DNA of 64,000 bases from Viridothelium virens (Eukaryota; Ascomycota; Dothideomycetes; Trypetheliales; Trypetheliaceae): assembly GCA_010094025.1 (NCBI GenBank), contig ML991797.1, positions 124,001 through 188,000 of the forward strand, read 5' to 3'. Positions within the stretch are counted from its first letter, which is position 1. Each line of letters begins with the position of its first letter. The notes under the pieces were generated by a model. That model did not search any database. It saw nothing but the letters and a program-made list of their open reading frames with translations, and was not told the origin of the DNA. Shown here piece by piece: positions 1 to 64,000 of the stretch. The translations under genes and the position numbers were made by a program.

Positions 1-713
1 CGGGGACCATACCATCAAAAAAGCTTGGGCTTGTTTCTCCGTCGTCCTCTTCGTAGTTTTGCTGCCGTCGACGAGGCAATGGTGGGCCTCGGTCCTCTCC
101 TTGCCTCTGCGAATACCTTGCTGCATTGTAGTGTTCGTTTAGCTGGCGAGCGTATAGTTCGTCGGCTTCCAGTTGTGTTCGAGGCTGTGTTCGTCGTGGC
201 GGTTGTGGTGGGGGAGCTTCTTCCTCGGCTTTGAAGCTTGGATCCGACATACCTGTAATTGTTCAATGAAATGATCCATAAATGAAAATAGGTGTGGTTC
301 AACCTACCTAGCAGTGCGTTAAACGCTGGCTCAACTTTGCCTCCACTGGCCACCAATACGGCTTTTACGACCTTTGCATCCATATCTGGGAATGCCTCAA
401 TAAGGGTTGCTTCAGCCTGTGCCTGTGGACTCATTGGACGTGGTGGCTTCGCTGGAGGGGCTTCTTCTTGTGTAGGTGCTGCTGCCTGAGTTGGAGGCAC
501 AGCAGTGGTGGTCTTCGGTTGAGAGGGCGTCCCTTCGTGCGCTGGAGTAGCACTATTCTCATGGCCCTCATCATCGTCCCAATCCAGCTCTCGCGCAGTT
601 GTTGGAGACTCGGCGCCGGTCCTCTGCATATGGGTGAGTAGGTGCATTCACGAAGCTACGTTATGTGGCGGAGGCACTCTTACACTCTTTTCTGAGCTCT
701 CGGTCTCAGCCAT
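1..713 (-). CDS. CUE-domain ubiquitin-binding protein, Cue5-like (3' end off window)
   Basis: CUE domains bind mono-ubiquitin; yeast Cue5 links ubiquitinated cargo to Atg8 in selective autophagy. Three exons can be joined in frame: 713-684 (ten codons starting MAETESSEKS), 623-308 and 252 to beyond base 1, with GTAAGA and GTAGGT donors. Residues about 60-105 form the CUE domain, with the FPDMDAKVV segment and the terminal LL pair (NALLG). After it come a proline-rich stretch and a charged helix (DELYARQLNEHY) usual in fungal Cue5 homologues. The reading frame is still open at base 1, so the C-terminus is missing. The gene is divergent from the helicase at 1055. A Don1-like or other CUE adaptor is possible; the CUE call itself is solid. 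Confidence 0.8.
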
Positions 714-1054
714 GATGCGATGCTCTCAGTTGGCGACGTTGAATTATTCGATTTTGAGTTCTGTTAGACCAGGCGAGTGAGTTACTTTGAGTATGGAAAA
801 AGTTGACAGTAAACGGTGGATTCAGGACGGTGGCTTTGTTGTCCAAGTTTCAGGGTCCAGTTGCATGAGCATTTCCACACTGCGGTAGCTGCAGACATCC
901 TTACCAAAACACTGATCGTGTCGAGGGGATTTTCTACTACCAAATGGTTCTCATCTACTTTCGGCAAGGTAAGCAATGAGAGGCTGTAGAGGATAAACCT
1001 TACTTTGTAAGGCGCGGCAGTCGTTGGCCAAAGAGCGAGTGCCCGCCTGCAAAC
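714..1054. promoter_or_regulatory. Divergent promoter region, CUE gene and DHX35-type helicase
   Basis: These 341 bp separate two start codons that face away from each other, so the segment must hold both promoters. No clear TATA box is visible and no convincing ORF lies in it. Confidence 0.5.
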
Positions 1055-3269
1055 ATGGCCGACTTCGAACTTTCAGAGAGTTTCATTCCAGCTCTCCATA
1101 AACCATCGTCTCTTTTACCGATTGCTCGTCATCGTGAAGCTCTTCTCTACCTCATCGATACCTTTCCCGTGGTCATAGTTGTAGGTCAGACGGGAAGTGG
1201 AAAAACAACTCAAATCCCTCAGTTTCTGGAGCAAGCAGGATGGTGCAACGACGGAAAGATTGTTGCTGTCACGCAGGTCGGTGGGTCTTCGAACCAGAAC
1301 ATACTACTATTCAATGATCAGGACTAAAGACATTCCTAGCCACGAAGGGTTGCAGCGACTACAGTTGCTACAAGGGTGGCTGAGGAAATGAGGTGTAATT
1401 TGGGTCAAGAGGTAAAATGCTCGACTGCATTAGTGTTGCAACCACTGACCCAATGTAGGTTGGCTATTCAATCAGGTTTGAAGATGTTACCTCTGCCAAA
1501 ACCCGAGTCAAATTTCTTACAGATGGACTACTTCTCCGGGAGGCACTGGTAGATCCTCTGTTATCAAGATATTCCGTAATTATGGTCGACGAAGCCCATG
1601 AGCGATCTTTAAGTTCCGACATCCTGCTAGGAATCCTCAAGAAAATTCGCAAGAAACGACCTGAGCTGAGAATTATCGTTAGCAGTGCTACCTTGCAAGC
1701 TGAGGACTTCCTTCGATTCTTCGTAGGCGATTCAGCAGAGTCTACCAATGGATCTGCAGCCAAGAACAATGGGGATTCTGAATTGGGCGGTAGTGTCGGC
1801 CGAATTATCAGCCTCGAAGGGCGAATGTATCCTGTCGATATACATTACCTCGAAGAGCCTGCAGAGGACTACGTCGAGCGCGCTGTGCAGACAGCTCTCG
1901 ACATTCACACTCAGGAAGACGAAGGCGACATCCTCATCTTCATGACCGGACGCGAAGAAATCGACCGAGTAATCGAGATGATAACCGACAGAGCCCTCTC
2001 CCTCCCCAAAAGCACTTCCGCCATCCTCACCCTCCCTCTCTACGCCGGCCTCTCCACCGAACAACAAATGTACGTCTTCGAGCCCGCCCCCGAAAACACC
2101 CGCAAGATCATCGTCGCGACCAACATCGCCGAAGCCTCCGTCACCATCGACGGCATCGTCTACGTCGTCGACCCCGGTTACGTGAAACTCCGCGCCTTCA
2201 ACCCGACCACCTCCATCTCCACGCTAACCGCCGTGCCTATCTCTCACGCCTCTGCCACCCAGCGCGCCGGCCGTGCCGGCCGCACCCGTCCTGGCAAGTG
2301 CTACCGCCTCTACACCGAAGACGCCTACACGACGCTGCTGCCCGCCGCCACAGTCCCCGAGACCCAGCGCTCGGATCTCGCGCCCGTGATCCTGCAGCTG
2401 AAGGCGCTGGGGATCGACAACATCGCGCGCTTCGACTTCCTCACGCCGCCGGCGGCGGAGCTGGTCGTCCGCGCCCTCGAGTGGCTGTATGCGCTGGGGG
2501 CGCTGGACGAGTATGCGAAGTTGACGCGGCCGATGGGGACGCGGATGGCGGAGCTGGGGGCGGTGGAGCCGATGATGGCGAGGGTGTTGCTGTCGGCGGA
2601 GGGGTTTGGCTGTCTCAGCGAGGTGTTGTCCGTTGCGGCGATGATGAGTTTGGGCGGGGCGGTGTGGGTGGTGAGGGAGGGGGAGAAGAAGGGGGTGGAG
2701 GGGGCGAGGAGACGGTTTGCGGTCGAAGAGGGGGATCATTTGACGTTGTTGAATGTGTATCAGGGGTTTGTGACAAAGGGGAGGAAGGAGACGAAGTGGT
2801 GTCGGGAGAATTATCTGAATTATAAGAGTATGGTCCGTGCGGTCAGTATACGGAGTCAGTTAAAGAGGTACTTGGAGCGGTTTGGCATGAATGTAGACGA
2901 GAGCTTACGAGGGGAGGAGTTGCTTCTAAGAGTGAGAGGGCCAGACAAAGCAGAGCAGGTCAGGAGATGTTTGACGGCTGGCTACTTTGCACATGCAGCC
3001 AGAATGCAGCCGGATGGTTCGTTTAAAACAGTGAACGGCGGTACGGTGTTACATGCACATCCGAGCTCGCTCATGTTTGTAAGTTCATCCCAACCAACTT
3101 CGTATTGCGGTGCTAGTTTGCTAATGCAACATAGAATCGGAAAGCGGACTGGATTATTTTTCATGAAGTCATGGAGACGGGCTCAAAAACTTTCATCAGA
3201 GATATCACGAAGATTGAGAAGACATGGCTCATGGAATACGCTCCTGACTTCTATCAAATCAGGAAATAA
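1055..3269 (+). CDS. DEAH-box ATP-dependent RNA helicase, DHX35 type
   Basis: Predicted 3'-5' RNA helicase of the spliceosome-associated DEAH class; human DHX35 is the closest family I recognise. Four exons close in frame: 1055-1276, 1340-1411, 1459-3078 and 3135-3269, giving 682 residues (human about 703). Visible motifs: Walker A GQTGSGKT at 44-51, PRRVAATTVA after the first intron, DEAH at 142-145, SAT at 174-176, then QRAGRAGR and the HA2/OB-fold C-terminal part. The end reads EYAPDFYQIRK. Bases 2000-2750 have extreme GC-rich codon use that changes from C-ending to G-ending codons, unlike the flanking exons. Prp2/Prp22-type paralogues are longer, which favours DHX35. Confidence 0.92.
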
Positions 3270-3575
3270 AAAGGATGACACGATTTTAAGCCTTGCGAGT
3301 TTTTGACCGCTTGTTACCTTAGTTGTCTTCGTTTTGTGGATCCCTCTGAATCCTTTTCTTCAGCCATTCACGTATCGTTTTCAACCGTGCGTACCAGTTG
3401 AGCCACCTGATCTCGATTGCATCCCTTCTGCTCCAGAGTACCTCTATCATATCCATTCGAGCCATCTTGTAGTAAAACCATGTTAACCGGTTTACCGCTT
3501 GCACGTAGAAATTGAGAGTTTGCCGTCGAAATTCACGTGACGTCAAATTTGCTCCTCGCTGGGAGAAGGCAGAAT
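3270..3575. other. Convergent intergenic stretch, probably 3' UTRs
   Basis: The segment lies between two convergent stop codons. A 75-codon open frame on the minus strand (3546-3319) is present. It has no recognisable motif and sits where the 3' UTR of the PITH gene is expected, so I do not call it a gene. Confidence 0.4.
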
Positions 3576-4298
3576 TTATACTCCAGAGCTGAAACCAGTT
3601 TTCGTTCCTATCATAGGCTGATGGTCACCCGGGTTAGCAGCAGCTTCGTACAAAAAATTGACAGGCTCCTTATTGAGCTTCATATATTCGCCTTTGAACC
3701 CAAGATAGCTAATCCGTGTCACCTCTTCCTCGCCCTCACCAAAATTGTCCGGAAAGAAGAGCGTTAATTTCTGCGTGGTGTTGAAAAGAGCACGCTTCAC
3801 GGGGATCTGTTGAACCTCGGATGTCTGGGAGAGGTCGAACTCCTGAGTGGCGGCAAGCTCGGAGGCAGCGTCAAAGTCAAGATCTTCACGGTTGAGAAAG
3901 ATTTTGAGAGTCTTGGGGGCGGAAGAGGTGGGCGAGGTACGAATGAGGATTGAGTAGAGACGGACTTGACCGGTGAAGCTTGCATAGTATTAGAAAGGGT
4001 ATGGACGGATGCTCTGGAGAAAGACAATACGGGCTTACGGAACGTGTATTAAGAGTTGTTCGTCTGTACAGCTTGCTAGCTCTGGATCAGCGTTGAGGCG
4101 CTGTGCCCATGTTTTCTCGAGAATTGCCTGGCCTGATTGCGGCTGCGCCTCATTCAGTGTCACGACTTTGTTGAGATCTATGCAGTTGTATAGAAGAAAC
4201 TGAAGCGCTGGGTCGATGTCGTCAGAATGATTGTGTCCGTCACCTCCGTGGTCATGGCCGTGTCCGCCATCATGTCCGTGGGAATGAGAGTGAGACAT
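3576..4298 (-). CDS. PITH domain protein (PITHD1 family)
   Basis: PITH domains occur in thioredoxin-like and proteasome-interacting proteins; the biochemical role of the stand-alone form is not settled. Exons 4298-4039 and 3978-3576 join in phase 2 to give 220 residues. The N-terminus is a short His/Gly/Asp repeat (SHSHGHDGGHGHDHGG), common at the start of fungal PITHD1 homologues. The PITH core follows: LYNCIDLNKVVTLNE, then VRLYSILIRTS and YLGFKGEY. Length and order match the family of about 200-220 residues. Convergent with the DHX35 gene and co-directional with the Vps20 gene upstream. Confidence 0.9.
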
Positions 4299-4674
4299 GA
4301 TTCAGCTTTGGGAAAAATGACAAAATGATATCCTTGGACTGTGAATTCGTGCTGTTGAACAGCTTGACGTACTTGAATCTACATGGTCACTGAGAGTTTG
4401 CAATCAAGCAGCTCCCACTCTGGTTTGCGAGGTTCCTTCCGCAATGTGGGGTGTGATTAACTTTCAGTTTTTAGTCAACAGCCACCGACACAGGTAGGTA
4501 TTCTTCCATGTCATGCATCAAGGTAAGAAGGTTAGATCTAAAAAGTATGTTTAAATAGGAGAGCGCGAACGGAGGCCACTACTCAGGTAGCCAGCAAGAT
4601 TCCAATTCCATGTATTCCATGTATTCCATAACGCCGTCGCTTTATGCATTCAACAAGATGCCACCTTGAATCTC
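4299..4674. other. Intergenic stretch with a short direct repeat
   Basis: No gene is visible. Bases 4605-4629 hold 2.8 head-to-tail copies of ATTCCATGT. The rest should contain the PITH gene promoter and the Vps20 3' UTR. Confidence 0.5.
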
Positions 4675-5419
4675 TCATGCAAGCATTGGTTCTTCCGCTC
4701 TTTCTGCAGTGATCTTCGTTCGCCTCTTACTGCTGTCGCTTTCAAGAGTCGTTGCTTGTTGTTGCGGTAGTTCCTGACTCGGAGCATCTGGTAGTTTCCT
4801 TCCCGAAAGCTCCATCTCCATTGCTTCGAGTTCGTCCTCGACTTCATCTTCGTCATGATGAGACAATTTGCCTCCAAGCATATCGCTTATTTCCTATGCA
4901 TACCCATCAGCTTCGGAAGCTGGGTGGACTTAATGGAATAATGCCCCATACTTCTTGATAAGCACGTGCCTCTTCGCTTTCGCCCATGAGCTGTTCCACC
5001 TTGTCGATACCTCCCATTTCTCGATGTATCTCTTTGAGCACGTTCGTGCCCTGTTGCAAGCCGAATACGACATCTTTCTGCACAAGCGCAAACTCGATGT
5101 CTTGTGTCAGGATCTCAAGCTGGGCGAGCGATTTGTCGGTATTTGCAAGCAGGGTCTCTTGATATTTTTTCCGTCGCAGGGCTAGCTTCGCATGCTTGAT
5201 ATTATCCCTTCGTAGACATTCCCGCGCGATTTCAGTTTCACGGTCGGTGAGGATTCTAATGCGCTTTTGGTATTGATGGAGCTTGTCGCGCTGGGTTTTC
5301 ATGTCAAGGATTGCCCTAGAGGAATAAATTCTCATGAGGTGACGAAACTTGAAAATCGGAAAACGCAGTTCTTACCTATCCTGTGCCGAGATCTTGGGGG
5401 TGCTTGTGGAGTTCCCCAT
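4675..5419 (-). CDS. vps20: ESCRT-III subunit Vps20 (CHMP6)
   Basis: Vps20 nucleates ESCRT-III filaments on endosomes during multivesicular body sorting. Exons 5419-5376, 5315-4952 and 4893-4675 join in frame to give 208 residues, close to the family norm. The protein begins MGNSTS, a classic N-myristoylation signal as in yeast Vps20, which supports this start over upstream ATGs. The basic helical Snf7 core follows (MKTQRDKLHQYQKRI, LALRRKKYQETLL). The acidic C-terminal part (HHDEDEVEDELEAMEMEL) fits the autoinhibitory and MIM region. The promoter is shared back-to-back with the Rix7 gene. Confidence 0.93.
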
Positions 5420-5938
5420 GTCCTCTGGGACTGGGGATTTAACAGTAGGGAGTACATTTGTAAAATGACGTTTAGGTATTTCCTTGCATGTGGCTTGTTT
5501 GTGGCTGAGCCCGAGGCTCTGAGACGTCCCATGTCCACAGGTTTCGGCTCCTTGCGAAGACCTCACAACATCACGCTTGAAACAGGGATCAAAGGAGGAT
5601 CAAATGGGAAAACCAATAGCCCTGTTTTGCTTTTGGAGTATCGTGAGTAAGGTATTTACCGGAATTTGAGCCGTGGGGGCCCTCGGCAAGATTTCCGATC
5701 AGCTCCGACGTTTCAATATAACTCTGCTTATGACGGCCAAAAGCATAATTACCTATTCGGTAGGAAGTGACTTGAGACCCTGTGCTTGGTTGTGGGTCCC
5801 ATGGGTGGACAATGACACATGTTGACTAGTGCGTACACACATGTAGTTATCTTGACCTTCACTTTCCCTCCAAGACTGAGAATCTACACCACAACCCATT
5901 TTTTTTCCCTCAACGTCATTACCTCCAAATACTTCATC
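5420..5938. promoter_or_regulatory. Divergent promoter region, Vps20 and Rix7 genes
   Basis: These 519 bp lie between two opposed start codons. A pyrimidine-rich run (ATTTTTTTTCCCTCAACG near 5900) lies just before the Rix7 start, as is common for ascomycete transcription start regions. No other feature stands out. Confidence 0.45.
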
Positions 5939-8213
5939 ATGGCTCCAGGTCGGCCATCTTTGCGCGATGGGCTTGACCGAGACGTCTACCAGATCGTCAG
6001 GAAGCTACAAGATGAATCTGATGGGGCTCCCTCGAAGTTGAATACTTCAGATGTTTATGGTTCGATAAATCGCTCCAATTCCAGCTTGAGAAGGAAACCA
6101 AAGAAACTTCTGGAGAATAGTATTGATCGTGTTCTGGCTGAACTGAAGCGACACGATTCCGAAGACGACACCCATTCTAATGGAGATCTCGGCGGATTGG
6201 ACGATCACAGTTTGGACCTCCCTGGCACAGATGTGACGAACGCAATGAACAGAAGCATTGTCAGCTCTTGGAACTTCACGAACACTCAGACGAACAGCGA
6301 GAACTATAATAAGCGAGAAAGTCTCAAGATCGAAAGCAGATCCAATGGGGAGCCTCCCAGAAAGAAAAAGAAGAAAGCACCACCCTCATCTGAGGTTCCA
6401 GCGCCTCAGGTTTGCCTAGATGATATCGGAGGCCTTACGGGTGTGATTGGAGAGCTCAAGAGACACCTGATACTCCCGCTCCGCTATCCTGCAGAATACG
6501 CAGCTCGTCAAATTCCAATTCCAAGGGGCATCCTCCTACACGGCCCTCCCGGATGCGGCAAAACTGCACTATCGAGAGCTTTTGCTGCCAGAATTCATGT
6601 GCCTTTCATCGAGATCTTGGGGCCTTCAGTGGTATCTGGGATGTCTGGGGAATCTGAGAAGCAAATTCGCGATCGCTTTGAAGAGGCCGTACGGCAGGCG
6701 CCTAGCATCCTGTTCATTGACGAGATTGATACGATTGCCAACAAACGCTCCGAGTCTCAGAGTCAGATGGAGAAACGAATTGTGGCGCAACTACTTATCA
6801 GTATGGATAGCTTGAGTAATAGTGAAAAGCCCGTTATTGTTCTAGCAGCGACGAATCGACCAGACAGTCTGGATCCTGCGTTACGACGAGGAGGTCGATT
6901 TGATACAGAGATCAACATTGGTGTCCCAAATGAAGCTATGCGAGAGCACATACTTCGCACACTAACGCGAAAAAACGAACTGGGCGCGGATGTCGATTTC
7001 CGTCGCCTTTCCAAAATGACAGCGGGCTTTGTTGGAGCTGACCTCCGAGATCTGGTCGGCAAGGCTGGAAACTGGGCTATGGACAGGTTTCGCGATGCGT
7101 TGGAAAGTCAAGCTGCCAACGCTACCCTTGACATGGAGAACGAGATGGTAATTGCTAACGATGATAATCGTCTCCAACATCTAGAGATGCTCCGCTCTAT
7201 TGATCGCCTCATTCATTGGCTAGACGACGAGAATGCGCCTAGGCCGGCAGGCTTTGAGGATAGATCGCTCACAATGGAAGCTTTTCTCGCTGTTCTTCCA
7301 AGCATTCAGCCATCCTCCAAGCGAGAGGGGTTTGCTACGATACCAAATACTACATGGGAAGACATTGGCGCGCTGCTGGAAGTACGTAAGAAGCTGAAGG
7401 CAGCAATTGTAGGGCCTATTAAGAATCCTGAAAAATATGAGAGGATGGGTATCACAGCGCCTACAGGGGTTCTTTTGTGGGGACCTCCAGGATGCGGGAA
7501 GACGTTGTTGGCGAAAGCGGTTGCAAATGAGTCCAAAGCAAACTTCATCAGCGTCAAAGGACCAGAATTACTCAACAAGGTAGGACTAGTCAACTCCCAT
7601 AAGTTGGCTTCATGTGCAGAGCGCTTACATTCGTCCAAAGTACCTCGGAGAATCTGAGCGGGCAGTGCGGCAGCTCTTCACTCGCGCTCGGAGCAGCGTT
7701 CCCTGCGTCATTTTCCTTGATGAGATTGATAGCATCAGTCCTCGTCGTACGGATTCTCTTCACGAGGCTTCGGCGCGCGTCGTTAATACGCTTCTTACCG
7801 AGCTCGATGGTCTGAGTGAAAGAGACGGTATCTGGGTCGTCGCCGCCACAAACCGTCCCGATGTCATCGATCCTGCGATGCTACGGCCTGGACGACTCGA
7901 AACACTACTTTATGTGGGCCTACCCGGTCCAGATGAGCGTGTCGAGATACTGAAGACTTTGTTGAGGAGGAAGCCGATCGATGAAGGCTTAGCTAAAGTT
8001 GCAGTTGACTGCCACGGCTACAGTGGTGCCGACCTAGAGAGTCTACTACGGAATGCTGGTCAGGTTGCTCTGGAGAGGAGTGCGCTATTCGAGAATTCTC
8101 CAGAGAGAATACAGGAAGGCGATTTCAGGGAGGCCCTCAAGATGGTGAGACCCAGCGTAACAGACATCGAAAAGTATGAAATATTGAAGGAGACACTTTC
8201 CACATGTAATTAA
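5939..8213 (+). CDS. rix7: Ribosome biogenesis AAA-ATPase Rix7 (NVL)
   Basis: Rix7 is a nucleolar type II AAA-ATPase that extracts factors from pre-60S particles. Exons 5939-7579 and 7641-8213 give 737 residues. Two AAA modules are complete: Walker A GPPGCGKT at about 202-209 and 515-522, each followed by a Walker B with DEID ([20 protein letters not shown]) and an NRPD sensor region ([30 protein letters not shown]). The N-terminal 150 residues are charged and end in a KKKKKK-type basic patch, a likely nuclear/nucleolar signal. The frame extends 40 codons upstream, but the ATG at 5939 (context CATCATGGC) begins the conserved protein. Cdc48 differs in the N-domain, so Rix7 is preferred. Confidence 0.95.
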
Positions 8214-8557
8214 AGCAGACTTCATCAGCGGTCCCTGGGGATTCAAAAAATCGATTGGGGGCCTCCCGGATAGAATGTATATTGTTTACATATCGCTCAC
8301 TCTTTTTTAACTCGAACGCTTGCGATACTTCCTTAAACTAGGTACCGTATATGTTCGATAAAATAACCCCCCATTGCGGCACTTCTGTTGCCTTCGGACA
8401 GGCTAAGGTAGGAACTGCACCTGCTTGCTCTAGTTGCATTATCAAGTAATGTACTCCGAGCACCCCCCAGCAATTTCCCGGCGCCAGCGAGCGGACACTT
8501 TTTTCGCATGACTGTGCCACTTAAATTTCTTAAACCCTATCTTAAATCTATCACTCA
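8214..8557. other. Convergent intergenic stretch
   Basis: These 344 bp lie between two convergent stop codons. I see no gene; 3' UTRs and terminators are expected here. Confidence 0.5.
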
Positions 8558-9529
8558 CTACTGTACTTTCACTCCGAGGAGACCCTCAGCATTTTCGAAT
8601 GCAATTTTTCGGTACTGTTCCTCGCTGACCAGTCCACTCTGCTGTAAGTCCTTCATAAACTCCACTCCCCACTGATTATCGGCGAACGGATAGTCCACAC
8701 TATATAGAATCCGCTCGATCTTCGTGTTCCTCAGAATGCAAGCCATTGGGTCCACGCTCCATACTCCACTCAACGTGATCCAGATATTCTCATCGTATAC
8801 TTGCTTGAACTTCCTCTTTATTTCTCCCCAACGTACGGAAAGCTGAGCGATCCGCCCAAGCATGAAGGGCAACATCTCCCCAAAATGGCCCACAATGATC
8901 TTTAACTTCGGGTACGCATCAAACACCCCCGCCGCAAACAGTCGGAGCACATGCAGCGCGCACTCAGAATGCCACCCAAACCCGGACGTGCCCATACTGA
9001 TGCCCGCTCCCATGGGGAACTCCCCCATATAATGCTTCATCAGCTGCTCATCCGGGAAATTCGGGTGCAAGTAGATCGGCACATCCAGCTTCTCCGCCAT
9101 CTCGAACACAGGCCAGAAGTCCTTGCCGTCGTAGAATTTGCCCTTGACATGATTGTCGATCAACGCCCCGACAAACCCCAGCTGCTTGACGCTTCGCTCC
9201 AGCTCCGCTGCCGCCGCCGTGGGCTGCCCCATAGGCAGCGTAGCGAAGCCGGCGTAACGGCCCGGATGCCGTTTGATCGCGTCCGCGAGCTGGTCGTTCG
9301 CGCCGGCGTTTTCGGTGGGACCAAGAGAACAGCCGCCGGGGGCGTGGGAGACGACTTGGAGGGCGATGTTGGCGGCGTCCATTTCCTGAATGCGGAGGCT
9401 GTCGAGGTCGTGCAGCTGCTCTGCGACTTTGGGCAGGAATTTGAGCTGCTGAGAGTATTTGGCGGATTCGCCGGCGTCCCACATGGCCTTGGCCATGAAA
9501 TGCTCCTCGAGGGTGATGAACGGAACCAT
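8558..9529 (-). CDS. Amidohydrolase-2 family protein, resorcylate/dihydroxybenzoate decarboxylase-like
   Basis: Single-exon gene, 323 residues, of the ACMSD/gamma-resorcylate decarboxylase branch of the amidohydrolase superfamily. These enzymes use a divalent metal to decarboxylate hydroxybenzoates without oxygen. Expected metal and catalytic residues are visible: E8 and H10 in LEEHF, H155 in YLHPNFP, H215 in VGHFGE and D279 in YSVDYPF. The substrate cannot be read from sequence. A TATA-like element lies about 90 bp upstream. The GC-rich centre switches from C-rich to G-rich on the plus strand. It is separated from the polyketide block by housekeeping genes, so a link to that pathway is only a guess. 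Confidence 0.87.
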   Translation of the reverse strand: MVPFITLEEHFMAKAMWDAGESAKYSQQLKFLPKVAEQLHDLDSLRIQEMDAANIALQVVSHAPGGCSLGPTENAGANDQLADAIKRHPGRYAGFATLPMGQPTAAAAELERSVKQLGFVGALIDNHVKGKFYDGKDFWPVFEMAEKLDVPIYLHPNFPDEQLMKHYMGEFPMGAGISMGTSGFGWHSECALHVLRLFAAGVFDAYPKLKIIVGHFGEMLPFMLGRIAQLSVRWGEIKRKFKQVYDENIWITLSGVWSVDPMACILRNTKIERILYSVDYPFADNQWGVEFMKDLQQSGLVSEEQYRKIAFENAEGLLGVKVQ

Positions 9530-11120
9530 TTTGAGAGATTTTGCTAGATGTGATGGGAAAGTATCAAACTGACTGAGGTTGTTTGCTCAGAGAAAAGTGA
9601 GGTGAGACTGTGGGATAGTATATAAGAGAGCGGCGCTCAGCTCTCCGCAGAGCTTAAACGAATTGCGAGCCTGCTTGGGTAGCTTGAATCGCAATGGATT
9701 AGCTTCAGGTTGGTTCTAACGCCTTGGGTACTATCAGCGGCAACCCGACTCATTGCGAAGGCGTTGGTTTATCTACTTGGGTATTCACATAAAGTTCATG
9801 GGATTGAATCCGTCAGCTTCACCGCTTCCTAGGGCGTTCCATGCGGTCCGAGCCGTTCCGTTGTTCAAGCTGCGTAAGGTAACACCGGTAAGGTACGTAA
9901 TTAATGCGGCATCGTGTGTATGGCGTTTTGGAAAGACCATTTTCGTGCCGAAGCGTATGGAGGTAGCCCTTTCCTGGAGCGTGTTTAGATGCATTGCATT
10001 TGGTTTGATCTCAATAGATGGTCTCACAAGAGTCTACGTGAAGGCCTGCTGTGATCGCCTTAATGGGGCTGTCTTTTCATGACAGCCAGAGCTTGATAGA
10101 CAGCTATAGGAGCTACTTCCCAATACGGACAATAGATAGAAGACCTTGCTATATAGAAATAGAGACCCTTGCGAGCCACTGCCAATATCAGGCCCAGTAA
10201 CGACGGAGCACCTACAACCGTCTCGACGATGCTTCACGATGGGAAGATTCCAGGAGGTATGCAAGGTAAGTCAGTAGAAGGACTGTGCATAGGCTCGCCA
10301 ATGGAATTGATGTCTGCTAGATGACAACAGCGCCAACCTACCTCTGCCTCCTTTCTCCCCGGCGCTGCCCGTGTCAACGGCAATGCTAATGACCATCCAC
10401 GAACGGCTTAAAAACAGTCATGCATGATGGGAGAGAAGTCGCGGAGGGCAAAAGTTACCTGAATCCCACTGTTTGTAGACCGTGGCACTCAGGTTGAAAA
10501 GCAGGCAAGTCTTTAGGCACGCGACGCCGCCCTCGTTCCTCTACCTAGATGCGGGACTGGACTACCCCACCGCATTCAGGCGTGAGTCTGCTGCGCCATC
10601 CACGATCTTAGGCTGGACGATGCAAACATCTTGTATTTCGTAGATATAATCTCTCTAAGTTTAGGAAAACTGGCATAAGATTCAGTATCAAAATGGGGAT
10701 TTTGAGGCATAAGATGGTGGTGGATCAGGAAATGTTGAATCTCTGTTGAATCTCTATTGAACCTCATGATTGTCTTTCTTTTATGATGTAGGCTCTATCT
10801 GTGAGAATGTGCAAGGTTAGGTTGAAAGCGGTTGCGGCAACATAGAGTTGATGTGCCACGAGAACATTAGGAAGTAGAAGGGCATGTATACTTAGCGTGG
10901 TAACCACTAATGATCCACTTTTCCCGTAAGGTAAAGCGCGGAGGTGGTATTGAGTTGAGCACATAACCAAGCTGTGCGCATCATCGTAAATACGATGCTG
11001 CCATAAGATTGTGATTGCGATCGCGCCTGGACAAGCATACCCAATATAAAAATCCCATCCTAGCAGAGGCACATGCCGGGTAAATTCGCCTTCAAAAATG
11101 CGCCAGGGGTAGAAAGAGCT
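9530..11120. other. Gene-free stretch of 1.6 kb
   Basis: The part near 9530 is the promoter of the amidohydrolase gene and the far end is the 3' side of the GcvT gene. Open frames of up to about 110 codons occur on both strands, but none has splice-linked continuation, family motifs or clear coding bias. I see no gene. Confidence 0.45.
9619..9626 (-). promoter_or_regulatory. TATA-like element upstream of the amidohydrolase gene
   Basis: TATATAAG on the plus strand contains TATATA on both strands and lies about 90 bp before the ATG at 9529. Position and sequence fit a TATA box, but no experimental start is known. Confidence 0.35.
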
Positions 11121-12700
11121 TCAGGCAGGTGATGCACCGCCTTTCCAATACTTAGAAGGTATGAAAGGCATCTTCGTTATTCCAGCCGCCCGAGGCTTGC
11201 CTCGTACAACAACTTGCACTTTGGTGCCAGCCTTGTGGTAGCCATCCTTGATGTATCCCATGGCAATATTTGCTTTGAGTGTCGGTGATGGACAGCCAGA
11301 TGTGACCTGGCCAATCTCCTTCCCTTCTTGGTCAACGATTTTCGCCCCTTCACGGGCGGGAGCACCATCAACAATGAGGCCGACGCGTCTGCGGGATACG
11401 CCACTACCACCCTTACTCTTCGGCACAATTTGCTTGAGGATAACTTCATCGCCATTGAAGCCGCCATGAGATCGCCGGTCCTGACCCACGATCCAGGAAA
11501 GGCCAGCTTCCACCGGTGTGGTGGAGTCATCGAGATCATGGCCGTAAAGACACATACCAGCTTCAAGCCGAAGACTGTCTCGAGCACCCAAGCCAGCTAG
11601 ACGCAACCTGTCTTTGCCAGCAGATTCCAATAGGGTTTCTACGATTGACGGTGTCTCAGCGGGAGTGATAGAAATTTCGAACCCATCCTCGCCCGTGTAT
11701 CCGCCCCGTGAAGCAAGAATGGGCGAAGATAGCTGGCCAGATGCCAGGCGAAGTCGTAGGAATCTTGACTGGCCGAAGAGGATATCATCCAATTTATGGA
11801 CGCCAGGCTCTTCCAAGCGTTCCGCTAGTATTTCCGCGGCCAGTGGTCCCTGCAACGCGATCAAGCCTTGGCGATGGAGTACATAGTGAGTGACCTGGTC
11901 CGCATGCTCCTGATTCCATTCACTAAGTGCTTTCATGAAGAAATCACGGTCTTTTTCACGACAGCCAGCATTCGTAACGACATAGAAGGAGTCACTATCA
12001 ATAGAGCTCCATGGCGAGGATGTTTCTGGCCCAAGACGAGTGATGATAGTGTCATCAACGATGCCTCCAGTGCCCGGGTGAAGTAGTGCTGAGAGAGTTG
12101 ATTGGTGTGGGCTTAAGGTCGCTAGCGAGGCTGGCGTAATTTTGGACAGGAATGCTTCGGCGCCTGTTCCGCCTATTCGTTGTTGGACCCTGTGAGGATG
12201 TCTCATAAGTGTCTCGGTCTGATTTCCACTTGCTCATTTCTTCCAACGATTGAAGAGCATTTCCCGGGGGTCCTAGAAATGAAATGTCTAGAGAACTAAA
12301 GGTAAAAAAGCACGTACATGTGGCTAACATCAAATAAGCTCGCTTTCTCACGCGTCCAATTGTGTGACTCGGCCAGACTCAGATCATTGTACTGCACCGG
12401 CATTTCGTAACCACCAAAAGGCACCATTTTCGCGCCATGAGCGAGATGAAGATCATGAAGTGGTGTTCTCGATAGTCCCTCACCACCTTCTGCCTTGGAC
12501 GCATGGTACCTAACCAAAGGTCCCAACAGAGGTTGCTGCAGGCCAGAACGCCATAATGAATTCTCGACGAAGTTAAATGTGGTGCCTCGCGAAACACAGG
12601 CGACCGGAAATCTTGACCTCAATATTGAGCAATTGGCTCTAGCAAGAGACGCTCGCCCTCCCAATGATGCAAAGGTCGAAAACGGGCGTTTGGCGGACAT
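11121..12700 (-). CDS. gcvT: Aminomethyltransferase, glycine cleavage T-protein, mitochondrial
   Basis: T-protein passes the aminomethyl carbon of glycine to tetrahydrofolate in the mitochondrial glycine decarboxylase complex. Exons 12700-12318 and 12189-11121 join at DVSHM/VQQRIGG to give 483 residues. The first 70 or so residues are rich in Arg, Ser and Ala and lack acids ([20 protein letters not shown]), as expected of a mitochondrial presequence. The folate-binding and catalytic parts follow: [48 protein letters not shown] and [16 protein letters not shown]. An ATG 37 codons upstream is in frame, but the ATG at 12700 gives a normal presequence. Its promoter is shared with the V-ATPase gene. 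Confidence 0.95.
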
Positions 12701-12881
12701 TGAAGCGTAAAGATCGTAGGAGCTTTTGGTGGGGTGGACCAGTTTTAGGCGGGAATCCTGCAATCTGACCTCATACCGTGCAGCTCCCGCGACTGACACC
12801 AACCCAAGCATCTCAAGGCCAGATAATACTCATTTTTGCACCCAAATCTCGAGTCTCTTAGACGACTGAGCACAATAGACC
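12701..12881. promoter_or_regulatory. Short bidirectional promoter, GcvT and V-ATPase C genes
   Basis: Only 181 bp separate the two start codons, so both promoters must overlap here. No classic TATA box is visible. Confidence 0.55.
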
Positions 12882-14313
12882 ATGTCAAGGTCTCAAAGCT
12901 ACTTCCTCGTATCCTTGCCAACCTCAATATCTTCCTCGAACAATAAAGACGAAGCCTTTCAAGCAATACAAGCCGCTGTACAGTCCGATTATGGAACCAC
13001 CTACCCATTTTCGATACCGGGATTCAAGATAGGAACCCTAGATGCGCTAGTCCAGCAGGCAGATGACCTATCGAAGCTTAACGCAGCTTGTGAGAGCGTG
13101 GTAAACAAGGTCGGGGATTCGCTGCGGGGGTTATTAGAGGGGGACGAAGAAAAGATAGCACAACAAAAGACGATCAATGATAGTAGGGCATACTTCGAAC
13201 GTGGCTACAGAAGATACATAAGGGCTGATTATCTTCGCAAGAACCCGTGGACCAGTACCTGCAATCCTTTTCCTGGAATCGAGTAAAATACCGAGCAGAC
13301 AAGCCACTTGTCGATCTGATAGATTCACTGCAAAAGGTACGTCTCGTCCTTTCTGTATTAAGATCTGAGCTCATGAATCTACGATATAGGACGCAGCTAG
13401 CATTGACAACGATGTCAAAGCCAAATTTCAACAATACAACCAAGTCAAGCAGAACCTAGCCGCCTCCCAAAGAAAACAAACGTACTTCTTACCTTCCCCC
13501 TACCCCCTCCTCACTCCTCACCTCCAACTAACGCTCTCCTCCCAGTGGCAACCTCTCCACCCGCTCCCTCGCCTCCATCGTCGACCCCAACCTCCTCATC
13601 ACCGACTCCGACTACCTCGAAACGCACCTCCTCGCCATCCCCAACACCTCCGTCAAAGAATTCCTCAAAGCCTACGAGACGCTCTCGCCCATGGTGGTGC
13701 CGCGGAGCTCGGTGCTCGTGGCGTCGGACGACGAGTTCGCCCTCTACGCCGTCGTCACCTTCAAGAAGCACTCGACCGAGTTCGTGCACAAGTGTCGCGA
13801 GCGGCGGTGGACCCCGCGCGACTTCAAGTACAAGGAAGGGAGCAAGGAGGAGGAGCAGCAGGAGATTGATCGGTTGGGGAAGGAGGAGCGGAAGTTGTGG
13901 GGGGAGGCGTTGCGCTTGGGCCGGACGGGGTATAGTGAAAGTGCAATGGTGTGGGTGCATGTGCTGGCGTTGAGGGTGTTTGTGGAGACCGTGTTGAGGT
14001 ATGGGCTGCCGTTGGAGTTTGTGTGTGGGCTTGTGAAGGTGAGTCGGTTACCTCTGGAGCTCTTTCCCTATGTGGGGGTTCTGAGTTCATGGAGTTACAA
14101 ATTGGCTGACATTGGAAGTAGACAAATCCGAAGGTGCTCAAGAAGGCGAAGGCGAATCTGGATTCGAACTTCTCGTATCTAGGCGGGAACGCGTTCGGGC
14201 GGGATAAGAAGGGACGGGTACAACAAGACACAAATGTGGGGGCCGATGCAGCGGCCATGCAAGGTACGGAAGATTATACGGCGTACGTGTATTACGAGTT
14301 TGAAATATTATAG
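12882..14313 (+). CDS. vma5: V-type proton ATPase subunit C (Vma5)
   Basis: Subunit C links the V1 stator stalks to V0 and leaves the complex during reversible disassembly. Five exons (12882-13182, 13242-13336, 13390-13481, 13546-14038, 14122-14313) give 390 residues, the normal length. Diagnostic segments include the N-terminal YFLVSLP, the join at INDKPVDQYLQSFSW, RADKPLVDLID, VPRSSVLVASDDEFALYAV, RERRWTPRDFKY, and the C-terminal AYVYYEFEIL. Intron 1 runs from GTAGGG to CGCAAG. Exon 4 shows the C-rich then G-rich switch described in the findings, and its opposite strand shows spurious long frames for that reason. Confidence 0.95.
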
Positions 14314-14431
14314 GCCGCTGTAGCGTTTTGATATAATGCAATCGCCCCTGAGCGTCAACACTAAATGCCAGGTCTGTCAGGTTGCTCCTGTGTAATGCAT
14401 ATGCAAAATTCTCTTCTTGTTGCGAGTGTAT

Positions 14432-15191
14432 TTACACATTCACCTTCAACAGATTCCTTTCCTCCAAGTACCTTACGATCTCCACCACTGCCTCTTCCGG
14501 ACTCAATTTGTCGCTTCGAATGTGAATCTCTGGATTCTCTGGAGCCTCGTAAGGTGCACTGATGCCCGTAAATTCCTTGATCACACCTTCGCGAGCTTTT
14601 TTGTAGAGGCCTTTGGGATCACGCTTCTCAGCTACTTCAAGAGGGAGATCGACGAACACTTCGATAAAAGGGAGAGGGTCGTCGCCGGGCTGTTTGATCT
14701 CAGCGTGCATTTGTCGGGCGATGTTGCGATCGGCGCGGTACGGAGAAATGAAAGAAGTGAGGGCGATAGTGGAGGAGTCGGCGAACAGTTTTGCAACCTG
14801 CGATATTGGAATTTAGGAGAGGCGAAGCCTTAGATCCGGAGCAAGGAGCTACCTACCTCGCCTATCCGTCGGATGTTTTCATTGCGATCTCGTTCGGAGA
14901 AGCCGAGATCTTTGTTGAGTCCGAAGCGAACATTGTCGCCATCAAGGCGGTAGGTCGCAAGGCCAAGATGGAGTAGGTGTTGCTCAAGGGCAGTCGCAAT
15001 TGTCGACTTGCCTGAGGCCGACAAGCCAGTAAACCAAACGGTACAACCACGCTGCTTGCGAAATTGGTTGCGTTCACGACGGGTGAGACCCGGATGCCAA
15101 GTAATGTTTCTGTAAGAGTCCCGCAGATTAGATAAGGCCTATCGCACAAATTGACGCTTAATACAAGCTGAGAGCATACCCACGTTGCCAT
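14432..15191 (-). CDS. Adenylylsulfate (APS) kinase
   Basis: APS kinase (Met14/sD type) phosphorylates adenylylsulfate to PAPS in sulfate assimilation. Exons 15191-15184, 15109-14857 and 14797-14432 give 208 residues, as in other fungi. The first exon is only 8 nt (ATGGCAAC), which restores [17 protein letters not shown]. The P-loop GLSASGKST is followed by [19 protein letters not shown], then the join to [17 protein letters not shown] and the C-terminal lid [12 protein letters not shown]. The gene is convergent with the V-ATPase gene (118 bp between stops). A gene finder that ignores very short exons would start it wrongly. Confidence 0.95.
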
Positions 15192-17040
15192 GGTCGAGTT
15201 ACTGGTTGTTCGGAATCAGGAGGAGAGACTTAGAGGTGATAATTGCAAACTTATGAGGAGACAGATCACCATTATATGTTCAGTGAACCGTATGGAGGTA
15301 CCAAATTTGCAACGGCAGCTTACGACTACATTTCTCTTCGGCGCGTTTCAGGGTCGCGCGTTTTGTGGGTGACGTACGCGCTGCCAAGACCTGAATAACA
15401 CCAGATAAGGTAATTGTGAAGTTATGAAAGCTCTTGGCGACCCTGACTTCATCTGATGGAATAGGATGAGACGATTGCCCCAAACCACCATTACCTTCTA
15501 TGCTCCTCGGTCAGCCGGCATCGAAAAACAATTGACGCGAAATTGTTCTTACGGACAGTCTAGTCCTTTACAGTCATGGGGTGCGTCATTGGCTACCTGC
15601 ATTACAGCACAGGGTGTAACGCTCGCTTGGGGAGGGGGGAACCTGTGGAACCTGGGACATTTGTAAAGGAGCGTCTTCCCGGAACCCTACTTGTGCTTCC
15701 AAAAAATTTTCTGATATCCTGGGTGCAAGCCTGAAAACCAGGGAAACCCCAGATTTTGCAACGTCAGGAATCATGCAGCTAAACGGGTTGTCAAGTGACA
15801 GCCGCAGCTGCAGAAGCTGCCTGCATCTGCCCGATCCAGGTTCTGGAGTACACGATGATGACTCGGACAGCTTTTGAGTTCTCATCCCAAGAACTCTACG
15901 CGCACGCTACGCCATGTTGGTCTCTTCTGAGTTACAACTAGTCCGTTATGAAGCCACAGTGGCGATCAATGGAGGGCAGGAGCACTTTTGGCCATTGGTC
16001 CCGATGATGGATGTGGCCGCGGAGAGGTATCTGAAAATATCCCTTGCACGACGTATCGAGTCCCAATGAGCGAGCCGTGGCTGGCGAGAGTCATGGTGAT
16101 TGTTATAATATCCCTGGCGGAAGGTAACACTGGTTGCATTCTCAGATCTCAACAAGAAGCAAAACCAGGAAATGAGGGTGATCGGTCTCGCACATGGCCG
16201 TCCATGTCCGTTGATAGAGAGTCGTAGATCTTCCTTACTCCAAACCCGTCACACCTTCACCTTCGAGGGGTGCTTGACTGAACCAGCAAACACTCCACTC
16301 GTACCCACGGATGCCACATGGATTGTCATGGATTGAGAGCGCCCTCGCAGGCGTGAGATGCTGTGTGTTGGCAGCAAAAGCCGTGTCGCAGATGTGCTTC
16401 TCACATGTTCTAAGTCGCGTTACATATCATACGTCAGCAAACAAAAGAAAAAAAGTCGACGGATTTTTTCCCTTTCTGAACTGGTGTCAAGCAAACGCAT
16501 ATCGCCAGGCCTTGTTTTCTTTCAAGAGTTCTCTAAAGCTTTTTCCGTGGTCGTTTGTCGCGCTCCTACTCAATTGGGCGATTTCAGTCGAAGCTTCCGT
16601 GTTTGGACGGTGCGGAAGGACGAATAACACCACTAAATTTACACACCACGAGCCCCTCCAACATTGCATTCACCTCATCTCCGGAAAGCAATCCTCAATC
16701 CATCTCTCTTAGTCACCTTAATCACTTTGCGCCTCACACTTCCCTCACACTCCCCTTTTCAACACACACTCCGCTGCGGGGTGGCTGGTCACAGACGCCT
16801 GTGATGGCCTCACTTCACAAGACACCATCCTGCCGCTGAGCCTGTGATTGAGGTCTGCTCCCCGCTCAGAGCTTGAAACGCGGGGGGTTCGACTGAGCGC
16901 TTCGACGACGTTACCTGACCAGCCATCCTCCAATTCCTCGCCCTCCGTCGCCATACTCAGATACACATTTTCCTGTACAGCAGCTCCTACAGACAAAGCT
17001 CATAAATGTCAATCATCGTGCGGCAAATATCGACCTCAAC
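15192..17040. other. Long divergent upstream region of 1.85 kb
   Basis: The left end is the APS kinase promoter. The right end is pyrimidine-rich (16660-16790) and looks like a long 5' leader for the gene at 17041. No open frame here has convincing coding features and no RNA gene is recognised. Confidence 0.45.
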
Positions 17041-18633
17041 ATGGCAGGTGTAATGACCTTCTGGGATACCCTGCTTGAGAAGTGTGCCGGTAAAGGTAGG
17101 TCAAACCTGAAGTCGTTCGCCAGATCTCCATTTTGCTCATGCACAAGGATAGGTGCATATTATCAGTTGCAATGTCGCCTGATTGAAGCAGATTTGCGCG
17201 ACATCGAAACGCCCTCTAATCCTGATCGCCCTTCTACGCGATTTTTGCCTGGCGGCGAAGACTCTCCAGTCTCATCCAACAGTCCCACGCTCAGTGATGC
17301 GACCTCAGCGGGCGGCGCATGGGGGGCCCAGTTCTTCGACGTTCCTCACGCACGCGTACGGAAGACTCTTGATGAGCGCCATGGACGCTCACCTCGGATT
17401 CGAGAGCCTCCAGCCGATGTATGCCGCACAAGCTATAGTAGCCTTACTGCTGCTGCAATTGTAGCGTCGCCATTCGATCCTAGTCATCGCAAGGATAGTC
17501 AACAGTCGATAAAATGCACGTGTCCTCGCAATGCCTACGATGGCTTGAAGCCCTTCTTCCTTCCTGCTGGTCAAGAGAATTCCAAATACGCCGACTGCGC
17601 CCCTGGGAAAATCGGTGAAGAAGCGCGCGCAAAGAAACGCGCAGCCCGAGCAAAGGAAGGTATTGATCTACTTCTCTTCAAGCAATTGAAGGAGTGGCTT
17701 AGGAAAGAACATCCCAACTTCAAGCTTCCTGATAAGTTGCCGGAGGATCCAAACGCCCTGAAAGAACAAGCCAGTGAAGAGGCTTTCCTTCGCAAGAGGA
17801 GCAATAACCCTGTCAAACCTCCTATGCGCGAGTATATCGATGAAGACGGCACCTCAGTCCAAGTTGGCTTCGATTCCCTTCCCAATGACCCTTTGCGACC
17901 TCTTACTAGGCAGGAGATTGAAGACATGCGCAAGTTGTCTTCATGTGTTCGCCGTGTGAGTGTCGAAGGTCTCGACTCTCTCGAGCCGATCGATGCTACC
18001 CAATCCTTCCCGATGCCCCCATCTACAGTGCCAAGTCACATGAAGCGCCAGCAAGCGCGACGCCAGCTCAGACATTCCGGATATCCACACAATCAGCGGG
18101 TTACAAATGCGAAGCGTTCTCAGTCAAGTCATGCAATCATGTCGCGCAAAACCAGCCGTGGACCGCAAGTCCCAGCATCTCGTCGTCCGGTACCAGAACG
18201 TCGCATCACCATCGTCGAGACCCGGGAGGAGGCGGAGAATGCGATCGAGTCCGATGAGGAAGATCAACCAGTGGAAGTCAAGCATACCTCAAAAGCTAAA
18301 ATGGCCAAGCCAGCCGAGGCGGTCGAAGATGATGGCAATGGGGAATACAGCGACATTGTAGAAGAGGATGAGGAAGACATCAACCCCTCCAAATCCAATA
18401 ACTTAACCGTCGCTCGCCTCATGTCTGGAGATTTCACCCCCGAAGGCCGCGCCTTCCACGACATGGAGAGGCAGCGGGAGCAGCGCCGTCATAAACCACG
18501 CAAGAGCCAGCGTACGGTTTTGGAGCCCCAGCCCGAGGTTGTCTCGAACAACGAAGTTGCGCCCATCACGATTCCGTACAAGCCGTCAAAGATTATCAAC
18601 GAAAACGGTTTGGTTGTTACCTTCAAGCCTTAA
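17041..18633 (+). CDS. Hypothetical protein, charged and low-complexity, about 511 residues
   Basis: I do not recognise the family. An intron at 17096-17152 (57 nt, G|GTAGGT to GATAG) is frame-neutral, so the protein is 511 residues if spliced and 530 if not. The N-terminus MAGVMTFWDTLLEKCAGK is hydrophobic then basic but not a clear signal peptide. Residues about 170-260 look structured: a Lys/Arg-rich helix (EEARAKKRAARAKEG) and an aromatic part (FKQLKEWLRKEHPNFKLP). The last third is disordered and rich in Arg, Ser and Glu, ending in VPYKPSKI-like and NENGLVVTFKP segments that look conserved. The bias and long single frame support a real gene; a nuclear or scaffold role is only a guess. 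Confidence 0.72.
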   Translation: MAGVMTFWDTLLEKCAGKGRSNLKSFARSPFCSCTRIGAYYQLQCRLIEADLRDIETPSNPDRPSTRFLPGGEDSPVSSNSPTLSDATSAGGAWGAQFFDVPHARVRKTLDERHGRSPRIREPPADVCRTSYSSLTAAAIVASPFDPSHRKDSQQSIKCTCPRNAYDGLKPFFLPAGQENSKYADCAPGKIGEEARAKKRAARAKEGIDLLLFKQLKEWLRKEHPNFKLPDKLPEDPNALKEQASEEAFLRKRSNNPVKPPMREYIDEDGTSVQVGFDSLPNDPLRPLTRQEIEDMRKLSSCVRRVSVEGLDSLEPIDATQSFPMPPSTVPSHMKRQQARRQLRHSGYPHNQRVTNAKRSQSSHAIMSRKTSRGPQVPASRRPVPERRITIVETREEAENAIESDEEDQPVEVKHTSKAKMAKPAEAVEDDGNGEYSDIVEEDEEDINPSKSNNLTVARLMSGDFTPEGRAFHDMERQREQRRHKPRKSQRTVLEPQPEVVSNNEVAPITIPYKPSKIINENGLVVTFKP

Positions 18634-19971
18634 ACTGCATCAAAGGCATCGGCAAGAACCAAAGACTTAAGTCTTCAGACTTGCAATGTCATTGGAAATG
18701 AGGTTATTGCCATTGAAATCTACTACATGATGATGCAGACCACACAACGACACGATGACAAGATACGCCGAGCCAGTTACGCTATCTTCACTTTCGAGAT
18801 TGCATGGCCTTGGACTCGGACACGAACATTGACACATTCATATACTGGCTCGGGAAGTCTTAAATTTCGGTATTCACGGAGAATTCGGCGAATGGCGAGT
18901 ACAGCGTCGAAGCTGGTAATTGTGATTTAGTCTTTTTCCTCTTCTTTTTCTCATGCCGAGCCCACACGTTCGCGTGATAGCTTTGCACTGGGCGGAATAC
19001 TACAGCGAGCAAAATGGGCGGCAACGAAATTCTTTCTCGATTTTTTTAAGATACCACTTTTAGCGAGATATATACCCTCATGGCGTGGCAAAGTGGGATA
19101 GCAGGCGGCGTTTACGGAGTCGAATAGGATTCTTTTCATGGCTTCGGTGGTACCTATTCGTAGGTCGCCTTGCATATTGCTTATGCAGAGAGCATCACTT
19201 GTATTATTTGTTTGCTAGGTAGACTACAACAGAGTTCTAATGCATCGATCTAACCTGATAGAATCCCATCTTGCTAGCTTGCCGTAATTTTCTGATCAGG
19301 CTGACGGCTTATAGTAGAGGATTACTTTGGGACGACCTGGTCGGAGTCACATCTTATGTGAAGGTTCGATCCCGCTTATCTACGTCGTACCCATCCACGG
19401 CGCAATCTTTTGGGAAAGAGCCAGGTCTCACGACCAACCGGGAGCTGGCACGTCCAGCAAGTCAACGTACTGTAACAACGCCGGTAGATGACTTCTGTTG
19501 TCTTTCTTCACCCTCCTTTCTCACGCTTTCGTGTTGTGCCCAGTCGCTACGATGGAGGCTAGGTATTCTATCCATGGGTAGGGAAGGCCGATCCGTTAAA
19601 TCGCAGGTGACTCCATCGCTTCTCCAGCTAATACCCTTGCCCTTGCAGGCGCGGTTACAACATGTCAAGTTGGTGATGTAACGGAGATGTTTGAACAATA
19701 GGTGACTCCCAGGAATCCGAGGCTGACGTCTGTGACGCAGTTGGGGCTAAAACTTTTGACGCGTAGGACCCTGCTCTAACCCAGCCCTTTCCAGTAAACA
19801 CTATAAATTCGCAGGGGAGACAACGAGATGCTAAATCGAAAAGCCATACAGGTCACCCGTTAGATGAAGCTGTAGTCCCAGCGTTATCCATTATTCCCGT
19901 TTCAGAGGATACCGAGAAACTCGATCTCACGATCATGCTGCTTGAATGTTGCGTTCGAAGAACACATTTGG
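18634..19971. other. Gene-free stretch of 1.3 kb
   Basis: 3' flanks of two converging transcription units. Open frames reach only about 136 codons and have no family features. The run at 19363-19373 resembles a tRNA B-box but forms no T-stem (see rejected items). Confidence 0.45.
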
Positions 19972-22900
19972 TCATTCGTCTCCGAGGCTAAAGAGCCTCA
20001 ACCAATAATTGACGCGCCATGACGAAGTCGGCTTCCGCAGGTGAGGATGCGATGATAAAGCTTTGTTAATATCATCATCATCAGTTTTTGGCCATGTTTT
20101 CATTACAACCTCTTTCCATTGTCGGTGGAGAAAGTCGGGGAGCGAATCATCTATTTGTAAGTAGAGACGCTCTACTTCGAGCATCACATCTTCAAATTCT
20201 GCTATCAGGAACCGTTCCTCTTCGCAGATTTCCTCAACATCGTCTTCTTCGACCGGCAGATAGAGCCGTCCGCATTGTTCGTCGACAGAGCAGCACGTAT
20301 GCGTGAGCCGCGAAACGTCGAACGTTATGTATCGTATCACTTCAATTTGTAGTTGCGATGCAGCTCTCATGATATAATGACCTCTCAAGCGAATTATTGC
20401 GTCAGTCAGCATGCTCGAATGCCTGTACCCTTTCAGAGCAATCAATAGTGGTATACAGCCAGAGAGAGAACATGCGCAACGGCAGTTGTCGCGAGATACT
20501 TGACCGAGTTCAGCACCAAGCCAGTCGAGGTCTCGAGTTTGCCGTTGTACTCCCGGAATCATCGGTTGCTCCACAAATGTATATCGAGTACGCTGCCAAA
20601 AGCAAACTGCAAGGTAATGTGGCAAGGCAGAGAATGATGACACCCTTCTTGATCCGTGTGCATGGCATGAACAAGGACCGGCTTGCAATGTCGCGCCCTT
20701 CGAGATCAACCATTCCACAACGTCTGGTCTTCCTTTAGTACATTGGATTGAGAGAGGAGATGTACCGCTGGAACCGACAGAATTGACATCAAAGAAGCCC
20801 TTCTGCCACAGAAGCTCAGAAGCCTCTACTGTAAGACTTGAATTGTGATAGACACTTTCATTTGTCAAAAGAGGGAAGTTTTCTTCGCTCACGGGATAGA
20901 TCGAGATCCATTTTGGTAACGCAACCCTGGCCGTGTGTAATGCCTTCAGAATACGGCTGACGCTTGCTCCGTTTCGGATAGGTCCTTCGTCAAACACAGT
21001 TGAACTCTGAGAAAAGTGTACCTGTGCATAAGTATGAAGTGCCCGTCGCCTTACAACCAGGACTTCAATAGTTGCCTTTATAGCTTGACTTGCATTGTCG
21101 CCTTGATGGAGCGACAGTAGATTCCGCCAATTCAAGTTTCGCTCATCAACCGCTAGACATCCTCCGTCCAAGAGAAGCATGATTGATTGGGCGTTTCCAG
21201 CTTTAATTGCATGATCAAGAACACTTCCACGCCAGTGGTCGAGCTGATTGAATAAAGAACATGCCCCATTCTTTAGAAGAAGTTCAATACCTTCTGGCCA
21301 GTCCACCGCCAAATGAAGTGGATTGTAGCCCTCGAAGGTCCTTTCCTCCAAAGCGTCAGACCGTCGCAAAAGCGCAGCTTTGAGTTGATCATCGGCGTGT
21401 GCTAATATTGCGGAACAAAGTGGTCCTACTGGATCGCCTACCCTAGTCAGTCCCTTAAAGAATTTGCAGTCTTTTGTCATCCAGGAGACATACTTTCAAG
21501 GTGGTCAGGAAATGTTCGAATCAATTCAGATCCCGGGGACGCATGTAACTAGAAATTTTTTGGGGACCAGAGCGAGGCGCAGCCGAGAGATATGGATTTG
21601 TCGATAATAGAGTATTCGTGTCCGGAAACGCGATAACCATCTGATCTGATCGTCCACCTGTCATAGTAGCCAATAGGATTCCTGCTAATGGTAGTATTAG
21701 CAGCGTCGAAGTAAAAAGTAAGAAAGCTCCGCTTACTCTCCGTATTCATCAACTTCTGACCATGGAGTCCCAAGTCTTGCAATTCCAGCCACCACATCAC
21801 GAACCCACACATAGCACTTGAAGAATCTAAGTGTGAGGCTATATCGAAACAAATCTACGCCATAAGTCTCACAACCTATCTTTGCAATTCAGACAAACAG
21901 GAAGTGAACGTACATATAGAGCATTTCTTCCATGGTTGTCAACGTCGACTGGCGATGCTTGACCACTGGAGTATATTTGCCTCAGTTGCAATAAAGTTTC
22001 TTGCGGAGAAGGCACATGTCCATTGAAAACTGCGTAGTAGCAATCTCGCAACATACGCAGCGCAGGCGAGAACGGGTTCCTAAAGGCTCGTAAATTCAAT
22101 GCCATGCTGATGGCACTGCCACCACCGCCAACCTGCAAGGTCATGACGACTTCAACTGTTTTTCTGAAGAATGATCTCCAACCGTGAAATCTTAACACAT
22201 ACGAAGAGCGACGCTTTCTTCAATTTGTAAAGTTGCAGTCATGCGAATGACAGCTTTCGACTTCACTCTCTCGAACCAGGTCCACAGCCCCAATTGTTAT
22301 CTTTCGATGTGTTTTCGGGTATCGTTCAAAAACACATCTCGAAGTGCTGGCAGCGTTGTCGAGGACAATGGAGCATAATTCGCGATGTAAGGAGGGGTTC
22401 TGAATCATGCTCCGAGCAAGGCTGTTCGGCGAGGCAAGCGCAGTATCCGAAGACACATTGAGTGCTTGCAAGACCACAAGTAGCTCGTTGAAACCGTTCT
22501 GTGTTTGGCTGTCAAGGTATGCAATCTCTTGCGAATGTGTGGCTGGTCGATCACTGACGCCCCGATCGGAACCACCGGCGATTGTTGCGGCACGGTCCAC
22601 GCTCCAGACTTTACTTGCTGTAGAACTCCATCTATGTTGTCAAGTTGTGTTTGCATTTGATTAGCCTTGATCTCCAAGCGATTTGCTGTAGCCTCTACAG
22701 ACCGAACAGCATATTGGGTTTCGAAGGTCCGATTCTCGAGCCTCCTCAATGCATTAAGCTCACTCTCGTGGTGGTCCAAGAGTTTGACGTCAATTTTGCT
22801 TGAATTAGCCTTGTGGTTAGCCTTTTTCTTCACTGCTGAGTGCGAAGCTTTGCAAGACTCACAGATGCAGCAGAGTGTTGCAAATGCCCAAATCGCCCAA

Positions 22901-23296
22901 CAATGCGTCAACATTTCGTTCCAGGTCACGGATTGTTCGCTCCCGGAATGGGTAGATTGCCTTCCTCTTCACAAGTATAGCACGTTCTTGTAAGGTAGCC
23001 GGCGGCTTGTTGGCTTTGCAGTGATCGAGCACATTCCTGAGACTATCAAGCTGTAGTTCTATATTTTGTTTTAGTGCACTGATATGATTCACAGTGCGCT
23101 CTGCTATTGAGTGTGTTGATATCTCAGACAATGGTTGTTGGAAGAAACTTAACGCCTACTCTAGAGCTGCTATACGTTGAATGATCGATAGAACGACCTT
23201 GTCCTGCGAGGCCCATGACTGATAGTAATGAATCAAGTGACTGCAAAGGGCGCTACTTATGGACACAAGACCCGCGACGCTCAAAGCTATATCCAT
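19972..23296 (-). pseudogene. Ankyrin-repeat protein with fungal helical N-terminal domain, probably inactivated
   Basis: The class is common in fungal genomes: a helical N-terminal domain (MDIALSVAGLVSISSALC, then SWASQDKVVLSIIQRIAALE), a middle part, ankyrin repeats and a Cys-rich tail. The last exon (21437-19972) is fully open. It holds repeats such as GYNPLHLAVDWPEGIELLL and GTSPLSIQCTKGRPDVVEWL, then a CRCACSLSGC motif, a TFDVSRLTHTCC segment and an acidic stretch. Upstream, coding-like sequence continues on either side of in-frame stops at 23158-23156 (TAG), 22222-22220 (TGA) and 21551-21549 (TAG). Each stop is one C-to-T change from CAG or CGA. The frame also cannot be carried across about 22,610. 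Unusual introns could explain some of this, but together it looks like a decayed gene. Confidence 0.62.
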
Positions 23297-24277
23297 AGTA
23301 AGAGGGTCTGTCTTGGGAATTACTCATCCTCGCCTTTTGGAGAGATACGAATGAGGACATGAAGCCGATGCGTCGGCTACTTTATACATGCCGAGCTTGG
23401 TAACATTGAACTTATCCCTATGCAGTCGTACTCTACCAGTTTGCTAAGAGTGTTCTTTCCCTGATAGCTAAGTTTAGTGACGTTTTGCATATTACCGTTG
23501 TTTTTCCATCTGCGCCTGCGCCGTCGGATAATTAGCGATAGCGGAGCGGTCGGTAGAAGGGAAAAGAGAGGGTGGACTCGGAAAAGCTATGACAACGATC
23601 AAGCATGCGACATAAGTCGAAGTTGGTTGTAGAAGGGCTATGGGTAACGCGTCGTAGTATTGGGGGGAACGCGCAGCTTGAGCGGGGAGAATGGCCCCTG
23701 AAGATCCGGCTGATGAGGCCCAAGCCGTGACCCCACTTACGATAATCTTGTCAAAGTTTGTACTCTATCTCTATCTAACGTACAAAAAGCAGTGACGTAC
23801 TCTATAGAGAAAAAGAATAGCCCGTTCGCTTTATACTTCTAAAACTACTCCAAAAACGAAAAGGCTTTCGGAACAATTGGTGGTGTTCATTGATCTTCCA
23901 ATTACTAGTGAATGTCAGGAGACCAAGCATACAAAATGCATGCCGTGTCTAGAGAATATTAGACTGGCAGCAGCTGCAGAGCGATCATAGTTTGGCACGC
24001 AGCGGACTGCATGCATACCATTCTTTAATGGGGGGACACTACGGAATATGCCCCTTCTGCGTCCCGCTCTGTGGCTGACCCTAAAATAGTCTTGACTCGG
24101 CAACAGGCCGTGTCTGCCGTAATAGTTGTCTTCGGATTTACGTTCGGATTTTGTATGCATGTTGGAGTATTGCTTTTTTCCTTCTCTCCAGAAAGGCATT
24201 TCAATGATTCTTCGTATTAAAACAACCTTCTCACACCGCTTTTGCTAGGAATACTCTTCGCTATTATAAGACTCACG
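23297..24277. other. Intergenic stretch upstream of the O-methyltransferase
   Basis: About 1 kb separates two divergent genes and should hold their promoters. Bases 23740-23900 are AT-rich. No gene is seen. Confidence 0.45.
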
Positions 24278-25688
24278 ATGGCTAGCAGTCCGAAGCTGGA
24301 AACTCTCGTTCAGGACATCCAGAAAGCTACCTCAGAATATGAGAAAGACAAGGGCAATGGCTATCCGAAACTCTCTGAGGCTATCGAAGCTTTGCGGCGA
24401 GCTGTTGAGCCTCCGCATATCCAGATTATGAAGCAGCGTTTTCATGCATGTTGATCTAATTTTCAATGGCTTCATTTCGTCTAATGAGGTGCAGAGTGTT
24501 CAAAATGTCTGCCTTGTCATGGCGTTGGAGATGAAACTGCTCGAGTTTCTTACCTCTGACAAGGAAAAGTCTTTTACTGCTGATGAGTTGGCAACATTGA
24601 GCGGATATGACAAGGCTCTGATTGGTATAAATGCTCTAAAGAGTTTCTGATGCTATGCAGCGTTGACTTGCAAAAGCACGGGTTATGCGAATGATGACGG
24701 CGCTCAACTTCGCCGACGACGTGGGCTACGAAACATACAAAGCAAATGCTGTCACCATTTGCCAGATGGAGCCGGGATGGCTTGGTACCTTGATGATAAC
24801 GTGAATATGACAAGAGTGCTTACCTCCTTCATATACCTTACTGACCGAACATTAGGAACGAGTGGCCATTGTCTTACGGTCCGTTCATTCGAGAGTATCT
24901 ACGAAAGTACAAACCATGTGATTTGACCAAAACGGAGCCACTGTACCATTTCGCACACAACGGTGAATCATCCTGGGAGACAATGAGAAAAGACCCTGTC
25001 TTGAAACAAGCATTTGATGATGCCATGACCGTGCGCAATAAACACTATACTGTGGCCTGGCATGAAAAGTTTCCAGCCGCGTCAAGGCTCTCAGACATCT
25101 CCGCAAGATCAGCCGTCCCACCCGTGATAGTCGATATCGGTGGCAATCAGGGAGTCGATCTGCAAGGATTTGCAGAAAAGAATCCGAACTTTCAATGCGA
25201 GCTCATCCTACAAGATCAACCCGAGACGATCAACAGAATCCAGCCAGGACTTGACAAAAGGATCAAGCCAACGATCTACGATTTCTTCACGCCTCAACCC
25301 GTCAAAGGTACGGACAGACGGCGCACTCTCGTTACTCCAAAAATTCAACTAATGACAGTCAGATGCTGCTATTTACTACCTCAAATCCGTCCTCCATGAC
25401 TGGGATGATGCAAATAGCCTGGCACTTTTGTCGAACACGGCAAACGTCATGGCTCCGGATTCGACCCTTCTGATCCATGACATGGTCCTCGCCGACCGAC
25501 ATGAGAGCCTGGTACGGGCAGACATGGACATCTTGACTATGATGGCCTTGAATGGCTGCGAGCGTACATTTACGGAATGGAGCAATCTACTGGCGAACGT
25601 AAAACCACCTCTGAAAATTGTCAAAGTCTGGTCTTCACCAAAAGATCCTCAATCGGTAATCGAGGCAGTTCTTGCAGACTCAACGTAG
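24278..25688 (+). CDS. SAM-dependent O-methyltransferase, fungal secondary-metabolite type
   Basis: Class II (COMT-like) O-methyltransferase that would methylate a phenolic hydroxyl. Five exons close in frame: 24278-24445, 24495-24624, 24677-24800, 24856-25307 and 25363-25688, giving 399 residues, the usual size. The SAM motif VDIGGNQG lies at about 231-238 and the catalytic-base motif LHDWDD at about 301-306, followed by LIHDMVL. The N-terminal half is the helical dimerisation domain. Intron 1 appears to be a GC-AG intron (donor GCATGT). Only 158 bp separate its stop from that of the hydrolase. With the type III PKS 6 kb away it is the likely tailoring methyltransferase; the true substrate is unknown. 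Confidence 0.88.
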
Positions 25689-25846
25689 AGCTTCAGCTCT
25701 CAATCACTCACAGCTCTTGATTGACGTATAGATGGAGGAAAAGGCATTTACAAAGACGCGTCCAGATTTTACAGGTCGTGTGCGCACTGGTATTGATGAC
25801 AGCGTTGTACAGGCTTGCTGCTCTAGATATCGAGGTCAGAGCTCGA

Positions 25847-27283
25847 TCAAATTTTAGACGTCTTCTCTTTAGGTCCTCTCCACACCCAATTCTTCAGCAG
25901 ATCTATCCTTGCCTTCATCCTCCGCACAACTTCTTCCTCAGAAAGCTGAAAGAGGCCCTCAAACGGCATCTGCTTAACTTCTAGCTTTCCAAGCTGCACG
26001 ACATTCGCGCTCGAAGTGTACTGCTCACTCCCCGTGCCGATCTCCCTACACGCCGCGCCCCATAGCTTCATGCAATGCTCCGCCTGCGGCATACGCGGCA
26101 TCACCACCGCAAAGCTATGCACCATATGTTCATACTCATAATACCGCACCTTCACGCCAGACTCCCAAAGGCTTTTCACAAAGTATCTAATACCGTCACA
26201 GTATCGCTCGTGCCCACAAGCAATCCACATCGGTGGCATCCCCCTCCAGTCCCTCCACGACGACGGCTGTATAAGCGGATGCCGCATCGCACTCACATCG
26301 ATATATATCTCCGCTCGCGGAGGGTTTGATGGCCAGAGAGAATCGGCAGGGAAGTCATCGCGGAACCAAGGACCGCGCTCGGGCATCCAATCGATCTCTT
26401 CGTGTGCTTGCGCGGCTGGAAGTGCGCTCAGGAGATCGCAGGGTGGAGAGACGAAAGCGCAGCCCTTGGGCATGCGGAGGGGAACTTGCTGCCCATTGAT
26501 TTGAATCGTTGGGTTGGTGATGCCGTTCTGAGAGGCCTTTTGGATGTGGTGTTGGAGGAATTGAAGGACTGCGAGGTGGAGAGTTGAGCCGCCACTTTCG
26601 CCGGCGAGGATCAGGGTGCTAGGATCCACTGGGTCGTGTAATGCGCCCTTGGGGGGAGCGATTAGGTAGAAATATCCGACAAGTGCGTCTTGAATGATGG
26701 TCGGAAGGGTGTATCGTGGAGCTAATCGAGTTTGCATGGTAAAGACGCGAGATCCGCTATATTGAGAAATTTGCTGAATTAATGGCCTCGAGCCTGGAGG
26801 CCCTACTCGCCTACAGATTGCGGTCAGGCGTAATTGGAAGATGGAGATTCTTGACGCGATGGTCAAAGGTCTTACTCACATCCATCCTGAGCCAGACAGG
26901 TAGAAGATGGTAGTAGAATTGCTTCGGTCGCACTGCAGACCATTGAACTGATCAAGCTCACTCAACTGTTTCTTTTCAACCACGGGATTTTTCCTGAACC
27001 CAATCCACTCTCCATGAAGGGGTACAGATGCTACAGGATAGTCCAATTTCTCCGTTCCGTCGCCTCTTTGCTCAAAGACCTCCCAGAGCCTGGAACGAAG
27101 CTCTGTATCCTCATCGGCGTGGAGAGCTGGAATGCTGGCTGTGCTCAGCCATAATGAGCCTTTAGACTGTCTTGGACGAGCCGCATGTTCCTGAAGCTTG
27201 TGGACGGGGACCAATGCTGGATTGCGTCTGAAGTTCTCACGGAATTTGCGTACTGCATCCCTCTGATCCTTGGCTGTGGCCAT
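25847..27283 (-). CDS. Alpha/beta hydrolase, HSL/esterase (fold-3) type with altered oxyanion motif
   Basis: Exons 27283-26880 and 26810-25847 join in phase 2 to give 455 residues. The nucleophile elbow GESGGS places the catalytic Ser at about 207. An acid candidate lies in HERYCDGIRYF and the His in EHMVHSF. Where relatives have an HGGG oxyanion segment this protein has FYLSGSGWM, so it may be an odd esterase, a lactonase-like enzyme or a non-canonical hydrolase. Length and the RLAPRYTLP segment fit the fungal branch found beside biosynthetic genes. It sits tail-to-tail with the O-methyltransferase and is co-oriented with the MFS and PKS genes. The gene shows the C-rich to G-rich switch at about 26,340. 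Confidence 0.82.
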
Positions 27284-27941
27284 GACTCAAGATATCCAAG
27301 CCTACGTACTACCAAAGTGAAGCCTTTCGTATCCGTCTTACGGCCATACAATCGTCGAGCTATGGGTTGCTCGTTGAACGGCCCTCGAATTTTACCGAGC
27401 CTCCAGGTAAATCCTGGTGAACGCCAAGAGTGGTGAGACGAGTGTTGCGTTCTCACATGCATAAGTCTCTTTGAGAAGCCTCTAGCGTGGGGTTTGACGT
27501 GCGTGTAAGTGGAGAGAACGTACCATGCATACTACGCCCCTCATCTGCAGCTACAAGGGCCAGCATAACACGGACATGGGGTCAGAAGCGGTAAGCCGGG
27601 AAATACTAGCGTGTACTGGGGGAGCATCCTGTAGATAGCTCAGCGTAGAATTCAGCTAATTATGTAAGAAACTATTACGCAGTCAAAGTTCAGTGGAATT
27701 GTCGGTTAAGATGATTTGTTCTCGAATTTCAAGCTATTTTAATCTGGTAGAAGACAAGAATTATAGGGCTACTCTAGACGCTAAATCCAAAAATTACTAG
27801 GTCATCTACTAAGACATCTAGACTCGAAATAAGGTTTTATGAATCCAGCTCAATCTGAGACAAAACTTTTCTATTTTTCCCGCCGCATAATTACGCGTCG
27901 GCATGATATGCCTGAAACGGTAGATATATACTATGAGGTGC
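27284..27941. other. AT-rich stretch of 0.66 kb
   Basis: Promoter of the hydrolase gene and the 3' side of the MFS gene. Bases 27640-27850 are markedly AT-rich with many TA steps, which could be an old mutated repeat, but no element can be named. Confidence 0.4.
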
Positions 27942-29820
27942 CTAAGAAACAACCGCACCGTCCTCTGCGTCAGCCAAGTGTGAAGATACCTGCAGTCGTC
28001 GTAGCGCGTGGCCCTTCATGGCCACAACGATCATCCATAATCCAGCAGCAACCATCATGAACGCAGCTGTTCCGAAAGCCCACCCTGGACCAACTTTTTC
28101 GATCCATGGTTCTGTGGCGAATGGAAGACCAAGGCCCAAGAAAAGTCTCCAAGCATTCATTGCAATAGCAACCTCGATTGGTGAGCTGATGAAGGACTCG
28201 GTTACGTAGTTCACACAAATTGGGACACTCAGCTGAGAGCTGAGCTGCACCAAGAACTGGCCTAAAGCGAGAACCATGTAGTGCAAGTGATACCTAGCTT
28301 ACGGTTAGAATGTTGTGCACTTGGGCATTGAGCCAAGATACTGACTCTAAGGCTGCGCCATAGATGCCGAGTCCAATGGGCAGGAGGAGCCCAGGTATGA
28401 CAAGGGGCAAAAGTCGATATTCAGGGTGCCATACACCCTGGTTGCGGCGAGCGGTCTGCAGTGGTATTCGATCGTTCACAAGAGAGCCGATCGTCCAGGC
28501 TACCAGCAAGGCAACCCATGAAGTGAAAGAGACTTTCCGTGTCGATCAGTCAGCGACCGATGAAGCGCAAAGGGTCGGTCGAAACATCGACCTGTCTACA
28601 CTTACAATAGCCATTCCTTTGAGGTGTGAATCCATATCCACCCGCTTGCGGAGGTAATTGTATTATGATGTTGATGAAGAGTTGACACATAATTGAGAAC
28701 CCGAAAGCCATAGTCTGTGTCGCTGGTAAGCATCTCTGTACCTCACTACGTGTCTGCTGAAGCTCACGCTGTATAATCCAGTAGCTATAACGACAGAAAG
28801 TCAGCGGCTGATTGCATGCAGATGCAACGATACGTACCTATCGTGACAGGAGCTATCAAGATTTCGAATGATTTTAGGGTTCGCGAGCCCTGAGAAGAAT
28901 GATTAGTATCCGTAAGCCCGAGTCTCGGCTACAGATTGCTCGCATACCATTTCTGACAACTGGCTTCTGGGAATGACTTTCCAACCAGTAAAGACTGTCG
29001 TCAATCTCTGGGCCAAGTACGATCCCTGAGGTCTGATACAGGTATTATTCAGTCTGTCAAAGTTTGTCTCCTCGACAAAGAAGAAGACGAGGACTGCGCA
29101 AACGCCGAGTGCTATACATGTCCACCAGAACATCCAAGGCCAACCCAAAGACTGATTTTGAACGATGAACCCGCCTATTGTCGTTGGGCCGACTGCACCG
29201 AAGAGAAAGCTGAGCTCGAAGACTGCAAACAGCCGTCCGCGCTGGTGCAGAAAACAAGTGTCAATGATGTAACCATTTCCGACAACGGCTGCGACTGAAC
29301 CTGTCAAGCCGGCAATCCATCTTGACATGATAAGAGGAATGAAGTCACCCGAAGAAGTCATCTCTGCTGCCCATACTTGACAGAAGAAGAGTACAACGAT
29401 GCTCCAAAACAGAACGCTCACTCGACCGAAGAGGCCGAAAAGGAAAGGGTATGCGAAAGGTCCAGCAATGAACCCAGCAATTGATGCAGATGCCCCGTAG
29501 GACATTTGATTAGGGGTCTTGTGATAAAGCGGAGCTTGCACGACATAGCCAAGCTGATTTGCAGTAGGTGCGCCAGACATGAATAGTCCAGTGAGAGCAA
29601 GGGTGAAAATGGCAGTCGCTTTTCGCCATGAGGCCCAATTCTGAGCTTGCGATAAGCTTTTGATCTTAAGTCTCTAAGAGGAACGTACCAAAGGGTCGTC
29701 TGGACTCTGTGTTGGAGCTGGAATGAGATTGACAGTCGAAGACTCAACAGACACGGCCTCTGGGTCTAACTGTAGCCCTGCTTTCTCAGAGGTGCCTGAT
29801 ATTGGTGATTCTGTCTGCAT
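27942..29820 (-). CDS. Major facilitator superfamily transporter, drug:H+ antiporter-like
   Basis: Predicted 12-helix plasma membrane exporter. Seven exons close in frame: 29820-29689, 29640-28948, 28889-28838, 28784-28768, 28714-28606, 28532-28346 and 28293-27942, giving 513 residues. Exon 4 is only 17 nt. The cytosolic N-terminus leads into PLNWASWRKATAIFTLALTG, the typical entry of fungal DHA1-like proteins. The following helices include GFIAGPFAYPFLFGLFGRVSV, RWIAGLTGSVAAVVGNGYI and an inter-domain loop near FFFVEETNFDR. The C-half has ALLVAWTIGSLVND and the usual LLPLVIPGLLLPIGLGIYG helix. Placed between the hydrolase and the PKS and transcribed with them, it is the natural export candidate for the cluster; the substrate is not readable. 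Confidence 0.88.
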
Positions 29821-31419
29821 GGTGGCAAGGTATGCAGTATTTTGATTGAGATATGGATGGTGTAAGAACTACCTGCTATACCTAGGTAGCATACAATCAA
29901 AGTTTTGAGGATGAAAAAACGATGGGGACACAACGTGGGTCACCACGTGTGAAGTGGAACCGCCCTATGCAATGCAGAGGATCGGCTCAGCTCACTAAAC
30001 ATGAGGGGCGGAATTGACGAGTCGTGTAAATCATATGTCGGATTCCTTCCAGAAATGGGAATTGTTAGTAGCCACCCCTCCACGCCTTCGGAACCCACAA
30101 TCAATCGCCGGTACCAATGCTAGTATCATTTCTTAGACATCCCATACATTTCAATACCAACCTCGGTAATTCAAGTTTGCGCATCCCCAGACTCCGTAGA
30201 GAATTTGAGGCAGTCTAAATATGGGACATTCGCACGTCACTGGTGGGATCTTTCTAATATCAAATTGACCTCCGACGTTGCGTCAGCTGTATTTGCTATC
30301 AGGAACTGAAGATAATATTTGATAACAGATCCTGTTAGATCTGTTAGTACCACGTGTACGTAATTACCAGATGGGATTCGATGCCGCTGATTGCAGGTCG
30401 CGAACAGGTGGAGGAGCGGCTGCTACCAGTTACGCCAGTCCCTAGAGCACTTCGCTGGAGAGGAACTAAGTGGGCCGTGCGAGCACCCAAGCAAAGCCAC
30501 GACTTTTCGTCTCAACCAATCAGATCTATACACAGTTCTGCCCCTCGTTGCTATCTATCACGACCTACTCCAACGATTTTCCAAGAATCTAGAAGGGTTT
30601 AAGAGCTTATGAATGTCAAGGATAGATTGTTTCATCTATGGCCTTTGCATTCCAACTCGAGTTCAACTCTGGTATTCAAATAGTCTTGTAGAAAGCATTT
30701 AAATATGATACAGATCTAAATTAGGGCTTAAGAAATTGAAGTGGCATATCCGCACAGGATCATCTCCATGGATTACGTGGAATTACGCGATAATGAGACC
30801 AGAGCCAAGCAGGTGCAGTCCCTAGCCCGTCCCATCCGTTATTAGCCTGTTTCCTTAGAAGCTGATTTACCGGAGCACGCGGAGCGAGATTGTCCCGCAT
30901 GGCTCCTTACACGGCCCGGGCCACTTGGATGATGGATCCTCCCACTCCAACACCCCAAGATGCCAATGTCCATTGCCCTCTCAAGTGCTTCCGGTGAAGC
31001 ACGGATACACCATAGGCGAAAGGATGGATTGCGCGGCAGCAGCGCCAAGCCACTGGCTTCATATCGTATGTGGTGGTACCTGCCTCTAGTCTGCCGTTCC
31101 TCTATTCCACCATATCTTCTCATGGCGCCACACCGGCTCTTGACTCAGTGGTGCAGTTTTGATAACAGCTAGTTACGTTGCGTGAGTATGCCTGTACAGC
31201 TCTGGCCACTGCTCTGATGTCCGCCACCGTCTCATGGCGTTTAATGCGCTGTTGCGTTGCGGAGTTCGAAGGAATTTTGGCTGGTTGAATTCGAGTCCCA
31301 TGCCGAGCCCCAGGAATGCGCCGAGATCTATTTATTTATTTCAACGTTATCAACCCGATCAAGAGAATGAGACTTCAGTGAGAAGTTACAAAAAGAAAAA
31401 TCCGCAGTGTTGCGATGGT
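29821..31419. other. Gene-free stretch of 1.6 kb
   Basis: MFS promoter on the left and PKS 3' flank on the right. A palindrome-like AGATCCTGTTAGATCTGTTAG lies near 30,330. Short open frames only; no gene recognised. Confidence 0.4.
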
Positions 31420-32662
31420 CTAAACGAGCCGTTCCAGAAGTGCCATCTCGGTCATGAGTCCTGGTCCGAAACTACACGCCACAATATTCTTCGATCCTGC
31501 ACCCATCCCCCGCAACTTATCCAACACAGCCAAGACCGCAACACTAGAAGAATTGCCCCTCGTCTTGTAGATCTCATTTGACGCCCTTAATGCGTGGTCT
31601 GGGATGTCCATGGCTTTTTGCACTCCCTTGATGATAGCAAGTCCACCCGGATGCAGAGCCCAGTCGTAATCGGCCGGGGCTTGCGACATTTTATTCGCCA
31701 TCATCAGATCTCTAAAGACAGATGGCACACTTGCTGCTGCAAGCGCAGGGACCCTCTTTGACAGATGCAGGAGGAAACCTAGATTGTTCGTCTGATACGA
31801 CATTTCCTCGTGCGTATCCGGCGCAATTCTAGATCTCCTGTCGGTAACCGCATACAGTGCGCGGCTCTTTTCGCCGCCTCCTGGACTGTTGTTGCACAAG
31901 ATCAACGCTGCAGCACCATCGCCAAAGAGAGCTGGTCCAATCCCGACATGCTGGGTTCGCGAGGCAGTATGAAGTTCCGCACGGACCTGAATGCTGCAGA
32001 GTTCACAAGCAACAATTAGGATCTTGGCCTTTTGATTCCTGTGGGAGGCGGCGGTAGCTAAATCAGTCGCAACTCTGAGCGCTGCCAGTCCACCAGCGCA
32101 GCCCACTCCTGAGAGAAGCAGCCTCTCTGCTAATTCCGACAGGCCAATTTCTCGCGCAACAATTTGATCATATCCGGGGCTCCCAGCATTCGTTGCTGTC
32201 ACTGCTACCATATGGGTAATTTCTTCCGGTCGGATGTCGCTCTCCTCCAAGGCCTTGCGAGCAGCTTCACTTGCAAGCTTGGTGCCATAAACACGGAAAG
32301 CTTGGTCGACATCCTCAGCAGTTGGTGGTTGGTCTTTGTGCCACTGCGAATCATTCCAAAGATCTAAAACCGCCCTAGTTTCAATACCGGTCTGCCCGTT
32401 AATCCTGAGAAGATCCTGTACCCTTTGCGTATATTAGCAGTTGCATAAGTCAAGAGCCGCGTCTTGTATCTGATCAAAGTCACTAATGGAGCCGAAACAC
32501 TGACCATTGCTGCTCTCCTGAATACCATTTGAGAGCATAATCTCGGAGGGAGTCAGGACCGATGAGTAGACTGGGCCAAGCGGTTCCAATGCCCGTGATA
32601 ATTGGTCTAGAGGGGATTGCTTCATCTTTCCTTGCGGCAATGCGGGAGGATTGTAAGCCCAT
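31420..32662 (-). CDS. Type III polyketide synthase (chalcone/stilbene synthase superfamily)
   Basis: Homodimeric ketosynthase that extends an acyl-CoA starter with malonyl-CoA to pyrones, resorcinols or resorcylic acids. Exons 32662-32505 and 32422-31420 join as QQW/VQDLLRING and give 386 residues, the expected size. The catalytic triad is complete: Cys about 161 in GVGCAGG, His about 310 in ALHPGG and Asn about 343 in RGNSSS. Other family marks are GIETRAVLDLW near the start, FGDGAAA, and a C-terminal SFGPGLMTEMALL matching the GFGPG loop. The ATG at 32662 begins MGLQSSRIAARKDEA directly before the conserved PIITGIGTAWP. It sits with a methyltransferase, a hydrolase and a transporter, which suggests a small pathway. 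Starter and product cannot be predicted. Confidence 0.94.
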
Positions 32663-34243
32663 GTCAGCACCTACGGAGACTTACACGCCGCTGCACAAAC
32701 ACGAGTCAGAAGTGAAGATCAGACGCAATCCAAACAAAAAATTTGGAAAAAATCTTACAACTGCTCTGGTAGGCTCCCTGGGAGCGCTTTAAAGGATGAC
32801 ATGTTGATATGGAGACTGCCCCCAGTCGTCGGCAAAGAACATTCTTGGTACACGCTTGGGTGCCTTCTATGCACTGTGCTAGGCGACACAAAGGGGAAAA
32901 GCTGAGGTATCACTCTGCATCTCGAAGGCCTAGGAATACGATCCTAAGGAAACAGGTAGCGTACCGGAAGAGGTCCTAGACTCCCGTGTCGTCACTTTCG
33001 CCTCATGTAGGCCATTCTACACATAACGGCTAGTGGGGTGAGTCTACTCGCAGAGCCTAGTGGCCGACGATAATCGGCCACCAGGGTCAGGGGATCATGT
33101 TAGCAAACAACCGTCCGCACTAGTGCATCGATCCCCAACGAGCTTTGACCGCCAGTAATGATAACGTGCAATTCATGCTATTCTAGATATCTGTTGGGGT
33201 GGTGAGATTCTGTGTAGGGATGTTGTCCTAACAATCCCGGCGCGTGCTGTCTGAGGAGAGGCGGTCGACGTACGATCTAGCATATAGATTCCTGACCTTG
33301 CAGCGATTGCACTGGAATCAACGTTTCCCTTATACGGTAGATGAACGGTCGAACGAATAAGAACACACTTTGTAGCGGCGCAGTTCACTCATCATGCGCC
33401 CTAGTTCTTACGGCAAGGCCTGCCGTCGTCATAATTGCCTGTCGATTTCGAGAGAGGCCTGGAACGGACCGCTGTTGGTGGCGCCACTGATACCATTGAC
33501 GGGGTCATGCCCTAGAAGGTAAGCCGCCGGCACTTCGTAGGGTGGCTCGAGCCGACAACCCTAGGACTTTCATGCAGACTTCCACATTTGCTTTTCTTCG
33601 GACGTCTTTTCGGGAAATGTTAACAATCCAATGCCACATTAGTGTATCACGCCCCTGGACCTTCGACCTCTGGTATCTACACCGTATTTTTTCTTAGCCG
33701 GTGTCCTCTCTCTGTACACCTGTTGGGGTTCGTTGGCTCAGATATGCTAATAAAAGAAGAGTTTTCGAAGGTTAAGGATATAGGGGTATATTCAGAGAGT
33801 CTAGAAAGTCGAAAGCGCTACTCGGTATGCACAGAACAGCGAGTTACAGTAACAAGTGTTTATGTATCATTACGAACATGGCGCGTAAGAACTCTGAGGG
33901 ATGACATACTAGTAGGGGCTTCGTTAGCAGCATTTCCCTTACATCCGCAGGAGGACCCCGTCAGATGCACAACTGTCGAGTCTCGGCGGTCTAGCGCTAC
34001 TGGTCTTTAGGCGATCCGCCAATTCCCAATTAGACTTTATGGCGAAAACTGCTACTACATCAGGCTCATGCGTCAGCACTTCAATTTCGCCACTCTTCTG
34101 CTCCGCAACTGGTTCATCTGACGCTCCGGTTCAGGGCCTTTTACTAAGCGTGGTCCCTCTCATCGACGCAATTTCGAAAGCCACAGGGAAAAGAGTTGAG
34201 AGCTGACTCGCTCACTCTCTTCGTCGCATCGTGGGTTGCTCAA
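32663..34243. other. Divergent region between the PKS and the rhodopsin-like gene, with a possible gene fossil
   Basis: This 1.6 kb must hold two promoters. At 33394-33530 (plus) a short coding-like stretch begins MRPSSYGKACRR, and a neighbouring frame reads RPGTDRC. Both resemble parts of fungal Zn2Cys6 DNA-binding domains, but frames change and stops intervene. It may be a remnant of a regulator, and the evidence is thin. Nothing else is recognisable. Confidence 0.3.
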
Positions 34244-35720
34244 ATGGCTTCATCACCTCCACCAGATACCAATCTGGGGCCCGTTGTCTTGGGAATCACT
34301 TGGGCTTTCGCGTCGTTATCTATCATCACAGTCGCTGCGCGTCTGTATGTTCGCACGAGGTTAAGGCCAGGCAATTTAGGATGGGACGACTGGTAAGAAA
34401 TGTGTTCTGCGATCAACGCCTTGCTCCTTTGGCTAATTTGACTCGTAGGACTATGTTCGCTGCTTTTGTATGCTCTGACAAGCAACACAACTGATCTTTC
34501 GCCGCGAAACTGATTTCTCTCTGCAGTTACTGAGCCTGGCTGATGCTGTATTTGAGATTGTTTTGGTTAATGTTGGTAGATTCCATCCTACATTGATTCA
34601 ACTACTAACTGAAATTGCGTACAGCACGGAATTGGAAGGTATTTTATCTTGACAAGACCTTGTTCTTCATATCCTAAATTCTTTCAGACATATCAATTAT
34701 GTCAGTCCCGGCGACTTGCCAGTGCTGGCAAAAGTGACCTTGATATCCTCCCTTGTCAACACGCTTGGGATTATGATTGTTAAGATTTCAGTCTGTCTAT
34801 TCCTCCTGCGCATGGTTCGCAGGGCGCGATATTCAGTACTGTGGCTGGTCTATGCCAATCTCGTCATCCTCGTTCCTTTCACGATCGCAACAATCATTAT
34901 TGACCTAGTACAATGTCGTCCTATTGAGGGGTATTGGAACAAGAGCATTGACGCAAAATGTATCAGCCCAGATACTATCAACGTCATCTTGAAAGTTCAG
35001 TCAGGTACGAGAAGCAATCTAGAGCAGCCCTCCTGATGCCCTCCTGATTCCAGTTCAATCTTGGGAAAAAAAACTGATCACGGCGGTTCAAAGGGCTCGG
35101 TGTTGTGACAGACTTCTTGACGGCTACAATCGCTCTTTTCGTCATTTCGAAACTCCAGATGCGTAAATCAGAGAAAATAACAGTGTCTATAATCCTTGGG
35201 TTGGGATACCTGTGAGTTTTCCAAGAGCAACCCCTGAGGGACTGAATCTGATTTCCCTCTCAGCGTGGCAGTATGTTCCATTGTGAAGACTGTCACAATA
35301 AAGTGGACGCCCAAGGACTATACCTGGGACAACGTCCCCGTTTCGATATCTGGAAAGCAAGTGAACCGCAATCCTAATGAAAGTCGCAGATGATGCTAAC
35401 TATGCACCAGCGTCGAGTTCTTTGGTGGGATCATCGTCGCATGTATACCAACGCTCCGCCCACTATTCCCGATTTTCGCCAGCAAGCTACCTTCGTTGCC
35501 CAGTCTGAGAACAAACAGAACCGCTCGAAATCACCCGGGACAGCCGTCAAGTACGAAGCTACGCTCCTACACCAATAGCTCGGAGGGAAATCACCAGCGG
35601 AGTACGAGTGAAGAGGAGCTTGTTCTGAATAGTCCTGACGGTAAGATTCGCAAGACAACTGAGGTTGAAGTGGCGAGGTCAAATTCAGGGGGATCTGTGT
35701 ATCACGGGCATGCGGTTTGA
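34244..35720 (+). CDS. Fungal rhodopsin-like 7TM integral membrane protein
   Basis: Member of the large fungal family of seven-helix integral membrane proteins with a rhodopsin-like domain, near the PTH11-type receptors; function mostly unknown. Eight exons (34244-34392, 34449-34467, 34527-34571, 34625-34638, 34688-35004, 35094-35211, 35264-35356, 35411-35720) give 354 residues. Recognisable parts: LGITWAFASLSIITVAARLYVRTR in the first helices, GWDDW at the exon 1 end, HGIGRHINY, KISVCLFLLRM, VQCRPIEGYW, LGVVTDFLTATIAL, and IIVACIPTLRPLF before a hydrophilic tail. The donor after exon 3 is uncertain. The last intron reads as GC-AG (GCAAGT to CACCAG, with a TGCTAAC branch site). The ATG at 34244 is chosen over 34196 because it starts the family-type N-terminus. 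Confidence 0.82.
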
Positions 35721-38700
35721 GAGTATTCAATTCAATCCTTCGGGAACAGAGCATTGGGTCCGGGAAGGACAAAAACTGTAGGAATAGGACTAACACGAAG
35801 ATCTGCCGTATCACTGTATCAAGTTCGGGGCTTACAGCAAGATAAATGAAAGATGACGGGTGGCCGCATCTAAATTACAAGCCTCCTAATAGTCTTGTAA
35901 GCACAAATTGTCCTTCGAATCAGGTCTTTTATCATTCTAACGGTAGGTCCTTTGCCGTGTTTGCATGTTTGTCTATAAGTAATTTATTGGCTCTTAACGA
36001 TAGGCGGACAGATCAACCTAGGGGTATTGCAAGTCAGCGACGCGTGGCCTCGCGACAGAATGCGAGATCACCACCAAATGGCAAGTTGTTTTTGCTGAAC
36101 CAAGATGCCAAAAACTGTCGACTTGGCGTACACAATATTTCCAAGGCCTCAAATCTGACCAAGACCGATATCGCTGGATGAAGCACCCTTCAGAGCCCCA
36201 TTATGAGAAGGCTATCAGTCTATCGCGACTATGACGACCTTCGTGTATCCGGCATTCCACAAAGTCAAGTCTGCTCAAACGCGTTTCCGCCCTCTAAAGG
36301 AGAGCTCATTGAATATGACAACCACGCCAGCTAGGCCATCGCAAGATCCACAATTGACCCAAGCAATCCAACCCGAAGCTATAAGAGAATGCTCTGTAGT
36401 CTACGTATCAATTACCTTTGGTATTATATGGTGCTAGCTGCCTATTCGACGGCCTATCGAGCAGTAAATTCGCAGTGTTCAAGGTCATTCTCATGCACCC
36501 GTCGTCATGCTAGGAACTATGTAGCACCAGCATGACTTCCACTTCATGCGACTAGTCGCACAATCTTCATTTCCCTACTACTTCAAGGTTTCAAGCCGGT
36601 CTCATCAGTTGTTTCATCACATTTTATGCACTCGCCAATTTAGAACGATCCCTGTCTTTCCTAATTGAACTACGTCGTCTTAGATCGAGCCGAATAGTTG
36701 TCAAATTTAATGATTTGCCATGTACTTTGCGAGGTTTAATCGGAGCAGTCTCCAACTATCCACCGCTTCAAGGGCTGCTTCCGTTCGTCTGTTTATTACT
36801 TCTTCTGTGGCGATACTTAGACGCGGCAACTGTATAGTTAAGACAAGCTGTTGGAGAGTCTGGAGAAGGCGGGCAAAAGTCAGCTAGAAGGTCACCCCCA
36901 CTGGCTAGGTCCTCACCACCAGCGTTCCCCGACATTTAGTATATGAGTCTCACGAGCTTAACCCAACCAGCTTGGATTTCTTGCGTCCCGGCTCTGGCCT
37001 CGGCAAATGGGTCCCCATCGGCCAAATCGTCGGCACTGGCTCAAAAGCTGCCTGCCCTGGCCGCCTGGCGGGGACAGTGGTCCGCGGATAACGACGCTCA
37101 GCCGTACGTGATGCAAGTCTGCGACTCGCTCCCCTCATCCTTCACCGCTGGTACGGTCGGAAGTAATGCCTGAACGATCTAGCAGAACCTGCATTTGACG
37201 CAGAACTCCCAGAACAGCAAGAAGACGAGCAAGAATTACTTCGGGGTTAACCTAAGTAACAAGGACTCACCAACTCTCACCAAAGAAATGTAAAATGCAG
37301 TAGTAGATCGTCATAAGGGAGCTGTGGATCTCGAGCTCAAGCCAAGCTCAACCCAGACAAGTATGACGCTGAAGAGAGACAATAGATATATCTAGATCTG
37401 TGTTCTCGTGTCAGTTCTCCGTGTCTTGCGTTGGGTTGTAGTACTTCGTAGCGCTGGCGGTCGGGGTTCTGACGCAGATAGATCGACGGCATCTTAACTT
37501 GCTACGAATATGGACCACGCTCGTGGAATATGGAATTGGCTCGTTTTCACATTAGCTTCGCTTCTTGCCACTCGAGAACGCTATCTATGTGGAATTACGG
37601 AAATGAACTTGGGTACGCGATCACCACTCGTTTCTGCCAAGCTTTGTGCGGAAGAGTGGAGGGTGTGAAATTTGGATGGTAGTGGAAGATCCTGGACCTC
37701 ATTGAGATCGGGTAGTATTGAAATATAGCTCACCATCTATGGTAATTCGTTCTAGTCACACTGACTTGCTGTCCACTTTGAGATTTGCGTCGCTCTTACT
37801 TTGCCTCAATCTACACCTGAGCCGGCGAAAACGAATACAGAGTGAAGGCTCATCGATATGAGCACCCAGTGCAAGTTGAACTAGAGGCTTGTTTCGTGTT
37901 GTATAAGAATAGCGGGTTCTTTTTCGGCTCATCATAAATCTCGCTCGAGGTGCTGAAGTAGGACTTGGTGATGGACTACGGAGGTGCGCCACAATACGTT
38001 TTACGCACCAAAATTTAGCGCATAGTCCCCCTGCCAATTTCGCAGGGATCCTGCTATTCAGTCAAATTCTGCGACGTGCTTGCCTAGGCTGCTTATACAA
38101 GTATGTAGGTATGTGTGGTCTGGCATTTATTGGGTAGGGGTGGTTATGATCCATCATCTCTTCGGCGACGCTAAAATTGCTGTGCTGATCCACCATTATT
38201 CCCTGTTTTTCAGCTCGTATCATGTGGCTTCCATCCCAGTTTTTGTCCAGTCACATGCCTTATGTTTTTGCCTGATGAGACACTTATACGGAGTAGATGT
38301 GGGCCTTTTCCCCGCTAATCCAGTTTGCAATGCGCCATGGAAATTCGTGGAGGCGCCTGACTTTTCGGTTTGCTTCTCATGCCCTGCAAACTGATGATAT
38401 ACAGTCTGCATCTGCCTCTACTGTCGTTTTGACATTTCCGATTGCCTGAGCAATTGCGTGATTCATGACCGCAGATACAATGACAATGGTGTATGGACAT
38501 AGTCTTAATACGATCTCTTCACACGGAATGGAATACCGAGTATTCCAAGCTTGAATTTGGTAGCTGTGAGGACAATGTCGACGGATAATACCACTCTAGT
38601 GCTCAGCTTCATGGACCCTTCATCGAACGATGAGCCCTGCCTTAGCTGTATGTGCACTCGTTGCGCTGGTAGCTAAGGCATGTCTCGTCGGACTGATCCT

Positions 38701-40086
38701 CGCGTCAGAGACAACGTACGTACCTCCTTGCAAATACTACGCTACTCATTAGCCTATCCAAATGAACATTGATTGCAAAAGAGTGCGCGAGACAAGATCG
38801 AGCGATAGTGTCTTCATCGGAATTAGATTTCTCGAAGGCAAAGGTCAGAGTGGCATGGAGATAACGAGGCAAGAAAGGGATGGTACATCCAAATTGTGGG
38901 GCAAGATCTTGACTTCAACCAATCATCCACATCTGCGCTATGTCCATGGTGTCTCCTTCAGCATGTGCTGCACATGCGTGCATCTTTGAGGTGCTTAAGA
39001 GAGCTTGCGTGGAATATTCTCTGATGCCATCTAAGAAGATTTTAAGGGAGAGAGGGTATTTAAGCCACCTGCTAGAGTAGAGTACATTTGTAGTCCAGTG
39101 AACCGAGAACCCCTCATAGCCTTAATTTTTCAGAACGAGCGCTAATTCAAATATTCCCTAAACAGGGTAATCTACCAGAACTTGTGTCGACGATATTCCC
39201 ATCAGTTAATCAGAATTCTTCCTCTTAACCCTCAATTTATTGCAGCGTCTGGTCGATCATGAGGGCAAGAGCCAGTGTCCGATGGCAAAAACAGCGCGAA
39301 CAGCATAACGTTACAAGAGAAGATTATTGTCATAACCAAAGACGTTACCTTGTGGAGAGAGAAGCAAAAAGTATGGGCGCGAACAAAGTGCAGCGGTCCA
39401 GCAAGCCGCCTCTGTAGGTAGAGCGCGGAGTACGCTGCAGCGACAGTAGTTTGTAGGAGCATGTCGAGCTTTAAACTCTCTTGACCACCCAAATACTCTT
39501 CCGTTGGCCAGTACAAAGCTGGAGATTCATTGATAAGAGCAGAAGCACAGCCGGCAGCGATGTCACGCTATTGAAGAAGGCTAATTATAAAGTCGTTTCT
39601 CGGTGGTTGGATCCGAGGGACGCCGCTAAATCGAGAGGCCATGGGCGCCTAGAGGCCTAGGGAATAGAGTACTGTACTCTAGTTACTTTACCCCTCAGTA
39701 CAGCCACAACTGCTCTACGCGGTGGAGTCAATGAATGTATGCCATCTTCTATTTGTCTGCTACGCTGACCTATCTTCACTCGATGAGAATTTTCAGGGTG
39801 TTTTATTTTCGCATGTCGACAGCAAAATTAGGCACAAGGCTTTGCTCGTTCGAGATTGTATGGAGCATTGTTTCAGCGCGGCGTATTCCTATCCCAATCA
39901 GACAGTCGCGCAATAACCGTTCCCTAGCAGTACGCCTATTCCTAGCAAGGCAGCCTCCCAGCTAAGCCACACTCTCTTGCCTTTCCCAAGTCATGTCCAG
40001 GTCTGATGAACGTTCAGTCATTCCCCTGATGGCAAAGTTCCTTTCCCTCCAGCCTCCTGGTAGACTAAGGAGAATCTTCTTCGGCA
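35721..40086. other. Gene desert of 4.4 kb between the cluster and the NACHT gene
   Basis: No open frame above about 111 codons and no family motif on either strand. The base composition is mixed, with one GC-rich patch at about 36,970-37,170. The strip around 37,180-37,500 gave a faint impression of an old LTR-type element, too weak to name. An exact palindrome lies at 39665-39681. Long, gene-poor and adjacent to a variable gene class, this could be a decayed repeat zone. Confidence 0.45.
39665..39681. repeat. Perfect 17-bp palindrome
   Basis: TAGAGTAC and its exact reverse complement GTACTCTA flank a single T. Eight-bp arms with one spacer base can arise by chance in 64 kb, so function is open. 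Confidence 0.6.
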
Positions 40087-43000
40087 ATGGAAGTTGTTGG
40101 AGTGATTGCAGCTGTGCCGGCACTTATCGAGATCATAAAGACCACGACAAGACTGGTCCGCGATGTTTCGAACACCAGAAAGGCTCTTGCAAAAATCACT
40201 AGGGGCTTGGACTCTCAGCTTGAAAGTCTGACAAATGCTCTGGGTCAGATTGAAACGAAACGAAATTCTAACCTCGCTTCATCGACTGAGCTGAAGAAAC
40301 TCACGCCGTTGCTTCAGCAATTGGGTGAACAGCTGAATAGTCTCAATGCTATTCTGTCTGATGCTAGCCAAAGCAGTGGAGCCTTCAAGAGGATGACGAT
40401 GGTAGTTGGTGGGGTAGAAAAGAAGCTAAAGGATCAAGTTCATCGACTCGAGAAGAGTATTTCTTTACTCAACTTGAACCTTCTTGTGTGTTCCCTTACG
40501 CTGGGTGAAGGTTCGTCATCAGTTCACAATGATCTCCGAAGCCTATGCTAACTAAATCGGATGTCTTACAGCAACGGTAGCGGCAAATAGAGTGACAACC
40601 AAGGTCCAAATAAGGGATACGCTTAATCCTTGCGGACATGAGTTCATTCCAAAAAAGCTGAATGGAACTCTGGGTTGGGTGTTGTCACACCCAACAATCG
40701 CTAGATGGCTTCAGCCCTGTCCACCGGTAGATCGATCGCCAGATCCAACGGCACGATTACTGGCTATTCACGGTGCTAAAGGGTGCGGGAAGTCAGTCCT
40801 GGCCGCATCACTCGCGCATGACATGCAAGCTAAAGGAGCGGCATGCGCTCTCTTTCCATATTATCATGGCCTTGAGAGACAGAAGAAGTTGACCGCTATG
40901 CTGGCTACAATCCTATGGGAAATTCTCCATATCAAGGATCTCCCTGATCGCGCGTGGGACCTCGTTTGTGACTCCATTAGTACCGAGATAGTGACGGATG
41001 CAAGTCTCTCGAATACAATTGAACAGGTGATCGGCCTTCTTAAGAAGCCCCTATATATGGTCATTGATGGGATTGACGAGTCGACCGAAGATTGGAATGA
41101 TGTTGAAGGTCCTTTACGCATCATTCGAGGGTGGCTGGAAAAGCACCATACTGTCCATGTCTTGTTAGTAGGCCGGAAATCGGGACTTCACCTTGCTCTC
41201 AAGGAAATACAGGTTGCGAACGTTATTGAACTATCAGAAGATATCACAAAGGATGATATCGGAAAGTTTATTGAGTATAAGCTCCGAGAGACTCCAAATC
41301 TCGAGACTATGTCTCCTGAGTTAAAACTCCACGTTCGCGAGACCTTACAAGAAAAGTCCATGGGGATGTTTCTGTGGATTGAGCTTGTCTTTAAAGAGCT
41401 TCGGAAGTGCTACAGTCCAGCAAGTGTGAGAGATTGTCTCATGGAACTGCCTCGCGATCTTGATGAAGAATACTTTCGGCTCTTTAAGCAAGTCATGCAC
41501 CGTTTGTATGGTCATCAAAGCAAACCTTCAGCTCAAACCAAAATAACGCGAACGCTTCTCGCCATCATCATCGGCGCAGTCGAGCCTCTGTCGATTGACG
41601 AGTTGAGGTACGCATACGCAGCTCTTTGCGGTACTGATTCCAGTTGGGAAGACTTGATCTCCGAGGACGCTATCTTCGACTTTTTAGGGGATTTTGTAAC
41701 ATGCCGAGATGAGCGTATTCGTTTCAGCCATGCTTCAGTAGAAGAGTTCCTCACCAGACCTTTGAACGAATGGCCGGAGAATCAGAAAGAGATTGGCTTC
41801 TTTCGACTTGACCATCTAGAGTGTCAGCAACTCGTAGGTTCTTCTTGCCTGGACTATCTGAAGGTGATCGATCTTGGATACCCTATCGCAGATGGATCTT
41901 ACGGCGATCTTCGCCATAAGCCATTTCTAGGTTACGCAACGAGACATGGGCCACTCCATTGGACACATTCGTTGGTTGCTAATCCGAGTGCGCTTCCTGA
42001 ATTTGATGCTAAACTCAAAGCCTTCATTGCAATGCCGCAATTTATCAGCCTCGTCGAATATATCACTATGGCCATGCTCAACGATTTCGCATTCTTGGAC
42101 GACTGCTTTCACTTCCTGCTACTGTTCGAGGCTTCGGATAGCGACTTACTGGAATGTACGGTGGCCCGTCTACACACAGAGACTGCACGGCGGCTCGCCC
42201 ATTTCGGTCCGATGGACGAGAGGACGTCGTCGTGGAAAGCCTTGGAAGGTCTCTGTGTGGATCTGTTTCTCTCCCGGGGAATTGCCGGACTCACGGATGG
42301 GCTCCTTATTGATCCGGCCAAGGCGCAACTCCTGTTGCAGACATCTGTAGATCTTTCCAGGAAACCCGTTCCCACGGCTCCTACGCACGAAATAGCGACT
42401 CTAGCTTCTGTGGAACCCAATCAGCCCTTATCACATGTGGTTCGCCATCGTCGTCAGCCAGTATCCAATCCAAAAGAAGCAATGGAGTCTATCATGCGTT
42501 CGAATATGACAGCAATCATGCACGTTCCTTCGCTATCTCGTGCATTGAAGATTTGGACAGATCCGGCCGAGATCCGCCGCAAGCTAGTCCAAGCGATGGC
42601 AGAGAAAATGCCAGTACCTTTGCATCTTCTCTACGCGGATCGATCACGCACTCGTGGTGACGAGAAGATGGCTCAATCGCTTTTCGAGTCTGCTGTACGG
42701 CGGACAGAAGGAAAGACGACCCCCTATAGGGCCCCAGCTCTGACTGGAGCGGATGCGTTTTGTCCCTACGATTGGGACAGTGCTGTCGAAAGCGAAGAGC
42801 AATATCGTCAAGCCTATGACGCATTGTTGGAGTTTCAGGACAATCCATTTGCCCACATATGGATGCTGCAAGTTGTCGATGCTAGGCTAACGAGTCTATC
42901 GTATCTAGGCAGAGCAGAAGAAAGAGAAAGGATAGTAACTCGGTCGCTGCGAGATCCAGTTGCATCTTCTACGCGTCATATTCGGCAATGGCGAAATCCC

Positions 43001-44410
43001 CTGTTCGAGCACTTCGTATATAAGCGGAAATGGTGGATTCGTCAAGTGAATTCGAGATTAGAAGGGATTGCATCGACCCTCAAGGACGAAGATGTTTTCA
43101 AAGATGCATATCGGGTCCTCGAAAGTCTGACCGAGAGGAAAAAGCTTCTGTTTGGTCCACACCATTGGAGAGTTCTCCATAGCGAGATAGACGCAGGCAA
43201 CATGTTACTCCTGAACTGGAAGTACTTGGAGGCAGAACAGTACTTTAGGGATGTTCTGAGCAGTCATGATGATAAGAACTTGACCAAGGGCGAATTTTTA
43301 ATTGCTGTGACTCGATTCAAATTGGCCAAGGCAGTATATTTTCAGGGCAGGCACAGCGACGCCATAATCCTCTTTCGAGACGCAAAATCTCATCCGAGTA
43401 AGAAGGGCTGTATCAACTGGCATCAGAAATGTGCTATATTCATCAGTCGATGCCTCCGAAGAATCGGCGAATTTGAAGCCGCAAGGAAAGAGCTGGAGAT
43501 GATACCGGTCGAAAAGGTTATCGACTCGCTCCGAAACGGTACGTTCCTGGGTTTGAAAGACGATGAACTCTGCTGGAATGCCTTGTGCAATGTCCACTTA
43601 CACCTCGATGACCACGAAAGCGTCGTCGCAGTGCGGACAAGGATGCATACCCTCCTTGATGAATCTCTGCACCTTGTGGGATACAAGACAAGGAATGCTC
43701 TCGAATTGGTCAAATCTCTGAAACATATGGGTGCATTTAGCGAAGCAGTAAAGCATCTGGAGGAGCTGATAGACCGCTTCGAGGGTGTGGCAAAAAGCCC
43801 AAATTTCGATATAGAAAGAGACAGGCAAGTCCTTGTGAGAGCCAGGGTAGTCGTATTGAATGCGTTGCAAGGCCTTGAGGGATCTGATGAAGCCAATAGG
43901 CTTCGCGAGAATATATCGCGATGCTTCCTAGAAGACTTGAATCAATATCAACAAAAGGGGAGTGTATCAGCTCCAATGGGAACGAAGACAGACCTCGTAG
44001 TGATTTGCGAGGCTTCGGAAATGGCCTTTGGCTTGGCTCACGAAATTACGCGCAGATTTCGAGAGTATCTGTCCATTTGTTATGGCAAAGACGAGTCTCT
44101 AGACGACGAAGCCACAGAACCCGTAGAGATCATGAAGGAGGATGGAGATCACCCCCAGGATACTGATGGATGTGGAGACTCTAACGGGCATGTCGACGAA
44201 GACCGAGATCTCGACAACAATCTCATCCAAGGTGAAGTGGCATCTTTTGAGGAGGATCTAGAGGACGATGGGGATCGGTATTCAGACTTCTCTGTAGAGA
44301 AAGTTACCGATGAGGATTCAGGGACAGGCCATGAGGAGCCAATTTTTGAGACGCGAATGGGGAAAAAGTTTCAATCTTTCTGGAAGCTACCCGGAAGAGA
44401 TCGTGACTGA
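40087..44410 (+). CDS. NACHT-domain STAND (NLR-like) protein with TPR-like C-terminal half
   Basis: Signal-transducing NTPase of the type that controls non-self recognition and regulated cell death in fungi. Exons 40087-40510 and 40572-44410 close in frame to give 1,420 residues. Residues 1-140 are a helical N-terminal effector-like domain (MEVVGVIAAVPALIEIIKTT) of the HeLo/SesA-like kind. The NACHT core has Walker A GAKGCGKS at 209-216 and Walker B LYMVIDGIDES at about 304-312, followed by LLVGRKSG and a winged-helix-like part ending HASVEEFLTRP. The second half has helical pairs resembling tetratricopeptide repeats (YLEAEQYFRDVLSS; GRHSDAIILFRDAK). The final 110 residues are highly acidic (DLEDDGDRYSD). 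No stops or slips are seen, so it looks functional. Confidence 0.9.
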
Positions 44411-44926
44411 ACTCGTCGGAAGTATTTCAGCATGGACATTTTCCATCGCAGTCCTTCGGAAGGACGCAGAAGACTTGAGTTTCTCTCCATCTGAGACAGA
44501 TTGCGAAAGCATCGAAGGAGAAAATTTGGAAACTCCAAGGATATCCAGGCGTCTGAAATGTCCTATCAAACGCGTAAGGCTGTGGGGTCAGGCAGCCTCT
44601 ACCCACACAAATCAATGAGTCAGCATCAGTATGTGGTAAGAATGTCAAAAACGATTGCATCTGCAATGTCTGTAGAGGACCAAAAATATATTAGCAAGTC
44701 GAGGGGAGTTTTTGAGTGCCTCAGCGGCGTTGGCGCTCGCTAGTACGGTAGCTTCCTTAGCTTACAAACGTAATATCAGTACCTTACGCTGCACTGTCAC
44801 ATTTATGACTTCACCATGGAGCTCACCCAAGGCTTTGTCCTGATCTTCCTCCGTCCTCAGACCCTTCCATCATGACCTGAGCTACAAAGCCCTAATTGCG
44901 TTACGAGAGTCGACGAGAGCCCGGCA
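44411..44926. other. Intergenic stretch of 0.5 kb
   Basis: 3' flank of the NACHT gene and promoter of the carrier gene. No gene is seen. Confidence 0.5.
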
Positions 44927-46098
44927 ATGTCCCATGGCGTCCCCCAGCGCAAATCATCATCCTGTAAGACCACCCATCCACACCTTCAATTCTCCTCCAC
45001 CCTCATCCATAAACCCCTCCACCCACCAAACTCGCCTCACCAGAGCAACAAAAACTCACCCGCCCCCTCCCAGCCTTCCACTTCGCCGCCGGCCTCCTCT
45101 CCGGCACCTTCACCGCCGCCCTCCTGCAACCCGCCGACCTCCTCAAAACCCGTGTCCAGCAATCCCACTCCACCTCGCTGACCTCCTCGCTACGCGCCAT
45201 CGCCGCCGGCCCATCCCCTTTGCGGCAACTCTGGCGGGGCACCGTGCCGTCGATCTTGAGGACGGGACTCGGCAGCGCGCTCTACTTCAGCGGGCTGAAC
45301 GCGCTGCGCCGCGGCGTGTCGTCCGCGTCCGGGTCTGAAGCTGTGACCAACGGCAATGGTAAGGTCGGCGCTGGACGTCGCGAGGGCGCGGGACGAGATG
45401 GCGAGGAGGGGGAGAGGGAGGGGTTGCGCTCGTCGAGCGTGCTGCCGAGACTCAGTAGTGGTGGGAATATGCTGACGGGTGCCCTGGCGCGGGCGGCGGC
45501 GGGGTTGGTCATGATGCCGATTACGGTCATCAAGGTGCGGTATGAGTCTTCGTACTACGCTTACAGCGGTTTGGCTGGTGCGGGTCGCGATATTTTGAGA
45601 ACGGAAGGCGTGGGTGGGCTGTTCAAGGGATGGGGCGCCACGGCTATTAGGGATGCACCGTACGCTGGATTGTACGTGGTGTTCTATGAGGAGGGAAAGC
45701 GGAGGTTGGCGTCCTTATCTGCCTTTGGCGGATTACACGAAGATGGAGGGGATGCAGAGGGTTGGAGTGGGAGGAGGAGGGAGGGCATGACGGCTAAGGC
45801 GTCTGCAAGCATCAATTTCGTCTCGGGGATTCTGGCTGCCGCACTGGCAACCGCAATTACGAATCCATTCGATGCAATCAAGACTCGGTTACAACTCATG
45901 CCTGCGAAATACGGGAATATGCTCTCTGCGGCAAGGACGATGTTGAGGGAAGAGGGGACGAGGAGTTTCATGGATGGGTTGGGGTTGCGAATCGGGAGAA
46001 AGGCTGTGAGCAGTGCTCTTGCCTGGACTGTGTACGAAGAAGCGATTCGGAGGGCGGAGATGAAATTTATAGAGAGGAAGGAAGAGGAGGTGCTTTGA
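44927..46098 (+). CDS. hem25: Mitochondrial glycine carrier, Hem25/SLC25A38 type
   Basis: Inner-membrane carrier that imports glycine for heme synthesis. Exons 44927-44963 and 45074-46098 join in phase 1 ([15 protein letters not shown]) to give 353 residues. The three carrier signatures are present: [12 protein letters not shown] in repeat 1, [12 protein letters not shown] in repeat 2 and [12 protein letters not shown] in repeat 3. The short N-terminus before the first helix and the [15 protein letters not shown] segment are characteristic of Hem25. A Gly/Glu-rich insert of about 35 residues ([17 protein letters not shown]) lies in the loop after helix 2, making it longer than yeast Hem25 (about 301). 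Bases 45000-45550 show the C-rich to G-rich switch. Other carriers are less likely. Confidence 0.88.
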
Positions 46099-46422
46099 GC
46101 AGAAGGCACCTGGTATGCTATAGACTCATTGAAAAACCACTCAGTCATGTGTATTATTGGAATTGTAGATACCCTCTTAGATTCCAACTAGGTATTGTAC
46201 GCCTAGAGAAAAGTAAATAATCCTCGAATCGCTCAGTAAGAGATTCGCATTGCAGTCGAAAGCGGTAAAAATGACGCCGAAAAAAGGGACCAAACACTTT
46301 AAGAACCCAAAGCAAGCCAGAGTAGAATTGAATCCCAGAACCAAATGCCATGCAGACACACAACCCATTCTCAGTAATGAAGAAGACAGAATCGCATTCT
46401 TTGAGCGCCAAGCGCTTTCTCT
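46099..46422. other. Convergent intergenic stretch
   Basis: These 324 bp lie between two convergent stop codons. Only short spurious open frames are seen. Confidence 0.5.
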
Positions 46423-47736
46423 CTAGCGTCTCACGATTTCCATGACTTTAACCGCATCGCCAGTCGATGGGCTGCGTGATTTATGTCTCACCCAGGCGTA
46501 CTTCTTTTCTGGCTTCTTCTGCTCAATCAGCAGCCGCTTGCCACGATGACGGCGCGTATGTTCGAAGAGGACGTCGGTTTCGTGACGGTCCATTTCACGA
46601 AGGATTATGATGTAATTGGGATCAGTCTAACTTGAGTGTTAGCTAAGTCATTTTCGTCCCTAAACCGGGAGGAGTATTCATCAGGAGGGGAAGCATAAAG
46701 ACCGACTTACCCTATCGAACTCATAAGGGAGATTATAATAAATCAATGTATCCACACTTAGGTACTCCTTATGAATCTTCGGATACGTGGGCTGTTGGAA
46801 TGGAACCGCCCTAATCTCTCTTATTTTTTCCTTCTTCTCTTTCTTGTCTTTCTTCTCATGCGGATGCAGTGCCTTCTCAATTTCATGCTCCGTATATCCT
46901 GCCTTTCGCAACCTCTTCACCATCAGTTCTTCCGCCCTCTCCTCCTCTTCTTTCTCTTCCTTTTCCTTCTTCTCCTTCTTCAACTTCTGCTTCAACTCCC
47001 ATTCTTCCTCTTCCTTCTTCTCCTTTTCCTTCTTCAGTTTCTGCTTCATTTCCCACTTCTCCTCCTCCTCCTTCTCCCTTTTCTTCTTATCTTCCTCCTC
47101 ACGCTTAATACTCGCGCGCAACTCCATCTCCCTCTCCTCCTTCTCCTTCCTCTCCTTCTCCTGCTTCATCTTCCACTCCTCCACCGCCCTTTCCTTCTCC
47201 TTCTTCTCCTTCTCATCCCTCCTTCTCATCTCCGCCATCGCCTTTTCAATCCGATCCTCCTCATCCTTCCTCATCCGATCATCCCTCGCCCTCACCAACT
47301 CAATCTCCCTGTCCATCTTCTCCTGCTCGCGCGCTCGCTCCAACTCATACACTGCGGCATCGCTGCGCCCCCGACTCCGTGACCGTAGCCTCACCAGCTC
47401 GTCCCGCACGTCCAGGAGGTCGTCTTCAAGGACACTGCGACGGCCGCGGGGACTGCTCGGGGCCGGCGAGGGCGCGTTGTACGCGTGCGGCTCGCCCCGC
47501 TGCATTGCGTCTTGCGCGATGTCTTGATAGATGTTAACTTGGGGTACAGGCGCATGCCCTTGCGAGCGAGAGCGATGCAGACCGTTACCCCACATGTTAG
47601 CATCCGGATTCAGCCAGGCCTGCTGGTGGCGATGATAGGCGGCGGCGGGGGAAGGCCGCCGAGCACGTGCTGGAGGTTGAGGAGGGTAGTGGTACCAATC
47701 ATCGTAGTCGTAGGGGCCGGGTGGGAAGGCCGCCAT
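46423..47736 (-). CDS. Charged coiled-coil protein of the DUF8035-like fungal family
   Basis: Exons 47736-46711 and 46626-46423 join without phase change to give 409 residues. The N-terminus is Pro/Tyr-rich (MAAFPPGPYDYDDWYHYPP), then comes an Arg/Ser-rich linker, then about 170 residues of Lys/Glu/Arg heptads predicted as a long coiled coil. The C-terminus has YPKIHKEYLSVDTLIYYNLPYEFD and, across the splice, DPNYIIILREMDRHETDVLFEHTRR, which I recognise as the conserved ending of fungal DUF8035 proteins. Function is unknown. The second exon is too short to stand out alone and would be missed without the splice. Long frames on the other strand are shadows of the purine-rich coiled coil. Confidence 0.78.
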
Positions 47737-49407
47737 GGTGAGTGTTGGTAGAGATAGCCTTGCGCGGAGTTGGAGGTGGTCTATGCAGGGGGCACAAGGT
47801 GTTCTGACGGAGCTCTTTTCAGGAAATGTTCGTGTCCGTCTGCTTGACGAGTTTTATTTGCAGAGAAAAAGAAGGAAAATGGTGTGAAAGAAGTGAGAGG
47901 ATGTTGCCAATGGATTAGGCAGTCAATAATCCACTAATTTCGAATATGACGATATTGATAAGCGGAATGCGAAACGAGCCTTATAGAAATTTTCAGCTAG
48001 GGCGTGCAGGCAACAAGGCAGTGAGTCAATATGCGAAATAGGCAAAGACGCGGCAAAAAATGGTGAGGCCCAGCGGCGAGGATGAGTTCGTGGGGGCCGA
48101 AACGGACGAGATGTATAGCCAAAGTCCGTGACCGGTTTGCCTATATTGACAGTAGAGCGCACGAGGGGTCAAGCAACACGTAATGGCTATGCTGAGTAGA
48201 GAGGGTGACTTGCAGACGGTGCGATGGAAGCCAGGCCTCCAACGTGATCGCGACGGTGGCGGTACGGAATGAAGGAGATGAGACAGCCTCGTTCATGATG
48301 CGATGGGTGGTCCCGCGCCCTTTATCTCAGCTCGCTGCTGGCTGCGGCTCTGATGGGCTCTGATGCTGAACCACGGTGTCACTCCGTCCGCCATTAAGCT
48401 GTGCCCCAGTACTAGGTACTTGGCTTCTCCACCATGTTGGGCTGCAGTAGCGCCCCTGTTCTCAAGCGGCCACAACACCGTAGTCGCATATGCTAATACT
48501 CCCAGACCGGCTGCTTGCTTCTCGTCCATTGCCATTGGTAATATTCAGATGCCGACGCTTTTCTGTTATCACCAGGACAACTCGTCAGGGAACACTCGGA
48601 AGCCCGGAGATGCCTCTAGCAACAACTCAGGAGTGAGTGCCATGGAGGCTCTAAGAGAAGGTAACGATGCATTCAGCACAGTGGAGTTCCAAAATTGTTA
48701 CAGTTGTCGCTAGGATCCTAGATCCGATGCTGATCTGTGCTGGGAATAGCCGGCGACAAGTCTCCCTATTTTTGCGCAGTCGCGGCAAGCCAATCTTCAG
48801 CTGCGACCTCTTCTGGCCAAGTTTCGAAAACTAAGGCCACTTTAAGCGAACAACATCACTAAGGCGACAAACTGTTCGCCATCATCATCTCGAATTCTCC
48901 ACTTGAAGCCCGGCCGAAACACAGGAGACTTTAGCATTCATACGGAATAGATTGGCGGCAGTTCCTGTCATTTGCCGGCGCTTCAACATTGGCAAACCAC
49001 AGCCATGGGATCCTACATCCTTAAGCCACTCGGCTTTAAGCTGAAGTCGCGCGAATGAAATGATAATCGGTCATGTGAAGCACACGACCGCTAGCTGTGC
49101 TCTGCAACTGATCGCGCGTTTACCGTACATTGGACTGTGGCGCTACCGTTCTGCGCCTCCACGCACAGCCGTCTTGATTGCTCTCGTCCTGTGGCGTGAC
49201 AGCTACCACCACCCTGTACATATCCGGCATTCATAAGAAAAATACCGCACAGAATTTATGACTGCTAATAGGGTCAGCCGCAGGCTTCGATCCTGTGTAG
49301 ATCCCGGAGATGCAGATTCCTGCAACGCTCCCTCATATTGCGGCACTGTCACCTCCCTGCACAGTGACGTCATTCTTCAAGGCAACTTGCACGATGCGCC
49401 TTGCTGC
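47737..49407. other. Gene-free stretch of 1.7 kb
   Basis: The left third is the promoter and leader of the coiled-coil gene. Short frames on both strands have no motifs and no splice continuation. I see nothing else. Confidence 0.45.
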
Positions 49408-49880
49408 CTAGGCTTGTCCGGCCTTGAAGAGCTGTTCAATATGTTCTCGACTGTTCTTGTATGTCGTCTCGAGATAGTTGAGCTTCTTCTCGAGATTTGA
49501 TGTATCTGATTTGAGTTCAGTATTTTGTGCTGTCAGCTTCCCCTTGAGGTCACTGGTTTCGGTCATCATAAACCTGGTGCAGTCGTAAGATAAATCATGT
49601 AATCTTGTCCGGCAGAGTCTACGGAAGACTCACATTTTCCCAACGCCCTCGTAGACGTTGGTTTTGTCCGGTAATGAATCGACCTCGTTCAGCGTCAACT
49701 GCACCATCCGGCTGTCGCGATTTTTAGACGCGATCTGGGCCTTCACTACGTTGATTTGCTGTTGTGATTGTGCCGCTTTTTGTTCGATTTCTTGCAGAAG
49801 CTGTGAATGATCTAATTAGTGACGGCTCGGACGAGACTCCTTCGCATTACCTTTTGTAGGGCTTCATTTGGTATCGACAT
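49408..49880 (-). CDS. pfd1: Prefoldin subunit 1
   Basis: Beta-type prefoldin subunit of the hexameric chaperone that delivers actin and tubulin to the CCT chaperonin. Three short exons (49880-49851, 49800-49634, 49573-49408) close in frame to give 120 residues, the normal size. Two long helices flank a short beta hairpin: MSIPNEALQKLLQEIEQKAA and QINVVKAQIASKNRDSRM, then VDSLPDKTNVYEGVGKMF for the hairpin, then LEKKLNYLETTYKNSREHIEQL. The NVYEGVGKMF motif is specific to subunit 1. None of the exons forms a long open frame, so it is easy to miss. By chance or not, its client beta-tubulin lies 2 kb away. Confidence 0.9.
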
Positions 49881-50334
49881 TTTTAGTTTCGTCTTCTGCC
49901 CAGATAGAAGAAGAGTGAAGGTCTTTTGAAAGGCGCTGATTGGAGCGCAAAGTCTTCGCACTGGCAAGGGTGATGATCAGCTAGGCACGTGCTAGCCTCG
50001 GAATAATTGCCGATGACCTGAGGCATGACGCAAGGTTATGTGAATTGGGAGCGAGCGATCCTAGGGTGCTAGGGATTCCCGATAGTACTGTAGGCTACAA
50101 CTTTATCACTTTAATGTCCGGATCTGAGTTGAAGAAGTCATTTCGATCCAATCGCAGCACGGCTGCTACAAGAAATTTATTAGCCATCTCTAAAAATATG
50201 CCCTTTAACACAGGCCCAATTGACCGGTAACCTCACCGGTACTGAATGACAAAGATCTCTCACCCGCTGCCTCCGGCCTTAATAGGGCCTTACAGCCTCA
50301 TCAGATCCCTTTCGAACGGTACCAAAATATTTCA
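49881..50334. promoter_or_regulatory. Divergent promoter region, prefoldin 1 and ceramidase genes
   Basis: These 454 bp lie between opposed start codons. No TATA box is clear and no gene lies within. Confidence 0.45.
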
Positions 50335-51483
50335 ATGTCCTGGCTACCATCCATACCATATCCTCCCTCAAAGGATGGATTCTGGTCGCCTGTCACATCC
50401 ACCTTGAACTGGTGCGAGGAGGTTCGCTGGGCCGCTCTTCATATGCTAAGTTTGATATATGCTAATTCCTGCCCAAGGATTATTATGCGACAATATATTC
50501 GGCTGAGATAGTCAATACCCTCACGAATCTGCTATTCATGTACTGCGCCTTCAAGGGCATTTTCAATTGCATTCAAAATGGACATGATAGAATATTCTTA
50601 ATCACATTCATTGGATACTTGGTGGTAGGAACTGGTAGTTTCATGTTCCACACAAGTCTCAAGTGTATGCAGCCAGGAAGTCAAGCGGTTGATCAATGCT
50701 GAGAATGCACTAGATCCGATGCAACTGGTCGACGAATTGTCCATGATATACACGACTTGCTTGATGTTCTATGCTACCTTTTCTTACGGACGGACTCAGC
50801 AATACGCCCTCGTTCTCGGATTATTCCTCATGACCTTGGCCCTATCCATCACTGGGTATTATCATTACCTCCAAGATCCCCGATTCCACCAAAATGCATA
50901 TGCAATCCTGACGGCGATTGTTCTCCTCAGAAGCATGTACATCATGGAACTCAACATCAGACCATCGTACAAGGCCAAAGAGCGCGAACTACAAGAAGCA
51001 AGCGAGGGCAAAAAGACATTACCTGCTGAGCGAGAGCGACAAGACAAACGAGACTTGAAGATATTAGGCAGTATGTGGACAATGATAGCATATGGGTTGC
51101 TAGTCTTCTTAGGCGGCTTTGCCATCTGGAACTTGGATAATGTATATTGTTCGAATCTTCGGAGATGGAGGCGCCAGATTGGGCTGCCGTGGGGCATCCT
51201 CTTAGAAGGACATGGCTGGTGGTAGGTGACAGAGCTTGTGGATGGCTCCAGATTTGAGTGTATTGTTGCTGATCTTCTTTTCAGGCATCTCATGACCGGA
51301 ATTGGCGCATACTTCTACATCACCTGGGGGATCTGGTTGAGACATTGTCTGGATGGACGGCAAGATGAGTTCGAGCTGCACTGGCCACGAGCAACGACTT
51401 CATTGCCGATGATCGTAAAGCGCAAGGTCATGAACGGTTCGGCGAATGGTTCGGCGAATGGTTTTGCGAAGAAAACCTCCTAG
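50335..51483 (+). CDS. Alkaline ceramidase (Ypc1/Ydc1 family)
   Basis: ER membrane enzyme that hydrolyses (phyto)ceramide to sphingoid base and fatty acid. Exons 50335-50421, 50478-50664, 50714-51221 and 51285-51483 give 326 residues. Family marks: an N-terminal FWSPVTSTLNWCEEDYYAT, the GTGSFMFHTSL helix with the conserved Ser and His, the YPMQLVDELSMIY helix with an Asp, and GHGWWHLMTGIGAY, where a His-x3-His pair supplies zinc ligands. About seven hydrophobic helices are visible. The third exon begins at ATCCGATGCAACTG, so the upstream ATG inside the intron is not the start. The C-terminal tail carries a 12-bp tandem repeat. Co-directional with beta-tubulin. Confidence 0.93.
51433..51468 (+). 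repeat. 12-bp tandem repeat in the ceramidase tail
   Basis: Three copies of a 12-bp unit encode Asn-Gly-Ser-Ala, Asn-Gly-Ser-Ala, Asn-Gly-Phe-Ala just before the C-terminus. It lies in frame in a cytosolic tail and may vary in copy number between strains. Confidence 0.8.
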
Positions 51484-51888
51484 GTGATTTGTCTTCTCGG
51501 ATACCATGCTGTATTGTTTTCTTTCCTTTCGACAATTTTGGCGGACTCGTATAGACTCAATTCGATGCTGTCAGCAGTCGCCGTAAATTTAATAGACAAC
51601 AATGATTGTGAAGACTGCAGTGTTATCTTGTAGTTCAGAGTTTTGAACGTAGAGTTTGTAACGCGCCAGGAACGGCAAGGCGCGTGCTTGAGTCGCGGCA
51701 CCTGCTTTAGCGCGGCCCTCGCTTTTTCCACCCACAACAAATCGCTCACCGCTGTCACTTCTTTCCCCCCACTTCGACCTACCCTCGACCACCCCTTTAC
51801 TACCTGCTCAACGAGAAAGACTGAGCCAAATTTACTCCCTTTCTTGATCTTTCGAGAGCCTTCAAATTTTTCGGATCAATCAGAAATT

Positions 51889-53627
51889 ATGCGCGAGATT
51901 GTACGTTTGAACCTGACACTGGTGCCTTGTTTTCACGCGTCTCCCCTTTCTACCCCGCGTATTGAAAGCTTCAAAGACTTCTACTCTTTTCGAATGGAAA
52001 ACTAATTCAATCTTTGGTCCACATAGGTCCATCTTCAGACCGGCCAATGTGTAAGCTAAAGCCTCCCATCGACGCTGATCTATCATCTAATAATCGCAGG
52101 GCAACCAAATCGGTGCTGCCTTCTGGTTTGTTGACTCCTGTCAACATCACACATTTTCTAGCTCACAGTCGTATCAGGCAAATCATTTCTGGTGAACATG
52201 GACTTGATGGCTCTGGCATGTAGGTCCAAAACTTTTCTATGAAGGTCTTCGGAAATTTCTCTGCTCACGTATGACCAGATACGCAGGTAGCTCCGACCTC
52301 CAGCTTGAGCGGATGAATGTATACTTCAACGAGGTCTGTCGTTTCCTTGACGAACTACGGTCCTCCTTATAAAATCTAATGGCTATCAGGCATCTGGCAA
52401 CAAATATGTTCCTCGTGCTGTCCTCGTCGATCTGGAGCCCGGCACCATGGATGCTGTTCGCGCTGGTCCGTTTGGTCAGCTTTTCCGTCCTGATAATTTC
52501 GTCTTCGGCCAGTCTGGTGCTGGTAACAATTGGGCAAAGGGTCATTACACTGAGGGTGCTGAATTGGTGGACAACGTGTTGGACGTCGTTCGTCGCGAGG
52601 CTGAAGGTTGCGACTGCCTTCAAGGTTTCCAGATCACTCACTCTCTAGGTGGAGGTACTGGAGCGGGAATGGGTACCCTCCTAATTTCCAAAATTCGCGA
52701 GGAGTTTCCGGATCGCATGATGGCAACTTTTTCTGTCGTCCCCTCACCCAAGGTCTCCGATACCGTCGTTGAGCCTTACAACGCCACGCTTTCCGTCCAT
52801 CAACTTGTTGAAAACTCAGACGAGACTTTCTGTATTGACAACGAGGTGAATTGAAAGGCTCATTCGCGGGAAGCTTGTCCACTGACTAAATTTCTCAGGC
52901 TCTCTATGATATCTGCATGAGGACGCTCAAGCTCAACAACCCTTCATATGGTGACCTGAACCATCTCGTATCGGCTGTCATGTCGGGTGTGACAACTTGT
53001 CTTCGATTCCCCGGTCAGCTCAACTCGGACCTCCGTAAACTTGCTGTCAACATGGTCCCCTTCCCTCGTCTCCACTTCTTCATGGTTGGATTTGCACCTC
53101 TCACAGGCCGCGGCGCTTACTCTTTCCGTGCCCTCAATGTTCCCGAGCTGACCCAGCAGATGTTCGACCCCAAGAACATGATGGCTGCCTCTGACTTCCG
53201 TAATGGCCGTTACCTCACTTGTTCTGCTATTTTCCGTGGTAAGGTCTCCATGAAGGAGGTTGAGGACCAGGTTCGCAACGTTCAAAACAAGAATACTTCT
53301 TACTTTGTTGAATGGATCCCTAATAACGTCCAAACTGCACTCTGCTCCATTCCGCCACGTGGTCTCAAGATGTCTTCAACCTTCGTTGGAAACTCCACCT
53401 CTATCCAGGAGCTATTCAAGCGTGTAGGCGATCAATTTACTGCCATGTTCAGGCGCAAGGCTTTTCTACACTGGTACACTGGTGAAGGCATGGATGAGAT
53501 GGAGTTTACTGAAGCTGAGAGTAACATGAACGATTTGGTATCTGAGTATCAGCAATATCAGGAAGCTTCCGTATCCGAAGGCGAGGAGGAATATGACGAG
53601 GAAGCACCTGCTGAGGAGGAAATGTAA
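51889..53627 (+). CDS. tub2: Beta-tubulin
   Basis: GTP-binding microtubule subunit and target of benzimidazole fungicides. Seven exons (51889-51900, 52027-52050, 52100-52125, 52178-52219, 52279-52333, 52390-52845, 52899-53627) give exactly 447 residues. The start MREI is the translational autoregulation tetrapeptide, and a 126-nt intron follows it. The [15 protein letters not shown] loop is intact. At the benzimidazole sites the protein has H6, F167, E198 and F200, the sensitive states. The M-loop reads [11 protein letters not shown] (274-284) instead of the usual TSRGAHSFRAV of many ascomycetes, and the tail ends EEAPAEEEM. It may be a lineage variant or the second beta-tubulin paralogue. 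Divergent paralogues exist in several ascomycetes. Confidence 0.97.
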
Positions 53628-54145
53628 CTCAGAGTTCAGAGTCAACGGTCATAACTGGAGGAGAAACGCGAGGATACCAAGACAATATGGACTTGTGTTC
53701 AATGTGCGATGGCGCTTGGTGGGAGAACAATTCAGTAGTGGACACAATTGATACTGATACTCTTAATTAATTGAAATAATGACTTACAGCTCATACGCGA
53801 ATTCGAGTAGTTTGTCAGGATCAAGGAAGGCGTTTCGAACGGGAGCGTTCCGGCGATCTTTTACGCGATGCGGACAACCATCTTTCTTCGCCGAGCCCCA
53901 TCTCCAAAGCTTGTTCCTATGCAAATGCTTTACGATTTTGACTTTCTCACAGGGCGCCAAGCTGTACCTCTGAGACTTGGCCATCGACAATGACGGTGAA
54001 CAGGAAGCGGAAAAGCAAGTCACCGATCTCCGGATGCCGAGGTACGCAGAGCCTACCGACATGATTTGTTCTCGTCCACAGCTTTTTCTCGGCCGTTACA
54101 ACGCTTCCACCAGACTTTGGAACCCACAGCTGAGAAGAGCTCTCA
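53628..54145. other. Intergenic stretch with an unassigned minus-strand frame
   Basis: Tubulin 3' UTR and promoter of the thioesterase gene. A 92-codon frame on the minus strand (54062-53784) has a basic, Trp-containing segment (HLHRNKLWRWGSAKKDGCP) but no recognised family. I leave it as a weak candidate. Confidence 0.35.
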
Positions 54146-55214
54146 GTGAGCCCAATGCTGATTGTAGGGCTAAGATGTATTGCGGCCAATGCGGCTTTAG
54201 CTCGGAGTTCGAGGACAAGCCAACGGAGAATTTTTACTCAGCTTCCCCGGCATAGGAGTCTCGAATCGGGAATATATATACAAACAGCTCGCGGATTACC
54301 TAGTCTGCGGCGTGTCTATACCTCTGGAGCTGGTCAGTATATCTGGCATGGGCGCATTTCGTGAAGTAAAACTGATAAAAGTTCAAGATCCCTCGTCATC
54401 ACCCAGTGACCAGCCCAACTCCCAAGAGACCCTCAACAACCCTCGCAAACGTTCTTTCCTCAACCGTACAGTGCGATTCCTCCTCTTCTCCATCTTCTTC
54501 ACCTCCGCCGGCTTCGTCATGGCCACCGCCCCCATCGCCCCCACAATCAACGGCCTCCTCAACCCGCCCACAGACGCCGAGTCCCTTGAGCTCTACGACC
54601 CCCCCAACCCCACCGCCGCCTCCATCAACGCCCTCATCCTCTCCCACCCGCTCTCCCAATCCCTTCGCGCCGACCCCAGCTTCGCCGAGTCCCGTCCCCA
54701 CATGAAAATCCCACCCGCAGCACGTCCCAACAACCTCACGGGCGGCACGCTCCTCGGCGACGACAAAGTCGTGGTGCCGCCTCTCGTCTTCACCGAGGCG
54801 GAGGGGAAGTCGCTCGTCTCGCTGCAGTATCTCGGGTCTGCACTGTGCGGGCACCCGGGAATCGTGCATGGGGGATTGTTGGCGACGCTGCTGGATGAGG
54901 GGCTCGCGCGGTGTTGCTTTCCTGCGCTGCCAAATCGGGTTGGGGTCACGGCGAGTCTGAATATTGCGTATAAGAAGCCGTGTCGGGCGGGGCAGGTGGT
55001 GGTGCTGAGGGCGACGACGGTGAAGGTGGAGGGGAGGAAGGCGTGGGTTGAGGGGCGGATTGAGACGCTGGGGGAGGTCCTTGAAGAAGAGGAGGAGGTG
55101 GGGGGAATGAGGGTGAGGAAGGTGGGGGAAGGTGAGGTTTTGTGTACCGCCGAGGCGTTATTCATTGAACCGAAGGCGGCAGCGACGATGCCGAGGGTGT
55201 ACTCGACGCAGTAG
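54146..55214 (+). CDS. Mitochondrial hotdog-fold thioesterase family protein
   Basis: PaaI/4HBT-like hotdog protein with a mitochondrial-type N-terminus. Exons 54146-54332 and 54382-55214 join in phase 1 to give 339 residues. The first exon reads MSPMLIVGLRCIAANAALAR with many Arg and Ser and no acids, as in a matrix presequence. A hydrophobic segment follows (FLLFSIFFTSAGFVMATAP), so it may be anchored in the inner membrane. The hotdog core holds the family motif GHPGIVHGGLLATLLDEGLAR, with the HGG turn, then VEGRKAWVEGRIETL. A start at 54312 would drop the presequence, so 54146 is preferred. The coding strand switches from C-rich to G-rich near 54,790. Confidence 0.82.
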
Positions 55215-55861
55215 GATAGGGGTGACGGAGAAGAGATGATATCAGGGATGGCAATCGGTTTTAGTCAACGAAACCTACCTGTGTGATGCGAAATACGTGG
55301 GCCGTCTTGCATTCGACACAGATTTTGAACCATACCGAAGGCTACTTATGAGGTCCTCGGCTAATTCAGGCGTTGCGGGTACAGGGATTGCTCATTCACA
55401 CTATAATAAATGTGTAAGCTTAAACACAACGATAGATATAGATTTCATTTTCTTCCACGGTAGCTGACAGCGAGAACTAGCCGGATCTAGCAACACCACC
55501 TCTAACACTTCAGACCTTCGAAGATCACCAGAAACAGCGGCAGGCGCTCCAGCCTACTGACACTTCCGTGTGATAGCGAACCATGTTACGTGACCTTACT
55601 GCATTCACCACATGAAGACCATACGTGACAAAGCCCATAGGCCTCAGAACCGGACTGGCCGCCATGTTCACTTCCACACGCTCGGGGCACCTCCGGTGAC
55701 ACTTGTCCGCTGTCTTGGATTTTGGCAAAATATAAACGAGCTACAAGTCTAGCGGAGGTTGCGAACAGAAGCAGCTGCCTGTAGGGCAAATCCTATCTCT
55801 CCTTCGTACGGGCAGTGAGGCCACCAGCTTCGAACGGATTGTATCCTTCCCTATTCCCACG
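55215..55861. other. Intergenic stretch of 0.65 kb
   Basis: 3' flank of the thioesterase and promoter of the next gene. No gene is seen. Confidence 0.45.
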
Positions 55862-56970
55862 ATGTCTCAATTTTCACCGTCAAGAGGTAAAGACCTTTCA
55901 TTGTTGTGCTCCGTAGTGAGCCTCGGTTTTTTATTCCTATTCTCCTCTATGCAACCTGGGAGGCCCCAACCATCGCAAAACTCCTCCTAAGCTTCGCTTA
56001 TCCATGTACAGGTACGACCGTTAACGCCTCGCCATCTATTAACTTAGAGGCTATCGAGGCCTGGTACGTCGTTCGATTAGCTCAATACCACTCTGAAAAT
56101 GCCGGGATAGCGGCTGCCAATGCTGAGCTCCAGGCGACCACGGTCATGAGACCAGGTGTTCGGAATGAAGAACTGCATTATTACATACAGACACTGCGGC
56201 CCCAGCCCGCTACTCAACTTACTCCGCCAGCAGCTACCGGCGTACGCCTCTTCCAGATGGCGAGTATTAGATTCCAAATTTGCGAGACCCGACGCATGCT
56301 CCAGAACTTGACCCCTATACCTGAGGTCTGTCTCCTCGTTTCCTTCATTCGCCAACCCGTCTACCGAATAGACACACTCGTTACTTCTTACGCTTACACC
56401 TCCCTCCCAACTGCCAACTTCGCTTGTCTTTACCTTGTAGCATGGTACAAGCATCATTTCCCCCGGCCTCCGACAGCTTATCCGCATTACATACCCTTTT
56501 ACAACATCACTAACAAGGGTGAACTCACTCTCTCCGTTACTAAGCCTCCCCAAGACGCCTCGGATGAGCATACGAGCAGATTAGAGAATGAGCTCCCTTC
56601 TCACGTCTTCCAAACATTCCGCCGACCGATAGCAGCAACCGTGGAGGGGCAACAGTTGGGGAGCATGGTCTATGTCATACATCAGACGAAGACAACGGTC
56701 AGCGAATTGTCCATTCAGGAGACAGAGCAGACTGAGTTTGCAGTCGGAGAGGTGCATTCGACATTGGAAGGGGCGATCAGGGCGTGCCGGGAGGGAATGT
56801 ATGGTTTTGAGGTGGCGTTGTTGGGAAGAATGCATAGCGGTGTGTTGATGCCAAGAGAGACGTTAACAGTAGAATGGCGAGGGAAAGAAACTCCGGATGA
56901 ATGGTCCCCGGAGTGGAAATTTATGGTTGTAATTGAGGCGGTCGCCGTAAGAAGGGAGTCGACGGGTTAG
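55862..56970 (+). CDS. Hypothetical protein, about 327 residues
   Basis: Not recognised. The best model starts at 55862 (MSQFSPSRG) with exons 55862-55886 and 56012-56970 joined at GTTVNASPSINLEAIEAW. This gives 327 residues and removes a hydrophobic upstream stretch that would otherwise look like a false signal peptide (frame from 55906). The protein has no clear membrane segment and few charged repeats. It contains a helix SINLEAIEAWYVVRLAQYHSE and a late WSPEWKFMVVIEAVAV beta-like segment. Long open frame and normal codon use support a real gene. No operon-like relation with the neighbours; the function is unknown. Confidence 0.6.
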
Positions 56971-58675
56971 GGAGAGAGAGTTCGGAAATGCATATGCGAT
57001 GGGCTGAGTCGAGCGAGAGTGATTAATTCTCCTCGAGGGACCGTTGAGATGCAGAGTTGCCGGGAAGGGAAGGTGGATTGAGGCAAATGACCATCATGAT
57101 CCCCTTATCCCCCTGCGAGTAGATATCTCCTTGGCATTTTTTGATACACTCTAAATTGCCTCCCGGAGATACAACAAGAAATGTCGGCAGGCTACATTCT
57201 ACAAGGCATAGGATCTTGGTTGGGACTCCCTGAATTGTAGAAGCTGACATACGACATTGAAGATCCTCTTCTGGTTCTAGTTTTTTTTTACTCCTACGAG
57301 GCTTTCTCTGTTCTTCTGTGTAGGTGAAATTTGCTAAATCATCCCGATAACGTACAGGTCAAAATATCAGCAATCTTCAATAGCATCAACATTCCTTATT
57401 TCGCCATTTGGCACTGTCATTCTATTCCGTACTACGACTATACTACATTACTAAGTTACGACAAGTTCAATGGAAGAGAAATGGCCAGAGGACGTAGCTC
57501 GGCAAAATTTGTCTATACCTTAAAACCTAAATCGACTAAAACCTAAATCGACTTAAGTAGATTCCCAAGAATAGCTCAACCAAGCAACCAGTCCAAATCA
57601 CCAATGGCGGCTTGCAAAGTCGTGTCGCAGCTTCTAAGCGTAAAAGCCATGCTGCACATAATGATACACATCCTAGGAAAATGCCGGAAGGTCTTGAATA
57701 CTAGCGTCATAATATCTAGCGATGGCTTTTACTGCTAGCTTCTAGAGAAAAACCACGAAGAGCTCATCACCTATTACAAAGCACGGCAACGTGCCATTTC
57801 GTGGGATTCACTCGTATATGCACGTTTCAGAGCGAGAAAAGAGACAAGTTCTCTAAAAGAAGCACGCCAGTCGAGATCTTCGTCAGCAGATTTGCAGCAC
57901 ATGCCTCATGCTCGGCGTTGGCTCGGAGGGCGCACTGAGCATAGTGGATGAGATTTGTCAAGATGAACGTGGACAGCGATGACAAGGGCTGATATATGCG
58001 TATATCCACTAGACCCAAAGAATGTTCGAGTACACTTGCGGGATCGTGAGTTGCATGCTATCTGGAGTCAAGCTTGAATTTAGTATGCAACGAACCCTCA
58101 GAAATTGCGGCCTGGATTAAGTCCGTAATCATCGTGGCAAGAGGAGGTACCTGTCTTGCTCGGATCTGTGAAAATTTCATGCCCTCTGCTGTAGGTGGGT
58201 GCGAAGATCCTGCTTGACAAATCTGACTCAGAGAAGACGTAAAGGATAAAAGCAACGTTATGAGTCCACCTATGTAACTCCTATTTCAGTCGACTAGTCA
58301 AATCACACGAATTACAATAGAGAACTTGTGGTTGGCTTTGATGTAAATAGTAACTAGAGTACACTGATCTTCGTACCCTGTACAATCACAGTACGTACAT
58401 CGATCCAATCGATGTCCACGCACAGAGTGGTGTGAGGATCGTGAAGCAAAAGCCAAAGCGAGAGAGGAGACAACCCGTGTTTCCTTGCAAAATTTTCAAA
58501 AACACCATCAAATGCGAAGAATGCTAAACGAAGAAAAGCAGAATTCCTCGGCCATCATATGGGTAGTCCCCTCCAGGAAGAACGCCAATCATCGTAAGAC
58601 TAGACCCCAATATCTACATCAAAATACTCCTCCCTTCTATATTCAACTCATGACCCTCCTCCCTGACCAATCCTC
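56971..58675. other. Gene-free stretch of 1.7 kb
   Basis: Contains a 75-codon frame on the minus strand (57250-57023, MSASTIQGVPTKILC) that might be a small protein but has no recognised features. A 15-bp unit (AAAACCTAAATCGACT-like) is duplicated at 57523-57555. The rest, AT-rich in part, shows nothing I can name. Confidence 0.4.
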
Positions 58676-61600
58676 TCACCTCATCCCCTCCCACCCACTA
58701 ATCCCCTCCAACATCTGACTCCAATCCCCACCGCCCAGCCCCCCCGGCGTCAACCCCGTAGAAATATACCCCGTATGCGGATTCTGCGTCATCGCCGTAT
58801 CAAGGCTCCAATCCGTAAACCCCGCGAACGCCGCTGCCCCATCATCCTGCGGCTGTGGCGGCGGCGGCGGAGCGCCCCCTCCCGGATTCGAATCCGTGTC
58901 TGGGTTGCCACCGCCTCCGCCGCCACCGTCACCGCCACGCACGTGCGACGTGTTGTGTGGCGGAGGCGGCGTGGTGTAGAGCTGAGCAGTGAAGTCCTCG
59001 AACTCCTGGCGCGTGCCGAAGATGCCGGCGCCGCCGGCGGAGAAGTGTTCGGGCCCGGGCCCGGGCGCTGGGTGGGTAGAGCGGGAGAGGCTGTCGTCGG
59101 GGCGTGGATGTGGCGAGTAGGAGGTCGAGGTGCGGCTGCTGGGAGCGGCTTGGTGCGATTGCTGGGTGGAGGGGGTGGCGTGGTCGCCGGTGCCGGAGTG
59201 CGAGTCGGGGGAGGTGTCCATGCCGTCGGCGTCGGGGCCTCCAGTCAAGTCGAGAGGGTTGTTGAGGGAGGAGTTGCGTTGAGATGGGAGGAAGGGGGAG
59301 TTGTTGCGTGATGAGATGAAGGGGCTTTTTTGCTGAGAATGTTGGCTTTGGAGGAAGGGGCTGCGTTGTCGGCTTGGGAGATCCATTGGGGGGCTTTCGG
59401 AGCTGGTGGTGCCCATCGGGAAGCGGGCTGATCCTCTGGCAATATTGTTGCCTGTGGATTCGAAATCCATCGTGTAGGGGAAGTTTGAGAGATTGGAAGC
59501 GGGGACATTGGGGATGGCGGAAGCTGAGAATTGGTCGAAGGAAGACTCGCTTTGAGTATAGCCAAAGTTGCCCTGGGTCGGTCTCGCATTTGTGCTGGTG
59601 GGGTGTGCTCCCTGGGCTTGGTGATCTCGAACCTCGAAGATTGGAACACAAACGACGTCATTTGTTATTTGTTCCTGCCAAAACCTGTTAATAAATGGTC
59701 CAGCATGGGGTGGGATACAAAGGAACTTACAGAGACTACTGCAGAATATTGATTGGTTCTTCCTGCGTAACTCGTGAAACTTTCTAGTTCAGTGCCTTCT
59801 AGATCGACGTCGAGTTGGATCAGGAAGGAGTCTGTCAACGGATTTCGTCGCCTAAGGGCTTGCATCGCGGTGAGCAGGAATTGTAAGGATGACCTGACTT
59901 GCTGGTCTTTCGGTCGGGACTTAAGATATTGCACAAACACCCGTGCAGCGACGTAGAGACAGAAGGACATAAAGGGACTCATCTGAAGCCAAGATTAGCG
60001 AGTCAGGCGCATTCCAGAATGCCTTACATGGCAGATACAAAGCTTACCGCTGAGAGATCCATATGGCTGATCATCCGCATAATGCTTGCAATCTCGGCAG
60101 CTGCTGTTATACATCGTACCTTGCTCTCAGCTGAGACATTCGTGGGGAGCTTGTTCCTATCTGCTTTAAAGATGGCTGCTTGGTGTAGACAAATTGCTGA
60201 TGTGTGAATGTTCATGTTGAGAAAGATGATATTAGGATCGCCAATTCCAGCAGGTAAGCGTAGGTGATCGGGCATGGCCAGCGAGGTATTGAGAAGAATT
60301 TGTTCCATACTCCGATGGCGCTTCCAGAACTCTCCGTTGAGGTCGTCCTCGTTGTCATCGGGAGTTGGGCGATGGAGATGAAGGAGATTACGGCCAAATA
60401 AGCAGGAAAGCACAATCACTCCTGAGAAGGGCGAAAGAGATGAAGCACCGTTCGGTGTTAGAGCTTGTTCCAAAGATATTGATCGCTGTGGTTTGCTCTT
60501 TTCAAAAGCCTCTTCAGTGGATGGAAGGTTGGTCATGATCTGGGGTAGACATGTCAGTAGCTCAAACGCAAGACTACAGATTGTTATCTCACATCTCGTT
60601 CATCTATTGTCATTGGCCATCCGGTACCGATGCTTGCGTATCTATCGGAAGCAAAGCATGCCCAGTACGTCCGTCTTCTTTCTTCTCTCTCAGTCCAATC
60701 TCTCGGGGGAGGAATGCACTGCTTCACATCTAAGCCTTCACCGTCTAGCCGATGAAGACCCATCATCTGTGCCAGTCTTGTAGCCCTTCCTGTGCTTAGC
60801 CATGCACGTGGAAAGTACATGTTTTTGAATTCGTAGGCAGCAACAAGAACACAGGCCTGACAAGAACCCACAGATATTATACCTTCTCCATGCCCCCGCA
60901 TTTCGTCGTTCTGGAGATACTTGCGGGCACGTTCGTAAAAAACACTGTGCATGCCATCGTATTTGTCAGTCGTCGAGGCTGCAAGGCACCATATCATATA
61001 TCGAAGAGATATTGGTGGACGCATCTGAGGGGATAGATTCAACGCAGCTAAATAGCGTGGCCGATGTATTAGTGGCATGGCAGGATGGACTTTGTCGAAG
61101 AAGATCTGATGTCTGTAGGAATGTTAAAATCGCGCAAGATCCAACTTCATGAAGCATGACCTACAACTCGTTCATGATATCTTGACTTGGTAACGGCTCT
61201 TCCAGACCCAAGCCAATCATCTCCCATGGAAAGGAATCCTCACCCTGCTGATCGATTGACATGTCTCCAAGAGTACCGGCAAAAGCGTCTGGGTTGGGCA
61301 TGCTGCTGGTGCTAGCGAGTCTTGAGATGGCTTCCATGGCGTGATTGTTTCCTTGCCCCGCTGATAGGCTTCCGTTCTCGGTTGCCATATTTAGTGATGG
61401 TTGGTGTATGGAAGAACTGTTGAAGTCCAAAGAATTCGCAGTTGGTCCATCCTTGTTTGTTCCGTCTCCATTCTGGTCCTTGAGGAGAGTTTCTACCTGC
61501 GCTGAAATACGTAGCTGAAATCAGTCTGTGCCACACAATAATACCCAGCGAAAAAAGGAGGATGCGCCTACCTAGCCGTGCTTCCAAAGCCTTTACGTAT

Positions 61601-61890
61601 CCCCTCTTTGGACCACTCTTCCTCCGAACCTCATCATAGGCACAGTCATGGGCCAGTCTTTTGCATGTTCCACAGCTGGGTTTCTCTCCATCGCATCGTA
61701 ATTTTCGCTTTCGGCACACCACACACGCGATCCGTTTTTGTTTGTTTGCGTTGGCGTTATTTGTGTTCTCTCCTTCTCCGTCATTCAACAAGCCGCCACT
61801 GTTCTTCCTGCCAGACTGTGTTTTCTCGGGAGGCTGCTGGGAAAGATCGTTAAAGTAGTCGTCACCGGGACTCTCAGAGCCAGACGGCAT
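58676..61890 (-). CDS. Zn2Cys6 fungal transcription factor with fungal-specific factor domain
   Basis: Nuclear regulator. Six exons close in frame: 61890-61572, 61501-61165, 61112-60593, 60539-60048, 59982-59731 and 59674-58676, giving 972 residues. The binuclear zinc cluster is complete (residues about 55-85: CVVCRKRKLRCDGEKPSC, then CKRLAHDC) and is followed by RRKSGPKRGYVKALEARLAQVETLL, a linker and coiled-coil dimerisation helix. The middle part is the fungal-specific factor domain (HQIFFDKVHPAMPLIHRPRY; AWLSTGRATRLAQMMGLHRLD; EREERRRTYWACF). The last 330 residues are disordered, rich in Ser, Pro, Gly and Gln, with poly-Gly and poly-Pro runs. The target genes are unknown, and it is too distant from the PKS block to be assumed its regulator. 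Confidence 0.92.
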
Positions 61891-63403
61891 AATGATACGG
61901 AGTAACTGATGCCACGAAGGTAGGGGCCAAGGATCCTTGCGTAACCGTGTTGTCGGGGCGCAATAGGATGGTACTGCGTAAGAACGGAGGGGAAGTTCGG
62001 CCGAGCGCTCAACGGTGGTACAGCAAGTAGCTTCGGAGCTCCCAGGCCGGGAGGGACAGGTACATTAAAGCCCCAATTTGGCGTTGATGCGGGCGCAGAT
62101 GAGGAGGGCGAGAGTCGCGATCGGCGCATATGCACAAAGATGGGGTCCGGGACGTTCAAGTCGAGATGAAATTGTGACTTCGAGGGGTTTGTTAATTAGA
62201 AAAACACACTGCATCAAAAACGCTCTACATGTTCAGCTACAATAGCTAAATTCAGCTCCGAAGCAGGGCTGAAAGGCCGAAGAGGAGATGATCCTAACAT
62301 CCTAACAGTCCCAAGCCACTGGTAAGAAGGCTAAGAAGGATAAGAAGGATAGCGTTTCTAATCGCGTCTAGCCCGTGCTTCGGGTCGCAGCGAGGACGAT
62401 TCACCGTCCAAGCTGGTAGGCCACTGTAGCCGTCTCTCCTCTTCTCTTGCCTCCTCTGACCTGGCCTGTGCGCCATTTCCACTCTGCTTCAGGCTCTGTG
62501 TGATGCTGGTTGGCTCGTTTCGCATCCGCTTATTGCGGAACATGGGTGCGTGGTTCTGACGGACTTTAGATTATCTGCGGCACCTGTTGGGGTCACCCCT
62601 AGTTGTTTGCTAGGACATGGGGTTATGCTCGTGCGCAGCTCGCCTATCTGCCTCAGGCTCGTCAGACCGGGGCGAAGTTCTCGCAAATATTCACCTTTCA
62701 GAAGGCGAGTCTTGCCCAATTCAAATAACGATCCCTATCGGAGTTACAGTCAGGCCTTCCATCCAGGTAATTTCCAGCTGCTAAAGAGTGCGCCATCTAA
62801 CAAATAGACAACAAGCCATTCATGTATAGGGACGCCTGCAACGGCCACCGCAGGCGATCGCCTATTATTTGCTTTCCTCGTTCCCCTCACTGGCCCTGCC
62901 CGACCCTACCCTACCCGCAGTGGGCATCGCCATGTTTGTGTGTGACAGTGGCGTTGAGCAAAACGGTGCTGTACCCACGGCCAGATTGCCTCCTGGGGTT
63001 TTCTTCGGACGACATGCGGCAACGGTCTTGGCTGATAGCGGAATAGCGTGGCGACGCCAAGGGGTAAAGTGATTGTTCTTGGGAAGGTGCGCGTCATTTT
63101 GTGCCTGTTGTTGAGGATCGACACGGCAACCCGGGCCTGGATGCTCCCCAAATTAAACCAAACCCACCTCTGGTTGAACCATCAGTCAAACCACCCATGG
63201 GGAAACCACGATAATAAAGTGGCAATAGCTAGGTAGAGAAATTGATGAACCGCTGTAAGTCTAGGCAATGCTGTCTGCTCTATAATTCCTCCTCTTTTCT
63301 TCTGCTGATCCCATTTTCCTATAACCTCCAACTTTCTCCTCCAACCGTTTGAGAAGTCTGCTACTGTCGTTTCCGTAAGAACGTTTTGCTGCTCACTTTC
63401 ACC
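61891..63403. other. Divergent region of 1.5 kb between the regulator and the secreted-protein gene
   Basis: Long upstream region, as is common for fungal regulator genes, with pyrimidine-rich blocks near 63,290-63,350 just before the secreted-protein start. No gene is recognised; short frames on both strands lack motifs. Confidence 0.45.
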
Positions 63404-64000
63404 ATGATGCGGGCTTCACTTCTTTTCTCTCTTGCCGTTTCAGGCGTCCATGCCCTTGTCTTTCCACGTCAAGGGACATGCGCTGCCGACGCCTGCCAGC
63501 AGGCGCTCCAGTCGGTCTCGACCGCCAGCTCAGATTGTGCAGCATTCATGGATCCTACCGTCACCAGTACTAATGGCTAGTACGTCATTTCATTTCTGCT
63601 ATTTGCATAAGTCTGAATCACTGTATCACTCCCCAATCCACGGTGGACGCCGCGTCACAGACTGTTACGCTTCTGCAGATCAGAAAACACAACGTGCTGA
63701 TCTCCTTCCCTTTCCAGCACCTTTGTGACTGGCGTCAACTCTCAAATCACCTACTCCACCTCCTTAGTCACAGCGTTTGCCCTATCTCCAGCTCCTACCG
63801 CTGGTGCAGCACGAAGACGCCAGGCCTCCTCCCCCTCACCCCTCGACAACTACACTGTATCCACCTCTGCCACCGCCGGCCACGCTGCGGCAGCCACGCC
63901 CGTACCCACCTACGCCTCCGCCGCGTGCGGCTCGGATCCCACCGCCTACGCCAGCGCCTGCGGCTGCGCCTTCAGCCTAACCGCCACCACGAAAACGAAC
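63404..64000 (+). CDS. Secreted protein, Ser/Thr/Ala-rich, partial (3' end off window)
   Basis: Exons 63404-63579 and 63718 to the window end join at TNGYTFVTGVN. The N-terminus MMRASLLFSLAVSGVHALVF is a clear signal peptide, followed by PRQ (possible KexB-like processing area). Mature part: spaced cysteines in CAADACQQALQSVSTASSDC and later ACGSDPTAYASACGCAF. Between them lies a Ser/Thr/Ala/Pro-rich stretch, typical of an O-glycosylated wall or secreted protein. The cut at base 64000 leaves the C-terminus, and any GPI signal, unseen. A start at 63386 is in frame but would add residues before the signal peptide. The protein resembles fungal cysteine-poor surface proteins; no enzyme domain is seen. 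Confidence 0.72.

Follow-up and report, generated by a model that had tools for sequence, protein, structure and literature searches.

The closest described systems, compared here from the available parts of the publications, each share some features with the islands reported below. In gerbils, GC-runaway genes, read as footprints of GC-biased gene conversion (gBGC) at recombination hotspots, likewise show a local GC rise that overrides codons and even amino acids in unrelated conserved genes (PMC7403616, PMC6573468). However, the gerbil regions are gene clusters whereas the islands here are kilobase-sized and two-sided, and in the available parts of both papers "GC skew" means GC bias and no strand flip is described (PMC7403616, PMC6573468). 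Zymoseptoria, also an ascomycete, has intragenic recombination hotspots, many of them exonic and without significant enrichment at transcription starts, but GC-biased conversion there is extremely weak or absent and the part of the study at hand reports no skew (PMC5844332). Human meiotic hotspots resemble the islands in the strand-asymmetric change that flanks the break centre on either side of a symmetric core; this change, however, is mutational, spans 2-kb flanks, affects A and C on the resected strand and, as we read the excerpt, has the opposite polarity (PMC7615360).

Human constitutive origins likewise combine a GC peak with a skew reversal and are gene-enriched, but they were analysed across 20-kb domains whereas the skew here is contained within ~1.2 kb (PMC9645720). 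At Candida albicans centromeres a 74% skew jump returns to average in ~3 kb, and a link to replication was judged unlikely; those flips are centromeric (PMC3459929), whereas the islands here are intragenic, and the strong ones occur once in ~16 kb of the sample. Among the literature matches listed, which covered little of the subscription literature, none described two-sided skew islands within fungal genes. Nucleotide skew around mouse hotspot centres was reportedly described by Smagulova et al. in 2011 and may be a precedent.

Skew Islands in the Window and in Other Contigs

In the sampled contigs of Viridothelium virens, the plus strand flips from C-rich to G-rich in intragenic patches of ~1 kb with raised GC content. 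The window, by which we mean the whole 64-kb stretch analysed, contains eight such islands (Table 1). An earlier note on this DNA had listed eight switch points, and in the window profile each of them indeed shows the change from negative to positive skew, along with GC peaks of 0.58–0.69 (500-bp windows, background ~0.48–0.50). The C and G counts it gave for six stretches were reproduced exactly. The profile also bears out that the gene the note calls Rix7 (5816–7654, with an AAA match) lacks the pattern. As the note stated, the pattern spans unrelated proteins (the Pfam families of the island genes differ) and genes of either strand flip alike. Our flip detector, which uses 300-bp arms and calls scores of at least 0.2 strong, rates six of the eight islands as strong.

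Table 1. Skew islands of the window with their host genes and associated non-coding segments (positions within the window; p values from synonymous-codon shuffles).
Feature	Position	Strand	Centre	Details
Island 1	1886–3086		~2486	C-rich left arm, G-rich right arm; score 0.277, GC 0.667
Host of island 1: DHX35-like DEAH helicase gene	1459–3306	+		Pfam and PDB matches; p=0.002
Island 2 (weakest)	8619–9819		~9219	Score 0.14, GC 0.613
Host of island 2: amidohydrolase gene	8558–9586	-		Pfam match; p=0.002
Island 3	13178–14378		~13778	Score 0.287
Host of island 3: V-ATPase subunit C gene	13532–14182	+		Pfam and PDB matches; p=0.002
Probable intron, left arm of island 3	13482–13545	+		C 0.53, G 0.05; GT...AG bounds set by eye
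Probable intron, right arm of island 3	14039–14118	+		G 0.31, C 0.17; bounds set by eye
Island 4	25719–26919		~26319	Score 0.197, GC 0.573
Host of island 4: alpha/beta-hydrolase gene	25847–26875	-		Pfam match; p=0.002
Island 5	44620–45820		~45220	Score 0.282, GC 0.665
Host of island 5: mitochondrial carrier gene	45013–46098	+		Pfam match; p=0.002
Probable intron, left arm of island 5	44966–45045	+		C 0.50, G 0.05; bounds set by eye
Island 6	46815–48015		~47415	Score 0.258
Host of island 6: ORF without Pfam match	46681–47853	-		p=0.002
Island 7	54234–55434		~54834	Score 0.302
Host of island 7: 4HBT thioesterase-fold gene	54201–55214	+		Pfam match; p=0.002
Island 8	58339–59539		~58939	Score 0.272, GC 0.678
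Host of island 8: ORF without Pfam match	58676–59788	-		p=0.002
Segment past the stop of the island 8 ORF, left arm	58560–58675	+		C 0.36, G 0.11; non-coding only if the ORF is the gene

The full sample comprised 314 kb (the window, C1:1-200000 and C12:100001-150000) of a 30.7-Mb genome. Islands recur there roughly every 10–20 kb, and their orientation is uniform: at a score of at least 0.2 and a GC content of at least 0.55, 20 flips run from C to G and none from G to C, and with GC of at least 0.58 the counts are 19 and 0 (sign test, 4e-6). Two further strong C-to-G islands were found in 30 kb drawn from three other contigs. Other settings were less clean. Arms of 400 bp (score 0.2, GC 0.55) gave 18 C-to-G flips and 1 G-to-C flip, and arms of 200 bp (score 0.15, GC 0.58) 25 and 4. 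Without the GC condition the counts were 22 and 5 at a score of 0.2 and 34 and 32 at 0.15. These reverse flips are placed as island shoulders would be: 31 of 32 in the 0.15 set and 4 of 5 in the 0.2 set have a C-to-G flip (score at least 0.13) no more than 700 bp away, surroundings that make up 23% of the sample. The two-sided skew islands are confirmed as real and as extending beyond the window. Among the 36 GC peaks of at least 0.58 in the 314 kb, 22 reach a flip score of 0.15 and 14 stay below it. Sixteen of the 20 strong islands lie, at varied positions, inside ORFs with a Pfam match, and the island genes encode unrelated proteins, MCM3, Rad4, Med21, DHX35 and V-ATPase C among them.

No shared motif was found at the island centres: no 7-mer is present in more than 12 of the 20, and 50 Markov resamples reach 13. 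G-quadruplex motifs within the arms occur on the G-rich strand only, and 20 of the 30 motifs in the sample sit in arms. CpG islands combine high GC with a high observed/expected ratio of CpG; at the centre of the skew islands this ratio is 1.10 for CpG (0.91 at 2–3 kb to the right) and 1.10 for GpC (1.06). Some island domains seem stretched (Med21 by 50%, the pyridoxamine-oxidase-like domain by 52%, Hikeshi by 26%). The insertion surplus of 18 island domains over 17 control domains (20 ORFs scanned, three without a match) is a trend only (p=0.085), with some measures taken on the best Pfam stretch rather than the centre-spanning one (e.g., DHX35 and the mitochondrial carrier) and with unspliced introns able to inflate both sets alike. 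The organism has meiotic break machinery, as judged from one TP6A_N (Spo11/topoisomerase VI A) match over the cut-off; the mating-type alpha-box gave two matches, each with one internal stop. One scan of viral contigs found no relative. Separately, an MCM3 query returned 46 relatives in viral contigs at 30–49% identity, which were not used in the analysis.

Codons, Introns and Flanking DNA

In all 18 Pfam-matched genes, the flip exceeds each of 500 synonymous-codon shuffles and each of 500 draws from background codon usage, and the pattern described earlier thus withstands a codon-shuffle control. Four strong islands sit in ORFs that Pfam did not match; the flip exceeds all shuffles in three of them, and the fourth (C1:68683) gave p=0.03. 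Codon positions one and two are skewed as well.

Outside the ORFs, we compared C-skew on the C-rich strand over the 18 tested genes, matched by distance from the centre. At 200–300 bp it was 0.60 outside (bootstrap 0.48–0.73, 8 genes) and 0.52 inside. Further out, it fell outside the ORF to 0.24 at 300–400 bp and 0.14 at 400–500 bp (both intervals above zero), the latter against 0.39 inside, and to -0.02 against 0.27 at 500–600 bp. GC content outside the ORF was 0.55 at 200–300 bp (453 bases) and 0.45–0.48 at 300–600 bp, with only 2 bases nearer the centre. C fractions reach 0.43–0.53 and G fractions only 0.05–0.10 in three probable left-arm introns. In a hand-picked set of 13 introns and flanks, which left out flanks of the P450, SDR (left), pyridoxamine-oxidase-like, NUDIX, DUF1774 and Hikeshi (right) genes, all 13 had the expected direction (left, C 0.378 and G 0.116; right, G 0.339 and C 0.159). 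The complete count outside the ORFs of the 18 genes (within 600 bp, pieces of at least 30 bp) is weaker, with C 0.262 and G 0.204 in left arms (8 of 11 in the expected direction) and G 0.269 and C 0.197 in right arms (11 of 13). Because the flip beats synonymous shuffles and is equally strong outside the ORF at 200–300 bp, it acts at the DNA level, though gene limits matter.

Range and Base Spectrum of the Skew

Averaged GC skew runs from -0.55 to +0.53, an amplitude of ~1.1, in a profile that is inflated within 300 bp by the choice of centres that maximise the flip over 300-bp arms; the skew at 300–500 bp lies outside those arms. The skew is strong up to 600 bp and continues weakly at synonymous sites up to 1 kb, and this range of ~600 bp is the scale of recombination tracts. 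From 1 to 10 kb out, no consistent GC skew was found over 18–20 islands (largest values, -0.038 ± 0.017 and 0.047 ± 0.023), and an AT skew of 0.078 ± 0.024 persists at -1.5 to -1 kb.

Two components can be told apart. GC gain is highest at the centre, whereas the strand polarity, with C favoured on one strand only, is highest at 150–450 bp. After folding onto the C-rich strand, the odds of transition asymmetry at 0–150, 150–300, 300–450, 450–600 and 600–1000 bp are 2.5, 5.0, 2.8, 2.2 and 1.3, and those of GC bias at synonymous sites are 3.3, 2.0, 1.6, 1.4 and 0.8. At four-fold sites C/G reaches 6.4 with A/T at ~1, and transversions are therefore biased too. Conversion with a GC bias is usually described as strand-symmetric. 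The islands depart from the symmetry expected of gBGC in both the transition asymmetry and the four-fold C/G ratio, at their maxima of 5.0 and 6.4.

Possible Causes of the Islands

What the data show is a pattern of one orientation that is present at synonymous sites as well as in probable introns, together with its scale, its two components and their signs. The islands may be accumulated footprints of persistent intragenic recombination-break sites with biased heteroduplex repair, a reading to which we tentatively give a little under an even chance. The island centre would be the break zone of a long-lived intragenic site at which breaks are mended by recombination, with the homologous chromosome as partner. 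Within ~600 bp on each side, the strand with the 3' end, which is the top strand to the left of the centre and the bottom strand to its right, would pair with the intact homologue. Mismatches in the heteroduplex would be corrected in favour of the donor, some more efficiently than others (good for G/T and G/G, lower for A/C, poor for C/C). T or G alleles of the invading strand would be overwritten more often than C or A, so that the top strand would accumulate C in the left arm and, symmetrically, G in the right arm, while a symmetric GC preference would add the central GC peak. We infer the break at the centre, the heteroduplex as substrate, the donor direction and the evolutionary persistence of the sites.

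In yeast, G/T mismatches are repaired best and C/C poorly (PMC3218862, in the part available), and a toy repair model, run with efficiencies of our own choosing, reproduces the observed signs. The intragenic hotspots of Zymoseptoria (PMC5844332) and the Spo11-type and alpha-box matches also speak for conversion at break sites. Restoration of the recipient strand would invert the polarity, and the sign is thus fitted by the choice of repair direction. Against conversion at break sites count the link of yeast hotspots to transcription starts rather than gene bodies (excerpt of PMC5844332), the 14 GC peaks without a clear flip, an insertion surplus that is only a trend, the failure to find a shared centre motif, and the faster fading of the skew outside the ORF, which would not be expected if distance from the break were all that mattered. 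This fading by 500 bp lowered our estimate for conversion from even to slightly below even, and raised those for transcription and for selection slightly, from very low values.

Recombination-associated mutation would share the location and scale of conversion: the exposed strand, either displaced in the D-loop or newly copied, would lose A and C to G and T, with translesion C-to-G changes, by mutation and not transmission. Consistent with this, A-to-G and C-to-T changes on one strand at two-fold sites form a deamination-like spectrum, G-quadruplex motifs in the arms keep to the G-rich strand, and at human hotspots mutation is strand-asymmetric and indels are more frequent (PMC7615360). We nevertheless consider it rather unlikely, given a strong overall GC rise that C deamination does not lead one to expect, transversions biased like transitions with A/T unbiased, and human A and C hits on the resected strand that, as we read the excerpt, would make the left arm G-rich (PMC7615360). 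The earlier note had offered a replication origin or break-linked repair. The latter fits best, probably as biased heteroduplex repair and not as single-strand damage, because damage to 3' tails would give the reverse polarity on our reading of the same excerpt (PMC7615360). An ordinary origin is disfavoured, and as the main reading a standard origin is ruled against by the skew range and by polarity in yeast. Bidirectional forks from gene bodies would produce skews of opposite sign around a GC peak. This has been suggested for constitutive origins in humans, where gene enrichment, GC rise, skews and G-quadruplexes are attributed to initiation mutagenesis (PMC9645720), and a negative-to-positive change is the classical origin sign. 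Yet GC skew here is ~zero beyond 1 kb, whereas in the available part of PMC3459929 the skew at S. cerevisiae origins decays over ~20 kb, has an amplitude of 9% (less than a tenth of the ~1.1 here, at differing window sizes) and has the reverse polarity, the leading strand being rich in A and C; the strong islands of the sample are also denser than the 40-kb origin spacing given there. Replication initiation is in our view improbable.

A skew that tracks transcription starts, cryptic promoters firing in both directions, R-loops or some other feature of transcribed DNA would agree with the C-over-G skew just 5' of the start codon in fungal genes (PMC555766, as excerpted), with the shorter range outside the ORF and with the AT skew that remains at -1.5 to -1 kb. 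However, the centres lie 207–2573 bp from the 5' end of the host ORF (a distance to the ORF end, not to a transcript start), several fall far into the protein by their Pfam positions (P450, UCH, MCM3, V-ATPase C), and the flip occurs inside single genes on both gene strands alike, which leaves transcription very doubtful. Selection on protein, codon usage or mRNA folding, in which the C-rich 5' portion would base-pair with the G-rich 3' portion, is scarcely credible when synonymous shuffles are beaten in every Pfam-matched gene tested, the affected proteins are unrelated, and DNA outside the ORF and probable introns are as skewed near the centre as coding DNA; in its favour are the skewed codon positions one and two, the sooner fading outside the ORF and a lysine/glutamate-coding repeat that a tandem-repeat search found in part of the left arm of island 6 (~47390).

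Implications

The cause of the preference for G and C in gene conversion is an unsettled question. If the islands are conversion footprints, their polarity would tell a strand-dependent preference apart from the symmetric one for GC and supply its distance profile, and a bare assembly would yield a map of break sites, that is, a sequence-only recombination map. The codons, and in part the residues, of MCM3, Rad4, Med21, DHX35 and V-ATPase C would then be set by repair rather than function, and such repair-set codons in conserved proteins would affect codon-usage, selection and phylogenetic inference. Should the islands be origins instead, initiation in gene bodies with strong short-range skew would be equally unexpected in a fungus. 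It is possible, though we hold it with some doubt, that conversion here is strand-polarised, with a repair bias set by base and strand, perhaps two thousand genes carrying its footprint, and break position, heteroduplex length and mismatch-repair preference readable from one haploid genome; if so, the islands would be a direct record of why conversion is GC-biased.

Islands in the Window

The window spans positions 124001-188000 of contig 27 of an assembly of 30.72 Mb in 175 contigs. A fungal source agrees with its spliceosomal-type helicase, with short GT-AG introns and with matches to the mating-type alpha-box. An earlier note had described islands in at least eight genes, GC-rich patches whose left arm is C-rich and right arm G-rich on the plus strand, and had named eight switch points. 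Its base counts for six stretches were reproduced exactly on recount (6/6), and a composition profile of the window placed a change of GC skew from negative to positive at all eight switch points, with GC peaks of 0.58–0.69 over a background of about 0.48–0.50. Island centres were located with a detector that adds the excess of C over G in a left arm to the excess of G over C in a right arm (arms of 300 bp). Tandem arrays in the left arm of the island at 47390 encode a lysine/glutamate-rich region, and this arm is therefore partly protein-driven. The C-rich right edge of the window is perhaps the left arm of a further island past that edge.

Coordinates of islands and related features (window positions unless a contig, C, or locus, L, is named)
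Feature	Location	Observation
Island centre	2486	
Island centre	9219	
Island centre	13778	
Island centre	26319	
Island centre	45220	
Island centre	47415	
Island centre	54834	
Island centre	58939	
Strong C-to-G flip	56641	score 0.217; GC only 0.51, without a GC rise; inside ORF 55891-56970 (+), no Pfam match
Right edge	63500-64000	C-rich; GC 0.586, skew −0.33
Tandem arrays	46938-47227	pyrimidine-rich on plus strand
GC peak without clear flip	C1:46034	
GC peak without clear flip	C1:60940	
GC peak without clear flip	C12:103010	3010 in coordinates of the C12 sample
Med21	L014:8435-9088	low-complexity in-frame stretch inside island
DUF1774	L023:7155-8276	low-complexity in-frame stretch inside island
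Hikeshi	L018:7070-8029	low-complexity in-frame stretch inside island
Mating-type alpha-box match	L028 (C147)	one stop codon within six-frame match, possibly intron
Mating-type alpha-box match	L029 (C69)	one stop codon within six-frame match, possibly intron

Frequency, Orientation and Shape

We pooled the window with parts of contig 1 (200 kb) and contig 12 (50 kb) into a sample of 314 kb, which holds 20 flips from C-rich to G-rich and none from G-rich to C-rich (score of at least 0.2, the threshold for a strong island; GC of at least 0.55). With 200-bp arms (score 0.15, GC 0.58) there were 25 C-to-G flips against 4 reverse, and with 400-bp arms (score 0.2, GC 0.55) 18 against 1. When the GC condition was dropped, the counts became 22 against 5 at 0.2 and 34 against 32 at 0.15; 4 of these 5 and 31 of these 32 reverse flips have a C-to-G flip no more than 700 bp away, as is expected of the outer shoulders of islands; this neighborhood makes up 23% of the sample. 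Two of three further contigs, each sampled by a 10-kb piece, yielded 2 additional strong islands, and none of the three pieces had a reverse flip of 0.2.

Of the 36 peaks in the 314 kb with GC of 0.58 or more, 22 carry a clear C-to-G flip and 14 do not, and a reverse flip of 0.15 adjoins one of the 36. The 14 peaks without a clear flip (three examples are tabulated) may be overlapping islands or may form a class of their own. Among the papers listed by searches of one open library, none described comparable two-sided islands.

Averaged over the 20 islands, skew was −0.55 in the interval 200–300 bp to the left of the centre and +0.53 in the corresponding interval on the right, both within the inner 300 bp where centring on the strongest flip inflates it, and GC climbed from 0.50 to a central peak of 0.68. 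At 300–500 bp, beyond the detection arms, skew was −0.28 to −0.34 on the left and +0.28 to +0.34 on the right, and it was mostly lost past 600–700 bp. Synonymous sites retained a weak residue out to 1 kb (transition odds 1.27, interval 1.11–1.56). From 1 to 10 kb GC skew was about zero, the largest distal values being −0.038 ± 0.017 (−3 to −2 kb) and 0.047 ± 0.023 (1.5–2 kb); AT skew was 0.078 ± 0.024 at −1.5 to −1 kb. G-quadruplex motifs were also recorded: 20 of the 30 in the 314-kb sample fall in strong-island arms, which cover about 8% of the sequence, and each of these 20 is on the G-rich strand.

Islands, Genes and Codons

Sixteen of the 20 strong islands lie inside ORFs with a Pfam match (DHX35, V-ATPase C, mitochondrial carrier, 4HBT, MCM3, alcohol dehydrogenase, P450, short-chain dehydrogenase, ubiquitin hydrolase, SNF2 helicase, Med21, NUDIX, Hikeshi, pyridoxamine-oxidase-like, Rad4 and DUF1774). 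Together with the two weaker islands of the earlier note (amidohydrolase and alpha/beta-hydrolase) they gave 18 genes for testing. In the codon-shuffle control that the note had proposed, the largest flip of each of the 18 genes was above that of every one of 500 synonymous-codon shuffles, and also above that of every one of 500 draws based on background codon usage. The other four strong islands, whose ORFs have no Pfam match, surpassed all shuffles in three cases; the fourth, at C1:68683, gave p = 0.03. Neither the protein nor codon choice is behind the islands as their main cause. The low-complexity stretches of the Med21, DUF1774 and Hikeshi genes consist of S/N/Q/A and glycine runs, in proteins that are conserved.

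In the set of 18 genes, C-skew on the C-rich strand outside the gene-bearing ORF, in DNA that may contain exons in another frame, was 0.60 at 200–300 bp from the centre (bootstrap 0.48–0.73, 8 genes, 453 bases); inside the ORF at the same distance it was 0.52 at all positions and 0.70 at third positions. The C content of three probable left-arm introns is 0.43–0.53 and their G content 0.05–0.10. Near the centre the effect thus has full strength in non-coding DNA, which excludes selection on protein or codons as the main cause. Across the 18 genes, skew dies away nearer to the centre outside the frame than inside (0.24 versus 0.37 at 300–400 bp, 0.14 versus 0.39 at 400–500 bp and −0.02 versus 0.27 at 500–600 bp). 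The sooner fading may reflect an influence of gene limits, a faster loss of the mark in non-coding DNA, or a chance location of narrower islands near ORF ends. Protein constraint or mRNA folding fails as an explanation, contradicted by the skewed introns and near flanks, although the faster fading outside the frame leaves room for a gene-bound contribution. Skew at transcription start sites (PMC555766) fails on position: the centres are 207–2573 bp from the 5′ end and 198–1260 bp from the 3′ end of their ORFs, distances that refer to ORF ends and not to mapped gene starts.

Base Spectrum

At two-fold sites of the left arm, C is favored over T (C share 0.81–0.89 within 450 bp; background 0.50) and A over G (G share 0.30–0.40 at 150–450 bp; background 0.51), with a G share of 0.65 next to the centre. 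The right arm is the mirror image, with a G share of 0.78–0.93 within 600 bp and a C share of 0.20–0.39 at 150–600 bp. Because C is favored over T but A over G on the same arm, the effect is not merely more G+C; it is polar, one strand being enriched in amino bases and the other in keto bases.

Folding the arms onto the C-rich strand, with a bootstrap across the 18 genes, separated two factors. Over 0–150, 150–300, 300–450, 450–600 and 600–1000 bp, the odds were 3.3, 2.0, 1.6, 1.4 and 0.8 for symmetric GC bias and 2.5, 5.0, 2.8, 2.2 and 1.3 for transition strand asymmetry, and the four-fold C/G ratio was 2.8, 6.4, 5.5, 3.1 and 2.0. At four-fold sites of the folded arms, A is about equal to T.

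Origin of the Islands

Break repair by recombination fits as an explanation, for which we infer the break, the heteroduplex and the direction of the donor. After a break, the 3′-ended strands (top on the left, bottom on the right) would pair with the homologue. Two alleles would then give two heteroduplexes with different mismatches, an invading T opposite G or an invading C opposite A, and similarly G opposite T or A opposite C, and G opposite G or C opposite C. If repair ran toward the donor and were more efficient for G/T and G/G mismatches than for A/C and C/C, the invading strand would gain C and A; an added symmetric GC preference would give the central GC peak, and repair restoring the recipient would give the opposite polarity. 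The signs from a toy repair model, with efficiencies of our choosing, agree with the arms. In yeast, C/C repair is inefficient and G/T is best repaired (PMC3218862), a source that does not settle the in vivo order of A/C and G/T. A Spo11-type domain and mating-type matches are present in the genome, the two alpha-box matches on separate contigs. Intragenic hotspots are known in Zymoseptoria, but GC-biased conversion was reported there as extremely weak or absent (PMC5844332).

Single-strand damage during break repair would also yield polarity. In human hotspot flanks, C and A changes are on the forward strand, the single-stranded one on the left (PMC7615360); on our reading, this pattern would deplete the left arm of C and A, the opposite of the V. 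virens islands. Damage on the displaced D-loop strand would have the right sign and may be at work. Replication origins, suggested in the earlier note, likewise have the right sign under the bacterial rule, and human constitutive origins are gene-enriched, with GC peaks and skews (PMC9645720). However, the skew jump at yeast origins is 9% and fades over 20 kb, compared with about 1.1 within 1.2 kb here, and the yeast leading strand is enriched in A and C (PMC3459929). The islands are the product of a focal process at the level of DNA that discriminates between strands, raises GC and reaches about 600 bp each way. Extrapolation from the 314 kb would put the number of strong islands in the whole genome at roughly 2,000.
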